Assembly (NCBI GenBank): GCA_028015205.1
Contig: CM051518.1
Span: forward strand, 59,289,978-59,353,977
Reading direction: 5' to 3'
Source of the DNA: Mytilisepta virgata
Taxonomy: Eukaryota; Mollusca; Bivalvia; Mytilida; Mytilidae
DNA length: 64,000 nucleotides
Shown here piece by piece: positions 1 to 64,000 of this stretch (within the stretch, counting starts at the first letter, position 1; the number at the start of each line of letters is the position of its first letter). Made by a program: the position numbers and the translations under genes. A model generated the notes under the pieces. It was given only the letters and a program-made list of their open reading frames with translations, did no database searches and was not told where the DNA came from.

Positions 1-2480
1 TTTACCAATGTATATATTTTCTAATTTTTATGCAGTGATCTGTTCCCTTTTACCTTTAATAGTTATTACTTAATAATTTATTATTTCTCATAAATGACAA
101 GAAATCTTATTCAAATTCACATAAATTTTTTCATTATCATTAATCGTGTTTATAGAACGATTCGTTATAAACTGATCTGAATTTTTTACCACAATGCTAT
201 TTAAAAGTTCTGGGGAGAACACTGAAATCTAATGGTGGTTTTACTACAAAATCCAACCATTGCAATGTGGAAGTTTATCACAGCTTTACTGGGTTCTTCA
301 ATTAAGTCATCAAAATAATATTTCATTGTATCATGCATCCACCCCTATGCTTTTTGTCACATTAAACATTCATGTATGTATCAAAACAACAGTTTTCAAG
401 AGAAAATTGCATATTCTACACTGTGGCATTGTATAAAACTAACAAGAAAACAAGGAATCTCAATAAATATTCTCAAGGAAAATGTCAGGGCAACCTTAAG
501 TCAAGCAGAGCAACATGGATTGTTGAGCTAGTTGCCCTGATTTTACACAAAAAACTTGGCAGGGCAACCAGGGATTTTTTTTTAATTTCTAGCCTGTGAG
601 TGTAGAGTTGTCAGAAAAATTATGGGAAACTCATGCATTGGTTTCATATTAAAATTTGTATGGGTTCCACAGAACCCAGTGTCTCACCAATTTTGCTGTT
701 TATGTTTTCAGTGTAATAGTTGAATGTACATAATTTTTCTCCACATGTTATTTATTGATCATGAAGAAGAATCTGTTAAAGTTTGGTAAAAATCCAGGAT
801 GGTTTAAGAAAGTAATTAATGTTTAAAAAACTTTAACTGCAGACTGTATGTAATGTTAACTGGGAAAAAAATAAGTCCATTGCAAGGACCATGCTGGGCT
901 TTGCCAATGTCGCAAAATGCAAATTTTTATTCAATGTGGCGACAAAATTTTATAGTTGGCGATATTTCTGGCTATAGAATTTTTCGATCTTTTTTCTAAA
1001 AAAAATCTTGCATTTATGAGGAATCATTTTAAAATGGTGACTAAGAAACAGCATTTGTAAGTTTTATATAATTGTCTATGATAATTGAACAGGTTACATC
1101 AAGTTATTAAACACAGCAGGTGTTTCATCATGTACAGTAAACAAACATATAATCAATAACTCACACAAGCTGAGATCGTTACCACTTGACTGCTCAATTG
1201 ATTGACCCCCTCTTAGAACAATCCAATTTATACTCTAAGCTAATATTTATTTTATCCAAATATTAAGTAGGTAATTTTATTAATCATGAAATAAAATATG
1301 CAAAGGTGTTTAAAAGCATTATATCATAAAATTTCGAATCTGCAAAGATTGAGATATATCACTTCCAGTTTAACATCAACAAACACACTTGGAACAATCG
1401 ATCTTTTATTAGGCTTGCCATCAAAATAAAGGTAATTTCAGATGAAAGTTAACTGTCATAAAAAACTATTTCATCAAAAATACTTTTCAGGTCATGTTAT
1501 TTCAAATAGTAATGAATAAAAGAACAATCACTTCCAAAAGGGGAGGATGAATTGGCGAACAAATTTTGACACTGGCCACAAAAATGATGCTTTGGGGATT
1601 TTTTTGGCGACAAGTTTTTGAACGCCAGCCCCTGCTGATTGATAAGTAAAATACAGAAAAATGGGAAAAACATTATTACAAGATTTTGCTCCGGAGACTA
1701 TCTTTGATCATGAACAAGCTGTTGTCCAAGTTGGTACATTTGTAAAAATCCAGGATGGTTTAAGAAAGTTATTAATGTTTAAAAATCTTTAACCACAGGG
1801 TGAATGTAAATGTTGGATCGCTATGTCTCGCTTCCATAACAAAAGTCGCAGGCTCGACAATAAAAGGAGGAGGCCTGTATCTACACTGTAATGTATGTGC
1901 CAATTGCAAGCGCCTGTGACATTACAACCACTCCCCCCTTCCTACAAAACAAAGTCAAACCACCTGACTGTGTGTTTTCGAAAAGGTAAATATTGTCATT
2001 TGTATTTTATAATTAGGCCTAGCAATGCTATACCAAAGCCACATGTTCTTTTTTTTAGGTAACATGTGGAAGTACTGATCGTGACCTTACCATAAAACTT
2101 TCCAGGTCACGTGTAAACTCGATTTGTTCTTTCCTAATGTAGCTGATAGACTACAATGAAGAACAAAATACCTCAAGAATCTTTTGTATCTGGAATATAT
2201 ATGATAAATACTGGTTTATTCACTTACAGTTTTACTGTTTTATGAGAGCTAGACGTGCCGTTCTGTTCAACAACTGCCGGATGTTATGTTAATGAATGAG
2301 AGCGACACCTTTTGACTGCTGTATAGTAGGGGAGATAATAAATCACGCTTAGTTTCGAGCCGTTTCGTGGGAAATCTACAAGTGGGAATGCGTTTATGAC
2401 CACCGAGTGCGTGTACATGTCCAACGTTGTATTACATAATCATTACCAATCAAACCCATGATCTATAAATTTGAATTTTC
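1..2480. other. Intergenic, no gene recognised
   Basis: AT-rich sequence with only short random ORFs. Two direct copies of a roughly 55 bp motif (beginning GTAAAAATCCAGGATGG) lie at about 786-841 and 1742-1797, so 785-1800 may be an old insertion or a local duplication. Short GGCGACAAA-type segments near 940 and 1600 also recur. Nothing coding can be supported. Confidence 0.5.
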
Positions 2481-2569
2481 ATTATTTTTGACAATTTAAT
2501 CTTTAGGTGGGTAACACATAGTCCTATAGATTAGAATAGAAATGGACATTCTTGAAATGAGAGGGTGGA

Positions 2570-2665
2570 AAGGGTATTGGGAGACAGGGAGAAAGGGGGC
2601 GGGAGAAAGGAGAAAGGGGACGGGAGAAAGGAGAGAGGGGGCGGGAGAAAGGAGGGAGAACTATC
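2570..2665 (+). repeat. GA-rich minisatellite (left)
   Basis: Imperfect tandem copies of a 16-18 bp unit, GGGCGGGAGAAAGGAGA. The G-tracts could form a G-quadruplex on the + strand. The same unit recurs in the same orientation at 5735-5815, on the other side of the long inverted repeat. Confidence 0.85.
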
Positions 2666-2821
2666 AAAGGGAGACGAACTTTAATGTTGAAAAAAAATGA
2701 AGAGGTAAAAAAACGAAAACATTGGACACTTAAAGTTCTAATAAAAACCATTTTTGCCATTTCCGATCATTTCTAGAAATCATCCTTTCAAAACGGAATT
2801 ATCTCACCGTTACGTTTTCCT

Positions 2822-5520
2822 TTTTAGTGCCATCACTTGGCGTCCGTCGTCGTCCGTCGTCGTCGTCGTCCGTTGTCGTCGTTAACAATTTTTCAAAACT
2901 CTTCTCCTCTGAAACTACTTGACCAATTGGAACCACACTTGGTATGAATGTTCTTTGGGGTATCCTGCATAGAACTGATGTGGGGATTTTTGATCAGTCG
3001 AAAAACATGGCCGCTGTTACTAAAAATAGAACATAGGGGTCAGACAACAGTTTTTCGCAAATATCTCAAAAATCATTAGGTTACGGCAAATTCTGGCAGG
3101 TTGAAAGTGTTCAGCATGATGAGAGCTACCTGTGTGCTGATTTTCGTGAAAATCTGTCAACTGATGTTAGAGTTATTGCCTTTTTTGACATTTTTGGCTT
3201 TTTTTTGTGTTATTATTTCAAAAATCTTCTCCTCTGAAACTACTTGACTAATTAGAACCAAACTTGGTATGAATGTTCCTTGGGTTACCCTGCATAGAAT
3301 TGATGTGGGGATTTTTGATCGTCGAAAAACATGGCCGCTGTTACTAAAAATAGAACATAGGGGTCAAACAACAGTTTTACGCAAATATCTCAAAAATCAT
3401 TAGGTTACGGCAAATTCTGGCAGGTTAAAAGTGTTCAACATGATGAGAGCTACCTGTGTGCTGATTTTCGTGAAAATCTGTCAACAGATGTTAGAGTTAT
3501 TGTCCTTTTTTGACATTTTTGGCTTTTTTTTATGTTATTATTTCAAAAATCTTCTTCTCTGAAACTACTATTCAAAATCAAATGAAACTTGGTAAGGTTG
3601 TTCCTTAGGGTATCCTGCAAAAAGTTAATGCTTGGACTTTTTCGCCCTTACTAAAAATAGAACATAGGGGTCAAAATGCTGTTTTTTGCTATTTTTTCCT
3701 GAATTATAGAAAGAAAATGAAGATGAAAGCTACTTTCAAGGTAAAAATGGTATCCCGAGTTGAATGGTGATGAAAGTTTGTTTCAGACGGCCATTTTTAA
3801 AATGGCTGCCATTTTCCCCGCCATTTTTTACACTTGCTCGGATTTCAACAATATTTGGTTTTTAAAGTAAACATGGTCTCCTTAGTGTATGGTGATGATG
3901 AGAATGTTGTATAACAATGATTAAACTTCATAATATGTGAGCTTTTAATTGCTATCACTTGGTGTCCGTCTTCATTGTTGTTAACAAATTTCAAACAACT
4001 TCTCCTTTGAAACTATTAGGGGGATTTGGATGAAACTCTACAAAATGACAGATGAGTTAAGCATGGTTTATTGGATAAAAACCAACAGCTTAGTCAATAT
4101 GATCAAAGATCAAGCATAATAGAAAATAAAAAGCCTTAACCCACAATTTTTACATAACTTCTTTCAAACATTTTTAAAACGAAGACAACATATAGACCAA
4201 AAGATTTATACTTTTATTTGAAGATGAATTAAAGCTTGTCTTTTGTATTGTGAATCATCAGATTGACCATGACTGTATCTTAATCAAGCGTAGGGAGAAC
4301 TCATGCCCATTTCTCTCCAGATGTTCTTGAAAGGCTTTTAAAGGTATTTTCAACATTTTACATGACCTTTAATACTCAGTTTAATTTACAACAAATATTA
4401 ATATATTAATTTAGTTTATAGTGCATTGTTTGCCAGGTGAGCGATTCAGGCTCTTAAAAGCCTTTCAAGAACCTCTGGAAAGTTTGTTCTGGTAATACCT
4501 ATGTGACCTTACATCTTTGGCATCTAAAAAGTGAACTCTCTTTTTCTGAAGTATCACAGTTTCAATTACATGTACATTGTACTTGAAAAGGAAATATTGC
4601 AGGAACAATCATGCTAAGTTTCATCCAAATCCCCCTAGTAGTTTCAGAGGAGAAGATGTTTGAAAATTTGTTAACAACGATGATGACGGACACCAAGTGA
4701 TGGCAATTAAAAGCTCACATATTATGAAGTTTAATCATTGTTATACAACATTCTCATCATCACCATTCACTAAGGATACCATGTTTACTTTAAAAACCAA
4801 ATATTGTTGAAATCCGAGCAAGTGTAAAAATGGCTGGAAAATTGCAGCCATTTTAAGAATGGCCGTCCAAAACAAACTTTCATCATCACCATTCAACCAT
4901 GTTTACCTTGAAAGTAGCTTTCATCTTCATTTTCTTTCTATAATTCGGGAAAAAATAGCAAACAACAGCATCTTGACCCCTATGTTCTATTTTAAGTAAC
5001 AGTGACCATGTTTTTCGACGGATAAAAAATCGAAGCATAAACTTTGTGCAGGATACCCTAAGGAACAATCTTACCAAGTTTCATTTGATTTTGAATAGTA
5101 GTTTTAGAGAAGAAGATTTTTGAAATAATAACATAAAAAAAAAGCCAAAAATGTCAAAAAGGGCAATAACTCTAACATCAGTTCACAGATTTTCACGAAA
5201 ATCAGCACACGGGTAGCTCTCATCATGCTGAACACTTTCAACCTGCCAAAATTTGCCATAACCTAATGATTTTTGAGATATTTGCGAAAAACTGTTGTTT
5301 GACCGCTATGTTCTATTTTTAGTAACAGTGGCCATGTTTTTCGACGGATCAAAAATCGAAGCATAAACATTGTGCAGGATACCCTAAGGAACAATCATGC
5401 TAAGTTTTATCGAAATTCATTCAGTAGTTTCAGAGGAGAAGATTTTTTAAAAATTGTTAACGACGACAGACGACGACGGACGCAAAGTGATGAGAAAAGC
5501 TCACATGGCCAGGTGAGCTA
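2822..5520. repeat. Long inverted repeat (foldback element), about 2.7 kb
   Basis: The left arm starts at about 2822 (GTGCCATCACTTGGCGTCC) and is matched in reverse complement by the right arm ending at about 5520 (GGACGCAAAGTGATG...AGCTCACATGGCC). The arms converge near 4370, where CTTGAAAGGCTTTTAAAGG pairs with a copy near 4450. The left arm has an extra unit of about 323 bp: the TTCTCCTCTGAAACTAC motif occurs near 2903, 3225 and 3550, so the arms are unequal. No transposase is visible. The outer tails (GTCCGTCGTCG...) resemble a dispersed bivalve foldback family whose tail is also seen at 19500-19550. It is non-coding; a transcript would fold into long dsRNA. Confidence 0.85.
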
Positions 5521-5734
5521 AAAATGAGTTTCTTGACATTGGGGCATGCACAATGCACCATTGACAACATTCCAACATTGTGTATTAATTTGCGTACGAG
5601 TCGGAGGCAGGCCTTGTTCGTAAAATCAGTATATGCTTTAATAAAGACCTATGCCACCTATATATGGTCATATATTTATTCAAATTTGTATTAAAATCGA
5701 TTGATCTGAAAAAAGACGGTTGTTAAGGTGGGAG

Positions 5735-5815
5735 ATGGAAGCAGAGGGGCGGGAGAAAGGAGAGAGGGGGCGGGAGAAAGGAGACGAGGGGCGGGAGAAA
5801 GGAGAAAGGTACCCC
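5735..5815 (+). repeat. GA-rich minisatellite (right)
   Basis: Four to five imperfect copies of the GGGCGGGAGAAAGGAGA unit also found at 2570-2665, in the same orientation. It lies about 215 bp beyond the right end of the long inverted repeat. Confidence 0.85.
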
Positions 5816-6153
5816 CCTTTCCACCCCCTCTGAAATTGGGAATGGTCGTAGCTTGAAATGGACATTAATCTAAAGAACTGGAAATTGGGCATGTGTAACC
5901 TATAAATTAAAGAAACATTATTGAAAAGCTATTTTTACGTGAGTTATGTAAACAAACACTTAGTAACGTAAATAATATTTGAATGTCAAGGATAATATTT
6001 TTAACGGAAATATTGTAGTTAAAGTTATTTCCTGTCTTCTTATAATTTTTGACATTATAATAATAAAACAATACCTAGCAAACGCAATTCTTAAAAAAAA
6101 TTATAATTGTGTCCATACGGCTGAAATATTTTCAGATTATGCTTTTAATACCA

Positions 6154-6348
6154 ATGACAAACAATAGGAACTTCTGTGGAATGTCTTTCTTGATGTTTAT
6201 TTGTTTTTGGTGGATCGCAGCCGGTGAGATTATTTTTATATTCAAATAGCTTTGCAACAATCACATTAATTACAGAAGGTCCGAATATCATCAGTTCATA
6301 TATATAAGGCACTATCTCACAATACCAGGAAAAATTATTGAAAATGTT

Positions 6349-6380
<32 letters not shown>

Positions 6381-9300
6381 TTTGTTTTTCAGCTACTCTT
6401 AATATATTTTATTTTACATAATTTTTATATTTGGTGGTGGTGGTTGCGGGGATTTAGGGGGGGGGGGGGGGGGGGGTAATATCCTGTATTTAAATAGGAC
6501 ACTAGTAGTTTTGAATGGCTGTTTTGATTTCTATAAAATTTTACTCTATTACCTTAAATTTCCTGTTTATCCTGTTGAATAATAAAGAAAATATTGAAAA
6601 ACATACAAAGGATAACATGACTTTTATAATTACGTTAATAATAATTAAATTTCGCTCTGGAACGAAATCGACTTATAGATCATATGTAGATGTGATAACA
6701 TATTCGTAAAATTTTCTGTTTCTTTATTGTAATGCTGTAGTCCTTTCTCATTCACATGATATTCCTCGATGCATGCATAGGTACACGATTATGAGGTTTT
6801 AAATTTTAAACAGATTTAATTACAAAGACGGAAATATATGATGCTGCATACATCAAGTTAAGAAAGAAAAAAACACATTTTATATTATCTTTGTGCTAAA
6901 AGTACAAGCAGAGGAACAGGGTCTAGTTGTTCAAAAGTTAACTACAATTTCCAGTTTATAATTTTCGCTTCTTTCGTAATGACTAAGGATCGAAAATTTT
7001 CTGATGGGTAAATCCTATGACTTTGTGTGTCTATGCACAATTTTGTACAGAAATATTACTTAACAATCTAAATAATGGAAAGTGAAAAAAGTGATTAACT
7101 TTTGAACAACTGGACCCAGATTGTGGTTCTGTTCCTGTTGACAATCTCAAAGTCACTGTGATCTCGCACCATATATATGATATGTTTAGTCCAAAGAAAT
7201 TCTACCTGCACAAAACTCTTTGTCCTCTTTCAGGGTTATATCCAATGACCTGCAACACCATCCAAGATGACAGCCATAGTCGATCTTAGTTTAACGAAGT
7301 ACCCTATGGAGAACCGAACATAGTTTAAGATAGGAAACTATGAGAATATCCACCTAAAAAAATCTTTTTGTCTAAAATCAGTCAGCAAATTGGAACCCAA
7401 TTTGACAAAACCAATGGGCCAATTGGAACGCAACTTGACAACAACATTCCAGACTGCCAACCAAAATGGATATAGTCAAACAATTTATTCTGCATGAGGT
7501 CTACAAATGATACCCAGGTGAGCGATACATGATCCTGGGCGCCTCTAGTTCAATTCGCTAACGATGCCAACATTAATTTTTCTTATCTTGCACAGAGACT
7601 TTGAGAGACCAATATTCAAACTAAAAATCCTGATGTGAAGGTCTGTAACTGCAGTAAAAATATTGCATTCTTAATTTTTTGTAGAGTCGTATGTTTTGAA
7701 TCATATTTTCGTGTTCAGACACGAGACGAGTATTACATTAAACTGGTTCAAACAATATTATATAATGCCGACTCATTATTCTACGAGTACTTTTAATAAA
7801 TATTTACCATAAACACGAATGTTCATGCGTTTATTATCAACGAAACTGATTTGTTTGTTTGTTTAGTTAGGGTTTTACGCCGTTTTCAGCACATTTGGCT
7901 ATTTCGCGGCGGCCAGTTTTTATTGGTGGAGGAAGCCGGAGTACCTGGAGAGAACCACCGACCTTCGGTAGGAAAATTAGCAATCCTTGTCAATTAAGAT
8001 CGGAGTCGAACACACCCTGCCACAGGTGAGATTCGAACTCACAACCTGTTTCAGCTTACCAGTTTATTTCTTTCACGTGTCTGTCTTAAGTACGGAGCCT
8101 TTGTTTGTGGTTTTACGTGTTTTTAAATTTAGTTTTCATCACAATTAAACAGTTTGTGGTTTGGTTATGTTTTATATGAGCTATGCCACTAAGAGCATCT
8201 TCTCCCTTTCATACGACAACCATGCATTAGGTCTTCATCACATTCGCACTAAATTATATTTTTTACCCCTCCGAAAACTACACACTTTATATCAAGCCTG
8301 CTTAGACAGTAGAACTACTGATTCTAATTCATCTGAATACAAACTGACCTCTGTTGTGTTGGATATTGGACGTCTCTGGCTTTTCACGCCAGTTGGTACA
8401 CTTGGAATTGAACAAGACAACCGTTCTTTTCTTCCACTCTTTTTTGCCAACAAAGGTTTAGATGCCGTAAATCTTGGCAATATCCTTCACCACAAATCTG
8501 TGAGATTAAAAGTTCCGCCTTATTTCAAAGATCAGTCCGTTCCCATTATTTCCTATACATATAATACACCCATTGCACTAAAAATCTTCAATCACAAACT
8601 TGTATTGCAGGACATCAAAATCGACGATCTCAAAGCTAAGTCACCTGATTGTTCATGCAACAGTTCTCCTATCAAATATAGTCATCACAGGACACTTAAA
8701 TATCATAGACAATGAGTCTCTTCGTGATGTCTTTGCAAAATGTCCTTTAGAAGTATCGCGAACCACGATCCATAAATTGGAAATATAATTTCAAACTACT
8801 GATGGATGCTGTGGAGGACTATGCCAGAAAATGGAGCCAACGTGATTCGCTTTCAGAGTTGGTTAAAGCTGTGAGATCGTTGATTCAAGTCCGAATTGAT
8901 AAACTGAGAAGGTCGGTCTATGAGTAAAAAAGGAACATCAGTCTTCAGCAACCCTGATGCTACCAAGACATTGTCCGCCATTCATGATAAATATGTGGTT
9001 GTTCCTGCAGACAAGGCCCCTAATAACATCGTTTTTGTATGCAAAAGATACTATATTCAATGCTTGATTAATGAACTAGGGATTGCTAGTTCACTTGGCA
9101 ATCCTACCTATAAAGCTACTACACTTTCAAAGGAAGAAATAACCGACAATCATAGATCATTCTTATCGTGATTTGGTATTTCCATCAAAGATGATGACTG
9201 TGATCTTCCTACCTTGTACTGGATACCCAAGTTACATACGTGTTCATACAAACAACGCTTTATAGCTGGATCTGCCAAGTGTTCAACCAAATCATTGTCT

Positions 9301-12300
9301 CAACTTCTAACTTCTATAACAGCTGTCAAAACGGGCCTCCAAAGTTTTTGTGAGACAAGTTATTCAAGAAGTGGTATCAATCAAATGTCGATATTAAAGA
9401 ACCCCAAAAAATTAAAGGATATTTTACGATCTCGGTCCATTTCAGTCTGTAAAAGCATAAAAACAATTGATTTCTCTACCCTCTATACCACCATTCCTCA
9501 TTCACAACTGATCCATCGATGCTTTCAAAATAAAAATGGCAACAACAGATACACATACCTTGTCATTGGTAGAGATAAATTATACTGTGTTAAAAACACT
9601 CTAAATCTATCAAAAATATACATAGGACGAAATTGTCCAGATGATTGAATTTTTGATCGACAACATATTTGTTCAATTTGGTGGACGTGTTTTCCAACAG
9701 ACAATTGGCATTCCTATGGGTACAAATTGTGCGCCACTGCTGGCCGACTTGTTCCTTTACTCATATGAGCCAGGCCTCCTGGATGGGCTTCTTAAGGAAA
9801 ACAGAAGAAGTTAGCCCGTATCTTTAATTTCAGCTTCCGCTACATATGATGTTTTATCACTCAAAAATTCACGTTTTGGGAATTTATTACATCCCATCTA
9901 TCCCAATGAGCTCGAAATTAAGGATACCACAGACACTGCCAAGTCTGCATCTTATCTTGACCTTCACCTCGAAATTGACACCAGAGGTAGGTTGAATACA
10001 AAAAAAACTTTACGGCAAACGGGATGACTTTGATTTTCCAATCGTCAACTTCCCATTTTTGAGCGGCAATATTGCAGAGGCACCGGCTTATGGAGTATAT
10101 ATTTCACAAATCATACGTTATTCCAGAGCTTCTGACATATACATTGACTTCCTGGACAGAGCCCGGCTCCTGACAGAAAAGTTGCTCAGACAGGGGTATG
10201 TTGCTCATAAGTTTGAGTCATCCTTATTAAATTTTTATGGACGTCATCATGAGTTCTCTGGAGTTTAGGATTTTTTCTAGGTTGTTCTCTCATTGTCATA
10301 TGCCTCATACCCAAATTCATTCCTTCCCCATATTACAGCTGAAATATGTGACGAAGACAGTTCCCTTGGAGAATACTGTGATGTTGGAACCTGTTGTTTT
10401 AAAGATGACATATGGTACTGCGCCATATCTGATGCTGACCGTGTTGGATGTCAAAACCCTAAACACACGTGAGTACTTACAATCGAAAGTCTCAAAGATT
10501 AATTTTAAATCCTCATTCAGGTGGCCATTATACTTACATAAATGTAAATGCAATACGATGCCTTACGTATTTAAAGCTGATACAAGTCTCTCTTTAACGA
10601 CCGAGATCAAATATATGACGCTGTTTAAAAATATTACAGCAATCATTCTGTCATCTTCACAAGTCGGGCTCATGGGACCCAATGCTGCACTATAGAGAAC
10701 GGAGCCCATGACTTGTGAGGATGTAATTTTGCATGTATTTTCAATTCGAATACAGATTTGTACATATTATACGTGCTCAAAATTGTGAATTATTTAAATA
10801 CAAGACACAAAACATACCAAGACCTTTTTCGGTTTCCCGCTAATTTATTACCCGGAGACACCACTGATCGGTGAAACTTTGTTGACAGAAGCATTCCCGG
10901 TGCATGAAAATTTATATCACTAGTTTGTATATTGGTGGGCAGTATTTAAGAATTGAATGCCTCCTTTTGTAGTTTCATTGGCGTGAAAAAAGTGTTGACC
11001 GAAACACCTTTTATATACTATTAAAGCGTGGAAGTACGGTCGTCCCCTTTACAACCCCATGAAACTACTAAAAACAATAATTGTACATAATTTTTCATGT
11101 ATTCATAGGAAACTGGATAGTCAAACCTTACAGTATTTTTGGACCACTGTTTTCACACTGTATGTCTATTACTCTATTACTTTAAATTTCCTTTTTCGTT
11201 CTTGACGAAATCAATAACAGATATTCATAAATTTTATTGTTTTTTAATTTTGATGCCATAGTCTTCCCTGGGTATCGTGACAGTGAAAAATTGTGAAAAC
11301 TATTATATATTTCTGAAGGATATATTTGGACTTTAAATTCATTAATTGTCTTGTTAATTTTCATTTTATTTTCAGTCCGCTCGTTCATAATTCACACTTA
11401 TAATTTTATAAGACTTTATACAGCAATTAGTAATATTCGTTACAAAATGATTAATCGCAAAATAATGTAATTCAAACATCTTAAAGATCAAATTGATTTC
11501 CGTTCTATTGTCGTGTAGATATAAGAGTTAAAGTGTAGGAGTTAATTCCGTTTAATCTTTCATTTCATTATATTGTCTGTTAATTTAAGCTATTTTAAAT
11601 TGTCATGTTCTGGTTAAGTAATTATAATTTGAATCGATTCGAAAATCTTTCTAAGGGAAAGTTCTGGAATGCCAGGCGAAGTGTCTGGACGCACACAGGT
11701 TGCGCAAGTACGCAAAACTAGGGACTCTTTACGAATACCGTATTTTTATCTTTGCATGGACTCTACGTGTTGAATTTATATATTACATGTACATGTATTT
11801 GTTGAATGTGGATTTCTAATATAACATTGAAATTACTTTATTTGTGTTTTACTGACTTATACAGTGAGCTATTCCCAAGAACATTTGTTATAACAGGGAC
11901 GTCCAAAACCCCTGTTATAGTATTCCTCCTATACATGCATGGATACACGATAATAAGGTTTTAAATTTTATACAGATTTAACAACAAAGAAGGAATATAA
12001 TGCTGCATAAATCTAATGAAATAAAAACACATATTTACGTACATAATCTGTATGCAGAAAGTACAAGTTAAGTCGCAACTTCAAATAACGCCAGGCGGAG
12101 CTGTTTTAAATTTTTGGAAATTATTTAAAAACTGGGTTAATCAATTTTTATAGAAGATTTGGGTACAAGATATATAATGTTCACAATCGATGTTTCCGCC
12201 CGGTGCTGCACCTAGCATTAACTGAAGTTGTTAATTAAGTAAAGGAACATATTGTGCTCTGTTTCTGCATGTTGACCATCCCAAAGACACTGATCTCGCG

Positions 12301-13164
12301 CCTCATTGAATGTTTAGTCCAAATAAATTCGATTTGTTGTTTAAAAATAGTACAGCAATCATTCTGTCATATTCACAAGTCAGGGGTTTTGTGTCCTAGT
12401 AGGACCCAACGTCGCACTACAGAATTGGACCTCTGACTTGTGATGCGATGATATCATTTTGTATGTATTTTCAATCCGAATACAAACTATACTTTCTCAA
12501 GATTATGGATTATTTAAAAGAGAAACATTAAACATATCAAGACTTTTTTTTTGGTTTCTCGCTAATTTATTACCCCGAAATTAACTACTGATCGGTGAAA
12601 TGGTTTGTTGAAAGAAGAATCCGGTGCATCAAAATTGATATCACTAGTATTTTGATTGGTGGGCACTATTCAACAATTGAATGCTTCCTTTTTGTAGTTT
12701 CATTGGCGTGTAAAGGCATTGTGCTAAGCACGTTTTGTATATTTTAACGTCATATCTTGGTGACTTTTTCAGCCAATCATATTTCTGGGATTCAAAGAAA
12801 TGTAACTCAAATGTAATTATTTTTAAGAATATTGCGTACCTCGTGATTTGTTAATCAGGCTGTTGAGGTACTGTTACAAAATGTTTACAAATTTCATCAT
12901 TCTTGGAAAACTTCCATCCTAATTTCGACCCACTGTTACAAAAAAATCGAGTTTAATTTATTGTGTATAAAACATTTGTAGAAGAAATCAATTAATATTT
13001 TATTTTTCAGACCTGAATGGGTGATTTTTGTTGTCATCATCTGTGTGATTGGTTTCTCGGTGCTAGCTGTATGGTTTGCCTACTGGATACGTCGGAGAAG
13101 AATGAATCAAGCAGCTGATAGGAGAATATTAGTGTTGTCGGATGGTGCTGGTTATCCCGGCTAG
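6154..13164 (+). CDS. Array gene A: six-cysteine type I membrane protein, 3 exons, 117 aa
   Basis: Exons are 6154-6223, 10339-10468 and 13011-13164. Donors are GTGAGA and GTGAGT; acceptors end TTACAG and TTTCAG. Introns are phase 1 and phase 2 as in the six paralogues, and the 354 coding nt keep frame to TAG. Exon 1 gives a hydrophobic signal peptide; the upstream in-frame ATG at 6154 was chosen, but the ATG at 6181 would also work. Exon 2 carries C-x9-C-x4-CC-x7-C-x9-C with the core EYCDVGTCC and IWYC. Exon 3 starts PEW and gives a transmembrane helix of about 20 residues followed by WIRRRRM and an uncharged end. An AATAAA lies at 13410. Intron 1 (4.1 kb) contains a SINE and a Penelope-like remnant; intron 2 contains a duplicated block. 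Exon 2 is the most acidic of the family. Function unknown; surface receptor or adaptor by topology only. Confidence 0.83.
6457..6476 (+). repeat. Poly-G tract
   Basis: An uninterrupted run of about 20 G in intron 1 of gene A, preceded by a (TTTA)n stretch at about 6350-6380. Its length is likely polymorphic or error-prone. Confidence 0.9.
6527..7200 (+). repeat. Intron block duplicated at 11160-12330
   Basis: Segments such as ACTCTATTACYTTAAATTTCC and ATGAGGTTTTAAATTTTAAA in intron 1 of gene A recur in the same order in intron 2 at about 11168 and 11955. The copies are diverged. This is one half of a duplicated block; see also 10614-11000. Confidence 0.6.
7851..8055 (-). mobile_element. tRNA-derived SINE (minus strand)
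   Basis: Read on the minus strand it has a Pol III B-box-like GAGTTCGAATCTC, a central CTCCAGGTACTCCGGCTTCC domain and an (AAAC)n tail. It matches the copy at 40986-41187 nearly throughout. Short elements of this type are common in molluscs; the family name (V-SINE or similar) is not certain. No clear target duplication was found for this copy. Confidence 0.75.
8161..10268 (+). pseudogene. Degenerate Penelope-like reverse transcriptase in intron 1 of gene A
   Basis: Broken reading frames in order: N-terminal region 8161-8715 and continuing near 8790; DKAPNNIVFVCKR at about 9020; YWIPKLHTCSYKQRFIAG from 9217; DFSTLYTTIPH near 9470 (RT motif A); GIPMGTNCAPLLADLFL near 9710 (motif B region); a disrupted Y-[ID]-D motif C near 9840; and the C-terminal KRDDFDFPIVNFPF, AYGVYISQIIRYSRA and FYGRHH blocks to 10268. 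Several frameshifts and stops separate these blocks, so it is inactive. Motif style is Penelope-like from memory of the family. The insertion accounts for most of the long intron 1. Confidence 0.75.
10614..11000 (+). repeat. Intron 2 block, duplicated at 12335-12720
   Basis: About 390 bp starting GTTTAAAAATATTACAGCAATC just after exon 2 of gene A recurs at about 12340-12720. Both copies contain an internal hairpin, CACAAGTC...GACTTGTG. With 6527-7200 and 11160-12330, it shows that a larger block around exon 2 was duplicated, but the second copy lacks exon 2. Confidence 0.75.
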
Positions 13165-13689
13165 TTTCGCTACAATCATTAATATTCAACTAAAAGTAAA
13201 ATCATTCAATATTCTCATGATTGTTGCTAACTCAGTATGATTAACATGTTTTTATACATTTGATATTGACATTAACTACTATTTTTGCATTTACAATAAT
13301 TATTCAACCACAAACGTCATTGTACATATATTTATAAATTAAAAAAAAAATCCAAATTTAAGGTGTTCTTAGTAAATTTAAAGACCAAATATGTTGATAG
13401 GATGTCTTCAATAAAAGTGTGCTAGACTGAATTGTTTTAATTTGTCGCAACGTTTACCTCCCTTTTAAACAATATGGACCTTCATTAAACATTCGCTGGA
13501 ACTGAAGGTACGGAACTCTTACGTTTGTTCACAAAGTTTGAATTGTATTCTTTTAGGATATCGGTGCCATAAAGTAGCACGTAATTCTTCCAGATGTCCC
13601 GCAACTTAACGACAACGACCTCGGTAATTATCGGCGAACTTCGGAAACGCAATGAACACAACAACAAAGTGTTTCAAATTTGAGAAAGA

Positions 13690-14050
13690 TCCTGCTTTAA
13701 GCTATTTTTAGTTAAAGAGAAACACACGTTCTGAGAGTATTGCTGAGCAATACAATATCCCCTACTGGCTAGAGCTGTGAGAAAATACAACAATTTATTT
13801 TTTGGAAATAATTTCTATTTCCAAGGGCAATTACTCTCACAATAATTATCTGATCAGCCTGAAACTAAAACTTGATCTTTAGTTTATCATTATAAGCTCA
13901 TTTACCAAAAAATAAGATCAGTTGGTTAAACTCAAATAAAATCAGTTTGTTAAACTGTTTCTGGAAGAAGTCCGGAAAACTTTAGTGCGACTCACGGACA
14001 CACAGAATGCACAACTATAGTCCCCTTCGGCGTTGCCGGTAGGGACTAAT
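13690..14050. repeat. Dispersed repeat, related to 54646-54900
   Basis: Contains TTCTGAGAGTATTGCTGAGCAATACAATA and AGCCTGAAACTAAAACTTGATC. The diverged sequence near 54650-54870 has both blocks in the same order. It ends with a TAGTCCCCTTCGGCG...GGTAGGGACTA inverted end at about 14019-14048. Non-coding; probably a MITE or SINE-like element. Confidence 0.5.
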
Positions 14051-14429
14051 AATCATATTTCACGTTTATGATCTATTATGCTCCGGATACCATGATTTTC
14101 TTTTATGGTATTGTTGTTTTATTTTTTTATCGTATCAGCTTTATTAGCTCAATTAAGCCCAATTAAGGGCCAGTGGCTTACAAATAAGAACACTGAACAA
14201 AAAAACAATTAAGTGATGCAATTACAGTAGAAGATACAAATGATACTAAATGTCCTCCGACTTCAGTGCAAAAGACTGTTTAAGAAAGGAACCAAGCAAT
14301 TTCAATGTTACCCGGATACAGAATAGCTTCAAGTCTAGTTTGTGCATCTTGATTTTAATTTAAATTTATTCTATTAAAATAATATTCTCTGACGTTTTTA
14401 TTTATTTTACAGTAGACCTATATTCTAGA

Positions 14430-15080
14430 TCACGTGTTGTCGTTGAATGACGACAAATTCCAAGACTTTCTACATTTCGTCTACCCTAGTGAGCTTGAAA
14501 GTAAGGTTACTACAGATACATTAAATTCCGCTACATATTTGGATTTGTTTCTTGAAATAGACAATGAGGGACATTTGAAGACAAAACTTTATGACAAACG
14601 AGATGACTTCAACTTTCCTATTGTGAACTTGACCTTCTTGAGTAGCAATATACCAGCATTGCATGCATATTGCGTTTACGTTTCTCGGCTTATCTGACAT
14701 TCAAGGGCATGCATGAGTTTCGTGACTTTCGACAAAGAGGATTACTGATGTCACAAAAGCTGCTTAACCATTATTTTATTAGGGATAAGTTGATGTCATC
14801 ACTTAGGAAATTTTACGGTCGTAACATTTCATGTACTTCCACCGATTTGTGACTACCACCGGATTCACTTTATTGAACTTCACGTAGGGTGCCGTATACG
14901 GAACAGGAATTGCTTAACCTTCCGGAGTAAATGAGTGCACTTCTGGTTTTTATAGGAGTTGGTGCTGTTCATTGTTTTTTAGTTTTCAGTGTTTATTTGT
15001 TGTGCTTGTGGTTGTTTATTTGTCTTCCTAGGTTTGTCTGTCTAAATGGATTGCTTTTTTTTTAATTTTCTCCTTAGAAT
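14430..15080 (+). pseudogene. Penelope-like retroelement 3' fragment
   Basis: Reads LHFVYPSELESKVTTDTL, TYLDLFLEIDNEG and KLYDKRDDFNFPIVN, then after a frameshift a tail ending RKFYGRN at about 14820. This is the C-terminal part of the element seen at 8161-10268. It is followed at 14950-15075 by a T-rich 3' tail (GTTCATTGTTTTTTAGTTTTC) that recurs at 16700-16815 and 58555-58680. Truncated at the 5' end; no active site. Confidence 0.7.
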
Positions 15081-15239
15081 AGAGAATTGAAATGGGGAAT
15101 GCGTCAAAGAGACAACAACCCGACCAAAGAGCAGAAAACAACCCAAGGTTACCAACGGGTCTTCAATGCAGTGAGAAAATCCTGCACCTGGAGGCGGGCT
15201 TCAGCTGGCCCCTAAACAATATTGCATACTAGTTCAGCG

Positions 15240-16140
15240 AAGCGGACGTACATTTGTCCTCCTCTACATTATTATATTTTAAATATTCTTCCATTTTATA
15301 ATTTTCTTTTAAATGTCAAAATATTTCAAGTTTGCTATTTCTTCAATATTTTGGAGTTTCTCCATAAAATGTCTTTCATAATTTCTAAGATTTTATTTTG
15401 TGATATGTTTCTATTAATCAAATTCGAAATAGGTTCTGAATCCTGTATATCTAATAATGTTGTAATATACTTTATATAAGTAAACCACGAATCAACACCT
15501 TTGGAATCTATTTCTTTCAAAGCCTGATAGCTCTCTTTTAAAATTGGATTAACATTTAGAATATTTAGCCAATATAATAAAGATTGCACTTTTATGAAAT
15601 TATTTACTGGACATCTACCTAATTCTGATCTCGAAGCTACACTTTTTTTTTATTTTCACAAATCTTATATAAACCCTATCTGCTAAAGATTTATCCATGA
15701 AATTAAAATAGTGTGCTACATTATTATATTTTGTTGCCCTAACTGCAGAATTGTCATATGACCTATAACATATTCGCCATTGTAGGTTTATATTGGCCAA
15801 ACCAATGAATCAAAAAGTTGACATGATAAATTAACAGGGGTAGATTCAAATGACTTGTACCTGCTTTAATTGAGTATAAGACCTTCAACGCTTTTTGAGA
15901 CAAATGTTTAGCACATTGTGTCAAATTTCCATTTTTAGCTAATGTTGTTCCTAAGAATTTAAATTCGTCAACAGTTTCTATTTTGTCTTTTTTGTAATAC
16001 ATTTGAATATCGTATTTATTTCTTCCATTCCGAAAATCATAGTCTTTGTCTTTTTACAATTTACAGTAAGATGCCACTTAACACAATAGTTGGCTAAGCT
16101 AGTTAAAGAATTTTGTAATCATTCTTTGGTTTCAGATGTA
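15240..16140 (-). pseudogene. LINE-type reverse transcriptase C-terminal fragment
   Basis: The minus strand reads, in order, VDEFKFLGTTLAKNGNL near 15960, an ALKVLYSIKAGT segment near 15880, an RVYIRFVKIKK segment near 15650, then SLLYWLNILNVNPILKESYQ from 15589. Frames change between the blocks. The pattern of a FLG motif followed by repeated Lys/Ala helices is typical of the end of non-LTR retrotransposon RT (established knowledge of the family). A related fragment lies at 26000-26830. Inactive. Confidence 0.65.
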
Positions 16141-16224
16141 AGAATAGAAAATTACCGATTTTAGAGTTCATAATTCTGCTCAAATTTTTTCCAATAAAAA
16201 GGGGAAGTCATACATATCAAAGTT

Positions 16225-16425
16225 CATTTGATTCCAATCAAACATTCCAGGCGTCCTTTTTCAAGGTGAAAAATTATATCCAAATCACATAATGTTTCAC
16301 CTTGAAGAGGGCCCCCGACCGAAACTTTGGAATGTTTGATGGGAATTAAATCACATAATTTTTCACCTTGAAGAAGGCCGCCGGCCGAAACGTTGGAATG
16401 TTTGACGGGAATTAAATGAACATTG
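16225..16425. repeat. Short repeat with TTCACCTTGAAGARGGCC motif
   Basis: Two near-direct copies of a segment of about 77 bp: CATAATGTTTCACCTTGAAG... followed by CGAAACTTTGGAATGTTTGA at about 16287, and again at about 16353. The first part (AATCAAACATTCCAGG...CTTTTTCAAGGTGAAAAATTA) is its inverted partner. Small foldback repeat, non-coding. Confidence 0.65.
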
Positions 16426-16659
16426 GAATTTTAGAGTTGTTAAAAGTTAATGGCATATTTTCGTCCTTAGAAAAAATACTACAAATGTCATTTATATATA
16501 TATTGAAAAGAGTTGGTCCCAAGGAATCCCCATCTATCACTCCTCTATCTATTTCAAAATATTCACTGTGTTTATTTCAATCTTTAAAGATGAAAGTCTA
16601 TTGGCATTTACATTTTGAATTACAGTTATCATATTAATGAATGAAATTTAAACTGCTTA

Positions 16660-16815
16660 CCCTTCCGGAGCACATGAGTTCCCTCCTGTTTTTTTTATAG
16701 GAGTTCGTGTTGTTCATTCTTTTTTAGTTTTCAGTGTTTTTGTTGTGCTTGTGGTTGTTCATATGTCTTCCCGGGTTTGTCTAATGGATTTCGTTTTTTT
16801 ATTTGCTCCTTAGGT
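16660..16815 (+). repeat. Retroelement 3' tail repeat
   Basis: CTTCCGGAGCACATGAGTTCCC followed by GGAGTTCGTGTTGTTCATTC and TGTCTTCCCGGGTTTGTC. The same string of motifs follows the Penelope-like fragment at 14920-15075 and appears at 58555-58680. It marks the 3' end of one retroelement family. Confidence 0.65.
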
Positions 16816-18540
16816 ATATCAGTAATCATCGTGCTTTCCTCAATCTATGAAGCATGCAAATATTGTCTTTTTACTCAAATTCATTTATTTATTTTTAGTT
16901 TTATGTCATAAATTGTACTTACAGTTTTTATGGCAAATAAAGTTTATAAGATATCCGATGTTTCAAGAAACAAGGTAAATAAACTCCGATTCGAAATCTA
17001 CTGCACATCTAAGTTCTTAACAAACCTTCACCAAGTAAGACAAAAATGTTTGAAAGCAAATAATAATGATTAAAATAATAATTAAAACTGCGAGAAATTC
17101 AATAAAGAGTTACACTTTAGCTTTACTTTGCCCGAGAATGTTTTTTAACAAAAGTCCTGGCTGTATTATACATGTATCCGATTCAACTTTTAAAGCAACA
17201 AGTTGGGTCCTCCAGAAAAGCAATGGGTTAAAGATAATCCTACACTAAAATTGAAACAAGCAAAAATTGCTGAAATTAAGAAATATGTAACATTGTGAAA
17301 TCATTTTAATATTCATTTCTGTACATTTTGACGACAGCGTTAAATAAGAATTTTTCAAAATAAAATTCCTAATACCAATTTTGATCTTGAAAACCAAAAC
17401 AACAATCCAAAAAGTTGAAGAGCAAATTAAAAAATCCAAAACCATTTAAGGACAGAGTTATGCATTAGGGAAATACTCTTTAGTTTTCACTAATGTTATA
17501 TATTTTTTTGTATCAGTTAAAAAATGATTATTTCAAACAGCATATTAGTATCTATGGTCAATACCCCGATATATTCGAAACTGCATTTTGATCACCTTTC
17601 AATTTTCAGACGTTTTATATTTAACTACATAGTATAATATGCTGTCAAATACACTATGAACATGTAGTTTGTCTCTGACGAATCATCAGTAAAAATGTGA
17701 CAGGTCACACAAACACTTCTTTTAACGAGATTAAAATATGAATTAATTAGCATTCTGTATAATGAAGAGGTCACCCAGAACAATTACTGTAATGCTGATC
17801 TGATGTCATTATCATTTTATTTTGGAATATACATCTTTGAAAAATGTAAATCACTAACTACACAATAATGACATTGGCATCACATTACTCTGGGACAGGA
17901 AAGTTGTATCTTAGTTACAGTAAAATTTAATAATGTTTTCCTTGTTTAGTTTTGAACACGATTATCTGTGTACAAGCATCTTATAAAATATACATCTCAG
18001 GTTCCGTACGAGAGGGAGAAATACCATACCGCTTGCATAGAAATAATGCCATGGAAATCTAGTACTAGTAGGCTCTGCGTCTGTTAGAATTAAGACACAT
18101 CCGTATGATTCAAAGTATCAAACCAAAAAGATGTCACTTTTTTTATTTTAAAATACACTTGGTATTTACAGTTGGGGGAGAATTGATGCGGTATAAATCT
18201 TGTCAAACATATTACACTAAATACTCCGGCACTGTTCTGTTAAGCTAAAAAAAAACCAGATTTGCTTGTATTTACATGCAATTAGATGTAACATTTTAAT
18301 AAAAAAAAAATTCTAAATTTGTTCAAATTATCGTTCAATTTTCTAGAACCAAAGAATTAAAAGGAAGGAAATACACAAATTCAGTCTTTGAAATGATCTA
18401 AAACGGGCGATTTTTTTTTAATGGGGTCATAGTACGTGTGAAATTTGAAATGATTTTTATAATTTCCTTAGTTGGAGGATAGTATAGCGAGGCACTGTCA
18501 TTTGGTTGTTTTGCTCTTGTGTTCTTTAATTCCAGTTTGA
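16816..18540. other. Intergenic, nothing recognised
   Basis: AT-rich sequence with short ORFs that show no family resemblance or cysteine pattern. No exon of the array family was found here on either strand. Confidence 0.4.
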
Positions 18541-18674
18541 TTTATAATCATTTTATTTGTAATAAAACTAGAGGCTCCCAGGAGTCTGTATCGCCTACCT
18601 GGAAAAGATTTGAAGACTTAAAGCAGAATATATTGTTTGATCATGTTCATCTTGCCAATTTTTTCACTGGTTTC

Positions 18675-19550
18675 AAACAAGATCTTTCAGTGAATGTTAC
18701 TATATGGTCCTATGCTAAACTATGTTCGGTTCTGGCAGCCATCTGGGATGGTGGGCGGGGTAATTGCATACAATTCTGAAATATGACTGCTGCCAAGTTT
18801 TGTTCCAATTGGCTTTATGGCTTAAGACAAGAAAATCTTAAATTTCCCATAGGGTCCTTTGTTAAACTGATTTTGGCTCTGGCAGCCATCTTAGATGTCG
18901 GGCGGGGTCTTCGCATATAATTCTGAAAGAGGACCACACGAGGACCATTGTTATCAAGTTTTGTTCCAATTGACTTTGTGGTTTCAGACAAGAAAATCTG
19001 AGTAAATTTCCATGGGGTCCTATAGTAATACATACTTGGATCTAGCGCCAATCTTGGAAGGTGGGCGGGATAATCGGATATAATTCTGAAAGAGGACCTC
19101 CTAAGGACCATTCCTGCCAACTTTTGATCCAAATTTCATGGCTTTGTGGTTTCAGACAAGAGTAAATTTCCAATAGGGTCCTATGTTAAACTATATTCGG
19201 CCCTGGTGGACATCTTGGACAGCGGGCGGGGTTATCGGATACAACCTGAAAGAGGACCACCTAAGGATCAGTAATGCCAAGTTTTTTTTGCAATTGCCTT
19301 TGGTGTTTCATACGAGAAATATCTTTTAAGTAAATTTACCTTAGGTCCTATGTTAAACAATGTTCGGCTCTGGCGACCATCTTGTATGGTGGATGGGGTC
19401 ATCGGATATAATTCTGAAAGAGGACCTCTAAGGACCATTGCTGTCAGGTTTTGTTTGAATTGGCCCAGTGGTATCAAAGGAGAAGATCTTTAAAGGAAAG
19501 ATTACAACGACGGACGACAGACAGACGCCAATTGATGGCAATAGCTCATC
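18675..19550. repeat. Tandem repeat, five units of about 155-165 bp
   Basis: Units begin near 18702, 18848, 19013, 19171 and 19340 with GGTCCTWTGTTAAACT and contain GGGCGGGGT, AATTCTGAAAGAGGACC and CCAAGTTTTGTTCCAATTG. The array ends with ACGACGGACGACAGACAGAC and GATGGCAATAGCTCATC, a tail related to the ends of the 2822-5520 foldback element. Non-coding. Confidence 0.8.
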
Positions 19551-19704
19551 AAAATGGATCAAACGAGACACACAGAACAAGGTATTTTCACTGCTATGTA
19601 GTTCTATGTAGTTCTTCGTAACAACTGATTATCTAGCTTGTCAACACTGAGATTGTGACTTTGAATCCAAGTTGTACCAACTTTAATGACATGCATTGTT
19701 CCAA

Positions 19705-19800
19705 AGTCGGTCGGTGGTTCTCTCCGGGTACCAGCACTCCTCAACCACTGAAAGCGGGTCGCAATGATATAGCCAACTGCCCGAAAGTTGCGTAAAATAC
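19705..19800 (+). repeat. SINE fragment
   Basis: GTCGGTGGTTCTCTCCGGGTACC matches the central domain of the SINE at 40986-41187. The rest is diverged. Confidence 0.45.
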
Positions 19801-20208
19801 AGAAAAACTCAAATCAAGGTAACATAATCTTTTTTGAAAATTTAATTTTCTTTCAAATGCAGAGGGTGATATTTTCCAAATACACTGTACGCTGCCAACT
19901 ATGGTTTAGTCAAGACATCAGTATCACTAACTTGCAACGGGTTTCCTTTTGTTTTTAAATTGCAGAACACAGAAACGAATACGACGCCAAGTTTGTTTTT
20001 ATCTGTTGAAACGCGAATAGGTTTATCTTTACGTGAGGAAACACCTGCCGATTAAGCTTCGTTGTACAGTTTTTCAAAATGAGAAAACTAAAATTACTTT
20101 ACAGTTCTGCCCTGGCTCGGAGGAGATATGTCAATGGCAATTTTCCAAAGTACTCTACTTGGATTTGTTACCGCATTTGACGACTACAAGTACAGGACAT
20201 ATTTTGCA

Positions 20209-20210
<2 letters not shown>

Positions 20211-20250
<40 letters not shown>
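20211..20250. repeat. (TA)n microsatellite
   Basis: About 20 TA dinucleotides, some 100 bp upstream of exon 1 of gene B. Its length may vary and could influence the proximal promoter. Confidence 0.95.
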
Positions 20251-20253
<3 letters not shown>

Positions 20254-20346
20254 TTGTGATTCCTTGTCATTTTATCATTTGTGTGTTTTCAACTTGTGAA
20301 AAAAATTTGACTTTTAATATTTTATATACGGGGTAAAATTTTAGAA

Positions 20347-22739
20347 ATGCTAAATAAGAGAATAATTTTTGGATTTCTTTCGTTATCCCTTTGCGCTTTA
20401 TATCAGGAAGCTTATGGTAAGGATACGTTTAGCTCATACATAAATTAAAATAAATCAACCAAACCATTTCTTCATTTTGACAAAAACGCTTCATAGACAC
20501 AGGCACTTAGGATCAGAATTTTTTTTCATTTCAGAATTTATTGGTAAAATTGTTGTTCAAACATATTTATTTACATTATTTTGACTATTCTCTTCATGCC
20601 TGACTTCTTTTGTCTAAATGTATATGCACATGTATACAGCTCTGACGAAAACGTGATTATTATAAAAACAACATAACATAAAGAGGTCTTCTCAGCCTAG
20701 CTAAAAAGTACTGGTAGATGAAAATTTCTTTATTTTGTTTTTTTTTTATTTGTTTTGTGCAATTTCATTACGTTAAGTTTTATTATTACAAGATGGCATT
20801 TTTTCTTGATCCTGATTGGCCGAAAATAGCAGACGAGGTTGTGATTACCCGCGATAGCAACCTAACAATTATCCAAAACTCAGAACTCGTGGATATGACC
20901 TAAAAATAAAAGTGGTATGTTATGCGGAATTTGATAGCAACCAAAAATGATCTAAAAATAGAATGGGGACTTTACTAAAAGTGGTAGGATACGCAGAATT
21001 TGATAGCAACCTAATATGATCTAAAAATAGAATGGGGACTTTACTAAAATTTACATTTGTTGAATACTGTTTAAAAAATACACTGTTGATTATCATTTTT
21101 TTATGCCATAATAATGTAATAAAACACTTATTGACTTTGAAGTAGTTTTCTACCGAATTATCAACCCTTAAAATGAATATTTAGCTCGTCTTCGGCTCGG
21201 TGAATGTTACCATATTGTCGGTTGATAAATTCCGATAGCAACCTAGTTCAAAGTCATTAAATGTATATTGTTATATTATAGTGGTATCTTAAAAACTACA
21301 CACTAAAAACTACACATTACATCATATATAAAATAACAATCCAAAGATACTAATATTAGATATAGTAAACTTATACTATGCTGTATACGACGCATTTTAA
21401 GGAGTTACCTCTCATTAGCAGCATTAAACCGAAACATTTGGAAGACCAAAAACCAAACTTATATTAAACAAGAAGTACTCAACCAAAAATACCGAAATAG
21501 GAAGCCAAATTTCAGCTAAGGAGATCTACCATGTGCAATACAAGGAATGAACCCTTAGTATTTCTATTATTTTTGAATTTTGCTAAATACTGGTAATTTC
21601 TGTAACAAATCAATGAATAATCATGTCAGACAAGTCTGACGACTGGGTTGGCGAATACCCTCGGGGACCTAAGGTCCACCAGCAAGGGCATCGTCCCAGG
21701 AGTTTCAAAATAACAATCCAAAGATACTAATGACTGTAATGTCCTACTCAGACTGGCATATGGTTAGAAGTTAAAAAAAAATACATACAAAAATCAACAA
21801 AAATGCAAAATTTTAAAAAACTGAATAAAAAACAAAACAATCAAAACTCATCAGAAAAGAGCAATAATTTAACATAAAACCAAGAATTCAAAACAGTACA
21901 CTTTAATTGATCTTTTTTATTTCAGGTCAGAAAATATGCGAAAAATTTGGTTCTTATCAAATTTACTGCGATAAAGGATCTTGCTGTTTACAGTCTGGGG
22001 ATTGGTATTGTAATACAGGAAACATAGATCCTTCTAAATGTGAAAAGCCAAAAGAAATGTATGTTCTTTAAAAGTGTGATTCTAATGTAAGTCAGGAGCA
22101 AGTGCATACACTAAAGCTCGACTCCTATACATGTGCTTAATCATGTCTAATTAAAAATTAAAATATTATCAGATGCATGGCAAAGATGACCAATTCGTGT
22201 CGTCTATAGCATAAATTTTACATTTCACGTCAACGACAATTATTTTTAAAGATAATGAAGACATCAAATAACTGACATTAAATTATTAATTCCGTTTTGC
22301 AACTACCCATTTGGTATATTCGCAGTTTCAATTCAGAACGAAAAATGTCATGTAATTGATTTTAAAAACTATACATTTATAATATTTTATGTTTGTAGCC
22401 GTGTGCCGGGCCTTTGAATGAAAGGATATGGTCTATAAGTTGTTTACACAAAATGTTGTTTGCAATATTTTACAGCTTTATAAATGATTCCCTTCAACAA
22501 GAAAACAAACGTTTTATATACATATGAATAATTTGTACATTCGTATATAACATGTTAAATCTATTTGTTTCTTTTTTAGACCTGTATTGGGTATTGTGCT
22601 TATAATAGGCTGTAGTATTTTAGGAACAGTTCTAATCATGTGTCTTATGTACTGGGTATGGCAGAGAATGAGACGTGATCTTGACCGTGTATTATTGGTC
22701 AGAGGGAGTACTTCTAGACATTATAATAGTTGTTCTTGA
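20347..22739 (+). CDS. Array gene B: six-cysteine type I membrane protein, 3 exons, 120 aa
   Basis: Exons are 20347-20416, 21926-22058 and 22580-22739; donors GTAAGG and GTATGT, acceptors TTTCAG and TTTTAG, phases 1 and 2. Exon 1 encodes a signal peptide (FGFLSLSLCALYQ core). Exon 2 has C-x9-C-x4-CC-x7-C-x9-C with IYCDKGSCC and DWYC. Exon 3 starts P then a transmembrane segment (GIVLIIGCSILGTVLIM), followed by WQRMRRDLDRVLLV. Compared with gene C, five extra bases (TATAA) before the ancestral TAG shift the frame, so the protein ends RHYNSCS and stops at TGA. Closest relative is gene C, in exon 1, exon 2 and 5' flank (GTGTGTTTWYAASTTGTGAAA). Role unknown. Confidence 0.85.
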
Positions 22740-25189
22740 TGACGGCACAGTTTGTTGGTTTTCATTTTGTAACAGTTATTGGTGAACTTTATGCTTCGCT
22801 TCACAAATTAGTGTAACCAATGATAGTATTGGAGTATTATCTATGTCAATGTAAATGTTTCTTACGTCTATCGTTTCTGTTGTATATATATTGTTTCTTG
22901 AACTCTTTGACTGACTTTAAAATCTTCCATTTTATACAAAGAAAGTTGTCATACTGAAAGACAATGTGAAATTTTCAATAATTGGAGAACTACTGGTAAA
23001 CGATTCTCCTTCTAATTTGACGAGTGCAAACTCATTTAAGTAATTTTTCTCTCCAACCATATTATACGAAAATGAATATTATATAAACATGACTTTTCTT
23101 TTCTTAATGTCCAGTCAGATTTTGTACGACTATGATTAATCGTAAGTGTGACCTGATTTTCGGTCTTTTTGAATTTGTGTTCTATTAATGTCCTGAGAAC
23201 AGTCTCGAGTTTTGAAACTGGAACCATATTTAAAAAAAATTGACATCTTGAATTGAAGTTGGAAGGGAAACGTGAAATTTATTAAGGAAAAGCAGCTTAT
23301 GTGTCTTTAATGACTTGCCTCATCGGGTACACATGAAAATTATACAAGTATTGAGACCAGTAAAATCACAATTTCAGTAGGATTATCTTTCTGTAAAAAG
23401 TAGGAATTCAGCCCCCCCCCCCCCCCCTCCCAACCTTTTCAGGCAAAGTTGACGTTAGCTGGATTTTGGCTGAATTGTCTAGGCCCGTTTAGTTGTATTG
23501 CTAAGAATGTTTTTGTGTCTATTTAAAGCCCAAGTTTTGGTCACGAGTCTACCTAAAATTTAATCCAGAAATACGTAGCGTACACAGAATTGAGATATAT
23601 ATATATATATATATATCTGGGTTTACTTATACATGTTTAAATAATATCAATGTCTACATAAACCAGCAAAACACCATGTGCATCTGCATTCAACTCGAGT
23701 GTAAATATTAAAAATCTGAAAAAGAGAATGTCTTATTCCTGCAAAATGCAAAAAAGCAATGCCATAATACAACAATTAAATCTCAGGTTAAATCAGTTGT
23801 CAATACAGGTAGTGATTTCCCCTGAAATTTGTGAAGGCATGGTAAATTTTGTATTCTGAAGGCACTCAATGGTTAAAAAAGATAATATTGGGGGCACCCA
23901 ATCTTGACACAAGGGCAGTATATTTATCAAAATCAGCAATAAACAACTTTCACCCTAGTGTGATGGTGTAAAAGTTTCATAAAAGTTTGCCAACACAACA
24001 GGGGTTCATGATTAAATGAAGATCAGTTTCAAAAAGATAAGATTACACTAAAAATTGAAAGTTACATTTGGCTACCTGGGGGCACATTGTAAAATTCATG
24101 ATGAGGGCAGCATGGTGCTTAAAGATGGAGGCATGGTGCAGCACCATGCTAAATTGGTCTAGGAAAACCTCTAACAGGACTTAAAAATAGAAATATCATT
24201 CGAATAAGTTGGAATAACAAAATCAACGCTGTTTGCATATATCTACACAAATTGTCTACAAACGAAACAACAGTATTCCGATTTACATATACAATATACG
24301 TCATTAATTATAAATTTATTAGAACAAGCCTTGATTTAGCGTAATGTAGAACTCCAACCTCTGATGTTCAGCAACAAACTAGACGGCAAAGAAACAATTT
24401 TATTAGTTACATGTACTATTTTTCATTACCAATTTTGACCAATTGTTGAATTTATAAAAGTAAAATGCAGAATGCAATAAAAATTCAAACATTTTAAGCC
24501 AATACCACCCAGATTATCGGTAACGAAACAGTTGTACATGGAAGTTTGACAATAAAACATTTACGCAATCCATCTCCATGTAAAGAGATATCCAACAATT
24601 CAAAACGGCCCAGAATAAAGCGTGAGAAAAAAAGAAAAAAAGAAACAAAAAAATGAAAAGTTAAAAAAAACAAGAGCAGACAGATAATAACACAAAATGA
24701 TGCATTAGATGTGACTTTCTAAAGTTGAATTACTTAACAAAGTATATTCGATCCAGTTATGATAAAAAATTTAATAAAAAAACCAAATAGGTTATAAGGA
24801 AGGAACCCGTGAAATGAGATGAAGCAGGTGTAAGTGAAACTGGGGTTTACATGACATGTTTATATGATACAGCAGAACAATTATTAAAAAGTATCAGTTT
24901 TCAACTCCGTAATCAACATTTCCCCAAAAATTCTGCATTTGTTTTTGAATTATTCTCTATATTTTGAATATCAAGTTATTTTTAACCCACTAATTTTTCA
25001 ATCGTGTAAAAATCCCAACCAGAGCCTCAAGACTGATAGGGGATGGGTGAATGACAAGTTTCCTGACGAAAACAATTAAACAGGACGTATTTTCCATTAC
25101 CTGTGTATTTCTTTGTTATCCATCATTTGTGTGTTTATAAGTTGTGAAATAACTTTGACCTGAATATTTTCTAAGGAAAAAAATTGCAA
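22740..25189. other. Intergenic between genes B and C
   Basis: Contains the presumed 3' UTR of B (no clear AATAAA seen close by), a poly-C run at 23412-23427, a (TA)n tract at about 23596-23617 and a purine-rich stretch near 24620-24680. Segments with GGCATGGT and GGGCAGCATGGTGC at 23840-24140 look like an old dispersed repeat. The 40 bp before gene C resemble the B promoter-proximal region. No other gene seen. Confidence 0.45.
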
Positions 25190-28100
25190 ATGGCAAAATA
25201 CGGACTAATATTTGGATTTCTTTTTTTATCCCTTTGTGCTTTATATCAGGGAGCTAATGGTAAGAATAAATGTAGCTCGTACATAATTTTTTATCAACCC
25301 ATACATATAGAAGACGACGCAGATGATGATTTTATTTCCATTTAAAGGGCCCATATGAGCATATTTGACAATACAAACAATCATCTTTAGTAGAAAAAAC
25401 ATACATGTACAACACATAAGATATATTATCAGTCACTATTCTTATGATGGCAAACATTAAGTATAATTATTACACAAAACCATATCATGGTTAAGATGTA
25501 CTCAAGCGCACATCATTCTATCTACAACAAACAAAAAAGGAACGAGAATGTTCTCTACTCTAAACGATAGACCATACCCATCAGTTTTCTAGTTTGTCCC
25601 GCTAAACATTAACAGTTTACTTTAGGCCGAAATTCAATGTCAGTTGTGTTACTCATCTACAAGTGGTACCAAGGGACAATGCACGAGGAATGTTCTTGAC
25701 TGTTTTTAGAGTATATCAAGATATCATGCAACCTCGTACCAATTGTAGGAAAGCCAGTCAGTGACATAAAAAACTTTTTTTTTCATTATTCAAAAGTCAG
25801 AATAATTGTTGTTCCTAGTTTAGTCTATTAAAATTTGGACACGTATTACTAATCATGTACTTCATTTTAATTCTTACAGATGGAGCAGTTGTACATGAAA
25901 ATAAGAAATGTTTCTCATCATCAATCTGAGGCACAGTCTATTTTGTTGGGGAGCACCCTGATAACGACCTCTTTCTATTGGTAACCTATGGCGTGAAATG
26001 CATAATCTAGTGAAATTTCTCCGCTGCTCAAAAGATTTCATTAATATGAGATAATTTTCAAGTCCAAAAAATCTTTTAAATTTGCATTAGCTACATAACT
26101 TCCCCTCTGAATGACTTTCTAACTGTTTTTTCCAATTTTCTTCATAACACTGTAATAGATTTTTTATACATAAGTTTAAACTTGTTTTAGACACATTAGA
26201 TAATTCTTTCAGACCTGTCATTTTATTCAGTAAAAAGGTGACTGACCCGTACTAAGATGGACTTTTTGACTCGTGTAATTTTGACTCTGTATAGGCATTT
26301 CGCAATAAAGGAAATGCATTGCCCGAGTTTTCAAGTATGTACCAAAATCTTATCATGGCTTTTATAATATCAAAATGAATTGGAAAGCGTCATAATTCTG
26401 AGAGTACAGCGAAATTGGTAGCATTTTTATTTATCCCAAGAATGAACTAACTAAATTTAATGTGCAGTTTTTCACAAAGTAATTTAAGATAAATTTGATC
26501 AATAGGCATATCATCCTTTTCAAACCTAGTCTTGTAGGGGTTAAAATATCACAAATTTCTGATCCATACAAAATAATTGGTTTTATGGAATGGTCAAAAA
26601 CGTGAATACTGTTTTTATGTTGGGCCCAAAAGATAAAAAAAATCTTTCCCAAGTTTGTAATGTGCCCTTAAAGCTTTGTTATAAAGTTCCCTTTGAGCAA
26701 TGGAAAAAGACCATGATGTACAAAAGTGTATGCCTAGGTATTTTTAATGTGATACACATTCAATTTCTCTTCCATCAAAAGATAAATTCTGTTTAATGTG
26801 CTTGGGTGCTTTGTTGAAAATAAGAGCCTTTGTTTTTTTTTTTTTTTTACTATATATTTTTATTTTTTACAAGTACACAACAAATGCGATCCAAACATTG
26901 AAATTCCCAATATATCAGATAAATATTATATTTATTAAATAAAATTAGTTGTATGTGTAACTGGGGAACAACATTGTAAATGAAACTACACTAATATAAA
27001 CTTAAGATGCAATTATTTCGAGTGTCTATGACACACAAAATATTAGGGTGTTGATATAAACCTAGATACAGTATAAACTTTTGTTTAGCCTAAATGTTTA
27101 ATGAAAAATCTTGAAAATTATTTTCGAAGGTGTAAAAATAGCAAGAAATAAAAATCGATACCAAGCCCAACAAAAAGAAACAAAAATTCAAAAACAAAAT
27201 TTCAAAAAGAAAAAAAAAAAAAAACACCAGCCAACACCGTTGTTAAAAAAACGAAGTTAAACGAGAAAGAACAGTATAGATTTTAGCTTTTTATTTCAGG
27301 TAGAGAAGTATGCGAAGAAACTCGTCCTATAGAGACATACTGTGATGAAGGATCTTGCTGTTTACAGTCTGGGGTCTGGTATTGTAACAGAGGCGACATA
27401 GATCCATCTGAATGTGAAAAACCAAAAGAGATGTATGTTTCTTACAAGTGTATTGCTAAATGCATGCAGCCGCCAATATCTAAATTTAATTCCGCACTAA
27501 AAATTTATTCGTTTGGATTTATTTGATCAATTCACTTTTTTGTTGTTATAAAAGAAGGAATGGACAAAAAACAATTCTGGCTCCAAAACTATGCGTAAAA
27601 ACATGAAAATAGTCTTAGATAAAAAAAAAAATACGGGAAATGAATCATGGCCTCTCTAGAAAAATATTTATACAATTGTTTTCTCCTTTTTAAAGAGCAT
27701 TATTAATCTTATACCATACTTGTACCTTTAAAATTCATTTTGGGGGTAAAAATGCTTTTTAGCATTTTATATTACTGTTTTGGTCTCGAATATATTTGTA
27801 CTTCGAAGAGTTCATTTATGGAATACATTAGTATCAACGAATGTTTAACTACAGGATAAATTGATAATCAATAGGCATATACATCATCATTGGATCACGG
27901 CATTTCTAGTTCCACAGAACCCATGACTATTGAGGATGATTCCCAGAGATGATGCACCGATTAGGCTATAGGACCCCTTACTTGGGAGGATGTTGAAGTG
28001 ACTTGCAAATATGATGCATTGCTTCAGCGCAATGTTCTCAAAACATTTGGCATAGTGCGGTCACCAATGCATCATCCTCATAGACAAGATTATGCTACAG

Positions 28101-28472
28101 ATCACGTGATTTGCGAGGATAAAATGCATAGAAACTATTTTTTTAAACCATACACTGTTCATACATAATATATTGAATTACCAAACTTACGACATTGAAA
28201 ATGAAACCTACGAAAAATTGAAAAATATAATTTTTAAAACATTCGAGTACTCTTCACAAAAGAAACGATGAATATTTCGTATGAATGATTTTTCATGTTA
28301 AATATCTTTTTGTTTTTGTTTTAGGCCTGGATGGGTTATTGGGCTGATAATAGGTTGCAGTGTTTTGGGAGGAATTCTTTTCACATGGCTTGCTTACTGG
28401 ATAAGGCGGAGAAGAATGAGACGTGCCATTGACCGTATAGTATTGGTTGCGGAGAGTACTGCTAAACATTAG
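25190..28472 (+). CDS. Array gene C: six-cysteine type I membrane protein, 3 exons, 116 aa
   Basis: Exons are 25190-25259, 27300-27432 and 28325-28472; donors GTAAGA and GTATGT, acceptors TTTCAG and TTTTAG, phases 1 and 2. Exon 1 is a signal peptide with FGFLFLSLCALYQGA. Exon 2 carries C-x9-C-x4-CC-x7-C-x9-C with TYCDEGSCC and VWYC; a run of acidic residues separates C1 from C2. Exon 3 begins PGW, then a transmembrane helix and WIRRRRMRRAIDRIVLV, ending AKH. An AATAAA lies at about 28585. Intron 1 (2.0 kb) contains a LINE fragment; intron 2 contains an imperfect foldback at 27880-28130. The cysteine pattern predicts three disulfides outside the cell; the basic cluster fits a cytosolic stop-transfer signal. 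Confidence 0.87.
26000..26830 (-). pseudogene. LINE-type RT fragment in intron 1 of gene C
   Basis: The minus strand reads an ENKALIFNKAP and YLGIHF-like segment near 26740-26830, then VFDHSIKPIILYGSEICD near 26555-26600 and ILNYFVKNCTLNL near 26450, with stops and shifts between. The HTIKPILLYGSEIW-type motif is typical of the C-terminal region of a LINE family common in molluscs. Inactive. Confidence 0.6.
27880..28130. repeat. Imperfect foldback in intron 2 of gene C
   Basis: Contains several GAGGATG/CATCCTC segments in both orientations (for example GACTATTGAGGATGATTC and ATGCATCATCCTCATAGAC) and ATCACGTGATTTGCGAGGAT. It resembles the hairpins CACAAGTC...GACTTGTGAGGATG in gene A intron 2. 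Non-coding. Confidence 0.5.
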
Positions 28473-28589
28473 TTGTTCTTGTATCAAAGAACAGTTTGTT
28501 GAAGTTTATTAAAATATTTGTTGGAAGTTCTTTCATAAAATCATCAAAATTTATCCAAAAAATATTCAGTATTGTAGATTTAGAATAAA

Positions 28590-31500
28590 TTTTAAAAATT
28601 TAACACAGTGTTAAATTTTATGACACAATGTCTTAAACTACTTTTTATGTCTTTGAATTTGACTGTAGAATTTCTCACTTTGAACGAACGTAATAGTTCA
28701 ATTTCTGTTAGTGAACGTGTACGTATATATTTGAAGATAAAAATAGATTCGCCCTCCAAAATTAAATAATTTATTTTCGAGACAAATTTCTGTTTCATAA
28801 ACTTGTATTTACCTTTTGATAGCAAATAATAAAATCAACTTATATGAATAAATCGCAATTTCTGTGCAGTTTAAAAACTTGAAGAAGTCAAACCCATATA
28901 TAAAAAGAAAATGTACTGCGACCCAAGTTGGATACGGTTATATTTGAATCCTAGTAGATTTAATTTAGAACGAATGTATGTGTAGTTTGTTTGTGTTCTT
29001 AAAATCGATAAAACCTTTACATTTGTACTATTTTATATGCCACATCTATGTACTGTTGCATTTAACACGTAGACTGATTATCATTCATACACCAACCAAC
29101 AACTATGAGTCTTAGCGAGTCAGCACATTTTAACCTGCTATCTAAATTATGTACCGGCCAACCAATGTTTGCAGTTGTAGCTAGCGGTGAATCTTGTCGG
29201 CCATCGTACTGTTTTGGATTTTATAGTGTATTTTACAGAGTGACGGGATAGATAGGGATAGGGGGAAATTTGGGTACAGATTAAACCTTATCCCCACCAC
29301 TTTACAGTGGCTGTACCAAATCGCACTATCTTTCCTTTATGTTGTTCCTGTGCTTGTGTTTTGTGCTCTTTGATTACATTGTTATCTGTTTTTTTCCAGG
29401 GTTCCGTCGATCGATAGGATGGAGTTAATTGATTGTAATTTCATTGTTGACCTTTTCTGTCATCCATTTTGTTGTTTATGTAATGAATTTTTATCGACAA
29501 TTTCTTTTTTTTTAAATACTCAGTTCACTGTATTTTTTTTTTCTGAATGCGTCGTAAGCAACAATTAATTATGTATGAAAGGATGTGGTTTTTATTCAAA
29601 ATGTGGTCTTAAATAAGGAGAAAAGGTTTGTAAGTTCAAGGCGCCACTATCACCAGTTTGAGCTGAATTCTGTACTAGATGTCTCTCCGGTTATATTTGT
29701 ATATAGAAGGATATGCTTTCATAGATTAAAACAGAAGGCTTTACAAAATCCTACAAATTTTTGCTCCCACAAATCAGAAAGATGAAATATTTAGTAAAAT
29801 ATCCAATGAATCGCTTGACCCAATTCATAAATAGACATTTGGATTATTTTTAATTATTTCAGTCTTTACTCCAGATATTTAATTGAAAAAAAAGTAGGTT
29901 ACGATGTCCATTTCTTCCAAATGGACATGGAGTAGGTTGCGATTAGGTCACAATAAATGACCAAACTTATACCTTCCAATCAAATATACATGTATATATG
30001 CTGAAAAAGAGGATACCTAAAATTCTGTGTTCCTGGGAAATGCCAAAATATTGCAATTAAATATTTTGTTATAACAGTAATTCTCTATATTCAATCTTAA
30101 CAAACCGATATATCCAAGAACAAAGAGATCAAATACCACAAAATGACAAAATTACCTTTTAAAGGCATATCAAACTAGAAAGATACTGTCAGGATGGACA
30201 ATTATCAAAGCAACATCTGCAAGAAGTAGGTACCAAAGTCAAACATATAAAACATTATTGCCCATCGACAATTAGTTTGCAATCATTCTATCAAGAAACC
30301 AAATCACTAAATTTAAGTAAAAAAATTTTAGGTCGCAAGATTTAAATCACAATTCGTCCCTTGTGGGCCTCAAATTTAGAGAATCAAAATTCTGAAACCT
30401 ACTGCTCGTCTAGAAGGAGGAAAGAGGAGTTCATGTCACAAGAAAGTATGACAGACGAACGGATATCGCAATACCCCCACTGAGATGCTAAAATAACTGA
30501 ATGAGCCAATCATTGTGCCTTCACGTACGTTGTGGGAAATATCGATTTCGTTAAGAGAAAGTAGAAGAGAAAAAACCAAACAACTGTTCTGTGATCGAAT
30601 TTTCATCATGACCAAAAACTATTATTGTGTCTGTCAGAGTCACATAAATTGATATTCATACTGACACGTGATGAGTTATTTAACAATGTCGAGACAAGAT
30701 CAATAACTATTCACAAATAAAAGATTAAATACTAGTAAAAAAGAAAAACTTGTATACCGTTATTTATTGACTGATTTATTTTTTTCTTTTAAATTCATCT
30801 TTTTATTTTAATGACAACTTAACAGGATGGAATTTTCCTTTTATAGGAATTATGTCCCTCCCCATTTTAAATTTCTTTTTTATTTTTAATGATACCTTAA
30901 TAGGATAGTATTTGACCTCACTTTTCCTTTTATAGGAATTATGTCCCAAATTTTAGTCTCCAGTTTTTGTGATAAAACTGTACTTTTTGAGCTTCATTAA
31001 CAGATACAAAAAAAAAAAAGAAACGAAATCCGTAACTGATGATGAACACTTTTTCTACAGCGCACAGTCTATACTGATGTTGAGAATTTAATTAATTCCT
31101 TATTGTGAAGTCAACGTTTCCAGACGCTTGTGGCTTCAAAAACAAATAATGATAATAAAACATGGCGATACGTACACCTTATGGCCAGTAAAAATGTTTG
31201 ATACCGGTTGCCATTATTGTTAGTGTTTCTGTTATGGTCCTACAATAACTAAATAAATTCCCACCAAAATCTTATTGAAACTCGATAAAAATATTTCTTC
31301 CCCTAATGTTAAATGACTAAATTATTTAATGATAAAAAATCATTGTTAGTTTTAGTTATACATTTTATTGTAATTTTGGTATTATCAGCTCATCATTTAG
31401 CAGTATCAGTTCGAATCCAAGATTCAATATTTTATTTTACACTCAGACAGTATACACTGTAACAAGAGGCAAATGTACAAATCAAATACAATACAAATGG

Positions 31501-31870
31501 TGAACGAAGACAGAACGGAGCATAGATACAAGTACATTACACAAATCTTTTGCAGAGATTTTCTGCAAAAAAAAAATAAGAGATTATTTAAGACTTTAAC
31601 ATTGCATAAAGAAAATAATCCAAACATTTTATCTTCTCTGGGATTGTCACGAAATAATTTCCTATGTATTTAGCTCTGATATTTGTAATTCCAAATGTTT
31701 TGGTGTCTAAATCACTAAAGAAATTTTCACCTTATATAGATTATTTATTAAACACTGTTAAAACTACGTCGTTAAAAAAATTTGAAACGGAAAATCCGAA
31801 CTTCACAAAAGAAGATAAATTTTTAGATAATTTTTGATATTTATCGTACTGAAGTTATAAATAAACGTGT
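28590..31870. other. Intergenic, no gene recognised
   Basis: AT-rich. 29330-29480 (TTCCTGTGCTTGTGTTTTG, GTTCCGTCGATCGATAGGATGG, TGTTGACCTTTTCTGTCATCC) is a retroelement-tail-like repeat, related to 61400-61490. A segment of about 85 bp containing CCTTTTATAGGAATTATGTCCC is duplicated at 30830-30960. No array exon found. Confidence 0.45.
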
Positions 31871-31874
31871 TAAC

Positions 31875-34010
31875 AGAGATTTACGGAAAGTTTCGATATC
31901 GGCTTGAACGGGGTCGTCTCAAAAGTGACGTTTTCATTTGGTTCGTATGCTATAAGACAATAGGCAACACAAAACAGCAGATACATTTATATCAGCAAGC
32001 TGATACACATGTACACAAAGCAAGAATACATGTGTATGTCTGATGAAGCAAACAGTTTTTAAAGGTTTTCAAATGATTACTTAATTTTTTTCTCTACAAT
32101 TCCTTTATGTTCAATTAAAATCATTGCATGAATGAAAATGTTCTCTTTGTTCGATATGCATGAAAATTGACAGAAGTATGTTCACGAGATGATTTTGGAG
32201 TTTTGCTTCAAGCGTGTACGGATAACTAGTAATTAAAAAAAACATTGCTTGAAAATGTCTACAATTATTACATTGTACCTGCGATTTTGAATTTATTTTG
32301 AAAATCGGACAAGCATTTGGAAAAGTCTAACAAAGAAAATCCCTATCAAATAATGTAAAAGACTTGATATGAGCATAAAGCATCCCTACATAAAAATATT
32401 AAAGTTTAAAGATGATCGCTGGTCTAATAGGAAATAAATAGGATTTTAAATAGGTGTTTTAGTTTGAGAGAACATATGAATAGTAAAAAAATAAGCAAGA
32501 AAAAACATAGGTTCATGTGCTCGTTTTAGAGCTATAAACGCTTGAAAATTTGCAGGAAATAGGTTTTCTCTGGATTTTTCATTGTCTTTGCATTGGCAAC
32601 TTCAGTCTTTCAAAAATGTATGAAAAAATAAAAAGGATTTCATAAAATTTTGTCAAATACCATTTTAAGGTATATATGATTGAATTATAAGAGAAAAATT
32701 GGGGGTTCATGGGCAAAAAATTTCATGTTTAAGAAATGGATAAAACCCGAGGATTCCGAAAATCTGACAAAATACCAAAACATGACCAGCGAGCATCCTT
32801 AACAGGGACAGAGCATTTATTGTGGTTATTGATCTGAACATGACAGTGTGGCTTTCAACACGAAGAAATCATGCAAGCTCAAGTACCGGTTTAACTGTAC
32901 GGCGGAATTCTTTGATAAATGTTAATTATATCAGATCTGTATTACCGAATGACACAGCTGGTATTGTTTATGTCAACCAATTACATGCAATGTTGGCCAC
33001 TTTTTAAATTTGCCAGAATCAGTCGAGTATCATCTATTTCAAATTTAAAAACGTAGAATGATTTTGGTGAGACGACAAAGATTTCATTATCGATTTAGAA
33101 GAGTGGAAACAAGAGTAAATTTTGTTCACATGAATTTTACGTGTAAAATTCTCGTGAAAATTCAACGTTAATTTCATCTTATTCGAGTTTATATGAAATT
33201 CATGGTAATTTTACCTTAATCAAATATGAATTCAAGTGATAAAATTAATGTTAAATTCATCTGAATTATTGAAAATAATACTATTAAATGTTAACACAAA
33301 AAGAATAATATAATTTTGGGTGAAAGTCTCTTGAAAATGTTCATTCATGTTATATTTGAGTGAACTTCGGATGAACAAAAATTTCATATGTATAGACACT
33401 ATTTTCATACAATTTATAGTCCACCAAATTGTTTAAAAATAAATATTTTTTAAGACGGAAAGATGAAGAGAATTCCACGTATGATGATAATTGCCCAAAT
33501 ATATCTTTGCTAAAACAACAGACGGGTAAGATATATTAAGCATAAAAATAAACTACAAGAATAAAAGTAGATATATATAAAATAAATATGAAACAAATTT
33601 TATTAGTTTATTCACTTGAAATCAGTTAAATTCAGAAGGGATAAAAATCAATACTTGTGGAGTTTTTTTTTCATTTCGAAGCTTTGGAATGCTTTAACGG
33701 TTCATCTTTTAAGAGTAATGCACAAAAGCACGATTTTCTCATTGTAAGTTATTTTGCATATTTCTTTTTCAAGGTGTTATCATATACCAAGTAGTATTTT
33801 TGTTTAGGAAACAACCAACTGCTTTATTTTGATTTGTTTTTAGGGGATAAAGAAAACGTTCTTATGATTATTTGAAATGACATTTCCGGTGCAACGAAAA
33901 CAAGCTCCGTCTATAATTAAATGTGCCATGAATTCATTTGAGACGACCCCCTTTATTTTACCTGTCAAAATCGGTGCCCGACCCGGTATCGAGACTTTCC
34001 GTAAATCTCT
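31875..34010. mobile_element. 2.1 kb element with bipartite terminal inverted repeats
   Basis: AGAGATTTACGGAAAGTTTC at 31875 is matched in reverse complement at 33991-34010. A second inner pair, GGGGTCGTCTCAAA at about 31910 and TTTGAGACGACCCCC at about 33938, is also inverted. No transposase ORF is visible, so it is non-autonomous. No clear target-site duplication was seen. A separate MITE is nested at 32410-32798. The element ends about 180 bp before exon 1 of gene D. Confidence 0.7.
32410..32798 (+). mobile_element. TTAA-flanked MITE (copy 1)
   Basis: A 389 bp sequence with 15 bp terminal inverted repeats (AGATGATCGCTGGTC / GGATGCTCGCTGGTC), flanked by TTAA at 32406-32409 and 32799-32802. 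A reverse-oriented copy of 369 bp lies at 41342-41710. TTAA target sites are characteristic of piggyBac-like transposons, so a non-autonomous piggyBac-type element is inferred. Confidence 0.75.
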
Positions 34011-34187
34011 ATTATTTACACGAATAGACTATCCCTGTAATGATTAAGTTATCTAACCTGGGAAAAATAAATAATAAACATCTATATATAATCATGCACG
34101 TGACTAGTTTACTGATATATAAACTATTATCATATTTACATATTAAGGATATTTTTCAGATTTATTTCGTATTTCACGAAAAAACGC

Positions 34188-37100
34188 ATGGCAATGACAA
34201 CATTCAGGATTTTTCTATATTTTCTGTTTGTTATATTATGTACAATGTGCACTCCTGTATCTGGTAAGGATTTAAAAAAAATATTTAAACCGTAATATAG
34301 ATACACACTTTGCAAGATTTTTCTTCGTGTTGAAGGTCTCATTATTACTCAACGACGAAGAGCAGGGCACCGTTTATTTTCTTGAACTTTGGTAACGTCA
34401 AATCTTGATTTTGTGCAAATCAAGAATTTTTCCACCAAATCATTTTGTCATGATTTACGGCGGGCGGGCGGCCGGGCGGGCGGACGGGCGGACGGGCGGG
34501 CGGGCGGACGGGCGGACGGGCGGGCGGCTGCCAAACAGTGTCCGTGCAATAACTTATGAACTGTTCAACCAAAGCTTTTCAAATTTTAATATGTTGTTAC
34601 TGATGACAAAATGGAGGTCAAGTTCGATATTGACGATTTTCTCTTTCAGCGTTCAGGAGTTATGGTTCTTGAAAGATTGAAAAATGGCTTTTCCAGTGGT
34701 GTCCGTGTGATAACTTATGAACTGTTCAACCAAAGCTTTTCAAATTTTAATATGTTGTTACTGATGACAAAATGGAGGTCAAGTTCGATATTGACGATTT
34801 CCACTTTCACCGTTCCGATATTGACGATTTTCACTTTCACCGTTCAGGAGTTATGGTTCTAAAAAATTGAAAAAAGGCACCCATCAACCAATGTGGACAA
34901 CATTTGTGATACAATACGTTCTGTCGTGACACCCATTTATTCCACAGTTCTTCTTGGAGATATCAATATTGACCAGTTCAAACAAAATGAGCAGTTGAAA
35001 AAACTTGAAAGTACAATGCATGCACTTGATTTAGGCCAAGCTCAGTACCATGAAACCACAGACTATCATTCTTTTATCGACCATACATATATTACAAGAC
35101 AACAACTGTTTGAAAGTGGGAATCTGGAAAGTTATTGGAGTGACCACAAGATTCTTTGGATTCATATAAAATAAGGTTATAATCTCATTGGCGTATTTCT
35201 TTCATTATTGACTTCATGATTTCTGCCTACCAACCCCTGCTTAACAAAAGTGTGTGTACTTATATACTCTCAAAAATTCCAATATTTGTCACTTACAATA
35301 AATAGGAGGTCAAGATTGATTTTTGCCTTTCCATTTCTGAACCCTACAAAACCCTACAAAAATTCATTTATATTTCTTTACTTCATCCTGTTTGGGAATC
35401 CAGATTTGCAAACATCATTTCCATGCAGGAAAATCCGGTTTGCTGTCATTCGACAGCCTCTTGTTATCTATTTTTTTGTTCGTTAGCTTTAGTATACATA
35501 CATTATATATGTGTGAGTGTACGTGAACATCTCTCAATTTTTAAGTTAAAATACGGTTATTTTTATTAAGTCATATGTATAAAGTGTATGCTCCCAATTA
35601 AAAGTTCTAATAGAAAAATAGAAGAAGAAAAACAAATCTTACAACTTATCATTTGCAGACGTACAACAAATTGACGAAACATGCAGATATGCATAATTAC
35701 TGCATCAAAACTAGAAAATTAAAACAACTCTCAATATATGATATTTGAATTGTTTATATATAAGTAACGTTAAATCAATTTTCTATGTTTAGGAGTAACG
35801 TGTGAATCGGATGGTAACATTGAATTTGAGTGCTATATTGGGTCATGTTGTTATAAGGATAAAAAATGGAAATGCATTTTAGGAGACTATGATGAGTCAG
35901 AATGTTCAAAACCTCCCAAGAAGTAAGTATATATTGTTGAAATTTGTTGAAGAGAAATATACCAAAACATTCTTAGAGCAACAACTGAAATATGAATTTC
36001 TGTGATATGTTCCAGTGTACATTCTCCAGTTATTGGAAACTTTTGAAAAAAAATTAACTATACGGACACAAATTAAATTATCCCATTTTTTTTCAAATTT
36101 TAAATTCCTGTAAAAAAGTTGTACTGTTAGACTTAAACAAAAAAAAACAATTAACAATAAAAATAAATCTTTCTGCACACACGGAAATGAAATGAGATAT
36201 GATGTAAATGGCGGTGACACAACAGACCTAAATACCAAAGTGGAAAATTACAAAATGAGGTTGTCCTGCAGATATCATCAGTGAGCATTTGTTGCTACTG
36301 CTAAATAAATTTTAAATGACCCCCGACATAAGAAACTTTACGAAGAAATTTAACTGAAATAAAACCCATAACCTATAATAGCGAGCGTAGCGAATGGTTA
36401 TAAGAACATATGGGTCTTTAAGAAGAGGAAGAGGAAATGTTTTTCCAAGACATTTTAATGTGGTAACCAGCATCCTCAATAACAAGACGATGGCATCGAT
36501 TTTTAACCTACATCACGTTAGCCAATCAACAGCTGAAATTTATTTCCAAGCCGGGGATAAAGTACACTGAACCGCAAAAGAAACGTCGCACAAAATGACA
36601 TGTTCACATACATTTATTTCAAAGTGACATTTATATATTTTAAATTAATTTTTACAAAATTTAATGAATGATTTACAGTCTTTTGGTTACAATGTTCACA
36701 AAAACGTCACAATTGTCGCAACGTCACGTTTTCAATGCTGTGCTCCCACGTCCGTTAATAACGTGTATGTCCTCCACCGGCACCAATTACTGCGGCACAT
36801 CTTCGATACATGGAGTTGATGAGCCGATTAATAAACGCCATCGGAATACGTGCCCATACTCTCTGAAACGCTTGTGAAAGTTCAGCTGCAGTTGTCGGAC
36901 TTGGCTGCTCATTATTCAACCGTCTTTGAACTTCGTCCCATAAATGTTCAATAGGGTTTAAATCTGGACTCAAAGCCGGCCAATCCATAACATTAATGTT
37001 ATTCTGCTGTAGGAAGTCTCTTGTGGCTCTTGCGGTATGTGCACGTGCATTGTCCTGTTGGAAAGTCTTGTTTTGATGACGTGCGAAATGGGGCTGTACA

Positions 37101-38358
37101 TGGGGTGTCAAGACTTGGTCGATGTAACGGGCAGCTGTTACGCCATTTCCTCTGCCTGGGCCAAGGTTCTGAAAGATGACTGGACCAAGTTTAACGTTAA
37201 GGCCGATTCCACCCCATACCATGATGCTAGGTCCTCCCCACGCGTCTGTTTCCAGAATGCAGCTGTCTTCGTAACGTTCCCCGCGTCTTCTCCACACTCT
37301 GGTTCTGCCATCGGCTGTTGAAATGCAGTAACGGCTTTCGTCAGAGAAGATGATGTTACGCCATTGTCGATTTCGCCAATTCTGTCGCTGAGTGGCCCAC
37401 TGAAGACGAGCTTGACGGTGTCGAGGAGTAAGAATAGGTCCTCTTGCTGGACGGCGACATCTCATGTTTCTAGCAGCTAATCGCCGACGAACCGTATCAT
37501 CACTTATGGGTCGTCCATGTGTTCCAACAGTGTTTCTGGCAGTTTCGGCAGCTGGGGTGAACCGATTCATCAAATGGTGACGAACAATGCCTCTATTCTG
37601 TCTAGGGGTAGTGACTTGGGGTCTACCACTCCGTGGACGGTCATTTGTGCTGTTTGTTGCATTGTACCGTGTCCGTAGACGTTCAATTGTTCGAACAGCA
37701 CAGTTGAAGTCGTTGGCAATAACTCTGGCAGATTGCCCAGCATCCAATCGACCAATGGCCTGTTCTCTCTGTTGTGGAGTCAGACGTGGCATAGCTTCTG
37801 TGTCAACACTGATACTAACACTCTTTAATTTTCTCCGGCCTTTTATACCCATAAAGCAGCATGAATTTCACGAACATTTAAGATTTAAGAAAAATTACCG
37901 CCAAGTGTGTTCCACGAGCGGTTTTAGGTACGGTCGCTCTACGATATCAACTGAAAATTATTCAACCGAAAATTAATTCACAGGTAATTTAATCTTACCT
38001 GGTGATGTTATCGTAATACTGATTATATAAAAATCATTAATTAATATTTATTTTGAATTTTGCTAACATTTTGAAAAAGCGACGTTTCTTTTGCGGTTCA
38101 GTATATATAGAAAAACGTGCAAATATTGTATTACATATCCAAATAAATTTTAACATCTCTTCAGCTGAAAAAATATTTACTTCATCATCATTTTGTATTT
38201 ATTTCAGGCCTGTTTGGGTGTATGGAGTTATAGTTGGCAGCGCTATTGTTCTTACGATTTTATTTGTTGCTTTCATATTCTGTATCGGTAAAATAGCAAA
38301 ACGAAGACGTGAAGCCAAGATGCAAGACCTTGCACATAGTGTATTTATGAGATTTTAG
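34188..38358 (+). CDS. Array gene D: divergent six-cysteine type I membrane protein, 3 exons, 118 aa
   Basis: Exons are 34188-34263, 35793-35922 and 38208-38358; donors GTAAGG and GTAAGT, acceptors TTTAG and TTTCAG, phases 1 and 2. Exon 1 (76 nt, two codons longer than the others) is a signal peptide. Exon 2 keeps C-x9-C-x4-CC-x7-C-x9-C but replaces the usual YCDEG with ECYIG and W-[YF]-C with WKC. Exon 3 starts PVW, has a transmembrane helix (VIVGSAIVLTILFVAFIF), then KIAKRRREAKMQDLAH and ends FMRF. AATAAA at 38471. Intron 1 contains a GC-rich minisatellite and an endonuclease fragment; intron 2 holds a 1.5 kb Tc1 element on the opposite strand, ending about 100 bp before the exon 3 acceptor. 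Most divergent member; function unknown. Confidence 0.83.
34459..34528 (+). repeat. GC-rich minisatellite (GGGCGGGCGGAC)
   Basis: About 70 bp of GGGC/GGAC repeats in an otherwise AT-rich intron; G-runs on the + strand could form G-quadruplexes. Confidence 0.9.
34540..34870 (+). repeat. Two tandem units of about 160 bp
   Basis: GTCCGTGYRATAACTTATGAACTG through CAGGAGTTATGGTTCT occurs twice (about 34540-34675 and 34701-34860). The second has a small internal duplication of TTCACCGTTCCGATATTGACG. It directly follows the GC-rich minisatellite and appears to be part of the same dispersed element. Confidence 0.75.
34893..35174 (+). pseudogene. Endonuclease/exonuclease-phosphatase domain fragment
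   Basis: An open stretch of about 93 codons with LLGDINIDQF (GDxN motif), DYHSFIDHTYI and a terminal SYWSDHKILW (SDH motif). These match the C-terminal half of the EEP nuclease fold found in LINE and Helentron-type elements. It lacks the N-terminal catalytic part and any RT, and lies in intron 1 of gene D. Probably a dead transposon fragment. Confidence 0.6.
36565..38103 (-). mobile_element. Tc1-like DNA transposon, copy 1
   Basis: A 1539 bp element with terminal inverted repeats starting [CT]ACTGAACCGCAAAAGAAACG and TA on both sides (36563-36564 and 38104-38105), the Tc1/mariner target duplication. The transposase is on the minus strand. It lies wholly in intron 2 of gene D. Copy 2 at 51542-53061 is nearly identical, implying recent activity. 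Confidence 0.93.
36755..37792 (-). CDS. Tc1-like transposase (DD34E), copy 1, 345 aa
   Basis: Start chosen at MPRLTPQQ; a longer in-frame start 20 codons upstream exists but overlaps the TATA-like GGTATAAAAGGCC promoter sequence. Residues 1-115 form the paired-like DNA-binding region with an SGRPQ linker. Catalytic residues: D151 (FSDES), D247 (QQDNARAH) and E282 (NPIEHLWDE), giving 34 residues between the last two. WGG motifs at 193-195 and SPDLNP are intact. Length is normal for Tc1 transposases. It cuts and pastes the surrounding element at TA sites. No frameshift, so it is potentially active. Its GC content is clearly higher than the host sequence. Confidence 0.95.
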   Translation of the reverse strand: MPRLTPQQREQAIGRLDAGQSARVIANDFNCAVRTIERLRTRYNATNSTNDRPRSGRPQVTTPRQNRGIVRHHLMNRFTPAAETARNTVGTHGRPISDDTVRRRLAARNMRCRRPARGPILTPRHRQARLQWATQRQNWRNRQWRNIIFSDESRYCISTADGRTRVWRRRGERYEDSCILETDAWGGPSIMVWGGIGLNVKLGPVIFQNLGPGRGNGVTAARYIDQVLTPHVQPHFARHQNKTFQQDNARAHTARATRDFLQQNNINVMDWPALSPDLNPIEHLWDEVQRRLNNEQPSPTTAAELSQAFQRVWARIPMAFINRLINSMYRRCAAVIGAGGGHTRY

Positions 38359-38479
38359 AATGCAACTTTGATGAATGAATGCGTCTTTATTTTATGTATG
38401 TATTGCGCTGTCTCGGTATAATTATCACCCTTATTTGTGTATATTTGTTATAACGCGATTTTGAATATCTAATAAAGGC

Positions 38480-40970
38480 AATTTTGATTCATCCGTATCA
38501 TGCACCCTTCACAAAAATCCGTATCGTACCCTGATAAGGAACGTCTTTAGTCATATTTACGGCGTTATCTGCATCATTGTAACCGACGACCACGTCATCC
38601 ATGCTGCTTCTAGAGTATCCTTATCCAAACTACTGTCATTTTTCGGCAATATTTCAATTTTACATTACAATGTACTTTTTGTTTCAAATAGCCGTAATTA
38701 ATTATTATCTAAAATGCCTCAAATATTTTATGAGAGTATATTTTTCATTTGGTCTGTGCAATTCATTGATTTTTACGGTCACCAAAAACAAATGTGACGT
38801 TGCTCAGTATGTGAAAGTTTTCTTTCCAAGAGCATGAAGAGTTTGATTCATGTTGATTTTTACGACATAGCTAATTGTTAAGTAAAATTTACAGCATTAA
38901 AGGAAAGTACCTAGGTTTTCATCAGGAAATCATGGTACACACAGTAGAGACTGACATTACGTCATAACAATATTCTTCTACGTTAATATTAACATTTTGC
39001 TGTTTATAACACAAATGACAGGAAAAAAAACTTCAAAGCGGATTTGGGGTACCGTGTGCTCCATACAGCCTTTCGATTAGCTACCTCTTCAAATGCGATA
39101 TATTTATCCCGCATTTCAGTTTTATGAATTGAATTATTTGTAGCAATTAACTTTAGTCGAACTGGGTCTCGCTTAGCTATATTGGACCTCGGCTTTGCCA
39201 AAAACACTATCCTCGACCCAACATGACAAAAGAAATATACAAATTCCGATTTAATCTCACTATAATATAATAAAAATAAATAGAACTGATGTATTACATG
39301 TATATCTCACTTCCAAATAATACTGAGTGGCACATTTAATCATATGTGAGCGACACAAGCTCGTTGAAGCCCCTTGTATGCATTTACAAGATAAATTAAA
39401 TAAATCCACAATCATGTTAGATCTCTGTTGCATTTAATCTGCATATTTTTATTTGGGACTATTGAGATGTATTTGTATTTTTGGTGTAAAAAGATGGCGA
39501 TTTTTTTGTTTTATCATAAAACTCCTGGAATTTTGTTGCTTTCAATTTTACCCCCTTTTTAATTTTAATCCAGACACTCTTACACAATACAAATGACACT
39601 CTTACACAATACAAATGACACTCTTACACAATGCAAAGGAAGGTGGAATAGGTGAATGTTCATGCACTGTTTTCGAATTTTCTCTGTGAAACGGTTTTTA
39701 AATTCTTGTGCGTGTTTTATCATTATTTCTCGTACACCGAATATTATGTGTGGCGGATTCTGTAATTTATACAACTATTTCACCTGATTACCAAAATATA
39801 AGTGAAATTATATATGTTTTCCATCTCTGAGTTGTTGCATGTCCAGATTCTCTATGTGATCCACACAGTCAAAATGATAACAGTAGTTGACAGCACATTA
39901 TTTTTTTTTTCGCTTACCACTCCAATAGTATTCCAGCAGATGTTCGAGAATCAGTAATTGTAATACAGATAGCTTTCAGATAAGCATTACGGTTAAATTG
40001 AACAGTCACTTTCCTTAAGAATCTTGGAATACTTTACTCTGCGTTTGGAGATTATCTAAAGAATAAAGCAAGAATTAACAGAAAAATACAAACATAGCAC
40101 GACGTGCTTATGTCCAGCAATGATGCTAACATCCCACAGGTTACAGGCATTGTTTACCTTTGTAAAGATTGATTTTTCATTATTTCAAAAAGATGTATAT
40201 TTGTTTACTGGGCCCTTCAGAAAAAAATTCTCTACCACTTTGTAGAACGTAGGAAGATAACAAAGGTATATATGTATTATTTGCAAATCCAAGACTTCAA
40301 TTTGTTTGAAAAATTTTTGTTGTTATGTCTTAATTGTCTTTTATAAAAGTGTCGTGTTAATGCAATACGTTTTACAAAACGTTTCGAAAACGTTTAAAAC
40401 AAATGAACGCTACCGTTCCCTAAAACGTTTTAGAAAACGCATTACATGTGAACACACCATAATTTTTCCATACTTCTGAAAATTCAAGGAAAATTGATAT
40501 ATTTCATAACCCTTATTTTTCAACACTTGCAAAATGGTCCTTATTACGTGTTTATTTCGTCTTCCTAAACCATTTAAACCATATTTTAAAAAATTATTGA
40601 AAAAAATAACGATTGTAAGTAAACTTTATCGATTTTTTCCTACCTGAAAGTTTACGTTAGAAATCCTAAACAAATTCGGAATGTACATGAGTATTCGCGT
40701 TTTTTTTTATTTCATTTGCGTTAAATAGAAACACTCTTGCACGCTTTGAAATAAGAATTCGAATATTTCCTTATGATTGTTTTGGAGAATTGTGTTTGTC
40801 TCAGCTTAACTCCTTTCTTCAGACCTAAAGTTTTCCGTCAGTTTGTAGATTTGTAGAATTTGTATGTATTACCCCACTTTCTAATTAAATTTCGTGGGTA
40901 TCCTCCAGTGAATTACCACACATAATCATAAGCATGTTGCCTTGTTTCAAATTTAGCTCTTTGAACTATT
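38480..40970. other. Intergenic, no gene recognised
   Basis: AT-rich. A 22 bp unit (GACACTCTTACACAATACAA...) is repeated three times at 39573-39638, and palindrome-like AAACGTTTT segments occur at 40370-40440. No ORF with a recognisable product and no array exon. Confidence 0.45.
39573..39638 (+). repeat. Three copies of a 22 bp tandem repeat
   Basis: Units start at 39573, 39595 and 39617; the third has one or two substitutions. Confidence 0.9.
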
Positions 40971-40985
40971 GTCACATTGGGGGTA

Positions 40986-41187
40986 CGCTGGGGTTGTGAG
41001 TTCGAATCTCACCTGTGGCGGGGTGTGTTCGACTCCGATCTTAATTGACAAGGATTGCCAATTTTCCTACCGGAGGTGGGTGGTTCTCTCCGGGTACTCC
41101 GGCTTCCTCCACCAATAAAAACTGGCCGCCGCGAAATGGCCAAAAATGTGCTGAAAACGGCGTTAAACCCCAACTAAACAAACAAAC
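40986..41187 (+). mobile_element. tRNA-derived SINE with target duplication
   Basis: A 202 bp element with B-box-like GAGTTCGAATCTC, a central CTCCGGGTACTCCGGCTTCC domain, a GCGTTAAAC 3' region and an (AAAC)n tail. It is flanked by a perfect 12 bp duplication, ACATTGGGGGTA, at 40974-40985 and 41188-41199, which proves retroposition at this site. A minus-strand copy lies at 7851-8055. Confidence 0.88.
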
Positions 41188-41341
41188 ACATTGGGGGTAT
41201 TTTGCCCTTGTTCTTGAAACCATCGTGATGCCAATAGTCCAGAACTGCTAGTTTGACGAGCGAAGATTTTGAAGGACTATAAATTATGTTATATGTTCGT
41301 GGAAATGAAATTTGTTTTTCAATGATTATATCTAATGTTAA

Positions 41342-41710
41342 GGATGCTCGCTGGTCATGTTTTGGTCTTTTTGTCAGATTTTAGGAATCCTCGGGTTTTA
41401 TCCATTTCTTAAACATGAAATTTTTTGCCTATGATTTTATAATTCAATAATATATACCTTAAAAAGGTATTTGACAAATTTTTATGAAATCCTTTTTATT
41501 TTTTCATACATTTTTGAGAGTTGTCAATGCAAAGACAAAGACAAATCCAGAGAAAACCCATTTCCTGCAAATTTTCAAGGCCTTATAGCTCTAAAATGAG
41601 CACATGAACCTATCTCTTTTCTTGCTTATTTGTTTACTATTCATATGTTCTCTCAAACTAAAACACCTATTTCAAATCCTATTTATTTCCTATTAGACCA
41701 GCGATCATCC
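41342..41710 (-). mobile_element. TTAA-flanked MITE (copy 2, reverse orientation)
   Basis: Reverse complement of the 32410-32798 element, 369 bp, with terminal inverted repeats GGATGCTCGCTGGTC / GGATGATCGCTGGTC and TTAA at 41338-41341 and 41711-41714. No coding capacity. Confidence 0.75.
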
Positions 41711-42836
41711 TTAAAAGACTACTAGAAGATAAAAAATACAACAAGAGCTCCAGAAGGTGAAAATTCAATGTAAAAGTAGATTCACGTAGATTTTGAGTTT
41801 TAGCGACAGTATTCGACCGGCAAATATGAGAGCCTTATCTAGTTTTACAGTTAAACCAAGAACATTCTGACCCTTCTTTCTGAATTATGCACCGTCCAAT
41901 TTTTGCATTTCTACACAGCGGTCACCGTATAGTAATCATACTGTATTGGCTTTTATAGTACTATTTATACACCAGAGTGTCAAGATATATAAGGGGAAGG
42001 TTTGGATATCCATAAAACCGGTTTAACCCTACCCTACCCTCAGTGTCAGTACCAAGTCAGACCATTATGACTCAGTACGGACTCAGTCTTGTCCTGCGTT
42101 TCAAAGAGTCAGGATCTTTTTTTTTCTTCCTGCTTGTAAACAAGACCGTATTTGCCGAACCGTTGGGCAATTTTAACTTTTAACTTTTTTTTTGTTTTGT
42201 TATTATTTTGCATTTTGGTTTTGTTCGGTTTTTATATATAAATACGTTTTAGTCGTTCTATGCCCTTTTAACGCCTCACCATTTCCATTTATATTCTTTG
42301 TAAATCTAATGCACATTGTACATATAATTCTTCTGTACATGTGTATCAGAAAACCACATAAAATACCTAGACACGATTATAACAACCAAATTATACACTA
42401 TTAGCGAGCACAGCGAGCGCTATAGGAGCATATGCATTTTCTACATATTGGTCATTTAGAAAAGTCTTTGTTTAATAGGGGCAGCCATATCGTGCTATAT
42501 ACTAAGCTAAAAAAAGTTTCGTTCGCCGGAAATGGAAGTCAGGTAAATAACTTGTTTCAAATTATAATTTTAGAGTCAGAATCGGGATACCGGAAATGAG
42601 TTTCTGGAAAGGGTTATTGCTGTGCTCGCCTCATTGGCCACGCCTACAGCATATTACATTTGATTTTCTTTACATCACTTCAGTACATGTTTACATGTAC
42701 TTGTTAGGGAGCGGTAAATCAATGATCAAAACACAAGTTTAACATGGCAAGTTCTATTGCAACCGTGGAGAAATTCGTTTTACTAGTATAGGTTAATACA
42801 TGTGGTAAGAAATCTTTTTTTATACACTACGGTAAA
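41711..42836 (+). repeat. Local duplication unit 1 (promoter plus first exon)
   Basis: Homologous to unit 2, which starts at about 42886 and continues to 44094, resuming after an inserted retrotransposon at 48392-48530. Shared markers are AAGACTACTAGAAG, GTGTCARGATATATAAGG, GGTTTAACCCTAC and TTTACATCACTTC, then the exon-1 region. Unit 1 has about 260 bp (42390-42650) missing from unit 2. Unit 2 carries a solo LTR and the Ngaro-like element, both absent from unit 1, so unit 1 supplies the empty sites. Confidence 0.8.
42744..42804 (+). pseudogene. Broken first exon of the array family
   Basis: ATGGCAAGTTCTATT matches exon 1 of gene E. A substitution and small deletion turn the following codons into an in-frame TAG at 42789, but the donor context ACATGTG|GTAAGA is kept at 42804/42805. 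No exon 2 or 3 lies between here and gene E. A relic of the duplicated promoter and first exon. Confidence 0.8.
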
Positions 42837-43340
42837 ACATACATAAAAATAAAAGGAACTGAGGTATACGTCACGGTCACAACTAATGTTTAAAGACTAC
42901 TAGAAGGCACGAAATACAACCAGAGTTCCAGAAGGTGAAAATTCAATGTAAACTGTAGATTGCAGTTTTACACAGCGGTCTCCTTATGATATTCATACTG
43001 TATTGGCTTTATAGTACGTTTTATACACGAGAGTGTCAGGATATATAAGGAGGAGGTTTGGGTATCCATTAAACCGGTTTAACCCTACTCTTTTCAGTGC
43101 CAACACCAAGGCAGACCATTATGACTCAGTACGGACTCAGTCTTGCCCTGGGTTTCAAAGATTCAGCATCTTTTTTTCTTGTTCCTGCTTGTGAACAAGA
43201 CCATATTGTCCGAAACGTTAGGCAATTTTAACTTTTAACTTTTTTTGTTATGCTATTATTTTGCACTTAGTTTTGTTCTTCTTTTGTTTTTTATACATTT
43301 TAGTCGTTCTATGCCATTTTAACGGCTCACCATTTCCATT

Positions 43341-43934
43341 TGTTACGGCCGAAATCACCTTTAAATTGTAGCCAACAAAAGACACAAATCAATAATAAAA
43401 TTTAACAAGATTTATTATATACAAGTTTACAAAAAAAATATCATACAAACTAAAATGTCAACTTAACTGTTCAAAATCCTTAGTCTTTTCTTAATCCGGA
43501 ATTCTTCTCGTCACTGTTGTGGGAATCCAAACGGAATATTATATCCAATCAGTCACAATCTAGTATGATGTAACGTAAATAAAAGTGTGTCAAGTTTGAT
43601 GTGTGTAACGGTAATAAAAGTGCGTCAATCCAACAGCTGAGAACACAAGAATATATATAACAGTGACGGAAACTTCTGGAATACGGTAGAAGTTCGAATC
43701 ACACCAGAATTATTACGTAAGTCAAATAGAAAGTTCTAGTCATTCCATCAGTATCTATTATTGTTCCAGTGATTTCTAAACTGCGCAGTTATAACATTAT
43801 TTGGTAAACAACTAAGTATTATGTAAACATATTATATATGTTATAAGGCTACGCAAAACAAATTAGGCCAAGATAAATAAACATAATAAAACAATATCAT
43901 ATCAAAATAAATATAATAATACAATATCATAACA
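43341..43934. mobile_element. Solo LTR with 4-bp target duplication
   Basis: A 594 bp insertion starting TGTTACGGCC and ending ATCATAACA, giving TGTTA...TAACA termini, flanked by CATT at 43337-43340 and 43935-43938. The paralogous site in unit 1 (near 42280, TTTCCATTTATATTC) lacks it and has a single CATT. Terminal dinucleotides and target length suit an LTR retrotransposon (Ty3 type most likely, inferred); no internal genes remain. Confidence 0.78.
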
Positions 43935-44091
43935 CATTTATATTCCTTGTAAATCTAATGCACATTGTTGATGTAATTCTGCTGTATATTTTACATCTAT
44001 GTATCAGAAAACCACATAAAATACCTGGACACGATTATAACAACCACATTTGAAAGTATTACATTTGATTTTCTTTACATCACTTCTGTAC

Positions 44092-44239
44092 ATGAATTTC
44101 TTTTTGTTTTAAAGTTTATTTTGTCTTTTCTTTGGCGCAAGTTTTTCTTTGGTAATTCGGTTCGACTATATATAAGCTTTCTCGCGCCCTTTTCATTTCA
44201 TCGAGATTTGTTCACACCAAACTAGTTCGACAACTTTAT
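44092..44239 (+). repeat. Split direct repeat A1 with promoter
   Basis: 148 bp, repeated as A2 at 48008-48155 with very few differences. It contains CGACTATATATAAGC (44164-44176), a TATA-like box about 70 bp before the gag ATG at 44245, so A1 is the likely element promoter. Confidence 0.88.
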
Positions 44240-44244
44240 AAGTA

Positions 44245-45049
44245 ATGAGCGACGAAGAACCAATCGTCCGTGAACCTTCTGTACAAATAAGCGATGAGAG
44301 AAGTCGAGACGACCCAACGTTAAATTCTTCAGAAAGATTTTCACCAGAAGATGCCCTTGCTTTGTTTTCACGCCAGCTAGATTCAGCTTTAGACAAACAC
44401 AAAAAGCAGCTTTTCGATGAGATAGATTTGAAGATTGGTTCCCAAACCGCTGATAGAAACAACCGTCCTTCCGTGACCACACCCAAATTTAAATTTGAAG
44501 GTAATGCTAAGCAGTATGAATTCAACGCTCTCCGGCTTGACGAAGTAACCAAGGCAAAATCTTTCCTCGCGCGAGGTTCTTACAGTGCCGCAGTAAAACT
44601 TCTGGATCAGGCAGAAAAATCTCTTAAGGAACGCAATAAAATCGTTCGTATTGCTGATAAATATGGTTGGGATACAGTAGAGGAATACGTCGATGATCCC
44701 CTCACTGATAATACCGACGACGCAACAAAACTGCGACAGGCGGAATACAGAGCAAAACTTAAACGCAAGGAAAAAGCACGTCAAAAGGCATCCACGTACT
44801 ACAGAGTTCCAGATAATGAGAAGGGTATGGTGTCTGACCATTTTTCGTAGGCCTGGCGCAACACTTACAGACGAATCACTTAGAAAAGGATACAACGCAA
44901 CAGGTGCAAGGAACGTCTACAGTCAGGCGGAATATTACGGAGGGAAGAAGCCGGAGCCTACCAGATGTTATTACTGTAACGGAGAAGGACACTGGGCTTA
45001 CCAGTGCCCTAGGAAAGCAGCCAAGTATCCACCTGGAAAACAACAATGA
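44245..45049 (+). pseudogene. Gag-like protein of the Ngaro element, frame broken
   Basis: Starts MSDEEPIVREPSVQ at 44245 and runs 201 codons to TAG at 44850. The continuation in another frame (RRPGATLTDESLRKGYNATG) runs from about 44845 to 45049 and carries one CCHC zinc knuckle, CYYCNGEGHWAYQC. Together about 265 residues are recognisable. The first part is acidic and helical with a KHKKQLFDEIDLKI segment. Either a programmed frameshift or a disabling indel near 44840; a disabling mutation seems more likely because no slippery site is obvious. It would form the nucleoprotein particle that packages element RNA. Confidence 0.7.
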
Positions 45050-46485
45050 AGAAACAGTTAAGTATAATTATTTTACTTTTCATGAACAAGAACACGAATA
45101 TGAAAACTCAAACCAAGTTTCAAAAAAGTTTTCAGTCGGTAGTTTATTTGAAAATTTCCTTTTTTGGGTCGACACACTGAAAGCTAACAGTTTCGTATTA
45201 AATGTGATTTCTAGCGGTTATTTAATTCCGTTTTACAAAATCCCTCCCTCGGCTCATTTCAGTAATAACAGTTCAGCCTTAAGGCATTCTTCGTTTGTTA
45301 AGTGTGCTATTATTAAGTTATTGGAAACGGGAGCTGCAGTAGAGTGTAAAGATCACATACCATTAGTTATTAATCCTCTCACGGTGTCAGTAAATAGTTC
45401 GGGTAAGGAGAGGTTAATTTTAGACTTGCGCCACGTAAACAAGTTTATCGATAAAAGGAAATTCGAAGGCATCCCCGAAGCTTTACAGTACGTTATTGAA
45501 AACGGATTCATGTTTAAATATGATTTGTCCTCTGGCTATCACCATATTTCCATTCACTTAGATCATCAGACTTATTTAGGTTTTGCGTGGAAATTTCAGG
45601 ATACTGTGAAATATTTTGTATTTTGTGCGCTTCCATTTGGTCTCTCCACAGCTGGCCATGTTTTTTCCAGAGTACTTAGGCCGTTAGTCAAACATTGGCG
45701 TTCTCAGGGGTTTCGAATTATCATGTATTTAGACGACGGCTGGGGAGTAGAGTCGAGTTTTGATTCTTGTAAAGCTTTGTCAACTATGGTAAGAAATGAT
45801 CTTTTGTCAGCGGGATTTTTTATCAATGAAGACAAAAGTGTATGGGAACCATCAAAGAGACTTACATGGCTTGGTTTTGTATGGGATTTAAATATCCTCG
45901 AGCTACCTTTGGAAAAAATACTCGTTTTAAGAACGAAATCTTGTACCTTTCAGACGTTACATTAACACCTAGACGTTTAGCTAGGATTACTGGCAAAATC
46001 ATTTCTTTCATGCCAAGTTTAGGAAACATTTTTAGGATTATGAGCAGGAATATGCTCACTTTTTTAATCGTATCTGGAGTCCTTACACTTGCGATGTGTT
46101 TGCAGATGCCAATAACAAGAAGTTAAACACTTTTTATTCGCCCTACTGGTGCCCAGGTACGTCGGGAGTTGACGCATTTGCCCACGATTGGTCAATTTTC
46201 AATTGTTGGATCGTCCCACCCGCTAAATTGATCAGTAGGTCAATTTTACACCTGCCAACGTGTCAAGGTCAAGGTACATTCGTTATACCCAAATGGACAT
46301 CTTCCACGTTCTGGCCTTTATTATGGTCATCAGAAAAGCAGTCTTTTGAACTTTTCGTTAAGAAGTTCATTGAATATGTTAAGCCGACCGGCTTTTTTCA
46401 GAAAGGTTCTGACGTTAACAGCATTTTCGTTGCTGTTCGTTTGACTTTCAACGTTCTTGTTTTACATTTGGATTTCAGGAAATAG
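44904..46485 (+). pseudogene. Reverse transcriptase - RNase H of the Ngaro element, frame broken
   Basis: The RT frame runs to 45965, overlapping the end of gag in another frame. Motifs in order: LILDLRHVNKF, KYDLSSGYHHISI (motif A), ALPFGLSTAGHVF (motif B), IMYLDDG (motif C) and RLTWLGFVWDL. After 45900 the reading moves to a second frame (TPRRLARITGKIISF) and then a third from about 46096 (FADANNKKLN, SPYWCPGTSGVDAFAHDW), which is the RNase H and following region typical of DIRS-like pol. Two frame changes, so the polyprotein is interrupted. It would copy element RNA into cDNA. Confidence 0.8.
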
Positions 46486-46543
46486 TTTATTTCTCGCAGT
46501 GATCAGATTATTTTGGGGTCAACAATTTGTATATGTTTATCTT

Positions 46544-46656
46544 TCCCGTTATGGGACCATTGATTCAGAATCCCGTTATGGGATAATTTTAAACCCGTGA
46601 TGGGTATACATAATGTATTTGTTTTCCCGTGATGGGATTTTTTCCCCGTGAAGGGG
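46544..46656 (+). repeat. Five CCCGT[TG]ATGGG palindrome-like motifs inside the Ngaro element
   Basis: CCCGTTATGGG at 46544 and 46572, CCCGTGATGGG at 46594 and 46626, and CCCCGTGAAGGGG at 46644, in the spacer between RNase H and recombinase ORFs. Each is a near-perfect inverted repeat, and a related CCTGTTATAGG follows at 46682. They could be protein-binding sites or RNA hairpins; the role is unknown. Confidence 0.8.
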
Positions 46657-46762
46657 TAGTGTTGGGCAGAATACTTATATTTCCTGTTATAGGAATTTCT
46701 TACTTCTGTTATGGATGTTATTTTTACGGTAATCAAAAAGAAAGTGAATTTCATGATTTTAT

Positions 46763-47878
46763 TTGTACATTTGTACCGTTATTAAATGCTTGGTTGAACG
46801 TTATTGTGCTTTTTGCTTCATATTTAGTTTGTTTATTTTTTTTATCAATTTATTGGTTTTTTTTCAGAATAGATTTAACTTCTCCTTTTGGAAAGATCTT
46901 AATTCAATTGAAAATCCATCTTTGCGTGAGCTCGCCTCTAAACTTCCCTCTATCGCCAAGGCTAGCAAGAGCTTTAACACTGTCAAAAAGTACAATTCTT
47001 CGTTTAAAAGATTCAGTACGTGGTGTTCAGAATATAACTTGTGTGCTTTACCAGCATCAGTTACAACTATAGCAATTTATTTGTCCTATTTAATTCAGAT
47101 ACAAGTGTCTAAATCAGTTTTGAACAGTGCCTTTTACAGTATAAAATGGGAACATGACCTTAACTTGCATAATGCCGTTTTCTCTGAAATATTTTTATAT
47201 ATGATTCTAGAAGGAGGAGTTAGAATTTTATCAAAACCGGTGAATAAAAAAGAACCAATAACTTCTGATATCTTAAAGAAAGTTTTACGGAAGTTTGGGT
47301 CTACAAGCAGTTTACAAGATTTGAGAACATGTTGTTTAATGCTATTGGGTTACGCAGGTTTTTTGCGTTATAGCGAAATTGCACATATAAAAGCTTCAAA
47401 TTTAAAACTGTTTCCTTCTCACCTTGAAATTGTTTTGGAGAATAGTAAAACAGACGTTTATAGACAAGGACACACCGTTATTATTGCAAGAACCAACAAC
47501 GACTCGTGTCCTGTCGCTATGTTAGAGCGTTATCTGAAAGAGGCTGACATTAATCTTTCATCAAATGACTTTATATTCAGATCTTTATCTTTTCACAAAT
47601 CGAAGAACATTCACACTTTGTGCAAAAACAACAAAGCTTTGTCTTACACAAGAGCTAGAGAACTGATCCTTAATGCATTATCCGAAATTGGTTTAGAAAG
47701 AGAAAAGTTCGGTCTTCACAGTCTGAGAAGCGGTGGTGCTTCAGAAGCAGCTCATAACCGCATTCCTGAAAGGTTGTTAAAAGCTCACGGTCGCTGGAAG
47801 TCCGACTTTGCGAAAGATGGTTATATAAAAGAAAATCTGAGCAACAGATTGTCAGTTTCCAAAAATTTAAATCTGTAA
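46763..47878 (+). CDS. Tyrosine recombinase of the Ngaro element
   Basis: An open frame of up to 371 codons. The first 34 residues are Phe-rich and precede a splice-acceptor-like TTTTTTTTCAG at about 46856-46866, so the coding part probably starts near RFNFSFWKDLNSIENPS. An N-terminal SAM-like region (SFNTVKKYNSSFKRFSTWC) is followed by the catalytic domain: R in FLRYSEI, H-x-x-R in LHSLRSGG, H in AHGRWKSD and nucleophile Y in DGYIKEN. It integrates a circular cDNA without the long target duplication that integrases give. Unlike gag and pol it is intact. Confidence 0.87.
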   Translation: MYICTVIKCLVERYCAFCFIFSLFIFFINLLVFFQNRFNFSFWKDLNSIENPSLRELASKLPSIAKASKSFNTVKKYNSSFKRFSTWCSEYNLCALPASVTTIAIYLSYLIQIQVSKSVLNSAFYSIKWEHDLNLHNAVFSEIFLYMILEGGVRILSKPVNKKEPITSDILKKVLRKFGSTSSLQDLRTCCLMLLGYAGFLRYSEIAHIKASNLKLFPSHLEIVLENSKTDVYRQGHTVIIARTNNDSCPVAMLERYLKEADINLSSNDFIFRSLSFHKSKNIHTLCKNNKALSYTRARELILNALSEIGLEREKFGLHSLRSGGASEAAHNRIPERLLKAHGRWKSDFAKDGYIKENLSNRLSVSKNLNL

Positions 47879-47904
47879 CCTACTTTTTGTCCTTTGTATT
47901 GTCG

Positions 47905-48387
47905 AACTGTTTGGTGTGTATCTAAACCCATATAAGTCTTTGTTATATTTCTTTAAAGTAAATCAGAAATATTTTATGTTCGGATGAGCGAAGCGAAGGA
48001 GAACTTAATGAATTTCTTTTTGTTTTAAAGTTTATTTTGTCTTTTCTTTGGCGCAAGTTTTTCTTTGGTAATTCGGTTCGACTATATATAAGCTTTCTCG
48101 CGCCCTTTTCATTTCATCGAGATTTTTTCACACCAAACTAGTTCGACAACTTTATTTAGAATCGCATAAACTACATTAGTAATCATTGTACAATGTTATA
48201 ATATTTGCTTTTTTCTTTGTAGATATTATGCATGTTCTGGTGTCAGCGTTGTAGCCAGTGCCATTTTTGCCCTTTTGTTATTAATAAAACTGTTTGGTGT
48301 GTATCTCAACCCATATAAGTCTTTGTTATTTATCTTTAAAGTAAATCAGAAATATTTTATGTTCGAATGAGCGAAGCGAAGGAGAAC
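47905..48387 (+). repeat. B1-A2-B2 terminal repeat block
   Basis: B1 47905-48004, A2 48008-48155 and B2 48288-48387. B1 and B2 share AACTGTTTGGTGTGTATCT...GAGCGAAGCGAAGGAGAAC. A2 repeats the TATA-bearing A1, so a promoter also lies about 270 bp upstream of gene E exon 1. The 130 bp between A2 and B2 is unique. Confidence 0.87.
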
Positions 48388-48410
48388 ATAAATGTTTACA
48401 TGTACTAGTT

Positions 48411-48448
48411 AGAGAGCGGTAAATCAATTATCAAAACACTAGTTTAAC
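48411..48448 (+). promoter_or_regulatory. Shared promoter-proximal motif of gene E
   Basis: GAGAGCGGTAAATCAATTAT then TCAAAACACTAGTTTAACATGG. A version stands before the broken exon at 42744 and diverged versions before genes F and G. Conservation upstream of the ATG suggests a common 5' UTR or core promoter; no TATA box is evident within it. Confidence 0.5.
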
Positions 48449-49339
48449 ATGGCAAGTTCTATTTTAATCTTGGAGAAATTCGTTTTACTATTTTGCTGCG
48501 TATACGTTATAACATGTGGTAAGAAATTTTTTTTCAAGGTCACAACTCTGATATACATTGCACATGTGATACTTTTGTTTATTCTACGTCAACGTTATGT
48601 AAAAACAAACAGAATATGTTTCATAATAAGAAATTTACCTTTACTTTGATATATGATAACATTAAACAGTGAGGGAGCGTTATGGCAAGTTTAGTGGGAA
48701 TCTTAGGAAAATTATTCTTACTGTTTTGCTGTGTACACACAATATAATGTCATGAATGTGGTAAGAAACCACTTAAATAGAAACGAATTAACGTGTTTTT
48801 TTAAGGTAGGAGGTACCTCAATCGCTAAACTACCGATTTTTATGAAATTTTACATGCAATTAGAAAGTTGGAAACTGTATCTTAATATCGCAAAAATTTT
48901 ATATTTAGCTTTTATATTTCTTCAATAACGTTAAAATAGAGGTCTTTTACTGTAGATTTCATATAAAAACGGCTGAAAAAAATTAATAGTTTCGCTTTAA
49001 ATCGTCATTATATTTCTCAAAAAACAAATCTCTAGAATTTTCTATAAAAATGATATGCGATTGCTGTCATCTTTTCCGTTTCATTGATTCAAAACAAATA
49101 TAGGGTCACCACTTAGTTTTCGCTGTGGAAAACATTCAACCTTACCTCCTGTCTATAGAAATACTACAAATCTACATTTTTCAGCGCGACGTCGTAACGA
49201 CGTTACGCTTATTTTGGCTTTTTGACGCCTGTTATCGCTCTACATACAGTGTTTCAATTAGTTGAATAATTCAATGTAACTCCAATTACAAGTATATTTA
49301 TCTCGTAATTAGAATTAACAAATAAAACAAATAAAAAGA

Positions 49340-49370
<31 letters not shown>

Positions 49371-51459
49371 TATTAAAAAAAGAACCAAATTTATAAACTT
49401 AGAATTCAATTGATGTCACTGTTTGAACAACATAAAAATTACACAGAATACATTTACAATAATGGCAATTCAAAGTACTAAAGATAATATAAATCGACTG
49501 TAACTTTCAGAAACAGAAGTATGTGAACAAGGTAATTCTTTAAAACTATATTGTGATGAGGGCCAATGCTGTTATATGTCTAACCAGTGGTTCTGTAATA
49601 CTGGAGAAGTTGATCAGTCTAAATGTGAAACATCAAACTATTTGTGAGTATTATTTTTAAATATATTTCGAGAAATCTCAATATTTTATAAGCATACGTC
49701 TTGAATATTATTTATTTATAGAAAAATATTGAACAAATCACAACTGATTAAACTTAAATTATAATAATAACGGTATTACTGACAAAAAAAACATAAATAA
49801 ATTTGTATAAGTGTTCAAAAAAAAAATTTAAATTAATATCCTGAATAAACAAATGATCAAGCTAAGATCAGTAAACAATCAAACTAACTAAAGGTGGATA
49901 ACTTGAACCATATATAAAAATGACCAAATGAAAAAAAAAAAACAATAAATCATGAAAAACAATGAAAAAAGGCCTAACATTTCGACTAGTACGACTTGAT
50001 CACGAGCATATGGAGATTACATTGAAAAATAAACTAAACATTAATTGCAGTTTTCGAATGGGCTAAAAGTAAATCACCTAAACAAGTTTTTCTTAATTTT
50101 ATCTATGGTGTAGCTGAACACTGAAATGGATGCTGGGAGATGTATTTACAACGATATGATAGGTGGTGTGCATCAAACACCATCCCAACAGAACAAACGT
50201 CGCAATAGGCTAATAACAAATAATTGTGTATAGATATTGATCATCAACCCATATCCACATGATTTCATGCAGATGGACAACTTGACATTGCAGGGAAGCT
50301 TTTACACCAATGTCCAAAAGTTAGAAAAGTGCCACAAATTAAACAAATAATGAAAAAAATATTTATTGATGGATTGGCGTTTTGCGCATGGTCGACCTTC
50401 GTCCATACCTCAGTAAAAGTTACCCATAAGATATCCAAGACCAAAATCTCATTTCTCGATACAACCACTACACTGAAATACGGATGTATATTCAAAACCT
50501 ATTCCACCCAGCAGTTGTCACACTAAACACTATTACGACAGTATCAAACACAGCTAGGCTGTACAAGTTAGACACGTATAAAGTTTCCACCCAGAAACAA
50601 CAGCACAACGTCTTGCTGAACTGCTAGGTCTTCTTAAGAAAAGAGGATATGAACATCAAGGCATACAAAGCGGTTTCCAAAAAGCCAACCGCTTCAACAG
50701 TACAATCTCTTTAAATATAGAGAACCTAAAGGCTCACCTGTGCCTGTATGACTCACCTGGCTTCTATTAACCTATTTGAAAATGTAAGCTCTGTTGTATC
50801 AAGAAGGCTGTTAAAGAAACGCAAAACATCAGTGACCTTAACATTTGACCTTTTACATTAAAAAGGTTGATCATTTGCATCTGTCCTTCCATATGAGATT
50901 CCTGCCAACGTTGGTTACAATTTACCCATTACTTCCTGAGCAAATAAATAAAAGCCATTTGCATCGGGTGAGCGAATGGATCTTTACTAAATTGGATCGT
51001 TTGTACAGCATATTGCTGTCATCAATCTTGAAAATTTTCGAAACATTTCACAATGTAGTATCAGAGGAGAATATTTTTGAAATTAGCCTCTGGCAATTAT
51101 GTTATTTATCCAACTGGAACCAAAGGTGGATCGTTTGTAGAGGATGAGCGGAGGGTATTTTATTTATTGTTTTAATTCAAATTTTATTTTGTTTTATTTT
51201 GATGTAGGTTTCCGTTTTAATATTTTAGTTCGTACTGTAATTAATTTTCCTTTGTCCAATAGCGAGTATACACATGAGACAGGTACTGAAACTACAATTT
51301 CCTTAGAAATATGTAAAACTTATGTACTTATATTTTAGGACCGGTTGGCAGAAAGGACTCATTGTTGGCGGAGTTTTTCTTTGTGCAGCTTTAGTGTTTG
51401 CTGCAGTGTATTGCATAAGAAGGCGGAGTAGAAAAAAATTGGAAAAACAATTTGGCTAA
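48449..51459 (+). CDS. Array gene E: six-cysteine type I membrane protein with truncated tail, 3 exons, 107 aa
   Basis: Exons are 48449-48518, 49511-49643 and 51339-51459; donors GTAAGA and GTGAGT, acceptors TTTCAG and TTTTAG, phases 1 and 2. Exon 1 is a signal peptide. Exon 2 has C-x9-C-x4-CC-x7-C-x9-C with LYCDEGQCC and QWFC. Exon 3 starts with TGW, then a transmembrane helix (GLIVGGVFLCAALVFAAVY) and IRRRSRKKLEKQFG. Relative to F and G, one extra T in CAATTTGGC near 51450 shifts the frame; removing it would read ANVGQHMVNPIHRY to a TAA at 51497, like the tail of F. So the protein has lost about 16 cytosolic residues. The Ngaro element ends 57 bp before the ATG, and a Tc1 element starts 82 bp after the stop. 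Confidence 0.85.
48682..48760 (+). pseudogene. Second broken first exon, inside intron 1 of gene E
   Basis: ATGGCAAGTTTAGTGGGAATC closely resembles exon 1 of gene F. The frame hits TAA at 48745 because the end has extra bases (AATGTCATG), but GTG|GTAAGAAACC donor context is intact at 48760/48761. A proximal GGGAGCG sits before it. Either a relic of another duplication or an alternative non-coding first exon of gene E. Confidence 0.75.
50240..50725 (+). pseudogene. Penelope-like remnant in intron 2 of gene E
   Basis: Reads KTKISFLDTTTTLKYG near 50440, then after shifts RLAELLGLLKKRGYEHQGI near 50605 and SGFQKANRFN to about 50700. The FLD-T and KKRGY-x-x-x-x-I-x-x-G blocks are typical of Penelope-like reverse transcriptases. 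It belongs to a different subfamily from 8161-10268. Inactive. Confidence 0.65.
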
Positions 51460-51541
51460 TGTGGGACAACATATGGTTAATCCGATACATCGTTACTAAA
51501 CTATGTTATATTCTAAGTCATAATTTTTCAGTTTGCTTATA

Positions 51542-53061
51542 TACTGAACCGCAAAAGAAACGTCGCTTTTTCAAAATGTTAGCAAAATTCAAAATAAATA
51601 TTAATTAATGATTTTTATATAATCAGTATTACGATTACATCACCAGGTAAGATTAAATTACCTGTGAATTAAATTTTCGGTTGAATAATTTTCAGTTGAT
51701 ATCGTAGAGCGACCGTACCTAAAACCGCTCGTGGGACACACTTGGCGGTAATTTTTCTTAAATCTTAAATGTTCGTGAAATTCATGCTCCTTTATGGGTA
51801 TAAAAGGCCGGAGAAAATTAGTATCAGTGTTGACACAGAAGCTATGCCACGTCTGACTCCACAACAGAGAGAACAGGCCATTGGTCGATTGGATGCTGGG
51901 CAATCTGCCAGAGTTATTGCCAACGACTTCAACTGTGCTGTTCGAACAATTGAACGTCTACGGACACGGTACAATGCAACAAACAGCACAAATGACCGTC
52001 CACGGAGTGGTAGACCCCAAGTCACTACCCCTAGACAGAATAGAGGCATTGTTCGTCACCATTTGATGAATCGGTTCACCCCAGCTGCCGAAACTGCCAG
52101 AAACACTGTTGGAACACATGGACGACCCATAAGTGATGATACGGTTCGTCGGCGATTAGCTGCTAGAAACATGAGATGTCGCCGTCCAGCAAGAGGACCT
52201 ATTCTTACTCCTCGACACCGTCAAGCTCGTCTTCAGTGGGCCACTCAGCGACAGAATTGGCGAAATCGACAATGGCGTAACATCATCTTCTCTGACGAAA
52301 GCCGTTACTGCATTTCAACAGCCGATGGCAGAACCAGAGTGTGGAGAAGACGCGGGGAACGTTACGAAGACAGCTGCATTCTGGAAACAGACGCGTGGGG
52401 AGGACCTAGCATCATGGTATGGGGTGGAATCGGCCTTAACGTTAAACTTGGTCCAGTCATCTTTCAAAACCTTGGCCCATGCAGAGGAAATGGAGTAACA
52501 GCTGCCCGTTACATCGACCAAGTCTTGACACCCCATGTTCAGCCCCATTTCGCACGTCATCAAAACAAGACTTTCCAACAGGACAATGCACGTGCGCATA
52601 CCGCAAGAGCCACAAGAGACTTCCTACAGCAGAATAACATTAATGTTATGGATTGGCCGGCTTTGAGTCCACATTTAAACCCTATTGAACATTTATGGGA
52701 CGAAGTTCAAAGACGGTTGAATAATGAGCAGCCAAGTCGGACAACTGCAGCTGAACTTTCACAAGCGTTTCAGAGAGTATGGGCACGTATTCCGATGGCG
52801 TTTATTAATCGGCTCATCAACTCCATGTACCGAAGATGTGCCGCAGTAATTGGTGCCGGTGGAGGACATACACGTTATTAACACAGCATTGAAAAAATGT
52901 GACGTTGCGACAATTGTGACGTTTTTGTGAACATTGTAACCAAAAGACTGTAAATCATTCATTAAATTTTGTAAAAATTAATTTAAAATATATAAATGTC
53001 ACTTTGAAATAAATGTATGTGAACATGTCATTTTGTGCGACGTTTCTTTTGCGGTTCAGTA
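51542..53061 (+). mobile_element. Tc1-like DNA transposon, copy 2
   Basis: 1520 bp with the same terminal inverted repeats as copy 1 (ACTGAACCGCAAAAGAAACG) and flanking TA at 51540-51541 and 53062-53063. Transposase on the + strand. Inserted just downstream of gene E, likely in its 3' UTR, and followed by (TA)n and the 251-bp tandem array. Confidence 0.93.
51844..52881 (+). CDS. Tc1-like transposase (DD34E), copy 2, 345 aa
   Basis: Start MPRLTPQQ at 51844, with TATAAAAGGCC about 40 bp upstream. Same domain layout as copy 1: catalytic D151, D247 and E282 retained. It differs in three visible residues: G213 to C, D277 to H in the SPDLNP motif and P299 to R. D277 is strongly conserved in Tc1 transposases, so activity may be impaired. 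Open throughout. Confidence 0.95.
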   Translation: MPRLTPQQREQAIGRLDAGQSARVIANDFNCAVRTIERLRTRYNATNSTNDRPRSGRPQVTTPRQNRGIVRHHLMNRFTPAAETARNTVGTHGRPISDDTVRRRLAARNMRCRRPARGPILTPRHRQARLQWATQRQNWRNRQWRNIIFSDESRYCISTADGRTRVWRRRGERYEDSCILETDAWGGPSIMVWGGIGLNVKLGPVIFQNLGPCRGNGVTAARYIDQVLTPHVQPHFARHQNKTFQQDNARAHTARATRDFLQQNNINVMDWPALSPHLNPIEHLWDEVQRRLNNEQPSRTTAAELSQAFQRVWARIPMAFINRLINSMYRRCAAVIGAGGGHTRY

Positions 53062-53078
53062 TATATATATATATATAT

Positions 53079-54057
53079 ACGGACGTCCGCTGGTTGAAAA
53101 AGATGTAAAATCACTGCCTTGGATTGATCCTATATCTAGAGAATTTAAAACTACAGCCTAAAAACACAAGACTTCCTGTGTGTGCAAAGCATGACTTTTA
53201 TAAGTACGTCATAGGAACAACTATTTTAGGTTGTCACCGTGGCGTATCGTTATAATCGTCATGCTTTGTATGCTAGGCGGAGTTGCCGTAAGGGGTCTCA
53301 GAGACTTCAATAAATAAAATTAAACTCATACGGACGTCCGCTGGTTGAAAAAGATGTAAAATCACTGCCTTGGATTGATCCTATATCTAGAGAATTTAAA
53401 ACTACAGCCTAAAAACACAAGACTTCCTGTGTGTGCAAAGCATGACGTTTATAAGTACGTCATAGGAACAACTATTTTAGGTTGTCACCGTGGCGTAACG
53501 TTATAATCGTCATGCTTTGTATGCTAGACGGAGTTGCCGTAAGGGGTCTCAGAGACTTCAATAAATAAAATTAAACTCATACGGACGTCCGCTGGTTGAA
53601 AAAGATGTAAAATCACTGCCTTGGATTGATCCTATATCTAGAGAATTTAAAACTACAGCCTAAAAACACAAGACTTCCTGTGTGTGCAAAGCATGACGTT
53701 TATAAGTACGTCATAGGAACAACTATTTTAGGTTGTCACCGTGGCGTAACGTTATAATCGTCATGCTTTGTATGCTAGACGGAGTTGCCGTAAGGGGTCT
53801 CAGAGACTTCAATAAATAAAATTAAACTCATACGGACGTCCGCTGGTTGAAAAAGATGTAAAATCACTGCCTTGGATTGATCCTATATCTAGAGAATTTA
53901 AAACTACAGCCTAAAAACACAAGACTTCCTGTGTGTGCAAAGCATGACGTTTATAAGTACGTCATAGGAACAACTATTTTAGGTTGTCACCGTGGCGTAA
54001 CGTTATAATCGTCATGCTTTGTATGCTAGGCGGAGTTGCCGTAAGGGGTCTCAGAGA

Positions 54058-54060
<3 letters not shown>
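53079..54060 (+). repeat. Tandem array, four units of 251 bp
   Basis: Units start at 53079, 53330, 53581 and 53832 with ACGGACGTCCGCTGG, the last truncated. They differ at only a few positions, so the array is young. Each unit contains an inverted repeat, GCAAAGCATGAC...GTCATGCTTTG. Each also has a TATTTTAG acceptor-like site followed by an open stretch (SPWR[IN]VIIVMLCML) ending TAA with an overlapping AATAAA, and an upstream stretch, GRPLVEKDVKSLPWIDP, that is open for about 26 codons. The array is bounded by (TA)n on both sides. Nature uncertain; see findings. Confidence 0.9.

Positions 54061-54101
<41 letters not shown>
54061..54101. repeat. (TA)n microsatellite
   Basis: About 20 TA dinucleotides ending the 251-bp array, in the middle of its last unit. 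Confidence 0.95.
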
Positions 54102-54103
<2 letters not shown>

Positions 54104-54109
54104 GTGCAC

Positions 54110-55480
54110 ATGTTTAAACGAAGACATGTCTCTTAAGGGCTTCAGTCGACAACTATTCTTACTCCAATATTACCTGTAATTTGTAGCTATTATCTATCTA
54201 CCAATTCTTAGGAGCGACAACCAAATTGCGGCTCCTTTAAACATCTATTTTCACACTTGACAGCATGGCAAAAAGCGGTTATATTTGTGATGTAATTACC
54301 ACTAACAGCGAAATCCACATACATGTAGTTCATAATTAAGCTGAATTAAATAGTCTGACTGACAGTTGAATCATCCCATGCATGTTTGGGAGAGAGTCCA
54401 AGATTTATCATTTCAGAATGTTAGAGTTAAGCCACTTTTCCCACATTTGAATAATAAATTTGTGTTGGTGTTCTTGGTAAGCATGTTGTTGAAGTAGCTT
54501 CAATAGACCAAACATAACTCATATTCAATCAAGAGTAAACGATCTCTTTGTTCAATCATGAGGTTTACTATTTTAAAAATTAAACAATAAAATCATGACA
54601 ATGAATATTTTCGTTTTTTGTTTTTGTTTTTCATTTCATAACCAACAAGCATTCTGAGAGTATTGTTGAGCAATACAATACGGCTTGAACTGTGAGAAAA
54701 CACACCAAATCCTCTTTGACTACGTGAATCGGACGCAGACGTATAGACAGAGTGATTCCTAAAAATCCTAAAACTATGTTTGCAAGGAGTACACAATAAT
54801 TACACGACCAGCTTGAAACTCAAACTTGATCTGTAGTTCACCATTATAAGGCTACATACTAAAAATAAAATAAATTGGTAAAGTGGTTTGCTAAAAGTCC
54901 AAAAAATTAATATTTTGGCAATAATAACATTTTAAAATAAATACAATGATCGCTCATTATGATGTGAATGCAGTCGATCACGCTGTTATCTTTCTAGATG
55001 ATCTTTCAGCAAAGATTCATTGCAAAATACACGACTTCCTGTATTTAGTGAAGGAGAGACTCACAGTTATGCCAACACATCGATTAAAAACTCAGACCAA
55101 ACTTTTGCAGGCGTACAGCAATCTAATTAATATGCTGATGTTCGAATAACTACCCGACAAATTGTATGGTACCAAAAAATCCCAGTTTTGAAAAATAAAA
55201 AGCTGTTTTTTTCTTGTCAAAATTTTAAAAATTTATTGAATATGATTGATATCATACATGTAAATTAAACGAAATGAGCTATACGCCAATGTCAAAACTG
55301 GGAATTAAATTAAAAATACATGTCTCGCACATATAATCATGATAATACTTGTGTTTGTTTAATACCAACGTGATGAAAAATCTAAATAAGATACCTTTAA
55401 ACCGGATATGTTTCACAGCAAACTTATAACGATTGCGTTCCTATAAATCTACGTCGATACGTGTTTACCTGAAACAGTTG
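54110..55480. other. Intergenic between the tandem array and gene F
   Basis: Contains a repeat at 54646-54900 related to 13690-14050 (CATTCTGAGAGTATTGTTGAGC and ACTCAAACTTGATC). Otherwise AT-rich. One short ORF, listed separately, has coding-like codon use. Confidence 0.45.
54946..55149 (+). CDS. Unrecognised short ORF, 67 aa
   Basis: Open from ATG to TAA with mixed hydrophobic and charged residues (HAVIFLDDLSAKIHCKIHDF and VKERLTVMPTHRLKTQTKLL), suggesting amphipathic helices. No signal peptide, no cysteine pattern of the neighbouring family, no recognised domain. It may be a fragment of a transposon or chance; its composition is less AT-biased than the flanks. Confidence 0.2.
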   Translation: MIAHYDVNAVDHAVIFLDDLSAKIHCKIHDFLYLVKERLTVMPTHRLKTQTKLLQAYSNLINMLMFE

Positions 55481-55481
55481 T

Positions 55482-55531
55482 GGGGCGGTTAGGTTGAACA
55501 GGTACATTCATTTTCAAAATATAAGTTCAAC
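55482..55531 (+). promoter_or_regulatory. Shared promoter-proximal motif of gene F
   Basis: GGGGCGGTTAGG, then ATTTTCAAAATATAAGTTCAACATGG. It matches the E and G upstream sequences at GGNGCGGT, TCAAAA and AGTNNAACATG. Confidence 0.5.
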
Positions 55532-58500
55532 ATGGCAAGTTTTGTGAGGATCTTAGGAATATTCTTTTTACTGTTGTGCTATGTATACAAAATAACATGT
55601 GGTAAGAAACCAGTTATAAATAGAAAACATATATAAAAATTATTTTATTCTGTTCTCTTATATAATTTCTGATATTGTTCATCGATCCGTTTTTCAAAAT
55701 TCGAACTACTGTGAATAATGACTTATCAACTAGTTCATTGTTCGTCATTGCGATCGGTATTTCTTTATCTATAAATTTATCTGAAAAATGAAACATGAAC
55801 TATACATTATTCATAGTCTTTTGAATAACAAAAAAAAAAGAGATAAATGGACGTTTTTCAACATAGTAGAGCATCAAGACTCTAAATACCGATGTATGTT
55901 TCTTTTCATGACTTTCTATTTCTACACCCGGATAGAACATTACTGCTTAATCTGATAAATTTTCCCTATACAAAGAAAACTCACTCAGTATCATCTTGTT
56001 TTAGACTCTCATTTGAAACTTTTAAGATATTCGGAATGAAAACTTGTTGCAGTGATTTGTAAAACAACATCAGAATATATTTTTAAAACATCCAGGTAGA
56101 CGCACCCTCCCCCCTTTCAACATAGGCGATACTTTATCAGATATCAACATGCTGTAGATCCTTTAAATTGAAAAGGTACACATAAAATAATTATTTACAA
56201 ACCAATTAAGGCATTTCAAAAGCCCTTGAAACTATACGAATTACATTTCAGATAGAGTAGTATGTTCACGAACACGTTCTTTTACTGAATATTGTGATGA
56301 GGGTCAATGCTGTTATATGTCTAAACAATGGTACTGTAATACAGGACAAGTTGATCAGTCCAAATGTGAATCACCCGGCGGACATTTGTAAGTACAAGTC
56401 TAACAGTAGTTCTTCAAATTTCCAACAGATTGTTATATTGTATCAGCAATAATTTTAATAGGATAAAGATTTTTAAGACTGTATACTTATGAAAGTAGAT
56501 TTATTCTAAGAATCTAAGTGCATTATGGGAAATATAACCCCGGAGAAAGATAAAATTTCAACTTACTCCCTGGAAACCTAACTCCGAAATTCTTCTAACT
56601 TCTAATGGCCCAATTCTGCATCAGCCGAAACAAGTCTCTGTGTCAGTTTCATATTTTTTATGGCATTCGCTCGCTTTGGATGAATTCGCGTGATGGATCA
56701 TGGGTTCCCAACCCACAGGTCTAGAGCTGCCTAGTGCGTCCCCATATTGGGGATAGGGGAGACCTCCTTATAGGGGCAGGGCGGTTGTCAGGTCACAAGA
56801 TGAAAAGCCTGACCGCAGACAATAATGGATAACGTGTTTGAAGAATGCCATACTCACTGCATGCTAAAGACCCTTCTGTACTTTTCGAAAAATATCAATG
56901 CTAATGGCTACTGCAGAAATTTAACTAATTGGCCCCTACCAATTGCAGTGGCTGTCAAAATTTGTTCTCCTGTCTTCCGCCCCACCCCCATTTCTGAATT
57001 GTGTTGGATGTACTTTTGAACTGGCTTTTGACTGAAGATGAATGATTTTTTTCCGCTGGACGTTTAGCAAACAACAATTAATTAATGCAGTGCGGGCACA
57101 AACTCCGTAGTCCATGCTGCACGGAGACCTCTTTTAGTACTTTTGATATTCCGTTACTGTGTCTCATTGACATCTACCCTATATTATACACTTATTGACC
57201 GGGTACGAGGGGGAAAGTAAATTTATTGTCCCCGAGGTACCAGTTAGTGCTCCGTCGCGCAGCTGAGAAAAAAAAATTGTATCAAGGGGACAATTACTAT
57301 TCCCCGAATATCCATTCAGTAAATATCCACAAAACCGAGGTGAAAAGTCCGTCAATTCGAAATCCAAGGAAATGACAAAGTCATGAGAATGGAACACAAC
57401 AAACAAACGCCATAATAATACATGTATAACTAAAGGAATAAAGAAAAATACAAATAAACTAAACGAAAAGAACAAGACACAACAAAAAACTAAAGCAATA
57501 TGAACTCCCACTAAAAGCCGGGATTGACATCAGGTGCCTAGGAAATGTAACCATTTCCTGATCCGTTAACGGCACCCGTCACATTGCCAGTGTGTAAAAC
57601 CCAGTGATATGTCAAGTCTGGTGATGTGTCAATTCCATAGGGGCGTTAACTCTTACTAATGACATCTAGTCTCATTCATGAGAAACTTCGTATCGGCCAA
57701 CCAATTCGTGATTTTTGGAGTATTGAAATTAACAGAGACTGAACATAACCCTGTCTCAGAAGTTAATATGACAGCCATCTCGCCATACCGATAAATTCGC
57801 CGTAAAAATTACATGCACGACAGTAATGACTCAATTGTGAAATGTAAAGCCCATGGACTGGAGACCTTGATATTTCAATAAGAAAGATGAAGTTCACAAT
57901 CGGAAAATAAAAATTATCTTGGTAGAATCTGGTATATATCTTTGTATGGACACTTATGAAGTTTGAGTATCCATTAAATGGAAGGGAGGTTAAAATTGTC
58001 ATCACTTACAGCAATACCGAAGGATAGAACAGAAATGTGATTGACAATATCTTCATTTAATATCGTAGCATTCGTGTAAGATATCAATATCCTTCTCCTT
58101 AATCAGGAACTCAGTGTAGTGTCTTTTGCAGACAAAAACGATATTGTTTGGAGCTTTGTTAGCCGATATAATTACATAATTGTCATGAAGTTTACCGCGT
58201 TTTTCTAACTTGGGGATCCTTAAAAACGCTATCAGATTTAGGACTCCAGTTAAAAGGCTGGGCCTCAAGATATTTGGGCAATTTTGCAAGGATGTCTTCC
58301 AGTTTAGTATTAAATGCTTAGGTCACCAGTAATAACATGGCCATCGGGAGTATAAGTGAATGGAGGGATGAGCAGGAACAATCATGTGATTTGGATTTAA
58401 ACTCATCAATTTTGAGATTGCGCAATACCCTTTGCAATTGACGGAACTTTGTTTGTATCGTGCACGATATTGCCAAGGTTGGTGTCATCTTGGTCTTTGT

Positions 58501-59230
58501 TACCAAAATTAATTTGCAGGAATGAACGAAATTCTGACTCATTACCAGAATTATAGGAGTTCGTGTTTTTCATTGTTTTTTAGTTTTCTGTGTTTATTTG
58601 TTGTGGTTGGGGTTGTTCATTTGTCTTCCCGGGTTTGTCTGTCCAACGGATTACGTTTTTTCATTTGCTCCTTGCGAATAATTGTTCTAAATACTAATAG
58701 GCCTAAATACTCTATGTTGGCCAAATGTTTTATTATACCGAAAAACTACTTATGGTCAATAATTTCCAGTATTATTGACCGATCAATATCAGTGGAAACT
58801 ATTAACTGGCCAATAGCTCAAGGTTTAGAAATTATTGTTTTAATTGTTATATAGAAAGAACATACCGAGATATAATAATGCCTTTTATTTCTACCATACA
58901 TTGCAATAGGAAAGATTAATTTTCCATTTTTACACGAATCACCAATTGAAATGCAATATACGAAACATGTCCCTTCTTTCTCATTACCGTATAACTCATA
59001 AACTTTTGTCTTTAAATGTTGCATATATGTATTTACATTTTAGAGCTGGATGGGAGATTGGACTTATTGTCGGTGGGTGTTTGCTTCCTGTAGTATTAAT
59101 ATTCGGTTGTGTGTGTTTTCTGCGATGGAGGCGAAGAAAAAAAATAAAAAAACAAATGGAAAATGTGTTACAGCAACATATGGCTAATGTGTTACAGCAA
59201 CATTTGGCTAATGCAATACATCGTTACTAA
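55532..59230 (+). CDS. Array gene F: six-cysteine type I membrane protein, 3 exons, 130 aa
   Basis: Exons are 55532-55601, 56252-56387 and 59044-59230; donors GTAAGA and GTAAGT, acceptors TTTCAG and TTTTAG, phases 1 and 2. Exon 1 is a Leu-rich signal peptide. Exon 2 has C-x9-C-x4-CC-x7-C-x9-C with EYCDEGQCC and QWYC and ends SPGGH, one codon longer than in E or G. Exon 3 begins AGW, then a transmembrane helix (IGLIVGGCLLPVVLIFGCV) and RWRRRKKIKKQ. The cytosolic tail has an internal duplication of NVLQQH[ML]AN and ends AIHRY, giving the longest product. AATAAA at 59487. Intron 2 (2.7 kb) holds a minus-strand Penelope-like remnant. Best-preserved member of the E/F/G clade. Confidence 0.87.
57763..58540 (-). 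pseudogene. Penelope-like remnant in intron 2 of gene F
   Basis: The minus strand reads FKSKSHDCSCSS near 58400, then HDNYVIISANKAPNNIVFVCKR near 58150, then (after a large internal deletion) FYFPIVNFIF and HGLYISQLSHYCRACNFY near 57850. These are the N-terminal, pre-RT and C-terminal blocks of the element at 8161-10268; the catalytic RT core is missing. Inactive. Confidence 0.7.
58547..58680 (+). repeat. Retroelement 3' tail repeat
   Basis: GGAGTTCGTGTTTTTCATTG and TTGTCTTCCCGGGTTTGTCTG, the same tail as at 14950-15075 and 16660-16815. It is opposite in orientation to the adjacent Penelope-like remnant, so it is a separate insertion. Confidence 0.6.
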
Positions 59231-60348
59231 ACGATAATTGTACCGTATTCAATTTTCCAAGTCACAATTTATCAATGTGCTTTACATATGTATATGACTT
59301 CTGCAGTCTACGTTTGCTTTAATAGAGAATCTGTTCTTTTATATTGCAACTTATATCTGTTAATGATTTATTTGTATGTTGATGAAAGCTTCATTAATAT
59401 ATATTGTCTTAAACTTTAGTTTGAGTTGTTAAATGTGTGATTCAGCATTAAATTCATGTGTACAACCGCCAAATTGGGGTTTATTAAATAAAGAAGTGGA
59501 GTGGCAAACATTACTTGTAACAATTGTCCAAATAACTTCAAACAAGAACTTTGTGCGAGTTAAGCCCGTTATTTAAGACTAATATTTAAGCAAATTTAAC
59601 ATGCCGGATAAATAAATTATGAATTAATATCTGCCGGACGCAATTTTAAAAGAAAGCAAATTCCAAAATATTAGGTTCAAATTTCATGAATTTATCAAAA
59701 CAATTCTTTCCACGTTAGCTTATCCTGTGGCACAACTTCCTACAGGAAAAGCACTAAATGGCCCTGGAAACAATGGTAAAATGCTTTGTAACCGTAGATA
59801 CCAAACTAAACAAGGTATGACATTTAGCAAACAGTAACAATAAGTAAAGAAGAGACAAACATTGGAACTGTATGACCTTGCCCTTGGGATAGGCACACAT
59901 AACATGACGAACATTCTTAACAACATAAAGATCGAAGTAACAGTGGAAATTAGGAAACAACAATAGCAAAGGACTATCAATATATTGTGAATTAATATTT
60001 GTTAAAACTTTTCATGAATCTATTAAACTGATCGCCGTTTAGGCATGGAAGTTAACCCCACTCTATCACTTCAATTATGCAAGATGTTAGGTAATTAACA
60101 TTATTTGATAGAATAAACAAAAATATTATCAACGAATAATATTTTCGTTCATTTATTTTATTAATTTAAATAAAAATTAAGAAAGCATTGTTGATTACAT
60201 TTAAAAAATATCTATATATCTTGCTTCTGTCAGGTGTCATTTCATTATTGTACAGCAAACATAAACAAAATACATATATTCAATTGTAATGACATTGATG
60301 ACATATGCTAAGTGAATATTCTATCCAGATATGTTTTCTCCTATCCAG

Positions 60349-60543
60349 TACTGTAAATTCGGAAATTATTGCGATATTTATATTATTGCGATAAATACGA
60401 CAGGGTTGTAATGACAATAATTTAAATTCGCATTTTGGATTTTTTTTATATGAATGAAGCGTGATTTTTCTCAATATCGCAAAAATTAAAATCGCATTTT
60501 GGTCTGAAATGACAATATCGCAATAATTTCAGAATTTACAGTA
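60349..60543. mobile_element. MITE with 30 bp terminal inverted repeats
   Basis: TACTGTAAATTCGGAAATTA at the left end is matched in reverse complement at the right, extending through ATTGCGATATT. Terminal TA/TA fits a Tc1/mariner target duplication. 195 bp, no coding capacity. Confidence 0.75.
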
Positions 60544-60594
60544 TTCAAATATCCAATACATTTGACATTGAATTATGGAAAGGGTTTGGGGTTT

Positions 60595-60745
60595 TTAAAC
60601 AGATATATCATGTTAAGGAGGGGTATTTGCGAAAAATACCAGTCGAGAGAATGTTAAATTTCGCAAGCCGTAAGGCGAGGGAAATTCATTCTCAAGACTG
60701 GTATTTTTCGCAAATACCCCTCAAGAACATGCTATATCTGTTTAA
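60595..60745. repeat. Long perfect-type hairpin, about 150 bp
   Basis: Arms TTAAACAGATATATCATGTT and GGGGTATTTGCGAAAAATAC are matched in reverse complement by GTATTTTTCGCAAATACCCC and AACATGCTATATCTGTTTAA. The loop of about 30 bp contains CGCAAGCCGTAAGGCGAGGG. A small foldback element or MITE. Confidence 0.85.
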
Positions 60746-61821
60746 TTACACCGAATGTTAACGTACAAAACGCATTGATGATCGTGACATTACAAGCGTC
60801 CAGTCGGATATAGTATTTTTTGGCAAATACCACGGCAGAGAGGGTAAAAAAGGCATATCCTTTTTGCATATACCTCGGCGCTGTTTAAAAATGAACGATA
60901 TTCATTTGATAAAAGTAAATTGGTGAAAAATACACTGGCTATCAACCAATCAAAACCCAGGATCCTTACATAAGGTGTAATTATAAATGTTATTCAATTT
61001 GCTGATATTTTAATTAGTCCGATGTCCTAATTTTTGGAGTCTACTGAACTAAACCAATAAGTTCATATATTTGTCAATAAAACAACATCACCTTACATTA
61101 CATCAATAAATATACAAAAAAGTCGGTGGGTGAACAACATTTATCATTACTGCCTTTTCTTTCAAAGCCAATAGTGCGAACCAAACACCCTAAGTGTAAA
61201 TCCGTGAAATGTTAAAGACACTTGCAAAAACTGGTTCAGAACAAAGTACAATATTTGTAGAGAAGAACAAAGTTTCATGGTAATGCAACACATTTGATAA
61301 CGGTATATGTATTGAACATACGGACCAAAAATGAATTCCGTGTCTTTACCAAGTCAGACTATTCTTTGTTTGTGTTTTTTTAACTTTTATGTTATTTTGT
61401 TTTGTATGAGGTTCTATCGACTGGATGGCGTTGATTGATTGGTATGTGACTGTTGACTTTTCCTGTTATCCATATTGTTGTTTGTCCAATATGTTGATGT
61501 TTCTACTGCTACTGGACAATTTTGGTGGTATAAAAAAATTCCACGTTTAGTAACCTGTCTCTCTGTCTCTCTTGCCAAAATTAAAGAATTAATTAGGATT
61601 TATATCATATCATACATGAAAATTAAATTAAATGGGGGTATGCGGCAGTGTGAAAACTGTAAACTGAATTAAAAGTACAAATATTTTTGTTTATTTTACA
61701 TCAACGTCACGGAAAAACCGGATAAATCACCTTATAAAGAAAACGTTCATAAAAACAAACTGATAAACTATCGCATTCCTTTAGCACTTCTTCGATACAT
61801 AATTTAACACATGTATTAGTT

Positions 61822-61873
61822 GGGGAACGGTGAGTTCGGGTTTTATCATCCACTTTCAAAACATCAGTGCAAC
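61822..61873 (+). promoter_or_regulatory. Shared promoter-proximal motif of gene G
   Basis: GGGGAACGGTGAG, then CTTTCAAAACATCAGTGCAACATG. Also shares ACATGTATTAGTT just upstream with the E promoter region (ACATGTACTAGTT). Confidence 0.5.
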
Positions 61874-63791
61874 ATGACAATCGCAGTGGGAATCTCAGAA
61901 ATATTCTTATTACTATTTTGTTGTTTCGACGCAATAAAATGTGGTAAGAAACCAGTTAAATAGTGATGCTTTCTTCAAATATACTAAATATTATTGTTTT
62001 TGGTAAAAAAAAATCCCCTGTTTTTGAACATGTCTTAATGATAATAAATTTATTATTACCAGAATTTTTTTACTCTTAATATATGTATAGGTGTGTGCTT
62101 TTATTCTCATTTACTTTGTCTAAAAATTCGGGTGAAATATATTTAATAAATACTGTCATTATCATCTTTTTTTCAAAAACCTTTTAGCTAGTTGGAAAAA
62201 TTTTTCGTGGCTATGGTCAATACTGTTGTACTTCCTCAAACAAAGAAAAGGACACATCAGATAAGTTAGATGGAACTTTTTTATTTAAAAACATTGTATT
62301 ATTTGTTTTAGCTCTCTTTAACTTTTTTATTATTTTCTCTTTGCAGAGGTAGGTTATTTTCTCGATTAATCACCCTTTCTACCTTGGCCTTGGGGTTAGT
62401 ATTTTGGTACGACCTAATCTGAACACTCTATAAAATTATAAGAATTTTTATAAAACTCCGTTCTTAAGTACAAATATTAGTTGGAATAGTAAATCAATGA
62501 ATATGATTCCAGAAAGAGAAATATGTAAAGAAACTCGTTATCTTGAAGAATATTGTGATGAAGGTAAATGCTGTTTGATGTCAAAAACATGGTATTGTAA
62601 TACTGGACAAATCGATCAATCCAAATGTGAAACACCTAAAGATACGTAGGTATATTTCTATTTACACGATGAGTAATAGTTCAGTTTTGAGAGAAATAAA
62701 AATATCGACTACCTATTTACAGAAACATTCAACTATTCCACCACTGCTAAAAAAAATCACAGCAGCTTTAAAAATAAAAAGAAACACTATAGATTGCCAT
62801 GTTAGCTTTTATTTGGAAAATAGTGTACATGAAATGTGTTTTACCTTTTAATTTTTCGTATTCAGATGGATGGTTGAATAATTAGATAAATAAATAAATA
62901 AAAAAGCATTTGTCAAAACTTCATGATTTTGAGCAATGAAATGACTTGTGAGAACTAAAATATATAGACAAAATGGTGACAAGATTTTGTCTTGACATAG
63001 CAAAGAACTTGAAGAGCTTCATACCCGAAAAATGTTTCTTACGTATGCTATTGAACGCATTCTTTGCGGTATAATATATAGAATATGGTTCATCCACTTT
63101 TTTGTTTTGATATAATATTTTTTTTTAATCCGCCTTATCTCTTTTCTGTGGAGAACCTAATACTGAACTGAATGTCGGTTGATTCATATAAAAACAAAAT
63201 GACACGGGAAATGCGTCAGTCAACCCCCCCCCCCCCCCCAAACTTCAGACAAACATTGTATTGTGAGTTCATAAATACTAGATCCTTGCTCAATTTTTAG
63301 TAATAACTGGCAGTTTAGAATAATATTTCATTATCTTATCAAGATCTTGTTAAGAGCTTGCTATGCAGTGTTGGAGACTCTAACACGGCCTTTTTGTACT
63401 TTTTGGATTCTGTATTAGGATTGTTATCTCATTGAGGTCTACCCCATATCACGTTTTGTTTGTCATGTATACATGTAGCAAAAAGGAAGACAATCCTTTA
63501 GCATCAATACCCTCAAAAGAAATATCCCCATCTTTTCCATATAATAATGTAATTCTAGAAATATTTCTGATTATATCTCCTGTGATTTTTGTCCTTATGA
63601 ATATGTAAAATTTTCATTTACATTTTAGACCGGCGTGGCACATAGGAGTCATTGTTGGTAGCGTTGTTCTGGCTGTTATTGTGGTGATCGTTTGTTTGTA
63701 TTGCATAAGATGGCGACTGAGAAAAAGGCTAGAAAAACAATTGGCCAATGCGGCGCACCAACGTATGGTTGATGCGTTACAGCGTTTCTAG
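61874..63791 (+). CDS. Array gene G: six-cysteine type I membrane protein, 3 exons, 121 aa
   Basis: Exons are 61874-61943, 62513-62645 and 63629-63791; donors GTAAGA and GTAGGT, acceptors TTCCAG and TTTTAG, phases 1 and 2. Exon 1 is a signal peptide (IFLLLFCCF core). Exon 2 has C-x9-C-x4-CC-x7-C-x9-C with EYCDEGKCC and TWYC. Exon 3 starts PAW, then a transmembrane helix (IGVIVGSVVLAVIVVIVCLY), IRWRLRKRLEKQ and a tail ANAAHQRMVDALQRF, homologous to the F tail. AATAAA at 63963. It has the shortest introns of the array (569 and 983 bp). The GTAGGT donor of intron 2 is weaker than the others. Last array member inside this window; more may follow. Confidence 0.85.
63224..63239 (+). repeat. Poly-C tract
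   Basis: Run of about 16 C in intron 2 of gene G. Confidence 0.9.
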
Positions 63792-64000
63792 AACATTTTT
63801 GTACCTGCTTTTGTTGTTCGAAGTATTGTTTATCAATGTGTTCAACTGTACACCAGTTCGAAATATACAAGCGATTGAGAAAAAAAACTGTCTTCATTCA
63901 TAAGCTTTTCTTACTGTGTTGAAACTTATTAACTGTGTTTGTACGTTGATTAAAGTGCAATTAATAAATTTATATTAAAATTTAAAATTAAACTAAGGCG

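Follow-up and report, generated by a model that had tools for sequence, protein, structure and literature searches.

The window analyzed here, i.e. the whole 64,000-nt stretch of Mytilisepta virgata DNA, contains an array of seven three-exon genes (G1 to G7), all on the plus strand between positions 6154 and 63791, as found by pattern and splice scans. As read from the DNA, the seven gene models have an invariant Cys frame, one loop evolves at a different rate from that frame, neighbouring copies are closely related, and broken copies lie among them. We tentatively favor the interpretation that these genes form a family of type I single-pass mini-receptors or surface binders that has expanded in tandem and has not been described before.

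The C-C-CC-C-C cysteine pattern was scanned in six frames of the window, and splice sites were then sought around each match. The scan returned seven matches, all on the plus strand, each 35 residues long and identical in spacing. All seven Cys exons follow a phase-1 acceptor and end at a phase-2 donor, with a signal peptide-like exon upstream and a transmembrane/tail exon downstream. The introns of G1 to G7 are in phases 1 and 2, and the scans thus confirm the initial annotation, which had described seven three-exon genes with these phases on one strand. GT-AG boundaries could be drawn for 14 of 14 introns, these being the sites that the scan sought. Alternative acceptors are present in G3, G4, G5, G6 and G7, and the splice scan also places one alternative donor, beside alternative acceptors, at exon 2 of G3.

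Four gene models come from the pattern and splice scans and were recovered in every exon by the held-out profiles described below, namely: G2 (20347..22739; exons 20347-20416, 21926-22058 and 22580-22739; 120 aa), G3 (25190..28472; exons 25190-25259, 27300-27432 and 28325-28472; 116 aa), G5 (48449..51459; exons 48449-48518, 49511-49643 and 51339-51459; 107 aa) and G6 (55532..59230; exons 55532-55601, 56252-56387 and 59044-59230; 130 aa). The other three come from these scans as well, with a first exon recovered weakly or not at all by the profiles: G1 (6154..13164; exons 6154-6223, 10339-10468 and 13011-13164; 117 aa), G4 (34188..38358; exons 34188-34263, 35793-35922 and 38208-38358; 118 aa) and G7 (61874..63791; exons 61874-61943, 62513-62645 and 63629-63791; 121 aa). 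The first, second and third exons measure 70 (76 in G4), 130-136 and 121-187 nt, respectively, stop included, and the longest, at 187 nt, agrees with the earlier remark that no exon exceeds 190 nt. Exon 1 of G4 has a second ATG at 34194. No polyA signal was found within 600 nt of the G2 stop, and an Rfam scan and a tRNA scan of the window were both empty. A search with one mussel-repeat pattern returned 0 matches.

Each gene's exons were also searched for with profiles built without that gene. Second exons were recovered in all seven genes, with E values between 5.9e-10 and 9.4e-23, and so were third exons (E 4e-7 to 1.3e-19); first exons were recovered in five of the seven, in G7 at E 0.1 only. 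With G1 held out, exons 2 and 3 were found at E 3e-13 and 2e-8, and exon 1, ranked 67th, was not recovered; with G4 held out, exons 2 and 3 were recovered and exon 1 was not found by profile. For G1 and G4, exon 1 is assigned from its signal-peptide shape and donor phase. The first-exon scan comprises 11 rows; rows 39656, 39662 and 46632 were left out because family exons do not come after them in order. The gene models and held-out profiles support the division of one domain per exon that had been proposed initially, in which exon 1 would encode a signal peptide, exon 2 a six-Cys ectodomain, and exon 3 a transmembrane helix and basic tail. In all seven proteins, a hydrophobic 19-mer lies C-terminal of the Cys domain (best Kyte-Doolittle mean 2.26-3.26), the tail has a net charge of +4 to +8 and the ectodomain one of 0 to -8, i.e. 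it is not cationic; a G-x3-G motif occurs in the helix of 5/7.

The spacing C-x9-C-x4-CC-x7-C-x9-C does not vary among the seven second exons, and nine columns of their alignment are invariant: the six Cys, one Gly, one Trp and one Asp. Across the aligned codons of the whole family, omega is 0.41 (p 2e-11 against 1), indicating purifying selection, and for the Cys codons it lies at the lower bound. The loop between the first and second Cys (C1-C2) is nine residues long in 7/7 and has an omega of 0.78; the remaining loops stand at 0.32 (p 1.8e-4). This contrast concerns nine codons in a loop picked after inspection of the data. Pairwise ratios for this loop range from 2.00 to 4.45 in three of the four pairs listed and are 0.90 for G2/G3, but positive selection was not upheld by the tree-based model, in which the omega of the loop does not exceed 1 (p 0.27 against 1); relaxed constraint may thus also account for its rate. 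A C1-C2 loop that evolves near neutrally at constant length, next to other loops that are constrained, is a new observation.

The closest relatives in a DNA tree are neighbours, namely G2 with G3 and G5 with G6 and G7 (97% each). In a self-comparison, DNA homology between copies centres on exons; G2 and G3, for example, share three aligned blocks, and each block covers an exon plus at most about 75 nt of flanking DNA. The broken first exons noted initially are real. One lies at 42652..42820 (plus strand), where the region preceding G5 and the G5 first exon recur as a broken copy; this copy stops after 15 codons, matches the corresponding DNA at 84.9% over 146 columns (42684-42820), and in alignment retains the empty site of a retroelement located before G5. 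The other (48682..48744, plus strand), inside G5 intron 1, has an in-frame stop after 21 codons, a first-exon profile match at E 5.6e-10 and 77% DNA identity with the first exon of G6. Mobile elements flank G5 closely, at about 60 nt upstream and about 80 nt downstream, and a Tc1-type element sits in G4 intron 2. The altered tails that had been pointed out hold as well: the G5 frame stops early, yet its DNA similarity to G7 continues beyond that stop, and the G6 tail, read by eye, is longer through an internal repeat. These features support tandem expansion and gene decay within the array as the probable history of its DNA. The initial annotation had further likened this birth-and-death pattern to that of recognition or defence genes. 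The expansion and decay stand; the likeness is conjectural, and the fast C1-C2 loop fits it, but with an omega not above 1.

The family had not been recognized by name, and profile and structure searches concur. None of the seven proteins reached the cut-off of a Pfam family, a PDB profile search yielded no relative, and a Foldseek search of the PDB with the G7 model was empty up to E 10. In a large protein collection whose coverage is confirmed for vertebrate proteins, not for close kin of M. virgata, G7 alone drew four candidates, none of which passed the E limit of 10, and the seven-row alignment drew 4294 candidates and no relative. Among viral contigs, 24 stretches came up and none was confirmed. 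In the papers listed by a literature search for the family or near kin, neither titles nor the abstracts shown describe the family. Because short multi-exon genes evade ORF calling and the protein collection yielded no relative, the family may be overlooked in annotation, and it is possibly absent from the current one too.

In the mini-receptor interpretation, the signal peptide would be removed, probably near the exon 1/2 junction, and exon 2 would encode a compact minidomain that probably has three disulfides and lies at the cell surface or in a lumen. Structure models are of middling confidence: the best of each of two sets, for G7 and G3, has a mean pLDDT of 73.1 and 72.1 (the other four of each set, 54.5-65.0 and 55.7-63.3), and the models disagree on how far the first strand pair extends. 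The Cys/Gly/Trp/Asp frame stays constant and the variable C1-C2 loop most likely contacts a ligand specifically. Exon 3 would be the anchor, the G-x3-G motif in 5/7 helices suggesting dimerization or pairing with a partner, and any signalling would pass through a partner, since the short basic tail has no recognized motif. Copies would arise by tandem duplication and be lost when exons break or tails change, and possibly when mobile elements insert, a pattern of birth and death like that of recognition and defence families. Surface location, disulfides, dimerization, ligand binding and an immune role are what we infer from these features. Because the searches turned up no relative whose function is known, it is the pattern that suggests defence. 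We consider it rather unlikely that the array goes as far as a germline-encoded recognition repertoire, i.e. a previously undescribed mini-receptor system with a rigid three-disulfide frame, one hypervariable nine-residue loop, a dimerizing anchor and tandem copies. If ligands are bound through the C1-C2 loop, ligand specificity would be directly testable on the seven variants that nature provides in a common frame. A published study reports massive gene presence-absence variation in mussels (PMC7653742), and copy number could thus be linked to individual differences.

An alternative with a modest chance of being correct is that the proteins are divergent WBP1/STMC6-type transmembrane adaptors, in which the Cys domain would be a trafficking or folding module of a protein that sorts endolysosomal membrane cargo. 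In addition to spacing and topology (see below), hhalign comparisons may lend this some weight: permutations with fixed Cys reached the observed score in 1/200 cases against one WBP1L stretch and in 8/300 against 102 WBP1 domains (probability 29%), the latter being those of 120 listed WBP1 proteins that passed a domain pattern (18 dropped); 8/300 is weak, given that hhalign was run against five targets in total. A relationship to VOPP1 was rejected, its score being reached by 199/200 permutations. Neither the seven full proteins nor the seven second exons gave a row for the Pfam family PF11669 (WBP-1) up to E 10, in searches whose filters discard most weak matches, as against 78.5 and 80.9 bits for WBP1 and WBP1L stretches. 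However, VOPP1, itself named as an STMC6, scores 17.1 bits, under the 28.1 cut-off; a PF11669 match defines the WBP1 branch rather than all STMC6, and a protein may miss it and still belong to the wider group.

Surface proteins that act in gamete recognition or another reproductive role, with mate choice rather than pathogens driving the fast loop and tandem copies, would yield an identical evolutionary pattern, but no sequence feature indicates gametes and we consider them unlikely. It is more doubtful still that a membrane precursor gives rise to effector peptides of an antimicrobial or toxin-like kind, tethered to the membrane or shed, similar to mussel CRP-I but anchored: the six-Cys order agrees with CRP-I (PMC10138031), whereas most spacings do not, the ectodomain is neutral to acidic, and fast evolution is confined to one loop rather than the whole domain. 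A largely decaying array, with some or all copies pseudogenes or unexpressed and the loop varying under relaxed constraint, is very unlikely. The broken first exons, the short G5 tail, the elements beside G5 and the lack of a relative in a collection holding at least vertebrate proteins speak for it; against it are the seven frames, which stay open when spliced and have their splice sites, the departure of omega from neutrality, the Cys codons at the lower bound and the unchanging loop length.

Among known systems, the trefoil signature resembles C-x9-C-x4-CC, and the Pfam profile of TMEM190, which we take to be a trefoil protein, touches G3 (E 0.037; 14.6 bits, cut-off 25). However, the first trefoil Cys is missing here and an extra last Cys is present, and no trefoil row appeared in the Pfam scan of the seven proteins; the domain was rejected because 89/200 Cys-fixed permutations score equally. 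The knottin fold is a C1-C4, C2-C5, C3-C6 cystine knot. Mussel CRP-I are described as knottin-like peptides with a propeptide, encoded by the last exon of fast-evolving multigene families, with the array C(x3-6)C(x1-7)CC(x3-4)C(x3-5)C (PMC10138031); the word 'transmembrane' is absent from that paper. The C-C-CC-C-C order is common to both, but of the four Cys loops here only C-x4-CC falls inside the ranges given there (3/4 outside), and the Cys domain here occupies exon 2 of 3, before the transmembrane exon. Kinship to the one CRP-I peptide tried was rejected, as 113/200 Cys-fixed permutations reach its score.

The nearest lead among known families, judging by sequence features, would be WBP1/STMC6. 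After the Cys pair, the family has C-x7-C-x9-C and WBP1 has CC-x4-CC, so that the order C..C..CC..CC departs here in its last two Cys, which are not adjacent. The WWFW membrane entry of WBP1 is absent, and PPxY, carried by the proline-rich C-terminal tail of STMC6/WBP1 proteins according to two reports (PMC6125347, PMC11399591), occurs in 0/7. In common with the WBP1/WBP1L branch, the seven proteins have a predicted single-pass type I topology with a Cys domain near the membrane, the spacing C-x9-C-x4-CC (one residue more in some fish WBP1 rows) and, in most rows, C-[DE]-x-G-x-C-C.

A six-frame scan of the window with the pattern C-C-CC-C-C returns seven matches; all lie on the + strand and share the spacing C-x9-C-x4-CC-x7-C-x9-C. 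Each of these cysteine exons can be joined through GT-AG junctions to a signal-peptide-like exon upstream, which ends in phase 1, and to a membrane/tail exon downstream, which is entered in phase 2, such junctions being themselves the target of the splice scan. This gives seven three-exon genes, namely: G1 (6154-13164), G2 (20347-22739), G3 (25190-28472), G4 (34188-38358), G5 (48449-51459), G6 (55532-59230) and G7 (61874-63791). Exon 2 has alternative acceptors in G3-G7 and an alternative donor in G3. The spliced genes, 324-393 nt with the stop, encode proteins of 107-130 aa; intron 1 is 569-4115 nt, intron 2 is 521-2656 nt, and neighbouring genes are 2.4-10.1 kb apart. Six of the seven genes (not G2) have a polyA-signal-like hexamer no more than 600 nt from the stop, which is weak evidence because the DNA is AT-rich.

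Leave-one-out profiles recover exon 2 of all seven genes (E 5.9e-10 to 9.4e-23; best non-family stretch, E 0.067), as well as all seven third exons (E 4e-7 to 1.3e-19; best non-family stretch, E 0.02). Exon 1 is recovered in five of the seven, G7 at just E 0.1, with G1 at rank 67 and G4 absent; the top other match of these profiles is a broken copy at 48682. In the codon alignment of the seven genes, omega is 0.41 and omega = 1 is rejected (LRT 44.7, p 2e-11). When the window is compared with itself, the alignment of G2 with G3 consists of three blocks, one per exon, that extend at most about 75 nt into the flanks; conserved exons and drifting introns would give this picture. Between G6 (55129-55623) and G7 (61488-61963), about 400 nt upstream plus the first exon are 66% alike, and the introns do not align; the upstream stretch is possibly a shared promoter.

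Exon 1 encodes a hydrophobic leader that, judged from its sequence, is signal-peptide-like. Exon 2 contains the entire cysteine domain, the first cysteine being preceded by 2-3 whole codons, and has nine invariant columns: six Cys, one Gly, one Trp and one Asp. In exon 3, a 19-residue hydrophobic segment (best mean hydropathy 2.26-3.26) is followed by a tail whose net charge is +4 to +8; by eye the tails are of two types, G1-G3 versus G4-G7. The helix carries G-x3-G in all genes except G1 and G2 (5/7), and a cysteine that could be acylated lies close to the inner membrane border in G4-G7. Neither N-x-S/T nor PPxY occurs in any of the seven proteins.

Neighbouring genes group in the trees, which is the prediction of tandem duplication. 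The DNA tree joins G2 with G3 (97%) and G5 with G6 and G7 (97%), with G4 beside the latter group (73%); the protein tree has identical groups, at 64, 94 and 62%, respectively. Omega was fitted by region with a codon model that uses the topology of the DNA tree and in which the synonymous rates are shared. It is 0.78 in the nine-residue loop between the first two cysteines, 0.24, 0.41 and 0.30 in the other three loops, 0.44 in linker plus helix, 0.46 in the tail, 0.48 in the signal peptide, and at the lower bound for the cysteine codons. Splitting the first loop from the others improves the fit (p 1.8e-4), this loop being nine codons picked after the alignment was inspected. In the first loop omega = 1 is not rejected (p 0.27). 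The length of this loop is fixed in all seven genes, which argues against freedom from constraint.

The array also carries signs of decay and mobile elements. At 42652-42820, a broken duplicate of the G5 upstream region and first exon meets a stop after 15 codons, and a second broken first exon (48682-48744) lies inside G5 intron 1. The G5 tail is shorter than those of G6 and G7, even though DNA similarity between G5 and G7 continues beyond the G5 stop. On the + strand, an Ngaro/DIRS-like retroelement (44092-48391) encodes a CCHC knuckle, reverse transcriptase and tyrosine recombinase domains. Its split direct repeats have the order A1-B1-A2-B2 (44092-44239, 47884-48008, 48008-48155 and 48264-48391). 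It ends about 60 nt upstream of the G5 start codon, and its empty site is kept in the paralogous stretch 42652-42820. Two Tc1-type transposons, 97.5% identical and mutually inverted, lie in G4 intron 2 (36563-38107; transposase frame of 365 aa, domains checked) and about 80 nt past the G5 stop (51538-53063; 370 aa). A 251-nt tandem repeat (53077-54060; 3.9 copies, 99% matches) begins 14 nt past the end of the second. Other repeats are a ~325-nt unit in inverted and tandem copies at 2861-5506 (three longest pairs, 86-88% alike) and a ~161-nt unit arrayed at 18788-19464 (4.2 copies, 73% matches).

Among the families compared, resemblance to WBP1 is the sole lead, and a weak one, in profile-profile comparisons controlled by permutations that keep the cysteines in place. 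The score against 102 WBP1 domains (probability 29%) is reached by 8/300 permutations, and that against one WBP1L stretch by 1/200. As raw probabilities against the WBP1 set, single genes reach from 45% (G3) down to 1.3% for G4, and the alignment of full-length proteins reaches 18.5%. Trefoil (89/200), one mussel CRP-I knottin-like peptide (113/200) and VOPP1 (199/200) score no better than their permutations. Pfam gives no family at its cut-off, the weak rows falling mainly on helix and tail. A search of a protein collection that includes at least vertebrate proteins, which depends on shared five-residue words, returns nothing at E up to 10 for G7 or the seven-row alignment. With a WBP1 query the same collection yields 804 proteins whose E is no higher than 1, and among the 120 listed, the named ones are vertebrate. 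PDB sequences likewise yield nothing at E up to 10. AlphaFold2 models of the seven second exons reach a best mean pLDDT of 73.1 (G7 first) and 72.1 (G3 first). Both place strands at 18-22 and 25-29, spanning CC and W-x-C; the first strand pair has 4-5 residues in the G7 model versus two in the G3 model. Foldseek finds no match to the G7 model.

G1-G7 belong to no family tested. Their products would work as a small disulfide domain that is anchored and has a single fast loop, encoded by an array with births and deaths. Such a pattern is seen in proteins for defence, recognition or mate recognition. In our judgement a putative role in defence or recognition is the most likely.
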